Origin: Alitta virens
Taxonomy: Eukaryota; Annelida; Polychaeta; Phyllodocida; Nereididae
Length of the DNA stretch: 64,000 nucleotides
Assembly (NCBI GenBank): GCA_932294295.1
Contig: OW028581.1
Location: 17,156,662 to 17,220,661, forward strand
Reading direction: 5' to 3'
Part shown: positions 1 to 64,000 of the stretch, one piece after another
How the letters are laid out: every line of letters begins with the position of its first letter
How positions within the stretch are numbered: the first letter of the stretch is position 1
Translations under genes and position numbers: made by a program
The notes under the pieces: model-generated
Told to the model about the DNA's origin: nothing
What the model saw: only the letters and a program-made list of their open reading frames with translations
Databases searched by the model: none

Positions 1-3000
1 GACTTAAAAAGCCAGATCTACAAGTCGGAAGCTGATGAATTTTTCAAAGAAGTGGATGACCATGCTACTGCTGTAAGTTGTAGATTTACAAATCAGAGTT
101 GTCACATTTATGGTTGTTGGGCTAAGATGTCAATCACACGAGACTTTAAATTGGAGTGTCTTGTACCATTGAGCCACCACAATAGTGGCTCCATGTTTGC
201 ACTCATCGTATATGCTAAGGCAAGTAAAAGACCTCACCTCCATGGTAAAATAAAGAGTTACATGGTGAGGACACAAAGTCTTATCATCTCACCATTACGT
301 CTGCCTCTGGTTGCTGATCATAAGTTTAATCAAATGCAATGACTATTATTCCACACATTTTCCCCATCAGTGGTTTCTTTTACTTGCCTCAGCAAAGACA
401 CCGAGTACAAGGCACCTCCGAGTTAACGTCTCATGTGAGCAACATCTAGCTGAGATGTAGCTCATGAAGAGTCCCCTGGCCAGGAATTCAACCTAGAACC
501 TTCAACAGAGCTAGGCAATGTGTATCTGATCATTCATAGTAACTACCACGTCACCCACTGGCAGTTAGGGTGGGGGGCCTAGCTCAGTGGTAGCGCTGGA
601 CTTCCAACCACTGGGTCCTGGGTTAAATTCCCGGTCGTGCCTATGTTGGATGGCTGTTTCATCCATGGTCTCTACCTGTCCTAATTAGCCCATCAGGTGC
701 AGAAATACAGGACTTAAAGCCCTAATCCACCACCACCACCACCCACTGGCAGTTGCTTTGGCAAACAGTAAACAGACATCTCGTCTATTGGGGAGAAATG
801 TATAATAAGGTGGTGATTATGAAGTCTTCATCCTATGCACAACTTACAAATATTTCCAGGTGGCCAAAAGATACTACAAGAGATTTAGTGATATCATCTG
901 GGATCTCTTTTATAGAGATGACTTCACTGACCTGGAAAGAGCAAGGTAAGAGTGCCCTAAAATGCCTGGTTTTTTTTTACAACCAGTCTGAAGTTCCTGA
1001 GATACATGACCACGTACACAGAGCTTTCATTGCTAATTCACACAAATATCTAGATTTATATGTAGGCAAATCAGTTGTCAATATGATATAATTGGTGGAG
1101 ACCACAACAACGTCCATTAGAGCAGGAACATGACGTCTTGCCCAGCAGCCAATACAATTAAGTTGAAACATGAAGAACCAAGTCAATAATACTGAAGTGA
1201 AATTAACCTGTGTGTACCTGGTTCTGGTTCTGGTTGCTGAATTCCACCCGTTCCAATCGGGTAACCAACTAGTTGTAGGTGTTGCTTCTCTTGCGGTGAA
1301 GAAGTGTACCCTTGAATAGCTGGTCCCTATTAACGTGCAAATGGTGAGATATTGTGTTACATAGCTGGTTTGCTGGTATAACTTAATTTTTCAAGGCAAC
1401 TACTATGTTACTATTGCTACTTATAAGGCCATTACAACTCAGCCGACTCCATTTGGTATGGTTTACCTCGGCAGCAGCTCCAGAGTGGATGTATGTGGGT
1501 CAGCCAGGATTTGTGGATTATCAGCCATTTTAGGGTAGACTTTGTGGAGGCTTCATTGGACAGGTTCTTGAACCAGTGCTGTTTGACCAGCTTCAGATGT
1601 TCTGCTCTGTAACCATCCTTGTTGGCAGCTTTATTGCTGTTTAGTTCTCTGATGATACTTTTGACAGTGGCGACTGGAATCTGTATGTGGTCATCTTCTG
1701 CCTCAGCTAGGATTCTCATATGCAGGACTGATTCAATGTTTGGATCAGCATAGTCTGGTGTTCCTAGTTTTTCCGCAGCTGTTGCAAATTCCTCTCTAAT
1801 GGCTACTTCATCTGTGATGAGATTATCACCAATTAGTAGGGCAGTGGCTGGTACAGAGCCTAATCTCTGTCTGTGAACGAGTTTGTGAAAGAGTACTTGG
1901 TCATTGGTTGCAGCTGTGCTTATCTCAGATCTAAGCTGTGCTCTCGCAATGGCCTCTTCCATGTGCTGTATTGTTCTTATTCGTTTGGTAGCTCTTTTCT
2001 TATTCAACCATAGAGGGTGGTCACCACGTAGTTCACCGCTGTGTTCCATTGAAATTTAGCCAATTTTGACTCCTTTACCGCCGCTGCAAGTTCTGGTGTC
2101 CATCTCTTCCTTCGTCTCTAGCCAGCATGGATCTTTTTGTCCCTGTAGGGTATTGCAGCGACGGAAGCTGTGTCTGAGGTGCATTGAAGGACTTGTAGGG
2201 CTTCTTCAGCATCGAGCTAGAGTGAAGTTTGCAACCTCTTGTCCAAGGACCTCAGCAAAGAGAGCTTGTTCTGCAGCAGCGAAATCGAAGATCAGGCATG
2301 TCGTCTCCTGGTTGGGCACCAGTGGGGCGTGTGGGCCTGTGTTGAGCTTGAAGAGGAAGTGATCTATTCTTGAGGCGTGGCCAACGTGGACATTTACATA
2401 GGTGCTATCAGTATTGGTACATCCGGGGTCTTGTAGTTTGTGCTCTCTAATGAGGTTATTCAGTCTGCATTCCTTAGGCCCCTTGCAGTGGTAGTGGTCT
2501 GCATTGAAGTCCCCACAGATTATAACTTGGTGGGATGTGCCATATTTTTATGCATAGCTCATCTAAAGCATCTATGCCATTACTGAAGTTTGCAAGAGCT
2601 ACGGGATCATTCCCAGAAGGGAGATAACAGACAGATTGGTAAACAAGGCAGGTCAAAGATGGTTACAGCAATGCGCTCATTTCCTTCAGATTCTAATGGT
2701 CTTGCATATGCGTCAAGATGGTCTGCCCACAGAGTGGCCACTCCCCCACGGCCAGTGGGTTGGTATGTGTTGGGAGTTAAGGTGGCTTCGTCGCAGCACT
2801 TGGCTTGGAAGTTTCTCCATTGTTGTGGTATAGTGCCTTGTTCTTGCTTTTCAAAGTGGTGCAATGTTCCTGTATGCATAGGATGTCAATATGAGCAAGG
2901 GTCGAGTAATGACTGCATGATTTCTGTTGATACCTTCAGCATTAAAAGTAGCTAGATTCAGCTTGTTTCTTTTGCCTTTCAATCTGGTTGCCGTGGTATC

Positions 3001-6000
3001 TCCTCGACAGGCTGTATCCTATTTTGACCTGTCGGTGTGCAGCTCTCCAAGGAATCTGGTGAAATCAGCGTCTGGATGGATGCTAGGGCAGCTCGGTGGA
3101 TGTTCATGCGCTGAGTTCACGCAATTCTTGTTCTGACAAGCAGGTAATTCAGAAAAAATTGCCTAAACTAAAAAAATATGAATCCATTTCTCTTGCATTT
3201 TAAGAGAAGATTTCTTAAGTCAAAACATAGCCTATCGGCTACATAGTTTAAACAATTATTTTGCTTGGCCTGGTCAACTAGCAACGAATGTCCATAATTA
3301 GGCTGTTAGGTGACAGCACATCGTGTTGTGAAATGGCAGTAATAACCAATACTCTAATCAAAATAGTCATTGCCTACTGACTAAATATGTATTTTTTACT
3401 GTTCAGTAAAAGATATTGTCCGGCGTACTGTCCAGCTAGCTATCTGTCTGTCTGTCTGGCTTTCTGTCTGTCGTTCTGTCTTTTCTGTCTTACAAATCAG
3501 TTCTGGGTATATAAAGCTTAATTTTATGATGCAGGGTTAGGCATTAACTTTCACCAATGTCATCATTATGGTTATATGGTTACTTATACATGTAGTATAC
3601 TTGCTAACATTTCCTTCCTGCTCCATGATGTACGCGAAACGTCAATGTACCATTCGAAATTTGGTGATTCAGATTGATTACACAATATATTGGTACGCCT
3701 TTGGTTTAACTATGTCATATGTAAGGCTCAGATATGCCAAGTTATTTAACTCACATTTTTAACCTATATTTTCCAGGATAGCATTTGTTTGGTTGGTTCT
3801 GCACAATGCTCACAACTTCAAACTCGATCCAAAAGAGGAGGTGCCTGAAAATATTCGAAAATGGAAGGATGGCACTGGAAGTTTGACCGAAACATACACT
3901 TGCATGGCAAGGTGAGTGCTTGCTGTCCTCACCACTGACTCCTGTTTGTGGCCTTTAGCTGGCCACTTTGTCCTCATTGCAGCTGTCCACCCAGCAGAGA
4001 GTGGGTACATGGCTTATTAGATATAGGAAAGCTTCAGAATGAAGTTTGAGGCCAGGGGACCACTTAATGGGTATAGCGCTCTTGAAAATAGTTAACTATA
4101 CATTGTTAACATCCAACCTTCGGGTTGCCAATAGCTCTGAACAATAGCATGCTTCTTGAGAACCTTCTAAAGATATCAGTAAAATTGGATAGATAAAGTC
4201 ACTTCACAAGCATTTATATATGGGCAACACAAACAGTTAATTCCATTAACACGGCCTGTCAATCTAAACCTAGACAAAGCTAGACAACTTACGCTATACG
4301 ATGCTACCTGCCAATAAAGGAACTGTCTGGCTAAAGCTAGTTACTCAAAGCCAGATCTAAAAGTAAATGCAGCACCATCTGGTGCATAAGTTGAGTCACG
4401 CATATTTTTCATTATCATTTCTTGTTTAAATCAATTGTTTATATTTACCAACGTTTATTTATTTTTATTTTTACAATTTTTCTTTGGATAACAAATAACC
4501 ATTCTGCAGTAAAATGGTTCAAGTAGTACATGTTGTTCTTTAGTAGAGGGCGCCAGTTGATGGTGGTAGGTGTAAGCCGACTGTAAGCTGGGAGTAGACA
4601 GGTGCAACTAGCTTAAGCCAGTTATAGCTCCAGCCAGGAATAGGTGGCTACAGATGTGTACACGATCTTTTTCGTTTATGACAACTCCAACCATCAACAT
4701 TAACAGAAGAACACCCTAGCAATATGAGGAGCTAGTTTTAGTATTGAAAATTTATCCATTAGATTATGCAGCCAAATGCTGTCTGTTGTTGCAGGTATGC
4801 CAACCTTCACTGTTTAACTCTGACAGGATGGAAGTATGATATTGAAGAAGACTGCGAGAGATGGAATGCTGTGCATATCAGTGGTAATTGGCAGTTGGTT
4901 GACTGCAGATATGCTTGCTTGTAAGGACATTATTATGTTATTTACACCAAAGTTCATATGCAGGTATTGTGTATTGTTCAGTGAACAAAAATTAAAAAGA
5001 ATGAAAAGATCAAATATTATAATCGAGTCAATAGTCTTCATTGAGATACCAGATGATACCTGCTCTTTGATCTCTAGTTGTTTTACAAATTGCTAAATTA
5101 TGAAAGTTTTGATGCAGTAATGACTTATCATTTCTTTTCACTGTGTTATCACTTATTAGCCTAATGATCACTGCTTTATATCCTAGTAATTCACTGGTGC
5201 CTCGAGTCATGGGTTCAAATACCAAACTTTTGCCCAATGCAGAAGAATTTGTGAGTCTGCACGTGTAGAATGGAGTGACAATGCATGTTTTTGCCTCATT
5301 ATAATTAGCTAAAAACCATGCATTTTCCATGCGTTTATCCTTCTCATGGAAAACGCACGTGGCCCATTTGGCCATGTAGAAGCTGCATGGTTTTAGCCAG
5401 GGAGGAACGTTCCTCCACATCTCAAATAAATTGATTTATTATTTATCCTAGAAAACAATTAGAACAGAACAACAACAAGGCAGTAGACATGAAATATGAC
5501 GACTTTTACTTCATTCCTGAACCCGAGCATCTCATCTACTCCCATTTTCCAGAAGATGAAGCCTGGCAGCTATGCAGGACAACTCGCAGCCTGAAAGAGT
5601 AAGATAAGATAAGACAAGACATGATTTATTGGGGCCAATCCACCAATAATGAAGACAAAAGTCTGACATGCCGCAAGCATAACATTTGTGCAGAATGACC
5701 TATGAATGAAATTATCAAACCAATGGAATAAATTGATTGTCAAACTCCTTTAAGAAACTGACACAGCGCTATAGCCTGGTCTGAGTGGTCTAGTAGTAAG
5801 ACACTTGCCTGCTCCTCTGAAGAGTGGGCGGTAGGGGCAGACGGGTGTAACACTTTCGTTTCTGGAGCAGAACTCTAACACTAATGCACTTACCCTAACG
5901 AAATGTTGTACAGTAATACTCTATATGGCCTAGTAGTGCCTTTTGATAGTCACATTGTATGGTGACCGAGGAGTTCACTTCTTGGTGCAAAGGCGCCCCC

Positions 6001-6421
6001 CCCCCCCGACAGTCGAGGTTTTGCCCCCCGACAGTAATGGTTTCGCCCTCCGACAGTAGAGGTTTTGCCCCCCGACAGTTGAACCTTCATCCCCCGACAG
6101 CACCTACTTTCGCCCCACGACACCTTCGCACCAGTGATAGTATACTGTTGTACCACAAAAGTAATAGGTGTAGGTTTCGCACCACGAAAGTGAAGGCTGA
6201 TTCACTTAACAGCAGGTATGCAACTTTGTCAGAGTGGCTAAATTTCCTCCTCCCCCTCCTCCCTCTCCTCTTCCTCCCCCTCCCCCTCCTCTTCCACTTC
6301 CTCATCCCCCTCCCCCTCCTCTTCTTCTTCCTCCTCCTCCTCCTCCTTTCCTCTCCCCCTCCTCCCTCTCCTCTTCCTCCTCTCCCCCTCCTCCCTCTCC
6401 TCTTCCTCCTCTCCCTCTCCC

Positions 6422-6452
<31 letters not shown>

Positions 6453-9400
6453 CTCTTCCTCTTCCTCTTCCTCTTCCTCCTCCTCCTCCTCCTCCTCCTC
6501 CTCCTTCTCATCCTCCTCCTCCTCCTCCTCCTCCTCCTCCTCCTCCTCCTCCTACTCCTCCTCCTCCTCCTCCTCCTCCTCCTCCTCCTCCCATACAAGA
6601 ATGCATTATTTGTCACATCAATAAGAAACCTTTCAGGTGTGCATTATGTAATTATACCTATGGCTGGTATCAAATACTAAACCAAGATTGTACAGAGATA
6701 AATCTGTGACGGTGATTAGTAGCTAAAACCAGCCGTGAGGGGGGCAAAGTCGTAACTTTCGTGCACAAATTGGCACTGTCGTGGTGCGAAAGTTGGGACT
6801 GTCATGGTGCGAAAGTTGGGACTGTCGTGGTGCCAAAGTTGGGACTGTCATGGTGCGAAAGTAACTGTCTCCCCACGAAACTATGAGACCACGAAGTGCA
6901 CTCGTCGGCCACCATAACATTGACATATGTTACAAAATTTGGAAAAACAAGAAAGAAATTGTTTCTGGAGCAGAACTCTAAAACTTTGTCATAATATGTC
7001 TAAAATAGTGTAGTGGTGCCTTTTGGGGGTCTCATGGCCGTAAATACTATAGAATTTTCAAAAGTAGGGCAAAATAGGGAAAATTCCTACTTTTTCAAAC
7101 CTCAAAGACACTATTTACCTTACATGAATGAAATTGTATCAGTAAAATATTTAAATTATAGTATTTCACTTTTTAAACTTCATTTTGATATTCATTTCAT
7201 GCTAATTACAAAATAATGGAAAATCTGAAAAAAATTCTAAAAATTGTGTTAAATTGTGTTTTCTACCATTAATGCACTTACTCTAACAAAATTGTATATG
7301 TTGTTACTCTATAGCTGTGCATTTTGATAGTTACATTGACATATCTGAGCTGTGTTTTAAAATATTTCTAGAAAAATGAAAAAAAAAACATGAAAATTCC
7401 TGTTTGGACTCACACACTACTGCACCTACATATGGTGGCCGAGGAGTACACTTCGCAGTCTCGTGGTTTCGTGGGGAGACAGTTACTTTCGCACCACGAC
7501 AGTCCCAATTTTCACACCACGACAGTCCCAACTTTCGCACCATGATAGTGCCAACTTTCGCACCACGACAGTCCCAACTTTCGCACCACGATAGTGCCAA
7601 CTTTCGCACCATAACAGTGCCAATTTCGTGCCATGAAAGTACCAACTTTCGTGGCACAAAATAACCAACTTTCGTGGCATGAAAGTTACGACTTAGCCCC
7701 CTCACGGCCGGTTTAAGCTACTAATCACCATAAATATTAAATGTACAAAGATTTTATGCAGATGCACGGATGCATCTAACAAAGAGACATCTAGATCTGA
7801 AAAGAACAATGCAATATGCAAGTGCCCAAGTCTCCTCTCATGCAGTCTGGGAGCCTGTGTGTAGGCGCTCTTATCTCTGGACTAGAATAACAGTTATTAT
7901 GTTTTCAGAAATTTGGTTTCTCATGATGCTCATGCTCTTAGTTGTTTTAGTATTGTATTTCCACAGCTTTTAATTTGTGTACAATCTTGAGTTGAAAACG
8001 ACACAAATGCAACTAATCTAAAAATCACTGGCCTGTATGCAAAGTAAAGACTAGAAATTTGTTGTTCCTAGCCAATAGAGTATAGCATCACGACAAGGTA
8101 TTAAACATTATTCCAGGTAAAATAAATTAACAGATATCACGCAAACTTAGGCTTCCAGACTAAATGAAACACCCTCACTAACATCAAGATGCGTCACAAA
8201 GTGAAATATTATTTAGTGTGGAAAAGAAGGAGAAGTGAGAGGAGAGAGGAAGAGGAGAGGAGGATGAGAGGAGGAGGATGATAAAGGGGTAGGAGGAGGG
8301 GCAGGAGGATGTGGACGAAGAGAAGTGGACATGATGTAGCCACTCATATAAAATTGCATGCCTGCAGTTAATTGAATTAGCCTTCACTTTCGTGGAGCGA
8401 AGGTGTGTCGTAGTGCGAAGGTATTTCGTGGTGCGAAAGTTGTTTTGTTTCGTGGGCGAAAGTTGTTTGTTTCATAGGGCGAAAATTTTCTGTTTTGTGG
8501 GGCAAAAGTTGGACTTTTCTGGGGCGAAAGTTGGTACTTTCTTGGGGCGAAAATGGTAACTTTCGTGGTGCGAAAATTAGGCTGTCTCCCCACGAAACCA
8601 CGAAGTAAACTCCTCGGCCACCATACCTACATGCATACTTAACTTAGTAAGAATATGTCTAAAATAGTGTAGAGATACCTTTTTGGGGTTTCATCACCAT
8701 TTGTGACATAATTTTTTTGAATAAGGAAAATATGAAAATTTGGACATCTTCTCTTTCAAACCCTCATATCAATGACTCTATGATCCTAACATCAGCAACA
8801 TTTTGACAATGATATATCTGGATTATAGTTCTTTCACTTTTAAGCTTCTTTTTGACATTTGTTTCATTGTTCATTTTTTGTTCATAATATTGGAAAATCT
8901 GGAAAACATGCTAAAAATTGTGTTGCTTTCTTCATATATTCCTTAACATCCCATACTTAGCAATGACAGGCGTAAATGTTGTGCAATTCATGTGCAATTA
9001 TTAAATATTTAATCATAGTATTGCCATGCTCAACCCATTCAATAGTTTTTGTTTATAATTAGCAATTTTATAATAATTAGTTGCATCTATATTACTTTCA
9101 CTTGACTCCAATACTTATTATGGTTTTCTTCATATACACCTGTAAAGTGTTCGGTTATAAATACTTATTTAAATGCCATAGATTTAATGCAAATCAGCAA
9201 ACCAACAATTCAGTAACTGAATGGAATATGGCAATTGATAATATATTATCAATTGCCATATTCTCTTCAGGAATGATACTCAACACACCCATTTTAATGC
9301 CTTTATAAGACAAAATATTTTTTTCTGGCTGTTTAAATTTAACAGAATATAATGAACAAATGAAGAAATTCAAGAGTTCAAAAAATAGGACATCTTGGAC

Positions 9401-12400
9401 TCTAATTAGCATTGTGTAACAGGCTATGTAGGCCAAGTGGCAATTGTTTCAGTTCATCGCACACACTATATAAACACTCAAGAAATTATATTTTTGTGAA
9501 ACATAGCTAATATATGTCAGTGTGGCTATCACAAGGCACCACTAGGCCATATAGAGTGTTACTGTATAACATTTCATTGGGGTAAGTGCATTAGTGTTAG
9601 AGTTCAGCTCTAGAAACGAAAGTGTTTGTTAGAGTTCTGCTCTGGAAATGAAGTGTAACGCCCGCTCTCCTGCCTGTCGGAGGAGGAACACATAACAATT
9701 TTAATGATGCCTGTGTGCTATGTAGGATTTGCTGAGGGTTTAGCTGCAGCGCGGCCTACTTTTTTTTAATAACAATAATACAAAGAACTTAGTAAGATGG
9801 TGCAACTAATGCAGATAGTTATAAATTTGGCTGTGTTAGTGTGTTACGCTTGCGGCAGCTGGTTCTTCAAACCATGAAACAAAGGAAAATTTGCATCGTT
9901 TTAACCATCACTTAATACTAATGTTAACAACATGATATTGTTAAATATGAAATTGAATTTACAAGATATTGCATAGTTCGCCGTCATAGAAAAATTTGCC
10001 AAAAAAAAAGAAGCCTGTCCTGATAGATGTGTTATGCGCAGCTAGGGCCCAAACTTCATTTCTTGTCAAAATGCATTCAATGAAGAATTACTCATTTTGG
10101 CACAAATGATGCCCAATGTATTCATTATTGGTGGATTAGACCTTATAATAAAATTTTAATTAGGCAAAAAATTGATCAATCACTCCATTATTCCAGGTTA
10201 TAAAACTTTTGGAGGTTATTGTACAATTCTGTGACATACAAACGTCATCATTGTGAAACTTTATGATTTGCAGGTTTGAAAAATACCCTTCGGTCAACCC
10301 AGACTTCTTCAATTTTGGTATGAAGTTCATAAAACAAGAACAGTTCATCAATTACACTCATGAGGGCAAACTGGTCCTGACCCTGGGATTGACAAAGCCA
10401 CTTTGCTTCAGTTATCAAATCCGTAAATACCATAAAGAAAATGACAGAACTGATGTTGATGGTGTTTTGACTAATAGGTATGTATGCGTTGGTGTATGCC
10501 ACGTATGATTCACAGATATCCTTATAGAGAAACCTTAATATTCGAATTCCGAAGAGCAAATAGAGAGACAGAGCAATTATGGAGGTATGACGTATATGAC
10601 GTACGATTCGCCGACTATGACGTACGCTACGTATGGTCCATGTAATGCATCATATAATCTGCTGTACAATCCAAGTATTAACCACGGAAGTGAAAATGGG
10701 ATCAAAGAAATCAAAAATGATGGCCGCAATCACGTACAATATGCAATATAGTAGTCACCGTTTGATCGTCGCAATCGTAGACTCTTCCGTCGTATTCGTA
10801 GATATTTATTATTCCATACTTCGCTTACCTAAAAACTGCTGGGTGATTCGAGAGGCTGTAAGCAACGTATAACTGATGGAAGCCAAAGTAAGACTCACGT
10901 AAGCCTGCTGTATGCCACATACGATCTGCCGACTGCGGCTCATAATGCAAATATTAACCACATAAAAATATTTCCGGCCCATTTATTTTCATGCTACATC
11001 GATTTGATGTTGGCACAACATTGCTAAATACCATTGCTAAATGGTGTGCAAATAAAAACAGTATGTAGTAACTAAGGCGTGCGCGTTATATAAAAATGTG
11101 AAATCAAGACCAAAAAACCAATGCCTTAACTACCAAGAAGCCACAGGGTGGGGGCCTAGCTCAGTGGTAGTGTGCTGGGCTTCCAACCACTGGGTTCCGT
11201 ATAGGGTTCGATTCCCGGTCAAGCCTAAGTTGGATGACTGGTTCCTCCCCACCTCATTGCCATGGTCCCTGCCTGTCCTAATTAGCCCATCAGGTGCAGA
11301 AATACAGGACATAAAGCCCTAACCCACCCACCCACCCACCAAGAAGCCACCAAAGATATCAGGAATGTTAAAGTTTTGTTTTATCAATGTTTATTCTTCT
11401 CTTTTAGATTTGTAATGCAGGAGACAACAGATCGACGAGTAAGCTTCTACTTCAGAGCTCCTAGCACTGGAGCGTTCCGGCTGAAAGTTAAAGCTCAACC
11501 CGTTCCACGTGATTGTGTACCCAAAGCAGTTGACGAGGAAAGGATTATTGAATTTAAGGTCAGTTACCAAAAAGGACAATAACAATGACATATTCAAGAA
11601 GGAAAACAAACTCAAAATTTATATTTAATCTATTTATTAACAAAATACAACAATACAAGTGAAAACTCTAAACGAAATCCACTATAGATATATATTTACA
11701 ACTCAGTCCTTTTGACACAAAATGTTTCGATATGGGGCACTGCGATCATAATGTGTAGATCTTAATGCGTAGATCACATGGTCCTGATGATGTTCCCAAA
11801 GTCCTTGACAACAGTGTCTGAAAACAGTCCTTTATAGAACAGTCTTGAAGTTGATAGTCCTTTGATGTTTCTTAATTTACTTTGACAACAATCCTTTTAA
11901 TGATGGTAAATCACAGTAGAATTGATACTCAAACCATGTACTCCAGTGATGCATCAAGATGGCACAACTCTCCACAGTAATCTGTGATCAGATTTAACTC
12001 TCTAAGAGACTATGTGGAGTATAAGCTCTGGCAATCTAAAAAAAACTACTAACTATTTAACTATTTCTTGTATATATGTTATGACAAAAGGTAGTTGATA
12101 TGTGTAATATGAAATAAATGATTCTGATTCTTTTGATAAAAGGCAGTTCATGGTTGTTTTGGATCACCCCACATAATTACTATTGATGCCTACCAACCAT
12201 ATGCTCTTTGCTAATACCAACCATATGCTCTTTGCTAATACCAACCATATGCTCTTTGCTAATACCAACCATATGCTCTTTGCTAATACCAACCATATGC
12301 TCTTTGCTAATACCAACCATATGCTCTTTGCTAATACCAACCATATGCTCTTTGCTAATATCAACCATATGCTCTTTGCTAATTTAAACAAAATGGCTTG

Positions 12401-12928
12401 CACAAAAGATTAATTTATGAGTGATAAACTGTATTCAGACATATTTGATAACAATTTAACCTACATTTGTGCATTCAGATTGTGTGTGACCAGAGATACT
12501 TCAAACCATTTCTGCCAAATTCTGCGCAAGGCTATGGCCCTGGAGTCCACGTCAAGCGATATGGCCTCACTTGTTCCCAACAAAACGCCGTCTTGCTAAC
12601 GAGAGATGGATGTTTCAGAGTGATTTTCAACAAATCCCGCCCTGTTAAATTGAGTGCTTATCTGATTAAAATTCCTGGCATACGATCTGGAGATGTAGAA
12701 GTCGTGTCAGATAAGGAATCTAACCGGATCATGGTTAAAGGTAAATTGTGGGAAAAAGGAGAATATGGACTTGAAATCCGCGTAGAAAAAACACTCATCT
12801 GCCAGTTCATTGTGCAGTACGCCAACTCCAGTGAAACCCTTGAAAGCATCTACGGAGAAGTTTACGAAAAGAAGTCTGCAACATTTGTCCGTTACAACCA
12901 TAAGTCACCAATTGTGTTCACCTGGTAA
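1..12928 (+). CDS. KY/hillarin-like transglutaminase-like protein, paralogue A (5' partial, RING end decayed)
   Basis: Spliced gene entering from the left edge. Coding exons: <1-72, 860-945, 3777-3911, 4795-4920, 5452-5598, 10274-10477, 11408-11558, 12479-12924; phases (0,2,2,2,2,2,0) match the paralogues. Exon 4 carries the transglutaminase-like core (RWNAVHISGNWQLVDC), where the usual catalytic His before WN is Arg while the Asp is kept. Exon 5 encodes the KY/hillarin-type DDFYFIPEPEHLIYSHFPED segment. Exons 6-8 encode the beta-rich repeats (FFNFGMKF, VSFYFRAP, GEYGLEI). After exon 8 the gene looks broken: reading on reaches TAA at 12926-12928 (ending FTW), and splicing to the last RING exon at 13172 makes TGA at the junction. 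The N-terminus lies outside the window. Exons 5 and 8 are nearly identical to gene B over long stretches. Domain assignment is by motif recognition; enzymatic activity looks unlikely. Confidence 0.8.
571..740 (+). mobile_element. tRNA-derived SINE, copy 1
   Basis: The head has a pol III A box (TAGCTCAGTGG) and a B box-like GGTTAAATTCCC in a tRNA-like setting with CTTCCAA as the anticodon loop (tRNA-Gly-TCC-like). A shared body follows (TTGGATGGCTGTTTCATCC, then CATCAGGTGCAGAAATACAG) and a CCACC-rich tail. It lies in gene A intron 1. Four further copies share the same order of parts. Confidence 0.8.
1432..3140 (-). mobile_element. LINE (non-LTR retrotransposon) ORF2 fragment, in gene A intron 2
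   Basis: Read on the minus strand, 3140 down to about 2600 gives broken frames typical of the apurinic-type endonuclease domain (NTYQPTGRGGVATLWADHLD, then LPCLPICLLSPF). From 2049 to 1432 an open frame of 205 codons runs into the start of a reverse transcriptase (IRELNSNKAANKDGYRAEHLKL resembles the N-K-A-x-x-x-D-G-x-x-A-E-x-L-K motif). The catalytic YxDD region is missing and several frameshifts separate the pieces, so it is a dead fragment inserted antisense to the host gene. Confidence 0.75.
4245..4360 (+). repeat. Dispersed repeat, also present inverted at 41515-41640
   Basis: Segments containing CTAGACAAAGCTAGACAACT, GATGCTACCTGCCA and ACTCAAAGCC recur in reverse order and strand at about 41515-41640. 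Located in gene A intron 3. It is probably a MITE or SINE family, but no termini were resolved. Confidence 0.65.
5599..5650 (-). mobile_element. (CTTAT)n-tailed retroelement 3' end at gene A exon 5 donor
   Basis: On the minus strand a CCAATAAATCATG end is followed by CTTGTCTTATCTTATCTTAC, ending exactly at the exon 5 donor (AAAGA/GTAAGA). Similar ends (CCGACTGTAAATAAA plus CTTAT or ATTCT repeats) occur at 15919-15950, 21034-21080, 28076-28115 and 33337-33380, and on the + strand at 43795-43890. Confidence 0.6.
5958..6916 (+). mobile_element. Foldback-type DNA element, copy 1, with 6-bp target duplication
   Basis: The termini are inverted repeats: TATGGTGACCGAGGAGT on the left, and TATGGTGGCCGACGAGT on the reverse complement of the right end. 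Both arms consist of a short tandem repeat (CGACAGT/TTCGCACCA-type, ~23 bp on the right). ACATTG flanks both sides (5952-5957 and 6917-6922), and the empty site GTCACATTGACATATG is seen at 37460 in a relative of the host repeat. The centre holds a ~350-bp CCT/CTT tract. No coding capacity, so non-autonomous. Located in gene A intron 5. Confidence 0.85.
6241..6592 (+). repeat. Polypyrimidine tract (CCT/CTT)n
   Basis: About 350 bp of almost pure C/T on the + strand, mainly CCT and CTT triplets, inside foldback copy 1. Its apparent open frames (poly-Ser, poly-Leu, poly-Arg in reverse) are composition artefacts. Such mirror-like purine/pyrimidine tracts can form triplex DNA. Confidence 0.95.
7431..8625 (-). 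mobile_element. Foldback-type DNA element, copy 2, with 6-bp target duplication
   Basis: Same family as 5958-6916 in the opposite orientation: its left arm matches the right arm of copy 1 (including GCTACTAATCACC at the inner edge), and a purine tract (8218-8320) mirrors the pyrimidine tract. The ends are TATGGTGGCCGAGGAGT and its inverted form. CCTACA is duplicated at 7425-7430 and 8626-8631; the unoccupied site GCACCTACATGC is visible at 37538. Arms carry tandem units containing TTTCGCACCACGACAGT. Confidence 0.85.
9224..9263. repeat. Perfect 40-bp palindrome
   Basis: GAATATGGCAATTGATAATA is followed at once by its exact reverse complement. It lies where the gene A copy of the long-TIR element switches orientation relative to the 37-40 kb copy, which has only the left half (38605-38623). 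Confidence 0.9.
9741..10273. other. End of gene A intron 5, nothing recognised
   Basis: AT-rich sequence between the long-TIR element and exon 6. The first bases (GCTGCAGCGCGGCC) match the retroelement end at 33440-33470; the rest shows no feature. Confidence 0.5.
11146..11340 (+). mobile_element. tRNA-derived SINE, copy 2
   Basis: Same family as copy 1: A box TAGCTCAGTGG, B box GGTTCGATTCCC, body, and a (CCCA)n tail. It sits in gene A intron 6, about 70 bp before exon 7. Confidence 0.8.
12188..12382 (+). repeat. 24-bp minisatellite, 8 copies, in gene A intron 7
   Basis: The unit ACCAACCATATGCTCTTTGC plus TAAT is repeated eight times almost without change. Because 24 is a multiple of 3, it yields long spurious frames on both strands. 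Confidence 0.95.
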
Positions 12929-13171
12929 GAATACTTGTATTCTCTTTCGTTTGATTTCAAAGCAAGGGGAGTTGGGTAAGACGGCTTTACGTCCCATATT
13001 TTTGCACAAGATACGGTTGATCAAGACAGGCATGTGCTAAGGCAATGAGGCGCACCTGCCAACATGGGCTGCATTCAAACCCTGGACCCAGTAGTTGGCC
13101 TCTACGACAAATTTTACTGAAGATCATAATTAATATTGCATATCTTCATAATCATATTTTTTCATTCACAG

Positions 13172-13321
13172 ATTCGCAAAAAAACTATGGAAAAGATGTG
13201 TACGATTTGTGCATTCATTTTTTGTGACAAGTGCATAGAAGAAGCATCAGAGGATATGCACAAATGCCCACCATGCAGGAAAAAGCTTGGCTTTAAAGAT
13301 ATTCATCCTATTTGTGTCTAA
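13172..13321 (+). pseudogene. Orphan last exon of gene A: degenerate second half of a RING finger
   Basis: An acceptor (TTCATTCACAG) precedes a 150-nt open frame ending in TAA at 13319-13321, the same length and position as the final RING exon of genes B and D. It keeps CTIC, CDKC and CPPC, but the C-G-H-I-F-C core is C-A-F-I-F-C, so the RING histidine is lost. The preceding exon with the first C-x2-C pair is not recognisable between 12925 and 13171; a short GTCCCATAT match near 12992 could be its mutated remnant. The RING of gene A therefore cannot bind two zincs normally. It may still be transcribed as 3' UTR. An AATAAA lies at 13476-13481. Confidence 0.65.
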
Positions 13322-13475
13322 CTGAACAGTGGAGTAGCAATTTAAAAGCATCAGACTATTATAATTCTTACATGTATTGATATAATGGGTATGGTGGACC
13401 ATAGATTTTCCGAAGATATTGCTGTAATTGTTGTTAAATTTTCCTTCAAAAATTATGCCATTACGATCGAAAATT

Positions 13476-13481
13476 AATAAA
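13476..13481 (+). terminator. Candidate polyadenylation signal of gene A
   Basis: AATAAA lies about 155 nt after the stop codon of the gene A RING-remnant exon, in AT-rich sequence. It is placed by position only; no cleavage site can be seen. Confidence 0.4.
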
Positions 13482-14204
13482 ATTCAATGTTAATATATTA
13501 TTGCAATTGTGTTTTTCCTAATTCAGTACTTCCAGGTTGATTTGACTCACATCAAGAAACAGTTATAACTGATATAGTATTTGCTCTAGTTCAGACGAAA
13601 AAATGCATAATTTATTATATAAGTCCAATTTTATTCAAATTGAAAACTGATAAAAACAACCCACAGTTCAGTAATCTATTTGCTCTTCTGAATTCGAATA
13701 TTAAGGTTTCTCTATAAGTGATTAGTCCTTTAAACTGTGTGTCGTCACCTATAAACCAAGTGACCTAATTATGAACATTCTTTGCCAGTTTACCTAATTA
13801 AACAAAAGTATCGGTTAAGCTATGTAGCCGGTAGGCTGTGTATTGACTTAGGAAATCTTATGTTAAAAATACAAGAGAAATGGATTAATATTATTTGAGT
13901 TTAGGCCATTTTTCTGAATTGCCTGCTTGTCAGAACAAGAATTGGGTAAATTAAGCACATGACCATCTAATTATTCTTTAATTTCATTGTTAGACCTTTA
14001 TTACCATAAGCCAGCTACAAGAGAAATTGATTTATTTACTTTAGATGAGTAAACAAGCAGAACGTGTACATAATTAGATCGCTGGGCTGTGAGGTGACAA
14101 CTCGCGGTGTTTACATCGTAATTTTATCTCAAGAAGAGTCAAAAACTTGATAAGGATGCTTATTTCGGAAATGGCCATGAAAACCATCCCATTTTATTCT
14201 CTGG

Positions 14205-14314
14205 CAGTTCCTGCGTGCAGTTCCTGCGTGCAGTTCCTGCGTGCAGTTCCTGCGTGCAGTTCCTGCGTGCAGTTCCTGCGTGCAGTTCCTGCGTGCAGTT
14301 CCTGCGTGCAGTTC
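14205..14314 (+). repeat. 13-bp minisatellite, 8 copies
   Basis: CAGTTCCTGCGTG is repeated eight times without error, then degenerates to CAGTTCCAGTGG. Located between genes A and B, just upstream of SINE copy 3. Confidence 0.95.
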
Positions 14315-14400
14315 CAGTGGGAAGTGTGTGACAAGGACAGTGCGCCACCAATAGAGATGATCAAATATTCTATTCACCATGCCATGTTCAAGATAGTCTG

Positions 14401-14570
14401 GGTGGGGGCCTAGCTCAGTGGTAGCACGCTGGGCTTCCAACCACTGGGTCCCGGGTTCAATTCCTGGATGGCTGTTTTATCCCTCATCTCATTGCCCTGG
14501 TCCCTTCCTGTCCTAATTAACCCATCAGGTGCAGAAATACAGGACACAAAGCCATAATCCACCGACCACC
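14401..14570 (+). mobile_element. tRNA-derived SINE, copy 3
   Basis: A box TAGCTCAGTGG and B box GGGTTCAATTCC are intact. The GTCGAGCC segment after the B box is deleted. Its CCACC tail has expanded into the long minisatellite that follows. Located between genes A and B. Confidence 0.8.
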
Positions 14571-14736
14571 ACCGACCACCACCACCCACCACCACCACCC
14601 ACCACCCACCACCCACCACCCACCACCCACCACCCACCACCCACCACCCACCACCACCCACCACCCACCACCACCCACCACCCACCACCACCCACCACCC
14701 ACCACCACCCACCACCCACCACCACCCACCACCCAC
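14561..14736 (+). repeat. CCACCA/CCACCCA minisatellite grown from a SINE tail
   Basis: About 175 bp of CCACCA and CCACCCA units on the C-rich strand, continuous with the tail of SINE copy 3. The apparent Pro/Thr/His and Gly/Trp frames are artefacts. Confidence 0.95.
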
Positions 14737-15363
14737 ACGATAGAGCTGGTCTGAAGCTTAGTCAGCCTATGATTATGAAAAAGGGCCAAAAGGCAGATAT
14801 GATACACAATTCACACTATCAAAAAGTATAAGAACTTTCAAAAACCAAATTTTCAGTTTTGCTCTCTGAGACAAATGGGTTTGTAGTGGTTTACTTTGAT
14901 ATCAATGTTATTGAAGAAACTGTAGGGTTTCTTCTTATAGTTTGAAGTTACTGAATGCACATTCGGTTGTTTGCAGCTTTTTTAATAGTTAAAACTGTCA
15001 AGATTCACACGTTCTCCTAAACTGAGATTTGGCACTTCATACAGTTTGAGATTGATGGCAGAGAAGGTGTCACAACTTAAACTGGCAGATATCTGACTGG
15101 AACTGTGAAATTGTCACAGGTACTACTTTATACTCTTCTACATTTTCATGATTTGTAAGTGTGTCAAAGAATGATGTTTCTCATGCATGACATTATAGCA
15201 GTTTTGTCTCATAGATGAATGGATTATAATTGACTTTCAACTATTATCAAGTATGTAACTGTTACCATACTTTACTTTATGTTGGAAATTATTCTCAAAT
15301 ATGGTTATTATTTTATGCATTTTACAATACCATAATATTTCTATATTTTTACTTTCTTCCTAC

Positions 15364-15402
15364 AGCTATTGATGCCATTGCTATAGATCAGCATTTGCAA
15401 AG
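15364..15402 (+). other. Likely 5'UTR exon edge upstream of gene B ATG
   Basis: A pyrimidine tract ending TTCTTCCTACAG lies 37 nt before the start codon. Similar acceptor-like sites precede the ATGs of gene C (AG at 31934-31935), gene D (44304-44305) and gene E (54828-54829). This suggests that all paralogues have a non-coding first exon and that promoters lie further upstream; I could not locate them. Confidence 0.45.
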
Positions 15403-18400
15403 ATGACATCACTGCGGAATTTCACACCACAAAATGAACTTGTGTCCGATACTCTTCCATCAAAGCTTCCTCCGGATTTCGTGAAACATGAGATCTACAC
15501 TGACAAAAGCTTCTTTGAAACAGAGGATGATCATGCCGATGCTGTAAGTTATAATAAAATTAATATTTTTTGTTTATAATAATTTAAATTTAACCATTAG
15601 TTGTCTGTGTACATGGAATCTAAGAAATGCAAAAGTATAAATATGAAAAAAGTACACATAGCCTCAGGACATTTATTTTGTAAGCTCTTGCCTTGGTGAG
15701 ATTTTCTAATTAGAAGTCTCCATTGAAGTTATAATCTAATTGCATCATCGATATAATTGGCTCATGTAAATATATGTTAATTGTGTCTGTAACATTTGTA
15801 AAATCAGGTTGATTATAGTGCAATGAAAACTGCGTGGATTTTTAGGAAGGTTCAAACGTTGTGAATACAAACCATGACAGAGTAAATAGAATTCCTAAGG
15901 AAAAGGATTATCACAACATAAGATAAGATAAAGTTTATTTACAGTCGGACAGGAATAAAACATTAAACATAAGTTAAAACTTTTTGCCGACATGAAATGA
16001 GAAAATGAAAAGTACAATGAGGAGTGAGATGACGAAAACAATAAATAGCATAAAGTTGAATTAGAACCAGTGATAGAGCTTATGAAACCATCATTACATA
16101 GGCATAAAAGGACAGAGTGTAAAAAATTCATATACAAAAATCATTATCTTAAAGATACGTGGCACCACATTTTGTATAAAATACATGATCCACTAGAAAA
16201 TCTTGGAGACCAGCTTTCTAAATTATCTTTAAAACCATTAAAATCATTGTTACATACAAGCTTTTCACAGACAATGGCAGTTGTATTGGTTCCAAATGTG
16301 GCCTTGGTATTTTAAGGAATGAAGCTTTACATAACTCAAGTTTCTTCTTTTATGTACAAGATCGATAAATTAATTTGACCAGATTCAATAACATGTATGT
16401 TTTTAAGAATATCAAGTATCTATAGATATGCAATTAGAGATATCGATTCTTTTCATTTACCATTTATGCGATTAACAACCACACAAAAAACATTGAAATA
16501 TATGGGACCCAAATTACGGAACACTTTTAGTAAAAAGTTTAAATCGGAAAATACCATACATTCTTTTTAAAGGGAAATTAAAAGGTTTTTGCTGCACAAT
16601 GAAAGTCCACCGTTGTTATAAAAAATCATTTAATTGAGGTTGATTATAAATTCCAATTCTTAAAACTTCAGTTTATCATTGACTAACCTTCAACCCATTC
16701 CCATGACTTATGTACAGCACATCTTGAGAGATTTATGCACTTTGCTTTGTAAACTTAAGTTTGTGTACTTGCGAGGCACAATACACCACTGGCGTCCAGC
16801 CTGCTATCTCGTTTGTAACTATATTTTACAATTAATAAACTGAAACTGAACCTAAACTGAACCCAAATCCATACATTTGTGTTTTATAACATGGTTTATA
16901 GAGAGTATGTTTGTCTCTAAGGCTATGAGTCACTTCATGAAATTTGTAAAAACAGGAGTCTATTGGAGGATGCAGGAATTTATACTAAAGAGAATTTGCC
17001 TGAAGTGATTTTATACTGGAGAATACATCATCATTAAGAAAAGCACTATTTCTGGAAATTAGGAGTTTTTCGAACTAAGGCCTATTGCACATTACCAAAT
17101 AGCAGCTGAGTTGTAATATTATATCCAAGACATGGCTTTGGAATGAAACACGGTGCTGTAACTGCTGTTTATTGAATATTTTATTTATTTATTTTATATT
17201 TACATAAATGTAATGTACCTCTAGTACATTTTAAAACTTTTACATGAGATGCACTGTAAAAAGTTTCTGTAGTGGTCTTGCAATGTAAACAAAGTTTTTT
17301 TTTTTTTTACGGTAATATACACTCACGACAGTGAATTTCGCCACGACAGTGAATTTCGCCATCCCCCTAAAACTACAATAAACACCTTTCAGATGGCTGC
17401 CGCAGTGTCAGAACACTGTCAATGATCTATAAAATTAGTTTTGTAACAAATCAAGTGTATAATTATGTTTTCGAATCTCGCTGTTGTGGCGCAATTCGTC
17501 GACGAGTGTACTGTTATTTTGGTTTGCGGTAGCTACCTTAACTTTTTTTGCTACTAATGCTATATAATTTACAGCTGAGGTAAAGAAAATGGCAGTCTAC
17601 TGTAAAGTATTCTGTATATATTGCGTAGAAATAGACCAAATCTACCATACAGTGTGTTAGCGCGTATTTTGCAGGAAAATACCCTTTAAAACTACTCTTC
17701 ACTCTTCACCCTGATACCGTAGCATTTATGATAAGATGTATACAGCAGCAAAGTAGGGGTGAGGGCCTAGCTCAGTGGTAGCGCGCCGGGCTTCCAACCA
17801 CTGGGTCCCGGATTCAATTCCCGGTCGAGCCTATGTTGGATGGCTGTTTCATCCTTCGTCTCACTGCCATGGTCCCTACCTGTCCTTATTAACCCAGCAG
17901 GTGCAGAAATACAGAACGTAAAGCCTTAATCCACCACCACATAAAGTAAATTTTAACTATGGTAACATTTGCTGTTGATTGCCCAACATTGGCTTATTGT
18001 ATCAAAGTACATTAATATTTACGGTAAAGTGCCGTAAGACTTCATGGTAAGCAATCATCACAACTTACCAGATGCATGTGCTGTAAATTTTACGCCAAAC
18101 ATCTGTTTGTTCTACTTTTAAGAGAGACCAACATATAACCCTAACTTTAGCAGGAAGATACCGTTTATCCCTTTTCAGGTGGACCCATCGAAATACAAAA
18201 ACTTTTGTGACGTCACAAAGGACCTTTTCTATGACAAATACTTCAGCAGACTGGCCAGAGCAAGGTTAGTGGCCACAAATATTCCACTAATCGGATGTTT
18301 GCTTAATTTCAGATAGATTAACTCACCTGGTAGTAGTCCAAATTGCTTCACTGCTTTTTCATAGCTTTATTTTTCTCTATTCAAACTGACATAATTGATA

Positions 18401-21400
18401 GTGAACACTATGGTGTGTCAGGTAGTTTATTTAATTTGAATTAAGCAGCCCACTGACGTTTCACCTACTGTCTATACAAATGAGTTATTGGCACAAAGAG
18501 CAGGTGCTATTCTTGACTTTATGAACTGTAAAAATTATCCAATTTCCTCCATAATTTGCAATTATCTCTGTACATATTAAATTAAATACTGTATTATTCA
18601 AACATTACAATGCCATGTAGATTATGTTTTATCTGTGAGGTCACTGTGAGACCACTGTGTGGGTACACTTTGAGCTCACAGTAGTCTCAATATGTGACCT
18701 CACTGTGACTTCCTGTGACATCACTGTGACTTCCTGTTACCTCACTGTGACTTCCAGTGACCTCACTGTGACTTCCTGTGACCTCACTGCAGGTTTGGGG
18801 TCAAGTACTGTGATTGGAATCAGTACTTGGACTTAATTACCAAGTACTCAGTACTTGTACTTGGACTCGAAGCTGTTCAAAATGTAGTACTTGTACTTGG
18901 ACTTGTACTTGAAGCCAAAGTACTTGCAAGTACCTTACAAGTACTTCAAGTACCTATTATTTTAAGAGGCAGATTAAGGCAGGTTATTAATAAATATTGC
19001 AAAATAGATAATCTATTATGAATATAATTCTGTATTTTGTGCACAAGTGACATGAATCTCATGACTAACATTACTAGTTTGACTAAATAGCAATTAGGTT
19101 TCAACAGACTGAGTAGTAACTTGAGATCAGGTAATTGTTAAGTAGTTCACTGATTGCAATCAATATTACACACTCTTGGGTGGAGGCAGGCTTTGATACA
19201 AAATCAAATATCATATAGATTATAGATCTATTGTATATTACATACAGAAGTATTAATTTACACAAATAATTTCTAAAATGGCAAGTTTGCCTTTAAATCA
19301 TACCGGTTTAATAATTATTTAAATTGTACATACTGATTGTGTGAAAATCAAATGCTTGCAAATAATTTATGAATTTCAACTTTTTGTTTAAGTAACATAT
19401 GGGATTATATCTTGTATATTGTATCAAGTTAACCATTGTCCTAATCATCACCTGTTAGAAATAATGGGGATTCCCCAGTTTAATTTCATCTTCATATTAG
19501 TTACACTCTTGACTTGCAAATATTGATAGCTTTATATAATAATGTAAAGCCAACAGTCTGCATAAAAATCTATGCCATAAAATGTGTCCAAATTACTGAC
19601 TCTCATGAAAGACTTTTTGAAATTAGCACCCTCAGCGAAAATATCATACATATTTTTAGTCACTTTGTGCCCAAATACTGATCATTAGAATGCCACAGAA
19701 CTTATATTATGTTTGTTGATTTGACAAAAAAATCGAACTTTATAAATATATATATACATTGTATATTGTGTATGTGTGTGTGTGCGGTAGTGATCTGATC
19801 ATAGAGGTTTTTAATGTTCAGCATGTACTGGGCTAAGGGAGACTGGGGTTTACATCACACAAAATCCCTCATTGTGTTGTACTTGACCCCAAGCCTGCCT
19901 CACTGTGAGCTCAAGTTATTCACTGGGATAGCCTTGCATACTTGATGCATTATTGAAAAACAACACATGCATTCACAATTTACACAAATAAATTTCAATA
20001 TTATTACACAAATAGGGGAGTAGTGCCACTAGCTGATGGCTACCGGAGAGAACTATAGTTGTCAATATAAATGTGATATCATGTCATTTCATTTATTCGA
20101 ACCCTTTTTTTTTCAGGGTGGCATTTCGATGGCTCATCCGATACCATTCCCGCCGCTTTTTGTATGGTCTTAAGGATGTCCCTGAAACCTTAGAGAGATT
20201 CTCGAATGGAGAAGGGAGCATAGCTGAAGCGTATGCTATGTTGGCAAGGTGAAAGAGAGATTCTCGAATGGGGAAGGGAGCATAGCTGAAGCGTATGCTA
20301 TGTTGGCAAGGTGAAAGAGAGATTCTCGAATGGGGAAGGGAGCATAGCTGAAGCGTATGCTATGTTGGCAAGGTGAAAGAGAGATTCTCCAATGGGGAAG
20401 GGAGCATAGCTGAAGCGTATGCTATGTTGGCAAGGTGAAAGAGAGATTCTCCAATGGGGAAGGGAGCATAGCTGAAGCGTATGCTATGTTGGCAAGGTGA
20501 AAGAGAGATTCTCCAATGGGGAAGGGAGCATAGCTGAAGCGTATGCTATGTTAGCAAGGTGAAAGAGAGATTCTCGAATGGGGAAGGGAGCATAGCTGAA
20601 GCGTATGCTATGTTGGCAAGGTGAAAGAGAGATTCTCGAATGGGGAAGGGAGCATAGCTGAAGCGTATGCTATGTTGGCAAGGTGAAAGAGAGATTCTCG
20701 AATGGGGAAGGGAGCATAGCTGAAGCATATGCTATGTTGGCAAGGTGAAAGCTATTATATAAATGTCACAGTTAGTTCTTCTTGTTTTTAATCAATGACA
20801 TTAACAAATGATTGAATTTCGTATGAATTTTAGCCTGGTTTATTGATCTTAGAATGTCATTTTTGTAAGTTAAGCCCACAGCTAATGAAATTGCTTTTGA
20901 TAATTGCATTACAGTAGGATCCATATTAATATGTCCATAATAATATGTTACAATTGTATTCTGGTCATAGTATATCACAAAAAGCTTAGAGCAGCACAAA
21001 AAAAATCCAGAAATCTTACCTATATGTGTTTCATAAGATAAGATAAGATAAGATATGACTTTATTTACAGTCGGTGCCAAGATAAAATTCCAAATTGTAT
21101 TGACGTCGGCACGATGTCGGCGATGTCAAAACGATGTTGTTCCAATGGCGGCTGATATAGAAATGACGCTGGCCCAATTTGGAATGCTAGCAGGGTGGTG
21201 ATAAAAAAATGAAGAACACAAGTTGCAAAAGCTTCTAACTGACAGATAAAAAAACAAACCATTTTTTTTATTTAGAAATTATAATGTAAGATAGCATTAC
21301 ATCTGAGAAATATTGACCTATTGACACATACACCAATTAATTTCAAGTTTTCCAATATTTCAAATGATGATAATTTGCTTTCTCGTCAAATTCAATGTTC

Positions 21401-23377
21401 ATTTACCACTGGTGGTTACAGAGAAGTAGCAGAAACTACAATGGCAAGCTTCGAGTTTTGCTGCACAGAAGTGTTTTTATTAGCTAGAAAGTTTGGGGTT
21501 TGACTTTTTGATAACATTTGTGTCCATTTTGTGCTGCTCTGTGCCATTTACGCCAAAAAAAAACTAAAAAAGTTGAAATTTATTTTGAATCCTACTATAC
21601 TGACATTTTCTGTTGACCTAGGTGTGCTTCACTCGATTGTGCTATTGTTAATGGATGGAGGGAAAACATCATAGGTGAACCCAGTGACTTTTGGAATGCG
21701 GTACATATCGATGGAAATTGGCAGTTTGTAGACTGCAGATATGCTTGCTGGTGAGTGAATATATATATATATATATATATATAACACAGCTCGTACAAAA
21801 TGTATCTGATGTTAATTTAGCTAGTTTGTTAATTAGCTATATGTAGGGGAGAGAGGGCAATTACAAAAATGCCAATATTCTTATGTAAGGCAGTAAGGTC
21901 TTTGTATTCTTTCAATGCCACTGGTCTGACGCTTAGCAGCCAGAGGTACATGTAATAATGAGATGGTAAGGCTTGAAGTTTACACTGTTTTACCCGGGTT
22001 CGATTTCAACTCCTCTTGAAAGAATTTTTTTTTTAAATCAATTGATAACATCATAACTCATGCTAAAAAATAGGTTGCTCTTCCTTTTACTTCATGCCGT
22101 TTGCATACACAGCACAGCAAACATTAAAGAGATCCACTGCACCACTACAACGAGGCTGAAGACCAAGTTGAACATAACATTTGAGAGTGTGTATATCTCA
22201 TGTCTCACAATGTGGGTGGGTTAAGGCTTTACATATGTATGTCCTGTATGTCTGCACCTGATGGGCAGGGACCATGGCAATGAGATGAAGGTTGAAACAG
22301 CCATCCAACTTAGGCTCGACCAGGAATTGAACCCGGGACCCACTGGTTGGAAGCCCAGTGCTCTACCGCTGAGCTAGGCTCTCACCCTCTGTCTCACAAT
22401 GTAAACATTGTGTAATTGTACAGTTACATCTGTGGGTGGGCAGTTGGTCAATGTCAGGAATCATGTTTCAATGTGGGTGATTGAGGAACTGAAAAATAAA
22501 CTCCAAAAATATTTGCGTCTATCTAAGATATTACTCAGACGCGAGACATGTGGAGGAGTAAAACTAACCTAATATTGTATCACTCCTCTTTTGGTAGGCA
22601 ACAGAAAGATAACCCATTAAAATATGACGACTTTTACTTCATTCCTGAACCCGAGCATCTCATCTACTCCCATTTTCCTGAAGATCCAGCCTGGCAGCTA
22701 TGCAGGACACCTCACAGCAAGGAAGAGTAAGTTATCACAAATAAGTTGATACTCATTGCGTTCTGTTTGGCTAGATTTCTTAGTATTTTTTAATCTTAAT
22801 TTATGAAAGAGTGAGGTATAAAACGTTTTGAATATCTTGTATGTTTTGTGACCAGATTTTGTTATTTTGATTAAATTAACTGTAATATTCCAGAAACCCA
22901 TTTTACTGAATACAATTATTCTCATAAAATTTGACAAATTCACACACACCAAGTGGTAGCAGCTGCAAAAAGCATCTTATTTCCACTGGCCAATAAATTT
23001 AACTGAATTAAATGGAATGCAATTGTTAACAGTTACAGTAATGTTTTAAGGAAAACAATTAGGATATTGGTAGAGGACAATGTTATACATTCCAGATTTA
23101 ACGACTTTCCACGAGTCCAGCCCTTCTTTTTCAACTTCGGCTTGGAGTTCCTCCAACAGAACCAAAGGAAAATGTTCACTCAGCAGGGCAAACTAGTCCT
23201 CACCCTAGGGATAACACGCCCAGTCTTTGTGAACTATAACATCCAGTACAAGTGTAGGGATGATGAGGATGAATGGTATGACGGTTTTGACGAATGGTCG
23301 CTTAATAGGTAAGTATGAGATGGTATATAACATTACATGACATGACACACATTTAGTTGTCATATATATATATATAT

Positions 23378-23425
<48 letters not shown>

Positions 23426-26400
23426 TTTATTATTATTATTTTTTTATTAGTACGGGCTTTAACTGCTCTGTATATCTTCTGCCAATAGTTTATACAAATA
23501 ATGTAACGGATGCTGTAAATCGTTCAATACATATATCATATCTATGACACATCAATCCATTGCGATCTGGTCAGAACTCAAACCGTAATGGCTACACTAC
23601 CAAACGACCTTTTGAACTATGTACAAATCCAAGAAAATAAGTAAACAACGGTCAAATACAGGAACAGCCACAGGGTTCTGACCCTACTCCAACCAGTTAT
23701 GTCACATTTTTGTACTATCACCAGATGATCTCCTGTTGGTGCCAAATAGCTACATTGAAAATCCTGCCTACTTGTAAGTTAGAGTGATATGTTTAAGAGT
23801 GAAGACTTTTGCTTTTTTGGTAACAGAAAATTTGGTATGATGAGTCATATCCCTATGTGTCCCATGTTACCTTGGTGAGTCATAACTGTAATCACATCAA
23901 GATGATGACTCATCATGGGCCAGAAACAGCTGTCGCACGGCCTGTCTGGCTGATCTGCCCACTGACTCAGCTGATCAACTGCATTATGCGTTTATGACAC
24001 ATCTTCAGACCTGCTGACTATCATGAGTCATCATACAGCATACACATTTGCAACAGAAAAGATAGGGATTTGCATCACTGATGACTCATCATGCGCAAAT
24101 TTCACTTCATACAGCAGGAATATGTTTCACTCTTACTCATATCACTGTAACTTTCACTGATCAGAAGTTTGACTGATGCCAAAAAAAAAAGGTCTACCGA
24201 ATGAGACATGTTGTACATTTATTTTTTCTGGCATATCTTTCAGGTTTGTAATCCAAGAGACAACAGACCAAAGGGTTAGTTTTTACTTCAGGGCTCCAAG
24301 CAAGGGTATTTACCGTCTGCAAGTGAAAGTTCAGAGATTTCGAAAGAATCTTCGGCCTCATGCTATTTATGAGGAAGAGGCTGTCAAGTTCCTGGTTAGT
24401 CTTTAAGATCTATGTCTTTAGTATACCAACCGTATGACTATGAAGAAGTAGAAGCATAAAATAATTAAAGAACACAAATGGCTGAGTGGTCCAGTGGTCA
24501 TCGGCCTGACTAACTCCGCTGAAAATCCTTGGTTTGAATTCCCATCTGGACACACTTCATCAGTTACATGTTTGAAAATTATGTTCAATTGATATTTTTG
24601 ATTGATTGATTGATGAATTGATTGACTTGTTTAGTCAAACAGAAATGATGAATATGATATACAGCCAATATATTTCCAGTTTAGGGTAGAAAATTGGAGC
24701 AGTTCACATAAGTTTTTTTTGATCCTAACTGACATTTGCTCATTAAAGGTCAGTTGTGATAAACTTTTAATGGTTCTAACTGCATGGAATTTCTTAATAC
24801 AGATCATGTGTGATGAGGCCAAATCACTTCAACCATTTCTGCCAAATTCTGCGCAAGGCTATGGCCCTGGAGTCCACGTCAAGCGATATGGCCTCACTTG
24901 CTCCCAACAAAACGCCATCTTGCTAACGAGAGGTGGATGCATTGAAGTCGTTTTCAAGAAATCTCGTCCTGTCAAATTAGATGCTTCTCTTGCCAACGAT
25001 AAGTTCACTGAAAAGGAACTAGTGAGAGCTGTCTCACTGAAGGAAAAACGAGACCAAATTTTAATTAAATGTAAATTGCCAAAGAGAGGAGAGTATGGAT
25101 TGGAAATATATGCAAGAGATCCAACAGTTGACGATAACTTCCGCACTCTAATCTGCCAGTTTATAGCGCTGTACGCCCAGTCTGATGAAACTCTCGAAGG
25201 AGTCTATGGAAAAGTTTACAATCAAGGCGGAAGAAAAAGAAGAAGATCAAGTGTCAACTACGAGGAAGAAGAAGAAGATGGAGAAGAAGATCAAATAAGA
25301 TCAGCTGAACTAGTCTGCTACAATTATCCAGAGTATCAATATGACATGATATTGAAATCTAAATCATCTGGTAAAAGTTTCTCCTTTTTAAAAAAATCTA
25401 ATATATTCTTAATGCAGTCTGAAGATTATAAATATTTACTTTCAATGCGTAATTCTTTCAATGCTGTGACATGCAATTGTGATATAACTAAGTGACTGCT
25501 ATGCAGCTTGTCCACGATCAGGTTCGGTATATAGGTTTTAGTAAGGACGTACACAATTTTTGAGGACACTCTAAATGAATCAATAACCTGCCAAAAAATC
25601 CCACAAATACTTATCAAAAGCATTATTTCTGGCTGCAATTTTAAAAAAAGACGTGTGGCTGTAGAAAACACTCTAGTTATCATAAAGCATCTATCATTGA
25701 AAAAGACAATGGTTCTTTACTAAATAATAGTTTTCAATAACAGACATCGTATCGCTAAAAATTTCGTAGTTTGGTTTTCACTGGCCATACGGTTATCATG
25801 TTTTCAGGAAGTTAAACTGCACAAATAAAGATTTTTTTTTTTTGTATGACAGTTGCATGGTGATACAAAAGTCTAAAAATTATCCATGTGTGCAGTGGCC
25901 TGACATAACGCTATGTTCGGACAATTTCTAAGTAAAATGTGGCATAGAAAGTGCATATACAGGATACTGGTATGTCATAGATATATGTTGATGGAGCTGT
26001 TACATCCCTAGTTACACCTATGTGGCACTGTTTCTTTCTATATGCATGTATATTTTGTTAATAGCACTGCATATACTTCATTATAAGCATGGACTCCAGG
26101 CGCTGATAATATTGTAATTTTCTACAATTAGTGTTGGTTGTGGGTGGCCCCTCGGCAGCGATGACATGATCATCTTAGAGGGATCACCCTGCTCAATATT
26201 TTATTAAATGAAAATCACTGTTTTAAATTTTTTTTACATAATAATCATTATATGGAGCAAAATAAAATGAATCTGAATCTTAATATACTGTATAACAATG
26301 ATGATAACAATTTGCACACTGATTGTGGACAAGCTGATGCTACAGTGCAGATTGTAGTTGAATTGTGATTTCGTCTTGTACTTTTCTCTTTTACCAGCAA

Positions 26401-28550
26401 CTGTATCATACAGTAAATTACTACAGAAACCTCTGGAGGGGAGAGAAACGGATCACCAGCCAAAAGCAGAAATTATGACACCTCCCAGACCTATGCCAGA
26501 AGAACCGAGGTAATGTTTGTTTTAATACTTTTTTGGCTGATTTTCTAATTGTGTCACATTAATTCACATCAAATTAGGGATTATTTCCAGTATTTCTCCA
26601 AGATCTTCTATTTTTGGAATGTCAACCAACCATGTTTGCTTTTTACTTTCTATTGTTTGTCTCTTTTAATTACAAATGGCCTCAATGGAAAAAATAGCTC
26701 TTGCTGGTTGAGCCACAATTTTAAAATATATTTAATAAAAAGATAGATATAATAAATAGCTGACCATGGAATTAAAATTTCAGCAATGTTATACAATTGT
26801 GGTTCTGAAAATGAAACAGAATATATCAGTTGATGTAAATGGATCAAATTTTGTAACTAAAAATTCCTTAATGGTTCCTCTACATGGCCAAATGTGCTAC
26901 ATGTGTTTTCCATGCATTTGAATAAACGCATGGAAAACGCATGGTTTTCACCTCATTTTAATTAGGCATTTTCCATGCGTTTATCCTTCTCGTGGAAAAC
27001 GCACATAGCACATTTGGCCATGTACACTTTGTTATTATATTTTGTTGCAGTAGCGAGCGACCACCTCCCACAGCACCAGTTGCATCTCCAGAAGGAAAAT
27101 TGACCTGTCCAGTCTGCTTTGAAGACGACAAACAAGTAATATTTAAACTTTCAGTTTTAATTACTTAAAGTGTATTTTTCATCTGACATTAAAAGATTGA
27201 AAGCAGATTTATATGGTGTAATTTAACTTATACACCCCAAAAATCATTCAGGTACCTTTAATTATTTTACAAACATATAACTTTCCATAACTTGCTTATA
27301 ATCATAGCCATGCAAGTTTTCTTAGTAGGGTCTCCCGCAATAATGTAAAATTGTTTTTATCATAATGCTCATTTTCATGTAAAATTGCAAATAAATGTAT
27401 CTGAATCTACATCTGAATCATAGAAACCACTGGGATCGGGCTGCAAATAAAGTTTTATCACTTATATTACAGCGTGGATTTGAAATTCTGAAAGTATCTG
27501 TCAGTGAATAATTTTTTGGTGGGACTGTAGTAAGTTTCATAATAAGTGTTTGGATGGGCATTGGGCCTGGAATCTCCTGGAAGTGTCAAAAATGGACTCT
27601 TGATAAGCCATAAAACGTGGTTCATTCAATCAAATATACTTATGACTATTATCTTGGTTGATTTATTCTAAAATCTTGGTTGGTCACATTAAGCCTTATC
27701 ATCTCATCATTGCATCTGCGACTGGCAGCTGGTCATATAAGTTGACTAAGCTTCAGGCCCGGTAGAATTGAGATATGGACATATACATAGAAATCATCTA
27801 ATAAATGGGTTCAAACAAAGTCTGGTTTTCTAGTGTTGGTGCCAATTTACGAAGCCTTTACACTAGAACAATGCTATAGGCCCCCCTCATTATTACGACC
27901 ACTTCACCGTTGAGTGATTTATAATATTGTTGGTACACTGTAAGAGGGTGAAATATGAGATGATAGATAAATTGCAGCCATAGCTATTCCCTGTGGTCAT
28001 AGCAGTACCCAGATAACCGATACCATTCTAGATATTAAAAAATTTAGAATTGACTCCAAACTTTGGGCCCTTGGTATAAGATAAGATAAGATAAGATAAG
28101 ATAAAACTTTAAAGTCGGTGATGATTGACAACAATAAAATAGAGATATAAAGCTTTTTACCGTCAATAGAATATCAGAAAACAAAATGAAGTTATACACA
28201 AATAATAAAAATGGCAATAAGTGGAAATATAGATAAAAGGTCAGGCATTCTCATTTGCATGACTTTGAATTTTGACTATATTCCAAATTTATTAAACTAA
28301 TTATTATCTGTAATGTTTATCATTATATACTGTATGATCTGCCCGGAAATGCGTATTATTATAAAGTCAATTCAATTCGTGTTTGCTATTTACTTTGCAG
28401 ATCCGTAAGGAAAGCAGGAAAATGATGAGCACCATTTGTGGACATATATTTTGTGATAAGTGCATTGAAGAAACTTTGGAATATAATCCTTTTTGTCCCA
28501 CGTGTCGAAGAGAATTGGGCCACTGGGATATACACCCACTTTACATCTGA
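15403..28550 (+). CDS. KY/hillarin-like protein with C-terminal RING finger, paralogue B (complete)
   Basis: Eleven coding exons: 15403-15543, 18179-18264, 20117-20248, 21622-21750, 22598-22726, 23096-23308, 24244-24394, 24803-25370, 26398-26509, 27051-27135, 28401-28550. They join in frame to 1896 nt (about 631 aa). Start ATG follows a likely 5'UTR acceptor at 15365. Residues ~76-165 are transglutaminase-like; the catalytic His position is Phe143, Asp157 is kept, and no canonical nucleophile Cys is seen. Residues ~165-205 hold the KY/hillarin FYFIPEPEHLIYSHFPEDPAW segment, ~206-515 two beta-rich repeats, ~471-492 a basic RKRRR cluster followed by a Glu-rich run, and ~517-572 a Pro-rich linker. 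The RING is C573-x2-C576, C595-G-H597-I-F-C600, C603, C614-x2-C617, all eight ligands present. This predicts an E3 ubiquitin-ligase module on a pseudo-transglutaminase scaffold; substrate and location are unknown. Confidence 0.87.
16060..16868 (+). mobile_element. LINE 3' remnant (C-terminal RT tail plus 3' end), in gene B intron 1
   Basis: Around 16490-16610 the + strand encodes LKYMGPKLRNTFSKKFKSEN, a stop, then REIKRFLLHNE. This matches the conserved tail of many CR1/L2/jockey-type ORF2 proteins (I-x-Y-x-G-P-K-L-W-N ... F-K-x-x-L-K-x-x-L-L). Downstream sequence ends in AATAAACTGAAACTGAACC-type short repeats near 16840-16868, like a LINE tail. The 5' boundary is uncertain. Confidence 0.55.
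17310..17368 (+). repeat. Short solo fragment of the foldback arm repeat
   Basis: Two CACGACAGTGAATTTCGC units followed by ATCCCCC resemble the arm repeats at 6000-6120. Located in gene B intron 1, without visible termini. Confidence 0.5.
17757..17940 (+). mobile_element. tRNA-derived SINE, copy 4
   Basis: A box TAGCTCAGTGG, B box GATTCAATTCCC, complete body and a short CCACCACC tail, in gene B intron 1. Confidence 0.8.
18630..18789 (+). repeat. Minisatellite of CACTGTGACTTCCTGTGAC-type units
   Basis: Degenerate ~20-bp units containing CTCACTGTGACTTCCTGTGA repeat across about 150 bp, immediately left of the hAT insertion and resuming briefly after it. Confidence 0.75.
18790..19897 (+). mobile_element. 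hAT-type non-autonomous transposon with 8-bp target duplication
   Basis: The left end CAGGTTTGGGGTCAAGTAC and the inverted right end CAGGCTTGGGGTCAAGTAC match at 18 of 19 bases. CCTCACTG is duplicated at 18782-18789 and 19898-19905. CAGG-type termini and an 8-bp duplication are hallmarks of hAT elements. The subterminal region is rich in CAAGTACTTG-type words. No transposase; the interior is AT-rich. Inserted in a CACTGTGACTTCC minisatellite within gene B intron 2. Confidence 0.9.
20193..20750 (+). repeat. 62-bp tandem repeat, 9 copies, made from the end of gene B exon 3 plus its splice donor
   Basis: The unit starts GAGAGATTCTCGAATGG and ends GGCAAGGTGAAA; nine 62-bp units run without gaps. 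Unit 1 is the last 56 nt of coding exon 3 plus the first 6 intronic bases, so the other eight are intronic copies of exon sequence, each with the same GCAAG/GTGAAA donor. Units differ by very few bases, so amplification is recent. Reading past the first donor gives AGG TGA, an immediate stop, so only the first donor preserves the protein. Confidence 0.95.
22210..22388 (-). mobile_element. tRNA-derived SINE, copy 5 (reverse)
   Basis: Reverse complement of the same family: the tRNA-like head is at the right end (GAGCTAGGCTCTCACCC), the B box reads GGGTTCAATTCC on the minus strand, and the CCAC tail is at the left. Located in gene B intron 4. Confidence 0.8.
23841..24088 (+). promoter_or_regulatory. 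Cluster of six AP-1/CNC-type TGASTCA motifs in gene B intron 6
   Basis: TGAGTCA at 23841-23847, 23876-23882 and 24024-24030; TGACTCA at 23906-23912, 23963-23969 and 24082-24088. The site at 23963 continues to TGACTCAGC, a Maf/Nrf-like half. Six in 248 bp is far above chance. A regulatory role is inference; a decayed short repeat built on GATGACTCATCAT is the alternative. Confidence 0.45.
24478..24640 (+). mobile_element. Second tRNA-like SINE family, one copy
   Basis: TGGCTGAGTGGTCCAGTGG resembles an A box and GGTTTGAATTCCC a B box, about 40 nt apart, followed by an unrelated body and a (GATT)n tail near 24600. It lies in gene B intron 7. Only one clear copy is seen, so the family call is tentative. 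Similar B-box-like words occur near 21980 and, reversed, near 36690. Confidence 0.45.
26881..27024. mobile_element. Palindromic MITE, copy 1 (gene B intron 9)
   Basis: TIR TACATGGCCAAATGTGC and its inverse at the right end; inner arms carry CATGCGTTTATCC and GGAAAACGCA words that also pair. A terminal TA fits a Tc1/mariner-type TA target. It ends 26 bp before the acceptor junction of the first RING exon (27051). Confidence 0.8.
27300..27425 (+). mobile_element. LINE/SINE-type 3' tail in gene B intron 10
   Basis: GCAAATAAATGTATCTGAATCTACATCTGAATC has the form of an AATAAA plus (ATCTGA)n retroelement tail. Similar tails occur at 26258-26282 (AAAATGAATCTGAATCTT) and 12105-12135 (GAAATAAATGATTCTGATTC). 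Only the 3' ends are recognisable. Confidence 0.4.
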
Positions 28551-31500
28551 CTTCATTATATTTGACATAAAATATTATAATTATGATGATTTGCTTTTGA
28601 ATTTGATTTATTTATGTTTTAAGTGAGACATTGGTGCAATCAGGTGATTGAGAAATTGATGTAATGTTTTTGCTCCTGTTTACCAAATTAATCTGGATAC
28701 CATGCATATGAAAAACATAATTAATTTCAAAATCGTATATTCTGGCATGGGAAAGTATTTTTATCATTGGTGATAAATACATCTATTAATAACAAGAGGA
28801 CGACATGTTAAATGCTCCCAACCCAGTGTTGGCAGAAGGAATGAGTTGACAAGTAGGCATTGAGTTTCACAAGTGATTTATCTAACATTGGCTGACTTTC
28901 TTTCTGTTAAAACATCACAAAAAGTTAAACGGTGATTAGATCACTCTGCAGATAATCCTGACCACCAAATGTAAAAACCAAATGAAAAACCAGTGTCCAA
29001 TGGATTTTTTGTAAAATCAAATTTGACTATCATAACCAATTTTTTATTTTTTTTAAATCCATTGGTTTTTTTTAACAAACACGTTTTTCCCCCAATTTTA
29101 TTTTATAGTAAGGTTTTGACTTAAGATTATCGATATTCATTTTATCCTTAAGACATAATTAAGGTTTGTATCTAAATAAAGGTTTCAAAATATTGTGATA
29201 ATTGCATGACATTTGTTCTTGGGTAGCTATTTTCAAACATTCTCCACAAGATCTGAATTTCCCTTTCACGACCTTTACATACACAGTTAAATTCGAAAAT
29301 TCTAAATTTAAGCATGACATGTCTTTAGTATGTTTGCTCTATCCATCGTGCGTGACATAAATTTAAGGGATTGACTTTCCCATGTAATACTCCAAAGGAT
29401 GCAAGAAGGCAATAGATCAGAAAAAAATTAAAACAAAAAAAACGTATCTTATATAAACAATTTACTCGTAGAACGTCCGCCAAATTTATTTTAAGCATGT
29501 TTAAACTGAATCTTGATAATACATAATGGGATCGACAATGAATGGTAAGCAATACAATTCTTTCAATCTCAAAATTCCTACGAGCAATGATGAGGTCGCT
29601 TTTACAAGATCTTATTGAAGTAGAAAATTATTAGTGACAGTTGGTGAAATACTACGCCATCTGGTGCTAAATATAGCATAACATGAGATCAAGCCAAACC
29701 TACGCACATATACATGCAAATCAATTATTGATTTATCAGCTCTGAAGATATCCATGATAATGAAGCAATGATAATGCCGATAGCTTGTGATCATGAATCA
29801 ACCATGTGAGGATCTGCTATGTCATTAAAAACCTGCAAAAATGTATCCGATAAAGCAAAATAATCTTTGAACCTTTGACCTAAGTATTCCAATGATAATG
29901 ACCTTTGACCCCATAGGTCACATCATCTCCCCATATCAAGATGGCCTCTGTCTCTCACTAAAGTCATGATTTTTTCTATTTATACTTTTATCCGGAATTT
30001 AAGCTTGTGTCCATGGAGACTTTAACATGCTTGTTGCCATGGCAACCATTATTTACGGTGAAGTATAAATGGTCTAGTACATGACTATTCTGGGCAAAAC
30101 GCAATATTTTGAATTTTAAGACATTGTAGTTTCAATGCAGGTCCATTTGATAATACTGAAAATGTGAAGGAACAGAAACATTTCACAAATGTTGCCATGG
30201 TTTTCACATTTTCAAAGATACATTTCATTCTAGGTTATAATTCTTATATAATTAAAAAGCAGTCTTTTTATGAATGCATGACAAATCATTGGGAGAAATA
30301 AAAAATTTCAATTTTTTGCCCTATCACCATATAGGTCAATTATTCAGGTGACGTTGAAAAGTTGCATAAAGTTCTTCAGATAATGGCATGTTTTTAGCTC
30401 TGGCACTTATGTATAAACATGGCCACTAGAAGGCGCCACTGAGGTGCTGGAACCACATTGCTGAGGTATGGCATCTTTTTGTATTGAGCCTTTTAACTTA
30501 TGGAAAATTGAGAGAAATCTCAAATATAATTTATTGAAAAATTGAGGGTCTAACCTCAGTCAACATTCTGTTTGTTGCCATGGAAACTATTTGTTTGTGG
30601 CACCTCAAAATTTGTTTTTTTATCTTACTGAGACAAACAACTAGCTATCCTGTGGTGTATGACATTTTGCAATCTGCGAAAATTCATAGGTCACCTTTTG
30701 CAGGTTTCTACAAGCAGATTCTTAAACCATTGTTGAGAAATTCAATTGTATTTTAACGCGTTTGTTTAATTGATCGATAATTGTTTAGATGATCGAAGTC
30801 ATGTGATAAAATGACTTGCCATTCTGCGATAATATATGTTGTGCTGCTGTCCATATATGTGTACTCGTTTAACCCACTTATAGAAGATTACAAAGGTATT
30901 TTCACACTTGTTTTGATGCGTTCTTGTATAACACATTTTTAATATAAACGTGATCAATGTGAAAGGTCATTGTGTCAGTTCTATAACATTCACACCCGAG
31001 ATACAACAGTTCTTTTGCTGCTGAATTTTGCACCTCTTGATCACTGCTGAAGTAAGTACACGAATTAAGTACATGAGAACTATTATAACCAATGTCCTGT
31101 CGTTTCTAACAGTGCTGTGTCAAAAACTGGGTTAGCCTTTATAATATATACACTACAAAGTGTAAGAGAAAATAAACAAATTGTCTGGAATGTTACAATG
31201 TAACTGGAAAGCAACAGTAGATATGTAGAGATGATCAAATATAATTACAAGAATCTAAACTGAGAGTCATGTCTGGACAGGACTGTGTCAACAAAGCTAA
31301 TCAAAGGGCTGGTCAGTTCAATTGTGACCAGGGACCCGAAAATAATAGCATACTGTATGATGTCACTACAGCCACAGATGGATATACACAGACTGGACAG
31401 TTCTTCATTAATATAAGTCATTACCCGTCATTTTAGGGTGTGTTTTGGGCGAAAATAAGTGTACTTTGCTATATTAAGCCACAATCATAACAATCGCTAG

Positions 31501-31930
31501 GGATGACATTGTGATTGGCATGAACCACAAACAAGCATTTTTAAAATATGCGTTTCCAATTTCTAGACATTTTACAGAATATTTGGATTTATTCAGTGTA
31601 ATTTAAATGAAGCAACATGCTGTGAATCACCAACCCTGAACAGGCTTAGGCCTACATTGGTTCAATTGCACTGTCTTCTCTGGCTATTACTTCACAACAT
31701 TGACTGCTTGGTTCACTATCTCTCTATAAAATAAATAAACTTCACCTAGTATTTAATTTTTCATGCCATAAAAAACCAATATGTAAACAAACCAAGTGAT
31801 AACGGATGATCTGATTGGCTGGTACAAATAACAGACAATGTCCGATTACTAACACAGAACTATGCCAGCAGCTACTCCGATTTTTTTCATGGATCATTAA
31901 GATGAAATTAAAAGAAGTGCGTTTTTTTTT
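28551..31930. other. B-C spacer: no gene seen
   Basis: 3.4 kb of AT-rich sequence without coding signal. It contains the X-box palindrome, the DR1-like site, and at 31706-31818 a repeat (CTATCTCTCTATAAAATAAA) that recurs at 33830-33905 in gene C intron 4; its right-hand part recurs near 56217. The gene C promoter presumably lies here. Confidence 0.6.
30033..30046. promoter_or_regulatory. Perfect RFX-type X-box palindrome upstream of gene C
   Basis: GTTGCCATGGCAAC is a perfect 14-bp palindrome fitting the RFX consensus (GTTGCC-N2-GGCAAC), about 1.9 kb before the gene C ATG. Half sites (GTTGCCATGG) recur at 30192 and 30573. A nuclear-receptor DR1-like TGACCTTTGACC lies at 29899-29910. Function is unproven. 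Confidence 0.35.
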
Positions 31931-31943
31931 TGCAGATTACAAC

Positions 31944-34900
31944 ATGGGGAACACAGAACATAAAATAAAGTCTGACATGCCTCCTCCAGTTCCCACAAAG
32001 ATTTTGAAAAAACACATTTTTGCTGATCCAGATTTCTTCAAAGAAGTTGATGACTACGCTGTTACTGTAAGTACTTGGAAAATATCTAATCATATCCAGA
32101 GTCTATTGTTTGTTAATAAATGAGTCAGTTTTACAATAAACCAAAAAAATTATAATTATTATTTTTACAATAAACCAAAAAAATTATAATTATTATTATA
32201 TTCCTATTTTAACATGGGATTAGGCTAATTCTATGTCGATGCAGAATGGACTCAAGACTTCATACAACTATAAATTAAGTTATAAGAACAATCTATTCAG
32301 TCATTGTATTATAATGAAACTCTAGTGAGTAATACACCAAAAGCTTGCAATTTAAGTAACATCAAGTTGGCTAGGGACTCCTGTAACTGTCTTAAAAATG
32401 CTGCTCACCGTTTTCACTTTGACTAGTTGAGCCAATACCAGGAACCATATTTGATGTAGTTGCTGTGATGCTCTCTGCAAATTTTAAACAGTAATATAGT
32501 CAACCCTGATTTATCCACACACCTCCGTCCCCCAGTTAACTGTGCGGATAAATGAGGGATCCGGATAACTAAAATATATATAAATGCACTAAATAGATTT
32601 GTTCCCAGCCAATTGTGTGCGGATAGCGAGAGACTGAGGCCCGGATAAATGAGGGTTGACTGTATGTGTATTTATACAGATTGCCAAATATGAGTTCACA
32701 GTGACCCGGGCGGAGGTGAAAAATCTGTTAAAACAAAACTTCGACGATATACAAAAAGCAAGGTAGGTGTTTTAAATATAACTCTGTATTTTATTTAAAT
32801 CATTGGAGATAGTTTTCAATGGATATTTTCAACTGTGAATGTGCTCTAAGAGAATATACTCCAATAATTCTGCTGTATTTTATCATGCTCAGAAATGTAT
32901 ATACTTTGCATCTAATTTCCTCACCTATTTAATCATTAATTTTATAAAATTCTTTACATATGTATCTATTTTCTATAACAATATTTTCGAGTTTTTAAAC
33001 TTTTTAAACTTTGTCATAAAATATATATATATATTTTTAATTAGGGAAAAGTACAGATATACATTGTTATACGCATGTACATTATATTTCATTACAGGGC
33101 AATCTATATTTGGATGAAAGCAAACATAATGCGCGAATATAACACTTCTATTTCTCGGCGTGAAAAATTTAACAATTCCGAAGACATGACAAAAATGTCA
33201 GCAAAATGTGCAAAGGCTTTTGAAAACATGGCATCGTAAGTTGACAATATGTAATTTTTTAACAATATCTACTTAGATAATTAGGCCATTTTTACCAGGA
33301 ATTAAATAATGGTAGCTACCTGGTCGGTTTAGAAAAGAATAGAATAGAATGGAAGAATAGAATAATCTTTATTTAAAGTCGACATAAGACAACAATAAAA
33401 TTAGCTCAAAGAGCTTTTGATCGACTGTATGTGTGCAAAAATAAAACATAGGCTGCGCTGCAGCTAAACCCTCAGCGAATCCCACATAGCATACAGGCAT
33501 TAAAGTTGTTAAGTCGGCAGCACAAATTTTGTGCATAATCCAATGATCAATCTTGGCATTTTCAGTTTTGCTGGCATGCATTGTGTCCAAGTACCTGGCT
33601 GGGTTAAATCATGCAATAAAATTGAAGAAAAAGTCACGGGACAGCCAATAAATCACACGTGGAATGCCATATACATCGATGGAGATTGGCATATCATTGA
33701 CTGCTACTTTGGTACAAGGTACATATAGTTAAAGCTGGGTTGTCACTCAATATGACAGTGGCAAAAATATATTGCATTCACTTCATGGTCATCTTAATAC
33801 TGATTACCTACCATCAAGAGCCTTGCTTGGTTCACTATCTCTCTATAAAATAAATAAACTTCGCCTAGTATAAACAAACCAAATGATGACGTCACAATAC
33901 TCAACAATGGGTGATGATGCATTTCCATTGTATTTCCAATGTTTCGGTCTTGATTTCTTTCAATAAATCTTCTCCTTTTTTTTTTTCTTTTTTTTTAATT
34001 AATAAAATCATTTGATCAAGGCACACAAAAAATGTGTAAGCTAATGAATCTATCAGGCTACACATTTTTCGAGTGCCTTGATCAAATAAGGTAATTTTAA
34101 ATCATTCGATTAAGTTTTAGAAAATAGTAATTTTGACAGGCAGTGGATCTTTAATTAAGAAGAGATTTGTCAAAATATTATTTGGTCTAGAAAAAAGAAA
34201 TAAGTTGTGGGTTCAGCTCCGGTTTTTCAATGTACAATTGGATCCCAAAATGCACACGACCATTTTGAATCTTGGTATCCAGTGGCAACAGTATTCATAC
34301 TGGAATTTCGCTGTTCATATTGACTGCATGTTATTAGCATGACTTACCTTTCAGGTCTGATCCATCTTTTCAAGCATTATACTTTTTGCCTGATCCGGAA
34401 CAGTTCATCTTCAGTCATTTGCCAGAGGATCCAGCCTGGCAACTGTGCAATAGGATTCGCAGCAATTCGGAGTGAGTTGAAAATGTCTCACAATACATCC
34501 TATTACCTTAAGAATACACTAATATGGCCCATTTACTGCCATACAATATAATTTTGGTCCATGAAAACAATATGGAATTGTAAAGTATAGTGTTTTCTGG
34601 TAAAATTGATTTTTATATGTATCCAGTTTCAATCACTTTTACCCAAGTTAGACTATAAGAAAGACATTTTAAAACATAATTGTTAGTCCTCGTTTGCTCT
34701 GTATTTTGCAGATTTGATAACTACCCAAAGGTCTTCCCTGCATTTTTCGCAACTGGGATGCAGTTCCTCCAACAGAAACAAGGTATAATCTACACTCACA
34801 ATGGAATCCTGACCTTGACCCTTGGAAGGACAAAACCATCTGCCGTTTCATTCAGAATTTATTATGGCGTTGGAAGGCAAGAAGCCATGGAAGGTGTGCC

Positions 34901-37211
34901 ACTAAAGAAGTAAGATTTGTCTTGCTAGTGCCTAATCCTGTTCTTTGCTGTAATAATGGTTGTAGTAGAACTGAATAATTCATAGATAAACATTGAATCA
35001 ACATAGTTTTCTGGTAAAATTGGCTTAAGACTTTTATTGTAGATCTATTGTGTAAATTCCATCTCATGCAGGTATATGATCCAAGAGACAAGAAACGACG
35101 CAGTGATCTTCTACTTTCGAGCTCCCAAGGAGGGTTTTTACACATTTGAGGTTTTCACTCAGCCAGAAGATCTGCCAATGGAAATTCTCCACCGTGAAGC
35201 ATGTGCATACAAGGTAATATCTCAATGGATTGATCAATTGGTTGATTGATGGATAATTACTTTGAATTACATACAGATGTTTCTTAATGACTGTAACAGA
35301 TTAAGAAAAAAATCTTTTGTGTTTATCTTTTACAATAACAGTGAGTTCATTAGGTTGACAATTTCTCCATCATTGAGTCTATAACACACTTTCACAGAGC
35401 ACCCGTGTTGGCATTTTGCCTCATTGACCTCTCTGTGCACTCAGGTGTAAGTATCGTGACGTCATCAGTAGACAATGGTCATTGTGACGTCACAGAGTGC
35501 AAGAACAATGGTCAAGTAATGACATCATATATAACGTAATTAAAATGAGGTCAGTGAGGCAAAAATGCCAACATGGCCACCATGTGAATAGGTTATATTA
35601 TGATAACGTTATTTATTCAGATCATCTGTGAAGAAAGAGCCTCGGATGTTCAACCATATCCTAACGCTAGTCCTGAAAACCTCTACAGCTATGGTTCCGG
35701 TCCACAAATCAGTGATTTTGGCCTAAGAGCTTCTCAGAAAAATGCAATCTTGGTAACATCGAATGGTCAGACAGCGGTGACCTTTGAAAATTCTGAAGTT
35801 CTCAGACTACACGTCAAACTGAACAATGAGGAATTAACTAATGAAGAGCTGAGGGTTGCTGTATCAGTCCAAAATACAAATGGTTACTTGACTGTAATGT
35901 GTAATCTTCCTAAAACTGGAGAATACTTGCTGCAAATACGCGCTTCGAAACCAGACAACGGAGGCTATGAATTCTCATTTATCGCTCAGTATCTCATAAC
36001 ATACACAAAACTAAGTTTTGAAGCAATGTATGGCAAAGTTTGTGATCAACACCACTCGGATGTCGTCCCTTACAACTATTCTTGGGATGTGTACAAGCAA
36101 CTGTCTTCATTTGATCAGACAAGGTAAATTATATTGTCTTTTTTGGTGACATCTACATTCAGTTGGTATCTAATACAGAGCTCTGATTTCTTTTGACTTT
36201 ATATTTGTTATTATATTATTAGAAACTTTTTATAATACACCATAAATTATTTTTTTAATAGCAATCATCAAATTGACACTGATGCTGTCACTGTACCTTC
36301 ATCTCCAACTTCGTCATCACAGATGAAATTTTGGTGTCCCATATGCCTTGAGGAAGAAACACAGGTAAATTATTACTTTTTAAATATATTTGAACTTTGC
36401 CTCATTAGCATCTAATTCATAAAGTGCACAAACTTAAGGGTTTCCACTGCCAAATTTAAATATAACTGATTGGCTTTGTGTTTGCTATACGCGCATCAAA
36501 AACTACAATTTGCACTCAGGCAGGCCTGTTCTAGCCTGAGCCTTTCTCTTTCCCCGGAAAGTATACAATCACTGTGCAGCCATTACAGTGCTGCCTACAG
36601 CCAAGAACAATTTACACTAGGGTGAAGTGAAACAGTGGTTTAATTCAGGAAGATCTGTCCATTTCCTCTATGCTGTGCCGTGGCTTGAACCCACAACCAT
36701 TCACATTCGAGTTATTTGCCAATACTTAATCCACTGGACCACAGTACCCAGATGCTTAGGAAAATAAAATAAAATAAGTTTTGGTTTATTAGCGTGATAA
36801 TATGTGTTGTGTTATAAACATCAAGCAATTAAACATGGGTAGTTTGTCTCTAAACCGAGAATGGCTTCCAAAGTAACTGTGACAGAAAATACATGAAAAA
36901 GGATGACGATTGATTTAATTTTTTTATTTTTGCTCGAGTTATGCGCATCTATACCAAAAGAAAATAATTAGTTTTTTATATATAAGAATGCCAGACACAT
37001 TGCCATATCTTCGTTAAATATTTAATCCATTTTCATATGATATTCTTATTTCATGCAGATTGAAAATGGAACAAAACAACTGAAGTCAACAACATGTGGC
37101 CATATTTTCTGTACAACTTGCATCGATGGAGTTTTACAAACGGACAGAAAATGTCCGACATGCAGAATGCCTTTGAACAGCAGCGACGTCCACCCTGTGT
37201 ACCTGCCATAA
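31944..37211 (+). CDS. KY/hillarin-like protein with C-terminal RING finger, paralogue C (complete)
   Basis: Ten coding exons: 31944-32066, 32680-32762, 33098-33235, 33566-33718, 34355-34471, 34712-34909, 35072-35213, 35621-36123, 36262-36364, 37059-37211. They join to 1713 nt (570 aa). It is the most compact paralogue and lacks the separate linker exon of B and D. The transglutaminase-like segment (~70-170) has NHTWNAIYIDGDWHIIDC, so both His145 and Asp160 are present, the only member here with both; the expected upstream Cys-Gly-Tyr is not evident. The KY segment is YFLPDPEQFIFSHLPEDPAW (~181-200). Beta repeats run ~205-485, then a Ser/Thr-rich linker. RING ligands: C511, C514, C533, H535, C538, C541, C552, C555. 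The first ATG after an acceptor at 31935 is chosen. The protein starts MGNTE, but I do not claim myristoylation. An inferred E3 scaffold. Confidence 0.87.
32497..32662. mobile_element. pogo/Tigger-like MITE in gene C intron 1
   Basis: TIRs read TAGTCAACCCTGATTTATCC and, inverted, CAGTCAACCCTCATTTATCC, flanked by TA on both sides (32495-32496 and 32663-32664). CAGT...TATCC ends with a TA target suit the pogo/Tigger branch of Tc1/mariner. Its right edge is 17 bp from the first base of gene C exon 2. Confidence 0.8.
33337..33520 (-). mobile_element. Retroelement 3' end in gene C intron 3
   Basis: On the minus strand: GTTTAGCTGCAGCGCAGCC, then sequence ending CGACTTTAAATAAAGATT and an (ATTCT)n tail. 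Its inner part (TAAACCCTCAGCGAATCCC) also occurs at the ends of the long-TIR elements, so that family boundary needs care. It reaches within 50 bp of exon 4. Confidence 0.5.
34013..34087. repeat. Imperfect hairpin, arms ~33 bp, in gene C intron 4
   Basis: TTTGATCAAGGCAC and AATGTGTA on the left pair with TACACATTTTTCGAGTGCC and TTGATCAAA on the right around a short loop. It is probably a small palindromic MITE; a degraded relative is suggested near 56390-56410. Confidence 0.7.
35404..35577. mobile_element. MITE-like inverted-repeat element in gene C intron 7
   Basis: GTTGGCATTTTGCCTCATTG at the left pairs with GTCAGTGAGGCAAAAATGCC near the right end, about 170 bp apart. Two TGACGTCA sites lie inside (35458-35465 and 35485-35492). 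It ends about 45 bp before exon 8. Family unknown. Confidence 0.65.
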
Positions 37212-37275
37212 CCAAATGAACTCATGCTCAATATTCATAATTATATTTATATCATTATCCGTACCTCGTCTTTTT

Positions 37276-40142
37276 AACCCTCAGCGAACAAAGTTCGAAA
37301 AGGGTTTTTGTTATCATCAATGTCCATCCGACAGGGGGATGGTCAGGCGGGCCGGCATAACACTTTCATTTCCGGGGGCAGAACTCTGACACTTATGCAC
37401 TTACCCTAACGAAATTTGCACAGTAATACTCTATATGGCCTAATGGTGCCTTTTGATAGTCACATTGACATATGTTGGATATGTTTTACAAAATTTGGCA
37501 ATTTTTTCAGTTTCCAGAGCCAAACTCTGACACTACTGCACCTACATGCTTCAGACTTTGTCATAATATGTCTTGAATAGTGTAGCTGTGCCTTTTAGGG
37601 GTCTCATGGCCATAAATACTATAGAATTTTCAAAATTAGGGCAAAATAGGAAAAATTCCTACTTTTTCAAACCTCCATATAAAAGACACTATTTTCCTTA
37701 TACATATTTGAAATGGTATCAATAACATATCTAAATTATGGTATTTTCACTTTTTAAACTTCATTTTGATATTCATTTCATGCTAATTACAAAATAATGG
37801 AAAATCTGAAAAAAATGCTAAAAATTGTGTTAAATTAGGTTTTCGGAGCATAACTCTACCATTAATGCACTTAACCTCACAAAATTGTATATGGTATTAC
37901 TCTAAATAGCTTAGCTGTGCATTTTGATAGTCACATTGACATATCTGAGTTGTGTTTAAAATACTTAGTGAAAAATGAAAAACAAATGAAAAACAAAAAC
38001 ATAAATATTTCTGTTTCCAGAGCAGGACTCGCACACTACTAAATAGTGTAGTGATACCTTTTTGGGGTTTCATGACCATTTATGACAGATAATTTTATTA
38101 AAATAAGGAAAATATGAAAATTTGGACAGGTACTCTTTCAAACCCTCATATCAATGACTCCATGATCCTAACATCAGTAACATTTTGCCAATGATATATC
38201 TAGATTATAGTACTTTCACTTTTTAAGCTTCATTTTGACATTTGTTTTATCATTCTTTAATGTTCATAATATTGAAAAATCTGGAAAAAATGCAAAAATT
38301 GTGTTGCTTCCTTCATATTCCTTAGCATCCCATACTTAGCAATGACAGGCGTAAATGAAATACACTTCATGTGCAGTTATTAAATATTTAATCTTAGTAT
38401 TGCCATGCTCAACCCATTCAATAGTTTTTGTTTATAATTAGCAATTGTATAATAATTTGTTGCATGATGATCTATATTACTTTCACTTGACTCCAATACT
38501 TATCATTGTTTTCTTTATATACACCTGTAAAGTGTTCGGTTATAAATACTAATTTAAATGCCATAGATTTAATGCAAATCAGCAACCCAACAATTCAGTA
38601 ACTGAAGGGAATATGGCAATTGATAATGCCAGCTAAATTTAAACAGCGCGCAAAAAATATTTTGACTTATAACACATTAAAATGGGTGTGTCGAGTATCA
38701 TTTCATACAAAATAAACCTTTAGGATTTTGTATTTATTTGTATTTAGACTTTATTTATTTAAATAAAGTAAATAAAAGCCTTGAAGGTTAATTTTGTATG
38801 AAATTATACCCAACATCTTTATGTGGTATAACATTATTGCTGAATTTCATATATATTCCTTAGGATCATTGCCATAGCCCATATATGACTATTTTGGACA
38901 TACAAATTATAATCTTAGTTGTATATTAGATAAGGGAACATGCTATTGTGTTGATATTTCTGGTGAACTCAATACTCCTTATTGTGCATGAAATCTTTAA
39001 AACAGAACAATTAAATGGCAAGAAAAGAATAGAGAATACTTTTTATGCTCACTTGGCGGGAGGGCTCTGAACATAATGGATAGCTGTTAATACAGGGTTC
39101 CTGCAGGTTTACCTTCGTAAGAGGTAAGATATTTTTAGGAAATTATAATATAATGCCCACATGAAAATAAGACCACTAATATAGTAATATACACCAATAT
39201 TTTTAATTTCATCATCAAAAAAGCAATCAGGGTATTGGCTATTAAGCAATAAAATAAACACAGTTCTTATGTAGTTTAAGAAAGTTCATAATTTATATTC
39301 ATTTATATTTACCAAATCATCTGAATATTATCCAAGTATATTTGCATTAAAATAGGACAATGTAAGACTTAGTAGACAAAAGTAAGACTTAATATGGGCC
39401 TTAATTTTTACAAAAATAAAGTTAGACTTTTTCAGACTTTTTTATAACCCATGGGACCATAATGAACAAATGAAGAAATTCAAAAGTTCAAAAAATAGGA
39501 CATCTTGGACTCTTAATTAGTATTGCATAACAGGCTATGTAGGCCAGGTGGCAATTGTTTCGGTTCATCGCACACACTATATAAACACTCAAATAAAATT
39601 TGGAAAAAGTACAGTATAGCAGACTCAGATTTATGACCATATTTAACGAGTCTAATTTCCAGGCCTATGACGTAAAAAGGCTTGAAATATATTTATGACG
39701 TCACAAACAGATGTAGTTATGACGGCGGTTTCATCTTCAAGGTAAAGACAGCGTTTATTTTTGCTTTTTCTTGGGGGCTCCTGCCCCAAACCCCCGCTCA
39801 TCTACTCCACATGTTATTTTAATTGTGCTAGAACTTCAACCTTGTGAAATATTTGATAAAATTTGATATAAAATGGGCGCTAAATATGGGCATCAATTTG
39901 GGTCCGCTACACTGCACTAAACCCTAATATTTTTGTAAAACATAGCCAATATATGTCAGTGTGGCTATCACAAGGCACCACTAGGCCATATAGGGTAAAT
40001 GCATTGGTGGTAGAGTTCAGCTCTAGAAACGAAAGAGTTCTGCTCTGGAAATGAAAGTGTAACACCCGCGCTCCTGCCTGTCGGACTTACACATAACAAT
40101 TTTAATGATGCCTGTGTGCTACGTGGGATTCGCTGAGGGTTT
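37276..40142 (+). mobile_element. Long-TIR DNA transposon, fuller copy between genes C and D
   Basis: It begins AACCCTCAGCGAA and ends with the inverse TTCGCTGAGGGTT. About 200 bp inward from each end are related in inverted orientation (TCCGACAGG, then GAACTCT...GGCCTA...GATAG...CACATTGACATAT). The interior is AT-rich without a recognisable transposase, so it is probably non-autonomous. The outermost bases of the family are uncertain, because a fragment at 33440-33510 extends past the AACCC end. Confidence 0.6.
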
Positions 40143-41033
40143 AGCTTTTTTTTATTGATGTTATATTGATTGTTATATGATGTTATATTTATGTTATATT
40201 TATTATATTTATGTTATATGTTACATTGATGTAACATTGATAGTGCATTTCTTTTTTTTGTTGCTTCAGTGCTAAAAATGTCCCTGATATCTTCACCATT
40301 TCCTATTAACGAAGAAAATTTTATGTTTTGTTATATCAACTTTGTGGCTGTTGCTTTATTCATATTCATATAGACAGCGGTATTTGTATTCAAGATGTCA
40401 CTCAAACTAAGAATGAAGTATTGTGATACATATTTTTTGTTGATGATCAATGAAAGGTATTCTAGTATTGCAGCTTCATTCATTTATTAGCTTTTAAGTT
40501 ATTTATGCCAAAAGAATAAATTATAACCTCGTTTATATCTTCTTGTTATCTATGGTAAACTGCCAGATGAGTTTCAGCCCCACCATGGCATGGAAGAAGT
40601 TAGTGGAACCTCTGTTACTCCTTGCTGCACTTGATCCAGACATACAAATTAAATGACAGGTTACTAAACTGGTCACAGGATTCTTGTAAAATGTAGGAAG
40701 ACAGTATTCTTCATATCTCGGAGCTCGCCCACAGCTCCCTGAAAAAGTGAAAATGGCTCCCGGACCTAGCTCCCTGGAAGCTCCATGGCAGCTGCCTGAA
40801 AATTTGAAGTAGGCTACCTGCAGGTTAAAGTTTTAATTATTTTGGACACTTATTTTTTGTCAACCGATATAACAAGCATTCTGTGGCTATTTCTATGGGG
40901 AATGTAAGACAGTGGACATCTCACTCCATTGGGAATTTGTTTAGCAAGATCCATTGCTATATTGAAATATTAATTGAACTTATTTGGCGTTATTTGATTA
41001 CTGATTTATGACTGATTTTTGTTTTATATATAT

Positions 41034-41178
41034 TACATGGCCAAATGTGCTACGTCCGTTTTTCATGCGTTTATCCAAACGAATGGAAAACGCATGGTTT
41101 TCACCTTAGGCAAAATCATGCATTTTCCATGCGTTTATCCTTCTCATGGAAAACGCACGTGGCACATTTGGCCATGTA
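41034..41178. mobile_element. Palindromic MITE, copy 2
   Basis: Same 17-bp TIR (TACATGGCCAAATGTGC) and inner arms as the copy at 26881, 145 bp long, between genes C and D. A left-truncated copy lies at about 5310-5380 in gene A intron 4, keeping GGAAAACGCACGTGGC and GGCCATGTA. Confidence 0.8.
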
Positions 41179-42252
41179 GTAAAATTAATTAAATTCTATG
41201 AGTATAACACACAGTTTTCTTGAATTGTCGTGGTTTGTCCCAAGTTTATTACTGTAATACTGTCTGTCTGATAAACGAAGAGCATTTTTCACTGTGCTTT
41301 TTAAGCTTTTTTGATACAGCATATTTTCTCCAGATGTATATCTTTTTAGAGTAAATATATAGCCCTGTTTCCCATAATTAATAAGGCTTAAGCCATATGG
41401 ATAAAAAAATTCTGTTTTCGTAATTCGTTTTTATAGTTACTTAGTTTTCAGTTACAAAAATCTTGGCAAATATGTAAGAGATGTATCTAATATATAATAA
41501 ATAGGTACTTATAGATCGGCTTTGAGTATCCAGCTATAGCCAGACAGTTCCGTTTGGTGGCAGGTAGCATCGTATAGGAGAAGTTGTCTAGCTTTGTCTA
41601 GATTCAATGTGACCGGCCGTTTTAATGAAACTAACTATGTCTTACTTCATGGTTTTTTACTTTATTCATAGTCATTGAGACAGCAATGATGTAACGTCCA
41701 CTGTCAGTTTGACATGGGGATGGCTATTTGTAAAATGTAGAGTTATGTTCTCAGAAGAAATCAAACAAACCAAAAGCTGCTCTTGCATTAACATAGGATG
41801 CTAATAATATGTCAAAGCTTTGCTGATGTTTAACAGTCAATTCATAGACTTGGAAATAAAACTTCAGGGGTGGTCTTGTGAATCAAAGACTAAATTGCAA
41901 AGTAAATGCAGTGCTTCATAAAACTTTCACATTGAATATTTTTAGATTTTAGAATTATGTCACTGATCGTTACCTATATCCAATAGATGGCATGTCAGAG
42001 TTTTAGTACCAACACTATTGTGTAGATGGCGAAACTAGCTCAAACATGCAAACATGTGCCCTGGACATGATACTCATATCATACTCAATTATATGTATGT
42101 TACACTTTCTTTTTCACTACTACAAATCATATCCAGTTTGTGGAATAACCTTCATAGAGTACAACTGAATTTGAATCGAGGGAGGCATAGAGCTACGTAA
42201 GTTATTCTTAGTACTCTGATCCATATTTGATATTAATGTCATGTCTTATCAG

Positions 42253-42698
42253 CAGTGGCGGATCCAGCCCTGATAGTCCAGTAGAACTTTGTGGAAAAGT
42301 AGGGTAGTGTGGCAGCTATTTTAATTTTTTGTATGTGGTTGATATAGGGTAATTTGAGGGTGCTGATTCCAAATCTGATGGGTGCCAGTTCGGCATCCTT
42401 GAGCATTTTGAGATATTCACAAAAACGGTTGCCATGAAAATGAAACTTTGCATTTTCAATATTCCACAGAAAATGTGAATTAGTAAGATTGCCATAATCC
42501 ATACCTATAACTAATGGTATGACCAGGGGTGCGGGGGGGGGGGGGGGGCAAGTCTCTACGGAGGGGCCAGATCTTGACTGAAGGTTGTCCCTGTGACCCT
42601 GTCAGTAATATTGGTCATATATAGATATTAAGGCTGCTACGGGGGGGGGGGGGGGGCATAGCCCCAATGCCCCCTCTCTACCCCTGGATCCGCCATTG
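42253..42698 (+). mobile_element. hAT-type MITE (446 bp) with 8-bp target duplication
   Basis: Ends CAGTGGCGGATCCAG and, inverted, CAATGGCGGATCCAG (14 of 15). CTTATCAG is duplicated at 42245-42252 and 42699-42706. CAGTGGCGGATCCAG is a terminus I associate with Tip100/Zaphod-like hAT elements. The interior contains two long G runs (near 42531-42548 and 42640-42656). No coding capacity. Located between genes C and D. Confidence 0.9.
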
Positions 42699-44336
42699 CT
42701 TATCAGTGCTATAACATGGCTCTACAGGACCCAACTGAAATACTACCTTTTTTTCTTTTTTTCAACATGTATATATATATAAATATATCATATCATGTGA
42801 CCGCTGTCTAGGTTGTTGATATGCTTATGTATATTATCATTTATCAAAGTAGATAAAGTGGCCGCAAACTGATAATCAGGATAGATCATATTATATTCAA
42901 TCTAATTCAATATATTTTGACAAGGCCAGCAAAATATCATACTGTGACATTACAATTCAAAGTCTATTTATCTACATGTACATTTATAAAAAGTTAACAA
43001 AATTACATAAATCAAGCCCAAAAAAGAGATACACCAAACAAAAGAAAATTATTATAAAAAATTTGAAGAAAAACGGGTCATCGCTTTTTTTGTCTCCTCT
43101 AGTGGATTTTGCATAATTACAAAATATATAATTCTAAATTTGCTTCTGGATCACACGCTAATTTGTACTTTCATGTGAGATTATTTGCGTTCATTATAAC
43201 CTCATTCCTTGTCTGCTGCCTGTTAAATGAGATGTCCAATTATTGTTGTGGGCAGTGTAAACTATATGACATCGCATGGTTTTAAATGAGTTCCCCATGT
43301 TTTGTAGCTCTGAATGAAATTCCCCAATGAGTCACATCCTCCAACCATTTGCTATTTTGGTCAATTTTGTGTAATTCGCATAGTCAACGTTTTTAGCAAG
43401 AGTGATGTCTAAAGATACATCTTTTGACTTAGGTACTAAACATGAAGACTCATTTTTATTTTTATTTTTATTTTTTTTGTGATTCACCATTTACAGAAAA
43501 TGAAGGATCCTTTTGCAGTATTATTGTAATGCACTTAATCTCTTGTTTTAAATAATTAATAAATTCTAGTTCATGGCTTTTTTACATTTTTCCCCTATTA
43601 GCCCTACCACCCAGATACTTGTTCTCTTCAGCCTACGTGATTTTAGGATATGATATTTTGACGATGTTATTTACTCAAAGAGATTTTAATGCAATTATTT
43701 TATGTTTAACTCTCCCTACTAATATTTTGATGATATATATTGTTGTGTTCTTATCGACAAATAGCCGATGGCTAATGTTTATTGTAATTTTAATAGTCGA
43801 TGTAAAATACAATTGTATCTTATCTTATCTCATCTTATTTCTTATCTATCTTATCTTATCTTATTATATCTTATCTATCTAATCTTATCTTACACGGATT
43901 ACTCACACCCTAGATATAACCATTTGAATTTTGAGCATCTTATTTACAGTTGTAATTTAATGATAGGAATTATGTATGATTGAGTTACACTATGGACTAT
44001 TTAGTTAATAATCAGTTTTCTTGTATTCTACATTTTATTAAACTGATTGCAATGTATTTTCACTATCATTTGAGTCCATCACGTTGTTTAACATTTCTGT
44101 TACACAATTGAAAAGCTATTAGTGAGACAGACAAGGTTGTATTACCCTACATACTTTTGACCACAAAACTTTTCTGTAGCTCATTAGAAACTTTTGAAAA
44201 GTTACAAGAGCCATGTCGTGAAAAGAATAGATGCTGCAAAGTGTCGCCATAGCCTGTTTACCTTAACCATTGTATGAAACTTTTGTACTCGTTTTTCTGT
44301 ATCAGGTTTGTAGCATGACTAAATAAGTCCAAGCAG

Positions 44337-47300
44337 ATGGGAAACTTGCTTAGAAGGGAAGCATCAGAGGAACAGACCGCAGAAGCAGCTCCTGAGAACT
44401 TCGTGCTTCAGAAACTACCAACAACTGGCAGACCTCCTCCTGCTCCCCCCAGAATCCTGAAACATCAGGTATACACTGACCCTGACTTTTTCAAAGAAGT
44501 TGATGACCATACCATTGCTGTAAGTAAAATAACATTGCTTAGCATATTGATAAAAATGTAATTTAGTGAGGAGAATAAACTTTGAGCTGACAAGCCTGCT
44601 ATTCAAAGCTTTCGGCATGGTAAACTTTTTATTGACTACCATTCTTAACCATATTATTGTTAACGCTTGACAAACTTTTAAAATTTTGTCTAACTCCATA
44701 TGACCAACTCCATATTGATAAAAATTAGTCAGATTAACTAAGATTGACTAACATGTTATTCAAAATTGCCAGGGGTCAGTCATGTCAAATGGTTGAAGGT
44801 TAGTTTAATCAAAGATAATCATTGCACATCTTTCAATACAATACAATAACATTTGTAATTGTGGGATGCAGCCACCAATGTGTAACGCTATCTTAGCAGC
44901 TTATTTTTTTTCTTCACATCTGGCATATTTAACTTGAGAGCTATTGAGTCTGCAGCAAATATTTATATAGGATCTGTCCATATTAAATAATTATGATGTA
45001 ATGCATTGAGAATTTGTTTTGTGTTTTTTTCCTTTTTTTTTATTGGTAGGTTGCCAATGTCGCCTTTACAAACTTTCGGGATTTGATTTGGAATCTTGTC
45101 TTCAAGAAAAAATTCAATGAATTAGAAAAGGCAAGGTATGTGTTGTGAAAGTAATTTTAGTAACTTGCATGCCATACCTCTGGAATAATTGCTATCTCCT
45201 GCCAGCTGCAGCTGGATGCGATAGTATCCAACCAAACTTTCTAATATAATTTGACATCCCGACGTCACAAGACTTCAGTTTTCTAATGTGTGCAAGCAAG
45301 ATGGGTCTTTGTAACGACCTTCCCTTTCTCTAACAATCAAATTTTTAATATTTTGGACAGCCACACCTAGCAGATAACAATACTCCCCTTGCGAGAACAA
45401 AAGTGTTGGTATTTCTACTATAAGAAAGTCTGGTCAGATGCTATCACACCCAGTAGATTAGCAATTGCTTATGATAAAACTCACAAATAATTTCTCTGAA
45501 GAGCGATTTGATTTGGCATCATCCCTGTGCATTGAAATTTTTATTGTCTGGGCAAACCATAAACAAAAACTATAATGTTTCTGTGTATTGTAATTCATGT
45601 ATGTATTATTTCTGGACAATAAACAAATAATCAATCAAAAAAAAACATACCAGCGCAGTTTAAAAGTAGCTGGTCCATCAAATATATATTAATATTATAC
45701 TCCAGTAGTACTTAAAGTTTATCTGATAACAAAAATACGAACCCCAGGCATGATGCACAGGCCTAAACTACTGATCTCATAACTTCACCTAGCGAAAACG
45801 CGGCGGCCTGTATTATATATATCCTAAAGGTATCCATCGGCCATGCAGATTAACGATAATCATTAATTAAACTTATGCCCACACTTTTTTCTGTGATAAA
45901 TACAGCATGACATAGACTGTTAAAGCACAGAATTATCCCAAATATAGTTTACAACTGTGTTCACATACACAAAAAGTTGTTTTAGGCCTTCCTGTGCTGC
46001 TACGAGAGGGAATTCCTGACTAAACTTGAACATTTTGTTGAATGTGGCTCCCTTCAACATTAGCTGGGCCGCTGCGACTAGCTGACGCAGTACGCAGGTA
46101 GGGGCTGCCATAAACCAGGAGGAATTCCTCCCGGTAGCGTGCGCGCGCATCCTATACTTTAACATTGAAAATGCGTGGACCGGAACGTGATCCCAAGTCT
46201 AAAAATCAGAAAATTCAGTGCTAGGCCAATCAACCATGGGAGATGGACAGCACCTACCTGCCTATCGCGTTACCGAAATATGGAAATTTGTGACACCAGT
46301 GCCCGTTTGGGCCGGAGACCTCTCTTTGGGCCATGAACGATGTTTACCTTGATGTTACTATAATAGATCAAGTGTCGAAGTCGGCGCATAGTAATTTAGG
46401 CCCGTGCATTATTTTAACAGATATCGGGTAAAACTTTTCTACAAAAAAAAATCAAAAAAAGCCAAAAGCAAAAATAGTCGCCTACTCAAGGCAGGTTTTA
46501 TACAAAGGACATAAAACAAATTTGGCAGTTATATGGTAGTATTGTCAGATGTAAATAGTTCTCTGATTGAAAGTATTTACCTTAAAACATACCATAATTT
46601 CTTTTTATTTGTCACATATGTCATGAAGACAAAATATGCATTACTTGTTTTCATCTTGCCTTCCATAACAGAGCTATATTTCGATGGATGACACTGAACA
46701 GAAAGCACAAATACAGCTTTCACCACAGAGACCGATGTTCACCAGATGCAATTTTGCAAGGATACAAAAATGGCACAAAAAGCGCAGCGCAGGCTGTGGA
46801 GTGCTTAGCATTGTAAGACACTTAAAGAATGAATAAGTTTTTGACACACTGAAATATAATGCAGAAATAAGACAATAAGGCTCGATAACTCACTTATAGA
46901 TTAAGAAATATCAAAAATGCATGTGGCAAAGCATGGTTAGAAGAAAGCACCAGAATAGAAAACACAGCAAGCAATGCATGCACAGCCTCAACGTGGAAAA
47001 ATTGTAGACATAATGGTATGTAGTAAGTGCTTTAGACAAGCCTACGCAGTAATGTGTTTTGGTCTTGCAGCGCATGTTCAGCCAAAATCTGCCTGGGGGC
47101 TGCGCACCGTACCATTGCGACATTAACCAGAAGGGATTCCTCCCGGTAGCGTACGTGCGCATCCTAGGCTTTTACATTGGAAATGCGTTGACCGGAATGT
47201 GTTTCCCAGTCTAAAAATAGCAGAAAATTCACTGCTTGGCCAATCAGCCATGCAGGATAGGTAGACCATTAACCAGGAGGGATTCCACCCGGTAGTGTGC

Positions 47301-50300
47301 GTGCACACTCGTTACTTTTTCATTGCGAAGCCGTGGACTGGAACGTGTTCCCCAGTCTAAAAATAGCACAGCTAATCAGAAAATTCAGTGCTTAGCCAAT
47401 CAGCCATGCGGGATAGATAGACTCAACCTGCCTATCGCGTTTACACTTAGGCAGGTCCCAGCCAATGCGACGCCTTGCCTAGTTGCATCGTAGCACAATT
47501 TTGCACCCCGTTGCGCCGATATATTGCGAAAATGTTCTATAGAATTGCAAAGAACACATTACAAAGAAGTGGGTCAGACATTGTGGGTAGCAACCTGATG
47601 CTAAGCCACACATCTGATGATGCCTTGCTCAAGTTGCCCTAGGACTGGCCTTGCTTCTGATTACATTGAGTGTATTGCTAATATTTTGCAGAAGAAGTTT
47701 ATACAACTGAAAGCTTTAGAAAAATCTACAAAGCATTATGTGCAGTTAAGTTGTACCAGCACCACTAACATATCCAAACGTGTAGGGGTCATTAGCATTG
47801 TAAGCTTCCTTTTTGTCTACAATTGGGGCATTTAAGGCACAAAATAGTGATATAAGTTATTTACAATGTACTGATGAATTTAGCAGGTGTACCTGTGTCT
47901 CTTTCTTAGTAGAGTGAAATACTGTACTATTATATTGAAGTTTGAATTTCCACACTCTTAAAAAGATTTTAGACAATGATTGTATAAATCAAACAATAAA
48001 ATACAATGATATTGGTTGGCTTAAACAATTATTGTCTATAAAAACAAACAGTATAATGGCTGATTTTAACCAAATTATTAAGTGGTCCTCAGAGAAACAT
48101 TATTTGTCTGGAAAAGACAATCTTTTGCTTTGTACATTGAAGCTCTGTAACAAAAATGTATACTCACTAAATACCCTTTTCTTCGCTCCATGTCAATTGT
48201 TTGATGAGCCCAATAAATTGAACTACTCTCGAACACTATTTGGGAAGCATCTCTGTAAAATTGTGTACTAATGCTGTGGTATTTACTTTCAGATATGCTG
48301 GATTGCATTGCATTCGGCTACGTGGTTGGGTGAAGGGAGTGGGCTTCGAGCCTGGAATTTCAGTTACAAGCAAACTGCCAAACCACAGCTGGAATGCCTT
48401 GTACATAGATGGAGACTGGCAGTTCATTGAAAGTCAATGGGCTACCGCGTAAGTATTGGAGTCTACTGAACTATGGAGCAGTATGTCAGTGTCCTTATAT
48501 AATTACTGGCAAAGCAACATAATCCAACTCATGTGAAACTTGGTGACAATTTCCTTAGTCATGGTGACCTCATGGAACTGAATTTACATGTAAAGTCTCT
48601 TTGGCTCATTTCACATTATTGTAAGTTTAGAATTATGCATTGCTTTTAGGTCAGATCCAGCATCATACAGGGATTTCTACTTTTTGCCCGATCCAGCCAA
48701 ACTCATCTTTACTCACTTTTCTGAAGATCCAGCCTGGCAGTTGCATCAACCATGTCGTAGTCGGGCAGGGTAAGTTGACTAAAATACTTCATCTGACAGC
48801 TGTTTCATCCGTTTGTTGAAAAAAAAATGCAGAGTGATCCAGTAGCAGCAGATAAAAATTATCATTTATGAATGCACTGAGTTTTATACTGAAAAGAAAT
48901 ATTTCTTCAAAATAAAAATAACCCGATCCAAATAATTTTTTTTAACCTAGAAATTAGAACAAAACTTGTGTTGAACTGTACAATTGCAAACTTTTTCCAG
49001 AAGATAGTCACAGCCAGGGTAAGAAGATCATGTATTTCGTAGCATATTTTGATGATTTATCAATAAAACATTGAAACAGTAATGGTAATTGGGAGGAGAC
49101 ATCCTAAAAACACACATTGGTTGTGTCGAATTGTGATTCTATAATCAAAAATTACCACAAGACTTGATAATCTTCAAATAAACAATTTCCTTTGCTCTAT
49201 TTTTGCAGATTCAATGACTCTGTGACAGCACAGTGCCAATTCTTCGACTATGGCATGCAGTTTCTCCGACAGGACCAAGCTGTCATTTACACGCATAATG
49301 GAATCTTAGTTTTGACCCTTGGGTTTTCACAACCTTTGGCATTCATTTTCCATCTGAAGTTTAGCGATGATAGGGAGGACTTTCAAGGCAAGTCTCTAAG
49401 AAGGTTAGTAACTGATTGGTCTAGTGCGTACAGTAGATTTCATAGACTTGGAAGCTAAACTTCAGATGAAGTCATATGAATCCATGGCCCCCGTTGGTTG
49501 AGGGACTGGCATAGCCAATGAGACAGTACAATACAATACAAAACAAATCCAAACAGGAGAAAGACTGGCTCAAATTCTTCTTGATGTCAGTTTTATTCAT
49601 ACCATGTGAGACTTAATGGCTCTTCCTGGGAATATTTCAAATAATAATTTTGCAGTAGTTTTGCAATGATGCTTTTGAAATAAATGTAAATCAACCTTCC
49701 AATATCAATTCTAAACACCTGCAGAATGTGCTTGATATCTTAAATCAGAACAACAAGTATTGTAACAAACTCGTAACATTAGCATCACCCTTAATCTCGA
49801 AATCCTTTAGAATGAATGTGACTATTTGGTCAGAGCAAGAATAAATTTTGCAGGTACGTGGTCCAGGAGACAACAGAATTTAGAGTGAGCTACTATGTAC
49901 GGATGCCTCGGGTAGGAGATTACCTCTTAGAAGTTTACGCTCAACCGGTTCCAGAGAACTTGATTATGAGACAGAATTACACACACATTTGTACATACAA
50001 GGTACTGTTCCACAGCCCAAAATAAACTGGAGCCCTATGCGGATTTTGTCCCACTCTATATAAATTATGATACCTTTGATTTCTTGTATAAGATGTAAGT
50101 AATCTTATGCTCTGTTGAACATAGCCCAATGTGATAAAAAAGAGACACAGGACGTTGTCACATTTCAGTGGTGAGCCTCTGTTTCTGAGTATTATCATTT
50201 CAGTGTACGTTTTCAGGTGTTTGTTTTTTGTATAATGCACATGACAACCTCTTAATAATATTTAATTACTTCAACATGCTTTCAGATTATCTGTGAAGAA

Positions 50301-53300
50301 GCAGCATCATGCGCCCCGCCCTTTCCAAGGAGCCCCGATATCAGCTTTGGTCCTGGAGTGGAAGTCCGACAGCTTGGTCTCACTTCCTACCAGCAAAAAG
50401 CAATACTGTTGACATCAACTGGAAATATTGAGGTGTTGTTTGAAAAATCATGTCCTGTAACACTACATGCCACTCTATGCAGTGAGGAAATACCCAATGA
50501 GGAATTAACCAGTTTGGTGTCAGTTCAAGATGAAGGTGATTGGATATACATCACTTGTGAACTCCCCATGCAGGGAGAATACGGATTGTGCATTTTTGTG
50601 ATAGAATCACATAATGGAAAAGAATCTTATTCATACATATGTCAGTATCTTGTCACATACTCCAGTCAGGACAAGGAGACTCTTTACGGCATGGTTTATG
50701 ATCAAAGATATTCAAGAGATCATTCGCGATACAATTATATACTGGATGTTTATAATGCTTTGACTGAAGATCCACAAGGTGCTGGATTACCAGGTAGAAA
50801 TCTATTTGAAACTGGTCTATTTGATTTCAGTGAGCATGCTTATAAAAAGTCTGGTGAGATCAAGTCATAACCTAATTTTTGCATTTTACACTAGACCTAC
50901 ATAAAACAAAACAGGCTGTATTCGAAGGTTTGTTACAGCCCCAAATATATTGTTATATATGGCTCTAACCATCTAGTATTTTTATTTTAGCTAATATTTT
51001 CGTATTGAATTACAATTAACACACATACAGTGTATACAGACCTGTATAAGCTGCAGAGGAAGGGCTCCGTTTGAGCCCTCCTTTCATTTCACCGCATTTC
51101 ACCTTAAGACCCTAAGGCTGAAAAGGGGTAAAACCAAAACTTGCAGCTTTAAAAAGGCCTGTATATCTATTAGATCATAAGTATCTTTTTTTTAATCTTA
51201 TTGAAATTCTTTATAGAAGCAGGCATGCCTGAGGACTTCCCGGAAGACATTATAGATGAAGAGTATTTGTCAACATCTGAAGAGGAACAAAGGCGAGCTA
51301 TCCTTTTACATGATCCTTGGTGGAAAGGGGAGGGAAGGTGACAAAAATTGAAATAATTTCTCTGCAATGTGCTCTATTTGATTAATTACTCACGATAAAC
51401 AAAGCTTTGTGTGGAAATTTTTAATAAAAAGGAACCTGTGTTTGAAAGCCAAAGTCAGTTGTCATGGAAACTAATATAATTCTGTATTAGGCCCTCATGG
51501 ACACCCTTTGAAGAAGGGATTACCCTCTGGTCACATGACTAGCCATGCTCTGCTATTCATTTAATTTAACCCCCCCCCCCCCAACCACTGGCATTTCATA
51601 ACCTGTGAGTGTGATGTATTATAAAGAAGTGTAATTTCTCCTCATGTTTTAGGTTATTATGCTAATTTTGTTACAGTGATGAAGAGAGTGAAACTGTGGC
51701 TCTAGTATATCCAACATTTAGGTGTCCAATCTGCATGGATGATGACTTGGAGGTAAGTAAGATCATTTTATCGGTTTATTGACCATATAATAAAGAAATA
51801 ACCATGATAATAAACAACAAAATAATAACAGTAGTTTCAGTTTGTCATATGAAAAAACCCATAATAAACAACAAAATAATAGTAGTAGTTTCAGTTCGTC
51901 ATATGAAACCCCTAATAAACAACGAAATAATAACAGTAGTTTCAGTTTGTCATGAAAACCCATAATAAACAACGAAATAATAACAGTAGTTTCAGTTTGT
52001 CATGAAAAACCAATAATAAACAACGAAATAATAACAGTAGTTTCAGTTTGTCATGAAAAAACCCATAATAAACAACAACAAAAATAACAGTAGTTTCAGT
52101 TTGTCATGAAAACCCATAACAAACAACGAAATAATAATAGTAGTTTCAGTTTGTCATGAAAACCAATAATAAACAACAAAATAATAACAGTAGTTTCAGT
52201 TTGTCATGAAAAACCCATAAAAAACAACGAAATAATAATAGTAGTTTCAGTTTGTCATGAAAACCAATAATAAACAACGAAATAATAATAGTAGTTTCAG
52301 TTTGTCATGAAAAACCATAATAAACAACTAAATAATAACAGTAGTTTTAGTTTGTTATGAAAACCCATAATAAACAACGAAATAATAACAGTAGTTTCAG
52401 TTTGTCATGAAAGACCCATAAAAAACAACGAAATAATAATAGTAGTTTCAGTTTGTCATGAAAACCAATAATAAACAACGAAATAATAATAGTAGTTTCA
52501 GTTTGTCATGAAAACCTACTTAACAACAAAATAATAACAGTAGTTTCCATTTGTCATGAAAACCCATAATAAACAACAAAATAATAACAGTAGTTTCAGT
52601 TTATCATGAAAAACCGTAATAAACAATGAAATAATAAAAGTAGTTTCAGTTTGTCATGAAAGACCATAATAAACAACGAAATAATAACAGTAGTTTCAGT
52701 TTGTCAAGAAAACCCATAATAAACAACGAAATAATAATATTAGTTTCAGTTTGTCATGAAAAACCATAATAAACAACAAAAATAACAGTAGTTTCAGTTT
52801 GTCATGAAAACCCATAATAAACAACAAAATGATAACAGTAGTTTCAGTTTGTCATGCAAAACCCATAATAAACAATGAAATAATAATAGTAGTTTCAGTT
52901 TGTCATGACAAACCATAATAAACAACGAAATAATAACAGTAGTTTCCGTTTGTTATCAAAGACCATTATACACCAAGATGCAGTTTTGATACTCTGGCTA
53001 TTGTTTCTATTGATCACTTAAGAACATATATATATTAGCTCTTGATTCACGCTGATGACCACTCTACATATATAATTATATATATATATATCCACTATAT
53101 ATACATAAATATTAGTGTAAGATTAGCAAATTGTTAAATTAATAGCACAATGGTCGTAACTGAAGTCTGAAGAGTTATAATAAGCACTCGAATAAAGATC
53201 ACTGTTAATCTTAAGAGCCTTCATTATGAGATGGTCTTTATACTGGGGTAATGTTTGGCTTTAATGTTTTTATTATATATCTCCGACTGAATGCATACAA

Positions 53301-53716
53301 TATAACTGGTTTATAAAGCCCAAATATTCCAAGAGTATAGAGTTTAGACAAGGAGATAACGACTCTTAAAGCCCTAAAAAAAAGATAGTCTTTATCTCAC
53401 AGTTAACATTCTAGGGAAATTTGGGTAAGCCAACTAGTCACATTATTTTTTTTCAAAGATGCTCAACATTCAAGGCCAACATTTTCACAGTGGCATATAT
53501 TTTGATAATCCCAACAGAAGAAAAAATTGTATATTGATATTCACAATATTTCATGCTCTCGCACAGATCCTAGAAGAGGGAAGAAGGACCATGTCAACAA
53601 AATGTGGCCATATTTTCTGTGACACTTGCATATTGGATGCCCTGGAACGCCAGAAAGTTTGCCCAACATGCAGAAAAACTTTATGTAATGGAGATATACA
53701 TACTATATATCTCTAA
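44337..53716 (+). CDS. KY/hillarin-like protein with C-terminal RING finger, paralogue D (complete)
   Basis: Eleven coding exons: 44337-44519, 45050-45135, 46672-46812, 48293-48448, 48650-48769, 49209-49403, 49854-50001, 50286-50853, 51217-51337, 51677-51752, 53567-53716; 1944 nt, 647 aa, in frame throughout. Exon 8 is 568 nt, as in gene B. The N-terminus starts MGNLLRRE and has a Pro-rich stretch before LKHQVYTDPDFFKEVDD. In the transglutaminase-like core (NHSWNALYIDGDWQFIES) the His is present (168) but the Asp position is Glu183. The KY segment is DFYFLPDPAKLIFTHFSEDP. Exon 9 encodes an acidic linker (DFPEDIIDEEYLSTSEEEQ). RING ligands: C589, C592, C611, H613, C616, C619, C630, C633. The phase-1 donor ending exon 8 (TCTG/GTGAGA) was chosen because it fits exon 9; the frame also runs open past it to a stop at 50868, so a RING-less isoform is possible. 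Confidence 0.87.
46112..46250 (+). repeat. ~140-bp dispersed repeat, three copies in gene D introns 2-3
   Basis: ATTCCTCCCGGTAGCGTGCG, then GACCGGAACGTG, CAGTCTAAAAAT and GCCAATCAGCCATG recur at 46112-46250, 47120-47260 and 47272-47430, all in the same direction. The copies flank exon 3 of gene D. Family unknown. Confidence 0.75.
51796..52965 (+). repeat. ~50-bp minisatellite, about 23 copies, in gene D intron 10
   Basis: The unit contains AATAAACAACGAAATAATAA followed by CAGTAGTTTCAGTTTGTCAT and a short A/C spacer. About 23 units vary by a few bases (AACAG or AATAG; 2-5 A after CATG). It separates the two RING exons of gene D. Confidence 0.95.
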
Positions 53717-54828
53717 AAAAATTTAACAATTGTGCTTTCAGAAACTACTTTGATTGTCTTTATGCATGAACTAGTCAAGTGTGATAAACAAAATACAACA
53801 ATGATGTACATTTTCACGAACTTTATTTAATTTCCTTTCAATGTGATATGTGACCATTGTTTTCTGTGTTGCCGTATGAGTTCTTGCCTCACCCTTTGGC
53901 TTCTCTTGTTATTAAATTTTAATTGCAAAAGAAAGTATTTGTGTTGTTAATTCAAAGTTGTTAATCAAAGCTGAAATTCAACAGTATATATACATTTGTG
54001 TAATATGTATAAACTGTTTAAGTAGGATAGTTTTCAGGAAAGAGTCTCCCAGATAACCATATCTGAAATAATTAATCATTGAGGCATTTGTTTTTAATGA
54101 TATGTAACGGACAGTGCATCTTTACTATTCATAAGGTTATATACTTCTTTGAGGTATCATTTTTTAAGGTATTCCAAAACTTTTTCCTGGCATTATCTCA
54201 GATAAAGTTGTCTCTATACACTAGTGACTACTCACTATCATTGACCATAGTGTTGAAAAGTAGTTTTTGTTTGCTGGCGTTTTATACATTTGGTCACTTC
54301 GGCATTTTGTGGTAAGTAAATGTAGTATAGTTCCTTCGACATTGAAAACATTCTTGCAAATCATGCCACTATGGCAATAAATAAACATTGTGTAATATAT
54401 AAGTGACTTTACAGTCATTGAGGCCATTAAAGACATTTTGGACAACAATTTAGACTATTTTATGAGTTACACAGAGCGTGTCCATCTGCTAAGCTCACTT
54501 TGTGAAATTTGAATTCTTAATTTTCCGGTGTATATAATGCTATTTAACTCATAATGTCTTTCTATTTCCAATTGTACACATTTACACTTTCGCTAGAAGT
54601 GTATGTAATAAATATGTATATATATAATATATATAGTACACATTCCTTAATGTTGATTAAATGGGTATGATAAATGAGTGCATATAAACGTTGTTTTGCA
54701 AGCTTTTATCGTTTCACAGACAGAGGAAATCTTGGATTGACTGTCAATTTTAAGGTGAATCTCTTCGAATATTTCTTTTGATTTACTAACAAGCCCTCAT
54801 TCTTTCAAGATTGTACATGCTTTACTCA
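53717..54828. other. D-E spacer: no gene seen
   Basis: 1.1 kb of AT-rich sequence with no repeat family or coding signal I recognise. It must contain the 3' UTR of gene D and any promoter of gene E. Confidence 0.55.
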
Positions 54829-54869
54829 GGTGGAACGTAGCACAAGGATATACATTTGGCATTACCAAA

Positions 54870-57320
54870 ATGGCTACACCATCAGACTTTGTGCCAGAGA
54901 ATAGATCATTATTAGGCATGCCTCGCCCAACTCCCCCAAAAGTCTTGAAACATCAGATATACACTGATCCTGAATTCTTCAAAGATGTTGATGACCATGC
55001 CATTGCTGTAAGTGATTGCAAGGCTTTGACTTTTCAATCCCACTTATGCTTGTTTGGTAATATCTGACACTTTTTGTGAAGCAATGATCTTAGACTAATA
55101 TTTATATAAACCAATGCAAAATTGTATCAGCGCCTCTTAAAGGAAATATTTGCATTGTGCAATAACACAAAATCCTGACTCGATACATTGTAACTAACAA
55201 AGTAAATACGGTATAGTCTATAATTACCTTTCTAGGTTGCAAATGTTGGCTATACAAGGTTTCGGGATTTAAAATTCAACGAATTAGAAAAGGCCAGGTT
55301 GGTTTCTAATGAGTTCTTTCCATGCAAAGATAATATAAAGATAATACAATAAAAGAACCCTAACTTCAGTTATCTGTAATTGGTGTCAGTCAGCATGACT
55401 TGATTTGTCAACCTAGTGCAAAAAATTAGGCGGATTCAAGAGTCACCACCACTGTTATGGTTGAGTCTCTACTTAAAACTTATTACTTAATAAAGAAATT
55501 CAAGACGTTTTTGATGTTCTAGAGCAATATTCCGATGGATTACTATGAAAAGCAAGCTCACTTACAATTTCGACAATGGAAGCCCAGGGTCACCCAATGC
55601 ACTTTTGCAAGATTTCAAGGAAGGGAAAGAAATATATGCAAACACTTTGGAATGCTTAGCGTTGTAAGTCTTCTCATAAAATATATTTTTTTTATTTTTT
55701 TTTTGGGAGAGGAGGCTGTCGGGCATCATTTATGAACTAAGGTTTGCACCGTAAATGTGTTTATGTATATATTTCCAGGCATGCTGGTTTGTACTGCATA
55801 ACGTTGGGTGGATGGGTAAAAGGACAGAGTTACCTCCCTGGATCTCCAATCACAAGTCAACAAAAAAACCACAACTGGAATGCCATACATATAAATGGGG
55901 ATTGGCAGTTTATTGAAAGTAAATGGGCTACCAGGTATAAAGTCATGGATTCTATATTATTACTGAGCTTAAACATGGATGCAGAAGAGTCAATTCTATT
56001 TTAGTCTAATTGACTTGGTATGGCCTAATCTTATTGGCTATCAATAGATTAAACGTCATTCCCTTGACTTAAAGTTACTATGTCTCCAGATTTAGCATAT
56101 GCAAATAATTGTATAAACCAAATACTCCCTTCTTGTCTCATGATATTTTTACCATTAGAGGCCCTTTTGTGCACAACAATTTAATTTTAAGTTACAATTA
56201 ATATATGAATTGAGAGTTTTTCATGCCATCAAATATACAATACGTAAACAAACCTAGTTATAACGTCAAAATACTGAACAATGGGTGATGATCTCATTTC
56301 CATTGAGTTTCCAATGTTTTGCTCTGGATTTTCTCTCAATTTCATATTAATTTGTTGTAATTTATGTCTTATAGACTGACCAACTTATAAAAATTTAGTG
56401 TGCCTTGGTAAAGTACAGCCATTTTAAATATGGGATAAAATTGCAATTTTGACAAACAATGTAGCTTTAACTGGATGTGGTTTAAAAAAATTAGATGTCT
56501 GGTTTCTCTTCTGTGAACTGCTTATTGTTGATGAGCCAATCGAACAGTTTAACGCACACTGCATATTCACCTACCTACTACAAGTGCTCCCCACCAATTA
56601 CAACAGGCTGTTTTTATTACGTAATAACCTGAATATGAGTATAGAAGCTCTGTGTACGTGGTTAGTGCAATGGCAGTAAAAGATGCATTCAGGGATATTT
56701 CCAAAAAGTAGTATTAAGTCTAATGACTTACTTTCACTTTCTTATCAGAAGGTCACACAGATCAGACTCACTGTAAAATTTGTATATTTTGAAAATGACT
56801 TTGATGCAGTTTACTTCTAATTTCAAAATTACCTGATTAGATTTCAAATTACCTGATTGGATTTTATTGTCAGTGTGACATGACTTTACAAGTCTAGTCA
56901 TGTCTGGCCTAGTGGCCTTTTGCATCAAGGAATATTGTGATAGTTTCTTACACAACATCAGATTGGCCAGCCTTGAAATTAATAACCCCTGTTCCATGCA
57001 TCCTGACTCCTGCTGATATTACCACAACATGAGACTCACCATCACATGAAGATATGAATCATATAAATCATTGTATTTTTCTAAAATATGTAAGGATTCT
57101 TGAACAAGACCAAGGTCACAAGTGATGTCATCACACATAAGCTACTTCTGGTTATGTTCTGTAGAGAATATTCAGTACCAGACTTTTTTGCAGTTCTGAC
57201 CCCACATCATTTGATGACTTCTACTTCCTTCCTGAACAAGCAAAACTAATCTTCACTCCAATATTGAAGTCCAAGATCCAAATTTATTTTGCTGAACTCA
57301 CATTAGGTTTGGTAAGTTAG
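54870..57320 (+). pseudogene. Truncated KY/hillarin-like paralogue E
   Basis: Five exons resemble gene D: 54870-55007 (ATG; LKHQIYTDPEFFKDVDDHA), 55236-55297, 55523-55663, 55779-55934 and 57194-57311. Exon 2 has lost 24 nt (8 codons) relative to D, in frame. Exon 4 keeps NHNWNAIHINGDWQFIES: His145 present, Asp replaced by Glu160. Exon 5 starts normally (SDPTSFDDFYFLPEQAKLIFT), then departs from the family where HFxEDPAW is expected, passes a good donor (TTTG/GTAAGT) and stops at TAG 57318-57320. No beta-repeat or RING exon is recognisable downstream to 64000. It is either a 3'-truncated duplicate (pseudogene) or a short transglutaminase-like-only protein. The first four exons have no stop codon, so decay, if any, is recent. 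Confidence 0.7.
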
Positions 57321-57789
57321 AGATTTAACCTAACAATACTAGATATATTTGAACACCAACCTTCTAATTTTACATCTCAATCGACACATCCCTAGGACAC
57401 AATGGTCTAATGCAGATTGTATATATATATATTTTTTGTTTTAAGAATATTGCTTAAAAATGGCACATTTTGCTGAACAAAATGTAATCATTTGAATAGA
57501 TAAACAGGCCCAAATAGCGTATCCAACATGAAACTGAATGCCTACTGTCATAATGTCTATCTTTTAGCATTTGTGTTATGATAAAATGGTTAGTGATGGT
57601 TGTAATCACTGCTTCCTGATGTAATGGTTATTAATAGAAATTAAAGCTAAGCATGTGACGTGATGCAGGCCAGTGTCTCATCCTGCCTTAAGAGTGTGTA
57701 AATAGAATAGGCAGGCCAGTACAGTGGTGACTACTGTATATAGTAGGGTAGGACACTCACTTTCAGTGCCCAAAAAGGGGCGTGGCCAA

Positions 57790-58515
57790 AGGGGGCGTGT
57801 CATAGGGGGCGTGGCTAATTAGTATTCATAATTAGTATTCATGAGCTAATTAGTATTCATGAGCTAATTAGTATTCATGAGCTAATTAATATTCATAATT
57901 ACATAACATCATTATAATTAACTTGTTACATAACTCGTTAATGATCGAAAACATTTTCTTTTGTGATAATTTAAATTGTTACATAACATAGTTAGTGATC
58001 ATAATATTTTCTTTAGTGATAATTAAAATTGTTGCATAACATCGTTAGTGATCATAATTATTTTCTCTAGTGCTAACTAAAATTGTTACATAACATCATT
58101 AGTGACATAATTATTCTCACTATGAATTTGTTAGTGACAAAGGGGTGTGGCTAATTAATATTCATGATATATTAATATTTATCACTAATTAGTATTCATG
58201 AGCTAATTAGTATTCATGAGCTAATTAGTATTCATGAGCTAATTAATATTCATATTTACATAACATAGTTAGTGATCATAATTATTTTCTTTAGTGATAA
58301 TTTAAATTGTTGCATAACATAGTTAGTGATCATAATATTTTCTTTAGTGATAATTTAAATTGTTGCATAACATAGTTAGTGATCATAATTATTTTCTTTA
58401 GTGCTAACTAAAATTGTTACATAACATCATTAGTGACCATAATTATTTTCACTATAAATTTGTTAGTGACAAATGGGGGTGGCTAATTAATATTCATGAG
58501 ATATTAATATTCATG
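57790..58515 (+). repeat. Satellite-like higher-order repeat
   Basis: Blocks of GAGCTAATTAGTATTCAT are followed by several units containing CATAACATCGTTAGTGATCA and TTTTCTTTAGTGATAA. The whole block repeats with a spacing of about 330-345 bp (GTGGCTAATTA near 57810, 58148 and 58479). Related units reappear at 58955-59080. Confidence 0.85.
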
Positions 58516-59079
58516 AGCTAATTATATTCATTACATAACATTGTTAACTATTTATTTTTTTGGCAATACCAGTGCAAACCAGATTCACTGGATGACTCAT
58601 AATTACACAAAGGATGTAGTTTCGCATCAGTGCATGCCCTCAAGTCACAAACACCATGGTCATAAAAAGAACAAAAATTTAATTTTACAAAAATATAAAA
58701 ATGCCAGAGGGTATATATTGACTTATTTACTTCTATTGAAGTAGAGAGGGTTACGCTTCAATACACACACAGATGAAAGACCATGACAGGTTTATGATCA
58801 CCCCATATGTCACTGTCTCCAGGCCAGGATGAAATATCTTTTATATAGATCTAAAAATACTCTGTTATTACATAATAACTAGTATATAAGGAACTCACAA
58901 TCTTCAGCTATCATACAGTCATCATGGCTAAGAGGAGCTTGTCACCCCCTCCACCCCGAAATGATCGTGATTATTTTCTTTAGTGATGATAATTATGTTG
59001 CATAACTCGTTAATGATCGTGATTATTTTCTTTAGTGATAATTACTCATTACATAACTCGTTAATGATCATAATATTTT

Positions 59080-62000
59080 CAGTTTAGTTCAAAGATTCAT
59101 TTCAAGAGAGCATGAAGCAACATATGGCCATTGGAACTATTATAGAAAAACATAAATGCCCACAAACAGCAGAGAGAATGACAGTATTTATTTTCAATGC
59201 CCAGAGTTATAGTTACCCTCCATTGTCATAAAATGAACACAAATAAACAATTTGGATATATAAAACAACAAGAAACTTGCAAAAAAAGAAAACTGCAAAA
59301 CATCATTATATGTTTTTTGATTTATTTATATCTCACTGTGTAATTAAGTCACCTCAGTATACTATCACTGTAGTGTTAGCCTACTTCAAAAAAATATAAA
59401 AAATAAAGAAGGAAACTAAACATGCACACAACTGTATCATATATAAACAAATTTACCAAAAAATAAATACTACATTCTAAATTCTCACATCTAAGCAAAT
59501 TAGGTTTTTTATGGACACTCACTCAGGTGAATCATCATAATTTCACAAAGGGGGTGGATTTGCATCAGTGCACATCAGGGTAGGGAGCATGCCAATACAT
59601 GTATGACCACCTGTCTGTGCCCAAGGGCATAAGGCATGGACACCTTTACACATTGCATAAAAAGAACAAAATTAAAACTATTTTGGACAAACTGGAAAAA
59701 AAAACACAGGAAGAACATTATTATTATAAAATACAAACTTTTCTTCTGAAAAAATAAAATACAAATTTAAAACATTTAATTTTACAACACAATTCATTAT
59801 TATTAATATTGAAACTTAAATACAAAATAACGATTGTCTTAGTTAAAGAAACTGACTAATTAAACTTACCATAGGAAATCATTGACTTATTCACTCTGTA
59901 AATAAATCACCTCAATATACACTACCCATGGAGTATTAGCTTGCTTAAAAAAAAGTGAAAGTAAAACAGAAAAAAAAACCTGCACTGTTAGCCACTTAGT
60001 AGACTCAGCATAATTACACTGTCATAAAATTCATAAAAAAATAAAACACTTTGGAAACATAAGAAAACTAGAAATACTAATAACTTACAAAAACAAAAAA
60101 GCTAGCTACCTATCTTAGAAACATTTTTTTCTGAAATTTAAGATTAAAGAACTTTACAAAAGTAGAAAATTAACCATTACAATATGCATAAGTACAAAAA
60201 AAAAAAAAAAAAATGATAAAAAAAAAGTCAACATGTCATAAGATTCAAAATTAAAACATAAATTGCATAATAATTATTGTGAAAGTTAAAGAAATGACTA
60301 ATTAAACTGGCCATAGAGAAGCATATTTCAACCTACTTATTCTCATTCTTCAGTACAATCACTCGAGTATACACTATCCTCGTACTTTAAAAAAGGCAAA
60401 CTACAAAACACATACATAACTGTATTATTTGTAAACAAAATTACCAAAAACTACATACTTATTTCTCAAATTTAAAATCGATTACAAAAGTTGCTAACCT
60501 TTTACCTAAAATTTAACAAAAATCATTGTTTCAGAAAATCCAAAAAATGAAAGTATGTTCCACATCTGTGCACACCTGGTCAGTGCCTTATCGTATATTC
60601 AAGATCCAACATGTTGTTATAGATATGGTTCAAAGATTCACTTTCAGGAGATCATGTTACCTTTCCTATATGGAGAAGATATGTTTCACATCAGTGCAAA
60701 GCACGTCCATTGTCATAAAAAGAACAAAAACTATGCTGGACAAACATAAAACAACAAAACAAACTGCAAAACATGCACATATAATAAAAACTTAATTCTG
60801 ATCCATGTAATCTTACTTTAACCAACTTGAAAGGTGAGAGGTTAATATATTACTTCTTAGCTCACCACTAATACAGATAATCTGAAATATTTTGTTCACA
60901 TTTGACTGAAAATTTATAAAGTAAATATAGCATAACTGAAATATACATAGATTTATTTATCCTGCTCAAGAACAACAGAATGCAATATCCTGTCAAGTTT
61001 GAACATCTTTCAATAAACAAGGTCTGCATAACACTTAAATTGATATTTTGTAGTTTGAAAAGGTTACACTAATTTCTTTATTATATTTCTTGTGATGAAA
61101 TATTACAGTGAATGTGTTCAAATAATTTTAACTATCTTCAAGCCATTGCTTCCTGTCCAAACACCATGTATTATGTTCAAGAGACTAAAATCAGCTTTCT
61201 TTCAACAATGCTTCAGGGCATGTACCCTCCCCCATTTCAAATGGCATTTTGGTATATGCAAGCAAGGCAATCACATTATATGACTTTCTATCTGAAGTAT
61301 AACCCTTAGTTGAGACATAGGCACAGAGGTAAGGTCAAATATGTTATTTAATAGTCATATTCTAGCAGTTGTATGATCACCCAAAGAGATTATGCTTAAT
61401 GATAGGAATAACCCATATTTCTAGCTTAAACCTTTGCTTAACTAGACTTGGTGGAAGTGATTGCTAATGATATACAATATTAAACATTGCAGCTGGTGAT
61501 GTACTCTATTTCTGTGAAATGTATGCATCAAACTAGTAACCACTAACAAAAAATTGCAAAATAATTATTGTGAAAGTTAAAGAAACTGACTAATTAAACT
61601 GGCCATAGAGAAGCACTTACTTATTCTCATTCTTTAGTGAAATCACCTTAGTATACACTATCCTTGTGGCCTACTTAAAAAAAAAACCTACAAAACACAT
61701 ACATAACTGTATTATTTGTAAACAAAATTACCTAAAACAAATGCTACATACTTATTTCTCAAATTTAAAATCAAATACAAAAGATGCAAACCTTTTATCC
61801 AAAATTAAACAAAAGTCAATAAAACTGAAACTTTAAGAAAAACTGTGCACTGGTAACCACTTAGTAGACTGCACAAGGGGGGTTAGGCAGTGATTTCATA
61901 TCAATGCACATAAGTGCAGTGAGTATGTTTATAAAACGACATGCTCAAACAACAAGAAATAATCATAAGCGGAAAAAAAAAATCTAACTTTGAAACTATT

Positions 62001-64000
62001 TCAGAAATTTCAAATCAAAGTCAGAAAAAATAAAAATATTACAATATACAGAACTTCAAACTTACCCAAACTTCCTAGTCTTAATGACTCTTAAGATAGT
62101 TTCCCTCCTAATATATGTTGAGGAATGCATCCCCTATGCAGAAACTGGCAGCAATTGTGGCAAATACCTGCATGATGAGAGGGCCAGCAATGGGGGCTAT
62201 AATTCAATACCAATGTAATCAAAGGGGTATATGCCAGTATACTATCCCAATATTTACACATGCATCCAATAATTGCTATAAGCATTTTCTAAGATGCAGT
62301 GCAATGTGTCAATATAATAGAAGAGTTAAGTTTCCTGCATGGAAGGCAGTCACAAAGCAAGCCTGCTCAGGTAGTTCAACCAAATTGAAAGGTGAGAGGT
62401 TTATATATATACTTCTTAGCTCACTAATAATACAAATACTCAGAAATATGTTGTTCACATTTTACTGAAAATGTATACAGTAAGGATAGCATAACTGAAA
62501 TATACACAGATTAATTTATCCTACACCAGAACTACAACACAATATCATGTCAAGTTTGAACAAAAAACAAGGTCTGCATAACATTATCCTTTTGTAGTTA
62601 GAGTAACTCAGTGACTATGGGTGGAAAAGGTTACACTAATTGTATTTCCTTCATTATATTGCAACTAATATTTGTTTTGATGAAATATTACAGTGAATGT
62701 GTACAAAAAATTTAAACATTTCTTAATATTTCCAAGCTTTTGTTTTCTGTCAAAACACCATGTATTATATTTAAGAGACCAAAGAAAGCTATCACCAAAC
62801 AATGCAACAATGCTTTCCTCTTTGATGCTAATTTCAATGGCATTTTGGCTTTTGCAAGCAAGGCAGTCATATGACATGACATTCACTGTGAACTAAAACC
62901 CCCCAGTTAAGACATAGGCACAGAGTTAAGGTCAAATATGTTATCTAATAGTCAGATTCTAGCAGTTGTATGGTCACCCAAAGAGATTATGTATGCTAAA
63001 TGATAGAAATAACTCTTATTTCCTGCTTAAACTTTAGCTTAACAAGACTTGGTGGAAGTGATTGCACAGAATAGCTTGTGTATAACCTATCATAATGCTA
63101 TACAATATAAAACATTGCGGCTGGTGATGTATGCACCAACTGGTAACCATTAGCAATATTGTTCACAGGTTTCTGGTACCCTGAGTTTGTTGCACTTCAT
63201 TTAGTTGGAAACTTTATTCAGCATTTTACTCGGATTAGTCATCTCTCCAAGCAACTGATATTAATTCACAAGAGCAGTCTATATATTTAATAGTGCGCAT
63301 AACTATTCTTTCATAATTTTCCGTAGCATTGTTCAAGGAGCTTTGGCAGAAACACAGATGTTTAGAAATTAAGACAGAAGATGTCCATTTGGGTAATATT
63401 AATGCAATGAACAAAATAGCAGCCAAGAATGTTTTGCTTTGTTGTCTTGTCTACATTGAAATGTATGAGGTCTGTTTTTATAACAATGGTTGCAGTTTCT
63501 TCAACAGACATTACAGTGAACTATGAAAACACACACACACAGCTGTCAGAGATGCATTTGGGTAATTTGAATATGATGGTCAGACAGAAGAAGAACATTG
63601 GGGTAAGTTGAATATGGCGATCTTGTAAATGATGTTTTGCTGTCAATTGTCATGTTAAATGTGTTTTGTTATCCCTCTCTACATTGTATGAGAGGAGTGT
63701 TTTTCTACACTGAACTGTACGAGGGTCTTTTAGCTCTATATATTCTTTTCTAGACATGACAAAGACAATTTTTGAAGTTGAAATGTTTATTTGTAGCCTG
63801 ATACATATATTAAATGAAACATATGATGTGACTAGACAGTAGAAAGGCAAGATGTTCAAATTCATAATGCTTCATGTGGGAGCCTCTCTTGGTGAAAATT
63901 TTGCAATTTTGTTTAGAAGATATCCTTTACAGACGAATATCAACCCATCCTCTGGTAACTGATATTCTTATGTTTTCTTTGATGTGAAAAAATCTCTCTT
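59080..64000. other. No gene seen; A-rich repeats and long direct duplications
   Basis: Segments are repeated at kilobase scale: 60265-60400 resembles 61556-61690 (GTGAAAGTTAAAGAAA, CTGGCCATAGAGAAGCA), and 60826-61310 resembles 62388-62890 (ACTTCTTAGCTCAC, CCATGTATTAT). 61310-61500 resembles 62905-63120. Many CATAAAAAGAACAAAA words occur. Open frames here are short, lack splice context and match no family I recognise. Confidence 0.6.

Follow-up and report, generated by a model that had tools for sequence, protein, structure and literature searches.

Proteins of the KY/hillarin type carry a transglutaminase-like (TGc-like) segment and, after it, KY-type Ig-like domains, an arrangement not known to include a RING as standard. 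The ubiquitin ligase RNF4, on the other hand, has its RING at the extreme C-terminus together with a SUMO-binding region, and requires several SUMO-interacting motifs. RNF4 is described in PMC3991395 as mostly monomeric and inactive until gathered. In the account given in PMC7332993, a nanobody joined to the RNF4 RING destroys the target of the nanobody; this engineered degrader is known as ARMeD. KY itself, according to PMC6078408, binds filamin C and is tied to protein turnover, and the same paper presents enzyme activity of mammalian KY as not shown.

The window analyzed here, a stretch of 64,000 nucleotides from the annelid Alitta virens (contig OW028581.1), carries on its + strand paralogous exons in five sets, arranged head-to-tail as genes A to E (Table 1). 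For three of these, B, C and D, splicing is predicted to yield proteins in which an RNF4-like RING is fused to a KY-type body. Like KY/hillarin proteins, they have a TGc-like segment and then KY-type Ig-like domains. The nearest relatives of this type that we found, P0001, P0003 (Pinctada imbricata) and P0002 (Sparganum proliferum), of the type with PF23265 and PF01841, share with the array copies the absence of the catalytic Cys, whereas mammalian KY has its putative catalytic residues conserved. Unlike the array proteins, however, these relatives have no RING, and P0001 and P0002 run on into a second TGc module. P0005 from Adineta steineri likewise fuses KY Ig-like domains to a zinc-binding domain, but this is an N-terminal LIM domain (PF00412) rather than a RING.

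As in RNF4, the RING of the array proteins lies at the extreme C-terminus, and the key positions relating to E2, dimer and ubiquitin are retained or show conservative changes; where RNF4 has its SUMO-binding region, however, these proteins have the KY body. A further parallel is with ARMeD, which also couples an Ig-like-fold binding module to an RNF4-type RING by replacing the SUMO-binding part; yet ARMeD is, by the description in PMC7332993, man-made, directed at a known target and available in a stronger form with two RINGs, whereas the array proteins have a single RING. The preliminary description of this locus named no standard KY-RING architecture, and in keeping with this a RING is present in none of the eight relatives returned by our protein searches (Pfam column), although the absence is weak because few animal proteins were among those returned. 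No second species with a KY-RING fusion was found in these searches. Literature searches pairing KY with RING, or transglutaminase-like with RNF4, gave nothing related as judged by title and abstract, one for hillarin with transglutaminase found nothing, and 'kyphoscoliosis peptidase' was absent among the matches listed for family expansions.

Organization of the array

The predicted reading frames of B, C and D are complete, and each spliced model has exactly one stop, at its end. GT–AG boundaries occur at all 29 modelled introns of the three genes (10/10, 9/9 and 10/10), with weak splice sites at the exon-11 acceptor and exon-7 donor of D and the exon-10 donor of B; exon 2 of gene B was placed from profile and splice fit, and its exon 9 by splice fit alone. 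Use of the weaker donor of exon 8, at 50778, would shorten the D protein to 622 aa. The intron phases 0,2,2,2,2,2,0 after exons 1–7 are common to all three genes; those of A are 2,2,2,2,2,0 after exons 2–7 and those of E 0,2,2,2 after exons 1–4. This agrees with the five head-to-tail paralogues of common exon phase that had been proposed. The accompanying notion of an expanded array holds as regards the five copies, but the expansion is modest, with three copies intact, one lacking a complete RING and one broken.

Table 1. Exons of the five array genes, in window positions.
Gene	Feature	Strand	Positions	Content
A	exons 2-8	+	860-945, 3777-3911, 4795-4920, 5452-5598, 10274-10477, 11408-11558, 12479-12924	KY-type body, 860..12924
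A	exon 11	+	13172..13321	second-RING-half remnant
B	whole gene	+	15403..28550	11 exons, predicted 631 aa KY-RING
B	exons 1-6	+	15403-15543, 18179-18264, 20117-20248, 21622-21750, 22598-22726, 23096-23308	
B	exons 7-11	+	24244-24394, 24803-25370, 26398-26509, 27051-27135, 28401-28550	
B	exon 10	+	27051..27135	linker end and first RING half (CPVC)
B	exon 11	+	28401..28550	second half of RNF4-type RING and stop
C	whole gene	+	31944..37211	10 exons, predicted 570 aa KY-RING
C	exons 1-5	+	31944-32066, 32680-32762, 33098-33235, 33566-33718, 34355-34471	
C	exons 6-10	+	34712-34909, 35072-35213, 35621-36123, 36262-36364, 37059-37211	
C	exon 9	+	36262..36364	linker and first RING half (CPIC)
C	exon 10	+	37059..37211	second half of RNF4-type RING and stop
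D	whole gene	+	44337..53716	11 exons, predicted 647 aa KY-RING
D	exons 1-6	+	44337-44519, 45050-45135, 46672-46812, 48293-48448, 48650-48769, 49209-49403	
D	exons 7-11	+	49854-50001, 50286-50853, 51217-51337, 51677-51752, 53567-53716	
D	exon 10	+	51677..51752	linker end and first RING half (CPICM)
D	exon 11	+	53567..53716	second half of RNF4-type RING and stop
E	exons 1-5 only	+	54870-55007, 55236-55297, 55523-55663, 55779-55934, 57194-57320	54870..57320

For the computable pairs among A–D, with D as the 622-residue form, whole-protein dN/dS is 0.23-0.41; the pairs A-D and B-D were left out because their synonymous sites are saturated. Conversion-like tracts are seen between A and B. A Pfam search of ten other open reading frames gave no match at E<=0.01. 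Both C and D begin with MGN and have H or R at position 6. In myristoylated proteins this position is usually a small residue or Ser/Thr, and given this departure we make no claim of myristoylation for C and D.

The KY-type body

In B, C and D a degenerate segment of transglutaminase type comes first, then two KY-type Ig-like domains, a linker and, at the C-terminus, the RING, an order that the preliminary description had read correctly, its two beta repeats being the two PF23265 stretches. Pfam matches both the KY Ig-like domain PF23265 and a RING in all three. PF23265 is matched with E-values of 2.2e-33 (B), 3.7e-38 (C) and 1.3e-40 (D), in two stretches each, and of 1.9e-27 in gene A, in line with the KY/hillarin assignment of the body. 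The transglutaminase core PF01841 scores 15.8, 19.1 and 14.8 bits in B, C and D, below the Pfam cutoff of 23, though the segment aligns end to end with relatives that lie above it; for gene A Pfam reports no PF01841 match. For the shorter form of D exon 8, structure prediction (four rows) gives mostly strands, with a mean pLDDT of 68.7.

An alignment of A–D shows that the column of the triad Cys is occupied by T (D), S (C), E (B) and T (A), and the sequence of E has K; the triad His is kept in C and D only, and the Asp in A, B and C only. The absence of the catalytic Cys from all five copies rules out an active transglutaminase or peptidase, and for this reason the body, inactive as an enzyme, probably serves for binding.

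The RNF4-type RING

The RING is split across two exons, and only B, C and D have it complete, as the C-terminus of their models; both its position and its intactness in these three had been correctly anticipated. For each of the three RINGs the best PDB match is RNF4, well ahead of the next family, and a gap-free alignment to it spans 59 residues. All eight zinc ligands, the E2-binding Arg and the terminal ubiquitin-contacting Tyr of RNF4 are kept. At the positions of human RNF4 M136, R177, I188 and Y189, functional residues whose roles are set out in PMC3991395, D has M, R, I, Y, C has L, R, V, Y and B has F, R, L, Y, so that B and C show hydrophobic swaps at two of the four. The specific RNF4 match and the retained functional residues strengthen the reading of B, C and D as putative ubiquitin ligases.

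Incomplete copies

Exons 2-8 of gene A give an open spliced frame of 431 aa with GT-AG at 6/6 introns. Its exon 1 was not found within the window and may lie before the window start. The RNF4-type RING is lacking: exon 11 no longer encodes the zinc-binding His or the terminal Tyr, and, exon 11 apart, no CxxC first half is present in open reading frames of at least 12 aa within 12880-13330. Gene A is thus ruled out as a complete fusion, both by the missing CxxC half and by a clash of phases, since exon 8 ends in phase 2 and exon 11 needs phase 0. Gene E is likely a broken copy; tblastn of A–D against 56001-64000 returns its exon 5 alone. With A lacking a complete RING and E broken, some copies can dispense with the RING.

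Proposed mode of action and alternatives

We consider B, C and D to be probably single-chain ubiquitin ligases: the KY-type body, likely inactive, would hold a target, and the C-terminal RNF4-type RING would ubiquitylate it, likely marking it for destruction. The RING would presumably be weak as a monomer and be switched on by dimerisation when one polymeric or aggregated target collects a number of copies, just as SUMO chains do for RNF4. A filamin-like cytoskeletal protein would be a candidate target, on the sole analogy of mammalian KY. In function, such proteins would be the natural counterpart of ARMeD.

That the RING exons might instead form short RNF4-like genes of their own, 3' of genes that are KY-only, appears highly improbable. 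Read-through past exon 8 does end at a stop, 1 residue on in A and C, 41 in B and 5 in D, making KY-only transcripts possible; but the exon with the first RING half starts in phase 2 and therefore requires another exon before it, the joined frames of B, C and D all stay open, and the RING exons recur at the same position and strand in all three complete copies, with a remnant in A. Exon phase and repeated placement thus disfavor separate genes. Were the fusions ordinary SUMO-targeted ligases like RNF4, in which the KY body is accessory, the RNF4-type RING and one SUMO-motif-like stretch in the D linker would fit; however, several SUMO-interacting motifs before the RING would be expected, whereas the B and C linkers contain none and the single D stretch is not above chance, with at least one also arising in 295 of 1000 shuffled linkers. 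We accordingly give this explanation little credence.

If the fusion is real, the RING might mainly self-ubiquitylate or serve as scaffolding, adjusting how much KY body is present while degrading no outside target. Activated RNF4 is itself degraded, according to PMC3991395, yet PMC7332993 describes target destruction by the engineered nanobody-RNF4 RING design, and we regard self-regulation as rather unlikely. An immune array, whose bodies would bind molecules of microbes or damaged parts of cells for the RING to mark for destruction, would find some encouragement in the tandem arrangement of diverged copies, in the conversion-like tracts between A and B, and in reports of KY-peptidase-like transcripts in haemocytes: in abalone, with levels that fall after challenge, and in oyster, as markers of haemocyte clusters (PMC11250055, PMC12064177). 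Against this, the whole-protein dN/dS values are below 1, and those two papers are silent on whether the genes carry a RING, leaving an immune role improbable.

Building on the single-chain ligase reading, we tentatively suggest, as a possibility we would not bet on, that evolution moved an RNF4-type RING from a SUMO reader onto a dead-enzyme scaffold. This would have yielded tandem single-chain target destroyers, each with a diverged grip and a RING firing only at a polymerised or aggregated target, while A, having lost a working RING, may shield targets from the other copies. If true, a KY body with its own ubiquitin ligase would suggest that this body is a client-binding module, trapping with a RING-dead version would offer a direct route to KY clients, and the array would be a natural case of the RNF4 RING being re-aimed by exchange of its target-binding part. 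PMC6078408 links KY proteins to filamin and muscle protein turnover.

Predicted KY-RING fusions in a tandem array

Three of the five head-to-tail paralogues, genes B, C and D, are predicted to encode KY/hillarin-type bodies joined by a linker to a C-terminal RING. The window is eukaryotic DNA (31-43% GC in 4-kb steps) and carries related exons in a head-to-tail series on the plus strand, for which splice models were derived from inter-copy homology, GT-AG sites and reading frame. The complete predicted proteins of B, C and D have 631, 570 and 647 aa, each with a single terminal stop; the phases following exons 1-7 (0,2,2,2,2,2,0) agree in 3/3, and GT-AG borders occur at 29/29 modelled introns, in part by construction. 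On matrix scoring, splice sites fall mostly within the top few per cent of plus-strand AG or GT sites, a partly circular ranking because the matrices (39 donors, 39 acceptors) come from these very models. The weakest parts are the exon-11 acceptor and the exon-7 and exon-9 donors of D, the exon-10 donor of B, and B exon 9, where the filter (frame, pyrimidine tract, donor) let through two candidates and the longer was taken. Among five frame-keeping GT sites in D exon 8, the one used scores highest (8.4; the rest 5.5, 2.5, 1.4 and -1.8) and is placed like the B donor. Both parts of the fusion are seen in the sequence, and we infer their joining in RNA. The predicted C and D proteins both start MGN; the remainder of the pattern usual for myristoylation does not follow.

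Coordinates of model features, exchanged tracts and repeats
Feature	Position	Strand	Remarks
Start of predicted protein C	31944	+	
Start of predicted protein D	44337	+	
D exon 8, first frame-keeping GT	50778	+	shorter form, 622 aa
D exon 8, donor used	50853	+	longer form
Tandem unit, B exon 3	20192-20751		62 bp, ~9 copies, 98% matches; contains the final ~57 bases of the exon and its splice donor, which therefore recurs in tandem
A-B conversion-like tract	5492-5606 with 22620-22734		
A-B conversion-like tract	12465-12663 with 24789-24990		
~180-bp element, four copies	566-736, 11146-11328, 14400-14569, 17754-17940	+	copies 79-84% identical to that at 17754
~180-bp element, fifth copy	22387-22215	-	
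Repeat element, gene A intron	5848-9745		
Related element, between C and D	37358-40146		
Satellite-like array, D intron 10	51807-52960		period ~50/101 bp
Tandem unit, A intron preceding exon 8	12191-12383		24 bp x8, 99%

The 79-84% identity range covers the minus-strand copy of the ~180-bp element as well. One copy scores 33.2 bits against the Rfam tRNA family, with no tRNA by ARAGORN; the element is likely a tRNA-derived SINE. The two related repeat elements share pieces up to 95% identical and inverted end-like matches, and are likely non-autonomous transposons.

Domains, relatives and evolutionary history

The preliminary description had claimed KY/hillarin-type and RING segments in the same proteins, and profile search of the assembled proteins bears this out. 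In Pfam, D, C and B all match PF23265 (Ig-like_KY; 1.3e-40 over two stretches in D, 3.7e-38, 2.2e-33) and the RING family PF13639 (5.8e-10, 3e-9, 5.6e-8), with PF01841 scoring below its Pfam cutoff (0.037, 0.0017, 0.017); the shorter form of D gives nearly the same values. Exons 2-8 of A match PF23265 (1.9e-27) and neither RING nor PF01841.

Against all PDB chains, the top match of each RING is RNF4, as a two-RING chain and a single RING respectively for D (8e-37, 2.1e-18; best non-RNF4 3.2e-9), and likewise for C (4.3e-28, 4.5e-14; 1.9e-7) and B (1.1e-33, 8.8e-18; 9.7e-7). Over 59 gapless residues D shares 49% identity with RNF4, B 41% and C 39%, and the C-terminal ends HTIY (D), HPLY (B) and HPVY (C) parallel HPIY of RNF4. 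A passage in PMC3991395 assigns RNF4 M136 and R177 to E2 binding, I188 to dimerisation and Y189 to ubiquitin contact; the equivalent positions read M,R,I,Y (D), L,R,V,Y (C) and F,R,L,Y (B). By these comparisons the predicted RING of B, C and D is RNF4's. It can also be lost, as shown by the incomplete genes A and E: exon 11 of A retains the R and I, with Y changed to C and the zinc His lost, and no RING first half was found in A.

The database relatives are P0001 (41% identity over 74% of D), proteins of Pinctada imbricata (P0003, 36%), Sparganum proliferum (P0002, 34%), Adineta steineri (30%) and Rodentolepis nana (29%), and P0006 (29%). Those with a species name come from flatworms, a mollusc and a rotifer, which makes a spiralian host likely. 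A B+C+D profile search returned the same six and two weak ones. In a protein database that yielded few animal relatives, Pfam annotation gives a RING in 0/8, and these eight add no further species carrying the fusion; a search from D residues 340-622 gave no match among 704 candidates. KY-type bodies and RNF4-type RINGs are each already known; our searches of that database and of open-access papers turned up no case of the two combined.

When A-D are aligned with P0006, which retains the catalytic Cys, this column reads T, S, E and T in D, C, B and A; the His is retained in C and D and the Asp in A, B and C. The KY body thus looks like a dead enzyme, judging from these residues. E, outside that alignment, has K at this position by sequence. 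P0001, P0002 and P0003 have K in the same column too, and therefore loss of the Cys likely preceded RING gain.

Synonymous change approaches saturation in every pair but A-B (pS 0.71-0.81), and dN/dS is 0.41 (A-B), 0.29 (A-C), 0.23 (B-C) and 0.23 (C-D), A-D and B-D being not computable. Long frames that stayed open over the time of near-saturated synonymous change indicate purifying selection. Identity among B, C and D is low for the first exon (27-51%) and the transglutaminase-like part (28-38%); values for the Ig domains, the RING and exon 5 are 35-45%, 46-54% and 49-56%, respectively. The RING is therefore better conserved than most of the body, though not uniquely. The best 60-column windows of the A-B conversion-like tracts match at 59/60 (exon 5) and 60/60 (exon 8) positions; A-B exons 2, 3, 4, 6 and 7 are 54-68% identical overall.

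Proposed mechanism and alternatives

Passages in PMC3991395 describe RNF4 as largely monomeric and inactive until gathered by SUMO chains, and as active without SUMO after chemical dimerisation or RING-RING fusion. A SUMO role of the fusions is weakened because SUMO-motif-like stretches are absent from the B and C linkers, and the single one in the D linker is common in shuffles (at least one in 295/1000 shuffled linkers); D may still have such a role. Another reading, that the array is immune, its bodies binding microbial molecules or damaged cell parts which the RING marks for destruction, draws on KY-peptidase-like transcripts in abalone haemocytes, which fall after challenge (PMC11250055), and in an oyster haemocyte cluster-marker table (PMC12064177). 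The passages concerned mention no RING, and we regard this reading as improbable. KY peptidase and filamins also occur in oyster gametogenesis expression clusters, in a passage likewise mentioning no RING (PMC3348941).

We propose a client-holding body with a cluster-activated RING, drawing on the nanobody-RNF4 layout and on mammalian KY biology. As described in PMC7332993, a nanobody in place of the SUMO-binding part of RNF4 yields a target-specific destroyer, in which one RING is less active than two; B, C and D share this layout, with the KY body replacing the nanobody and a single RING. According to passages in PMC6078408, mammalian KY locates to the Z-disc and binds filamin C, its loss is accompanied by aggregates of filamin C and a build-up of ubiquitinated proteins, and its domain, with no enzyme activity demonstrated on an endogenous substrate, may serve protein contacts. 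Thus, we infer a cytoskeletal target, which the KY body would hold, and ligase activity subject to a clustering rule, whereby gathering on a polymer or aggregate would turn the RNF4-type RING on. The predicted union of a KY body with an RNF4-type RING offers a sharp, testable mechanism.
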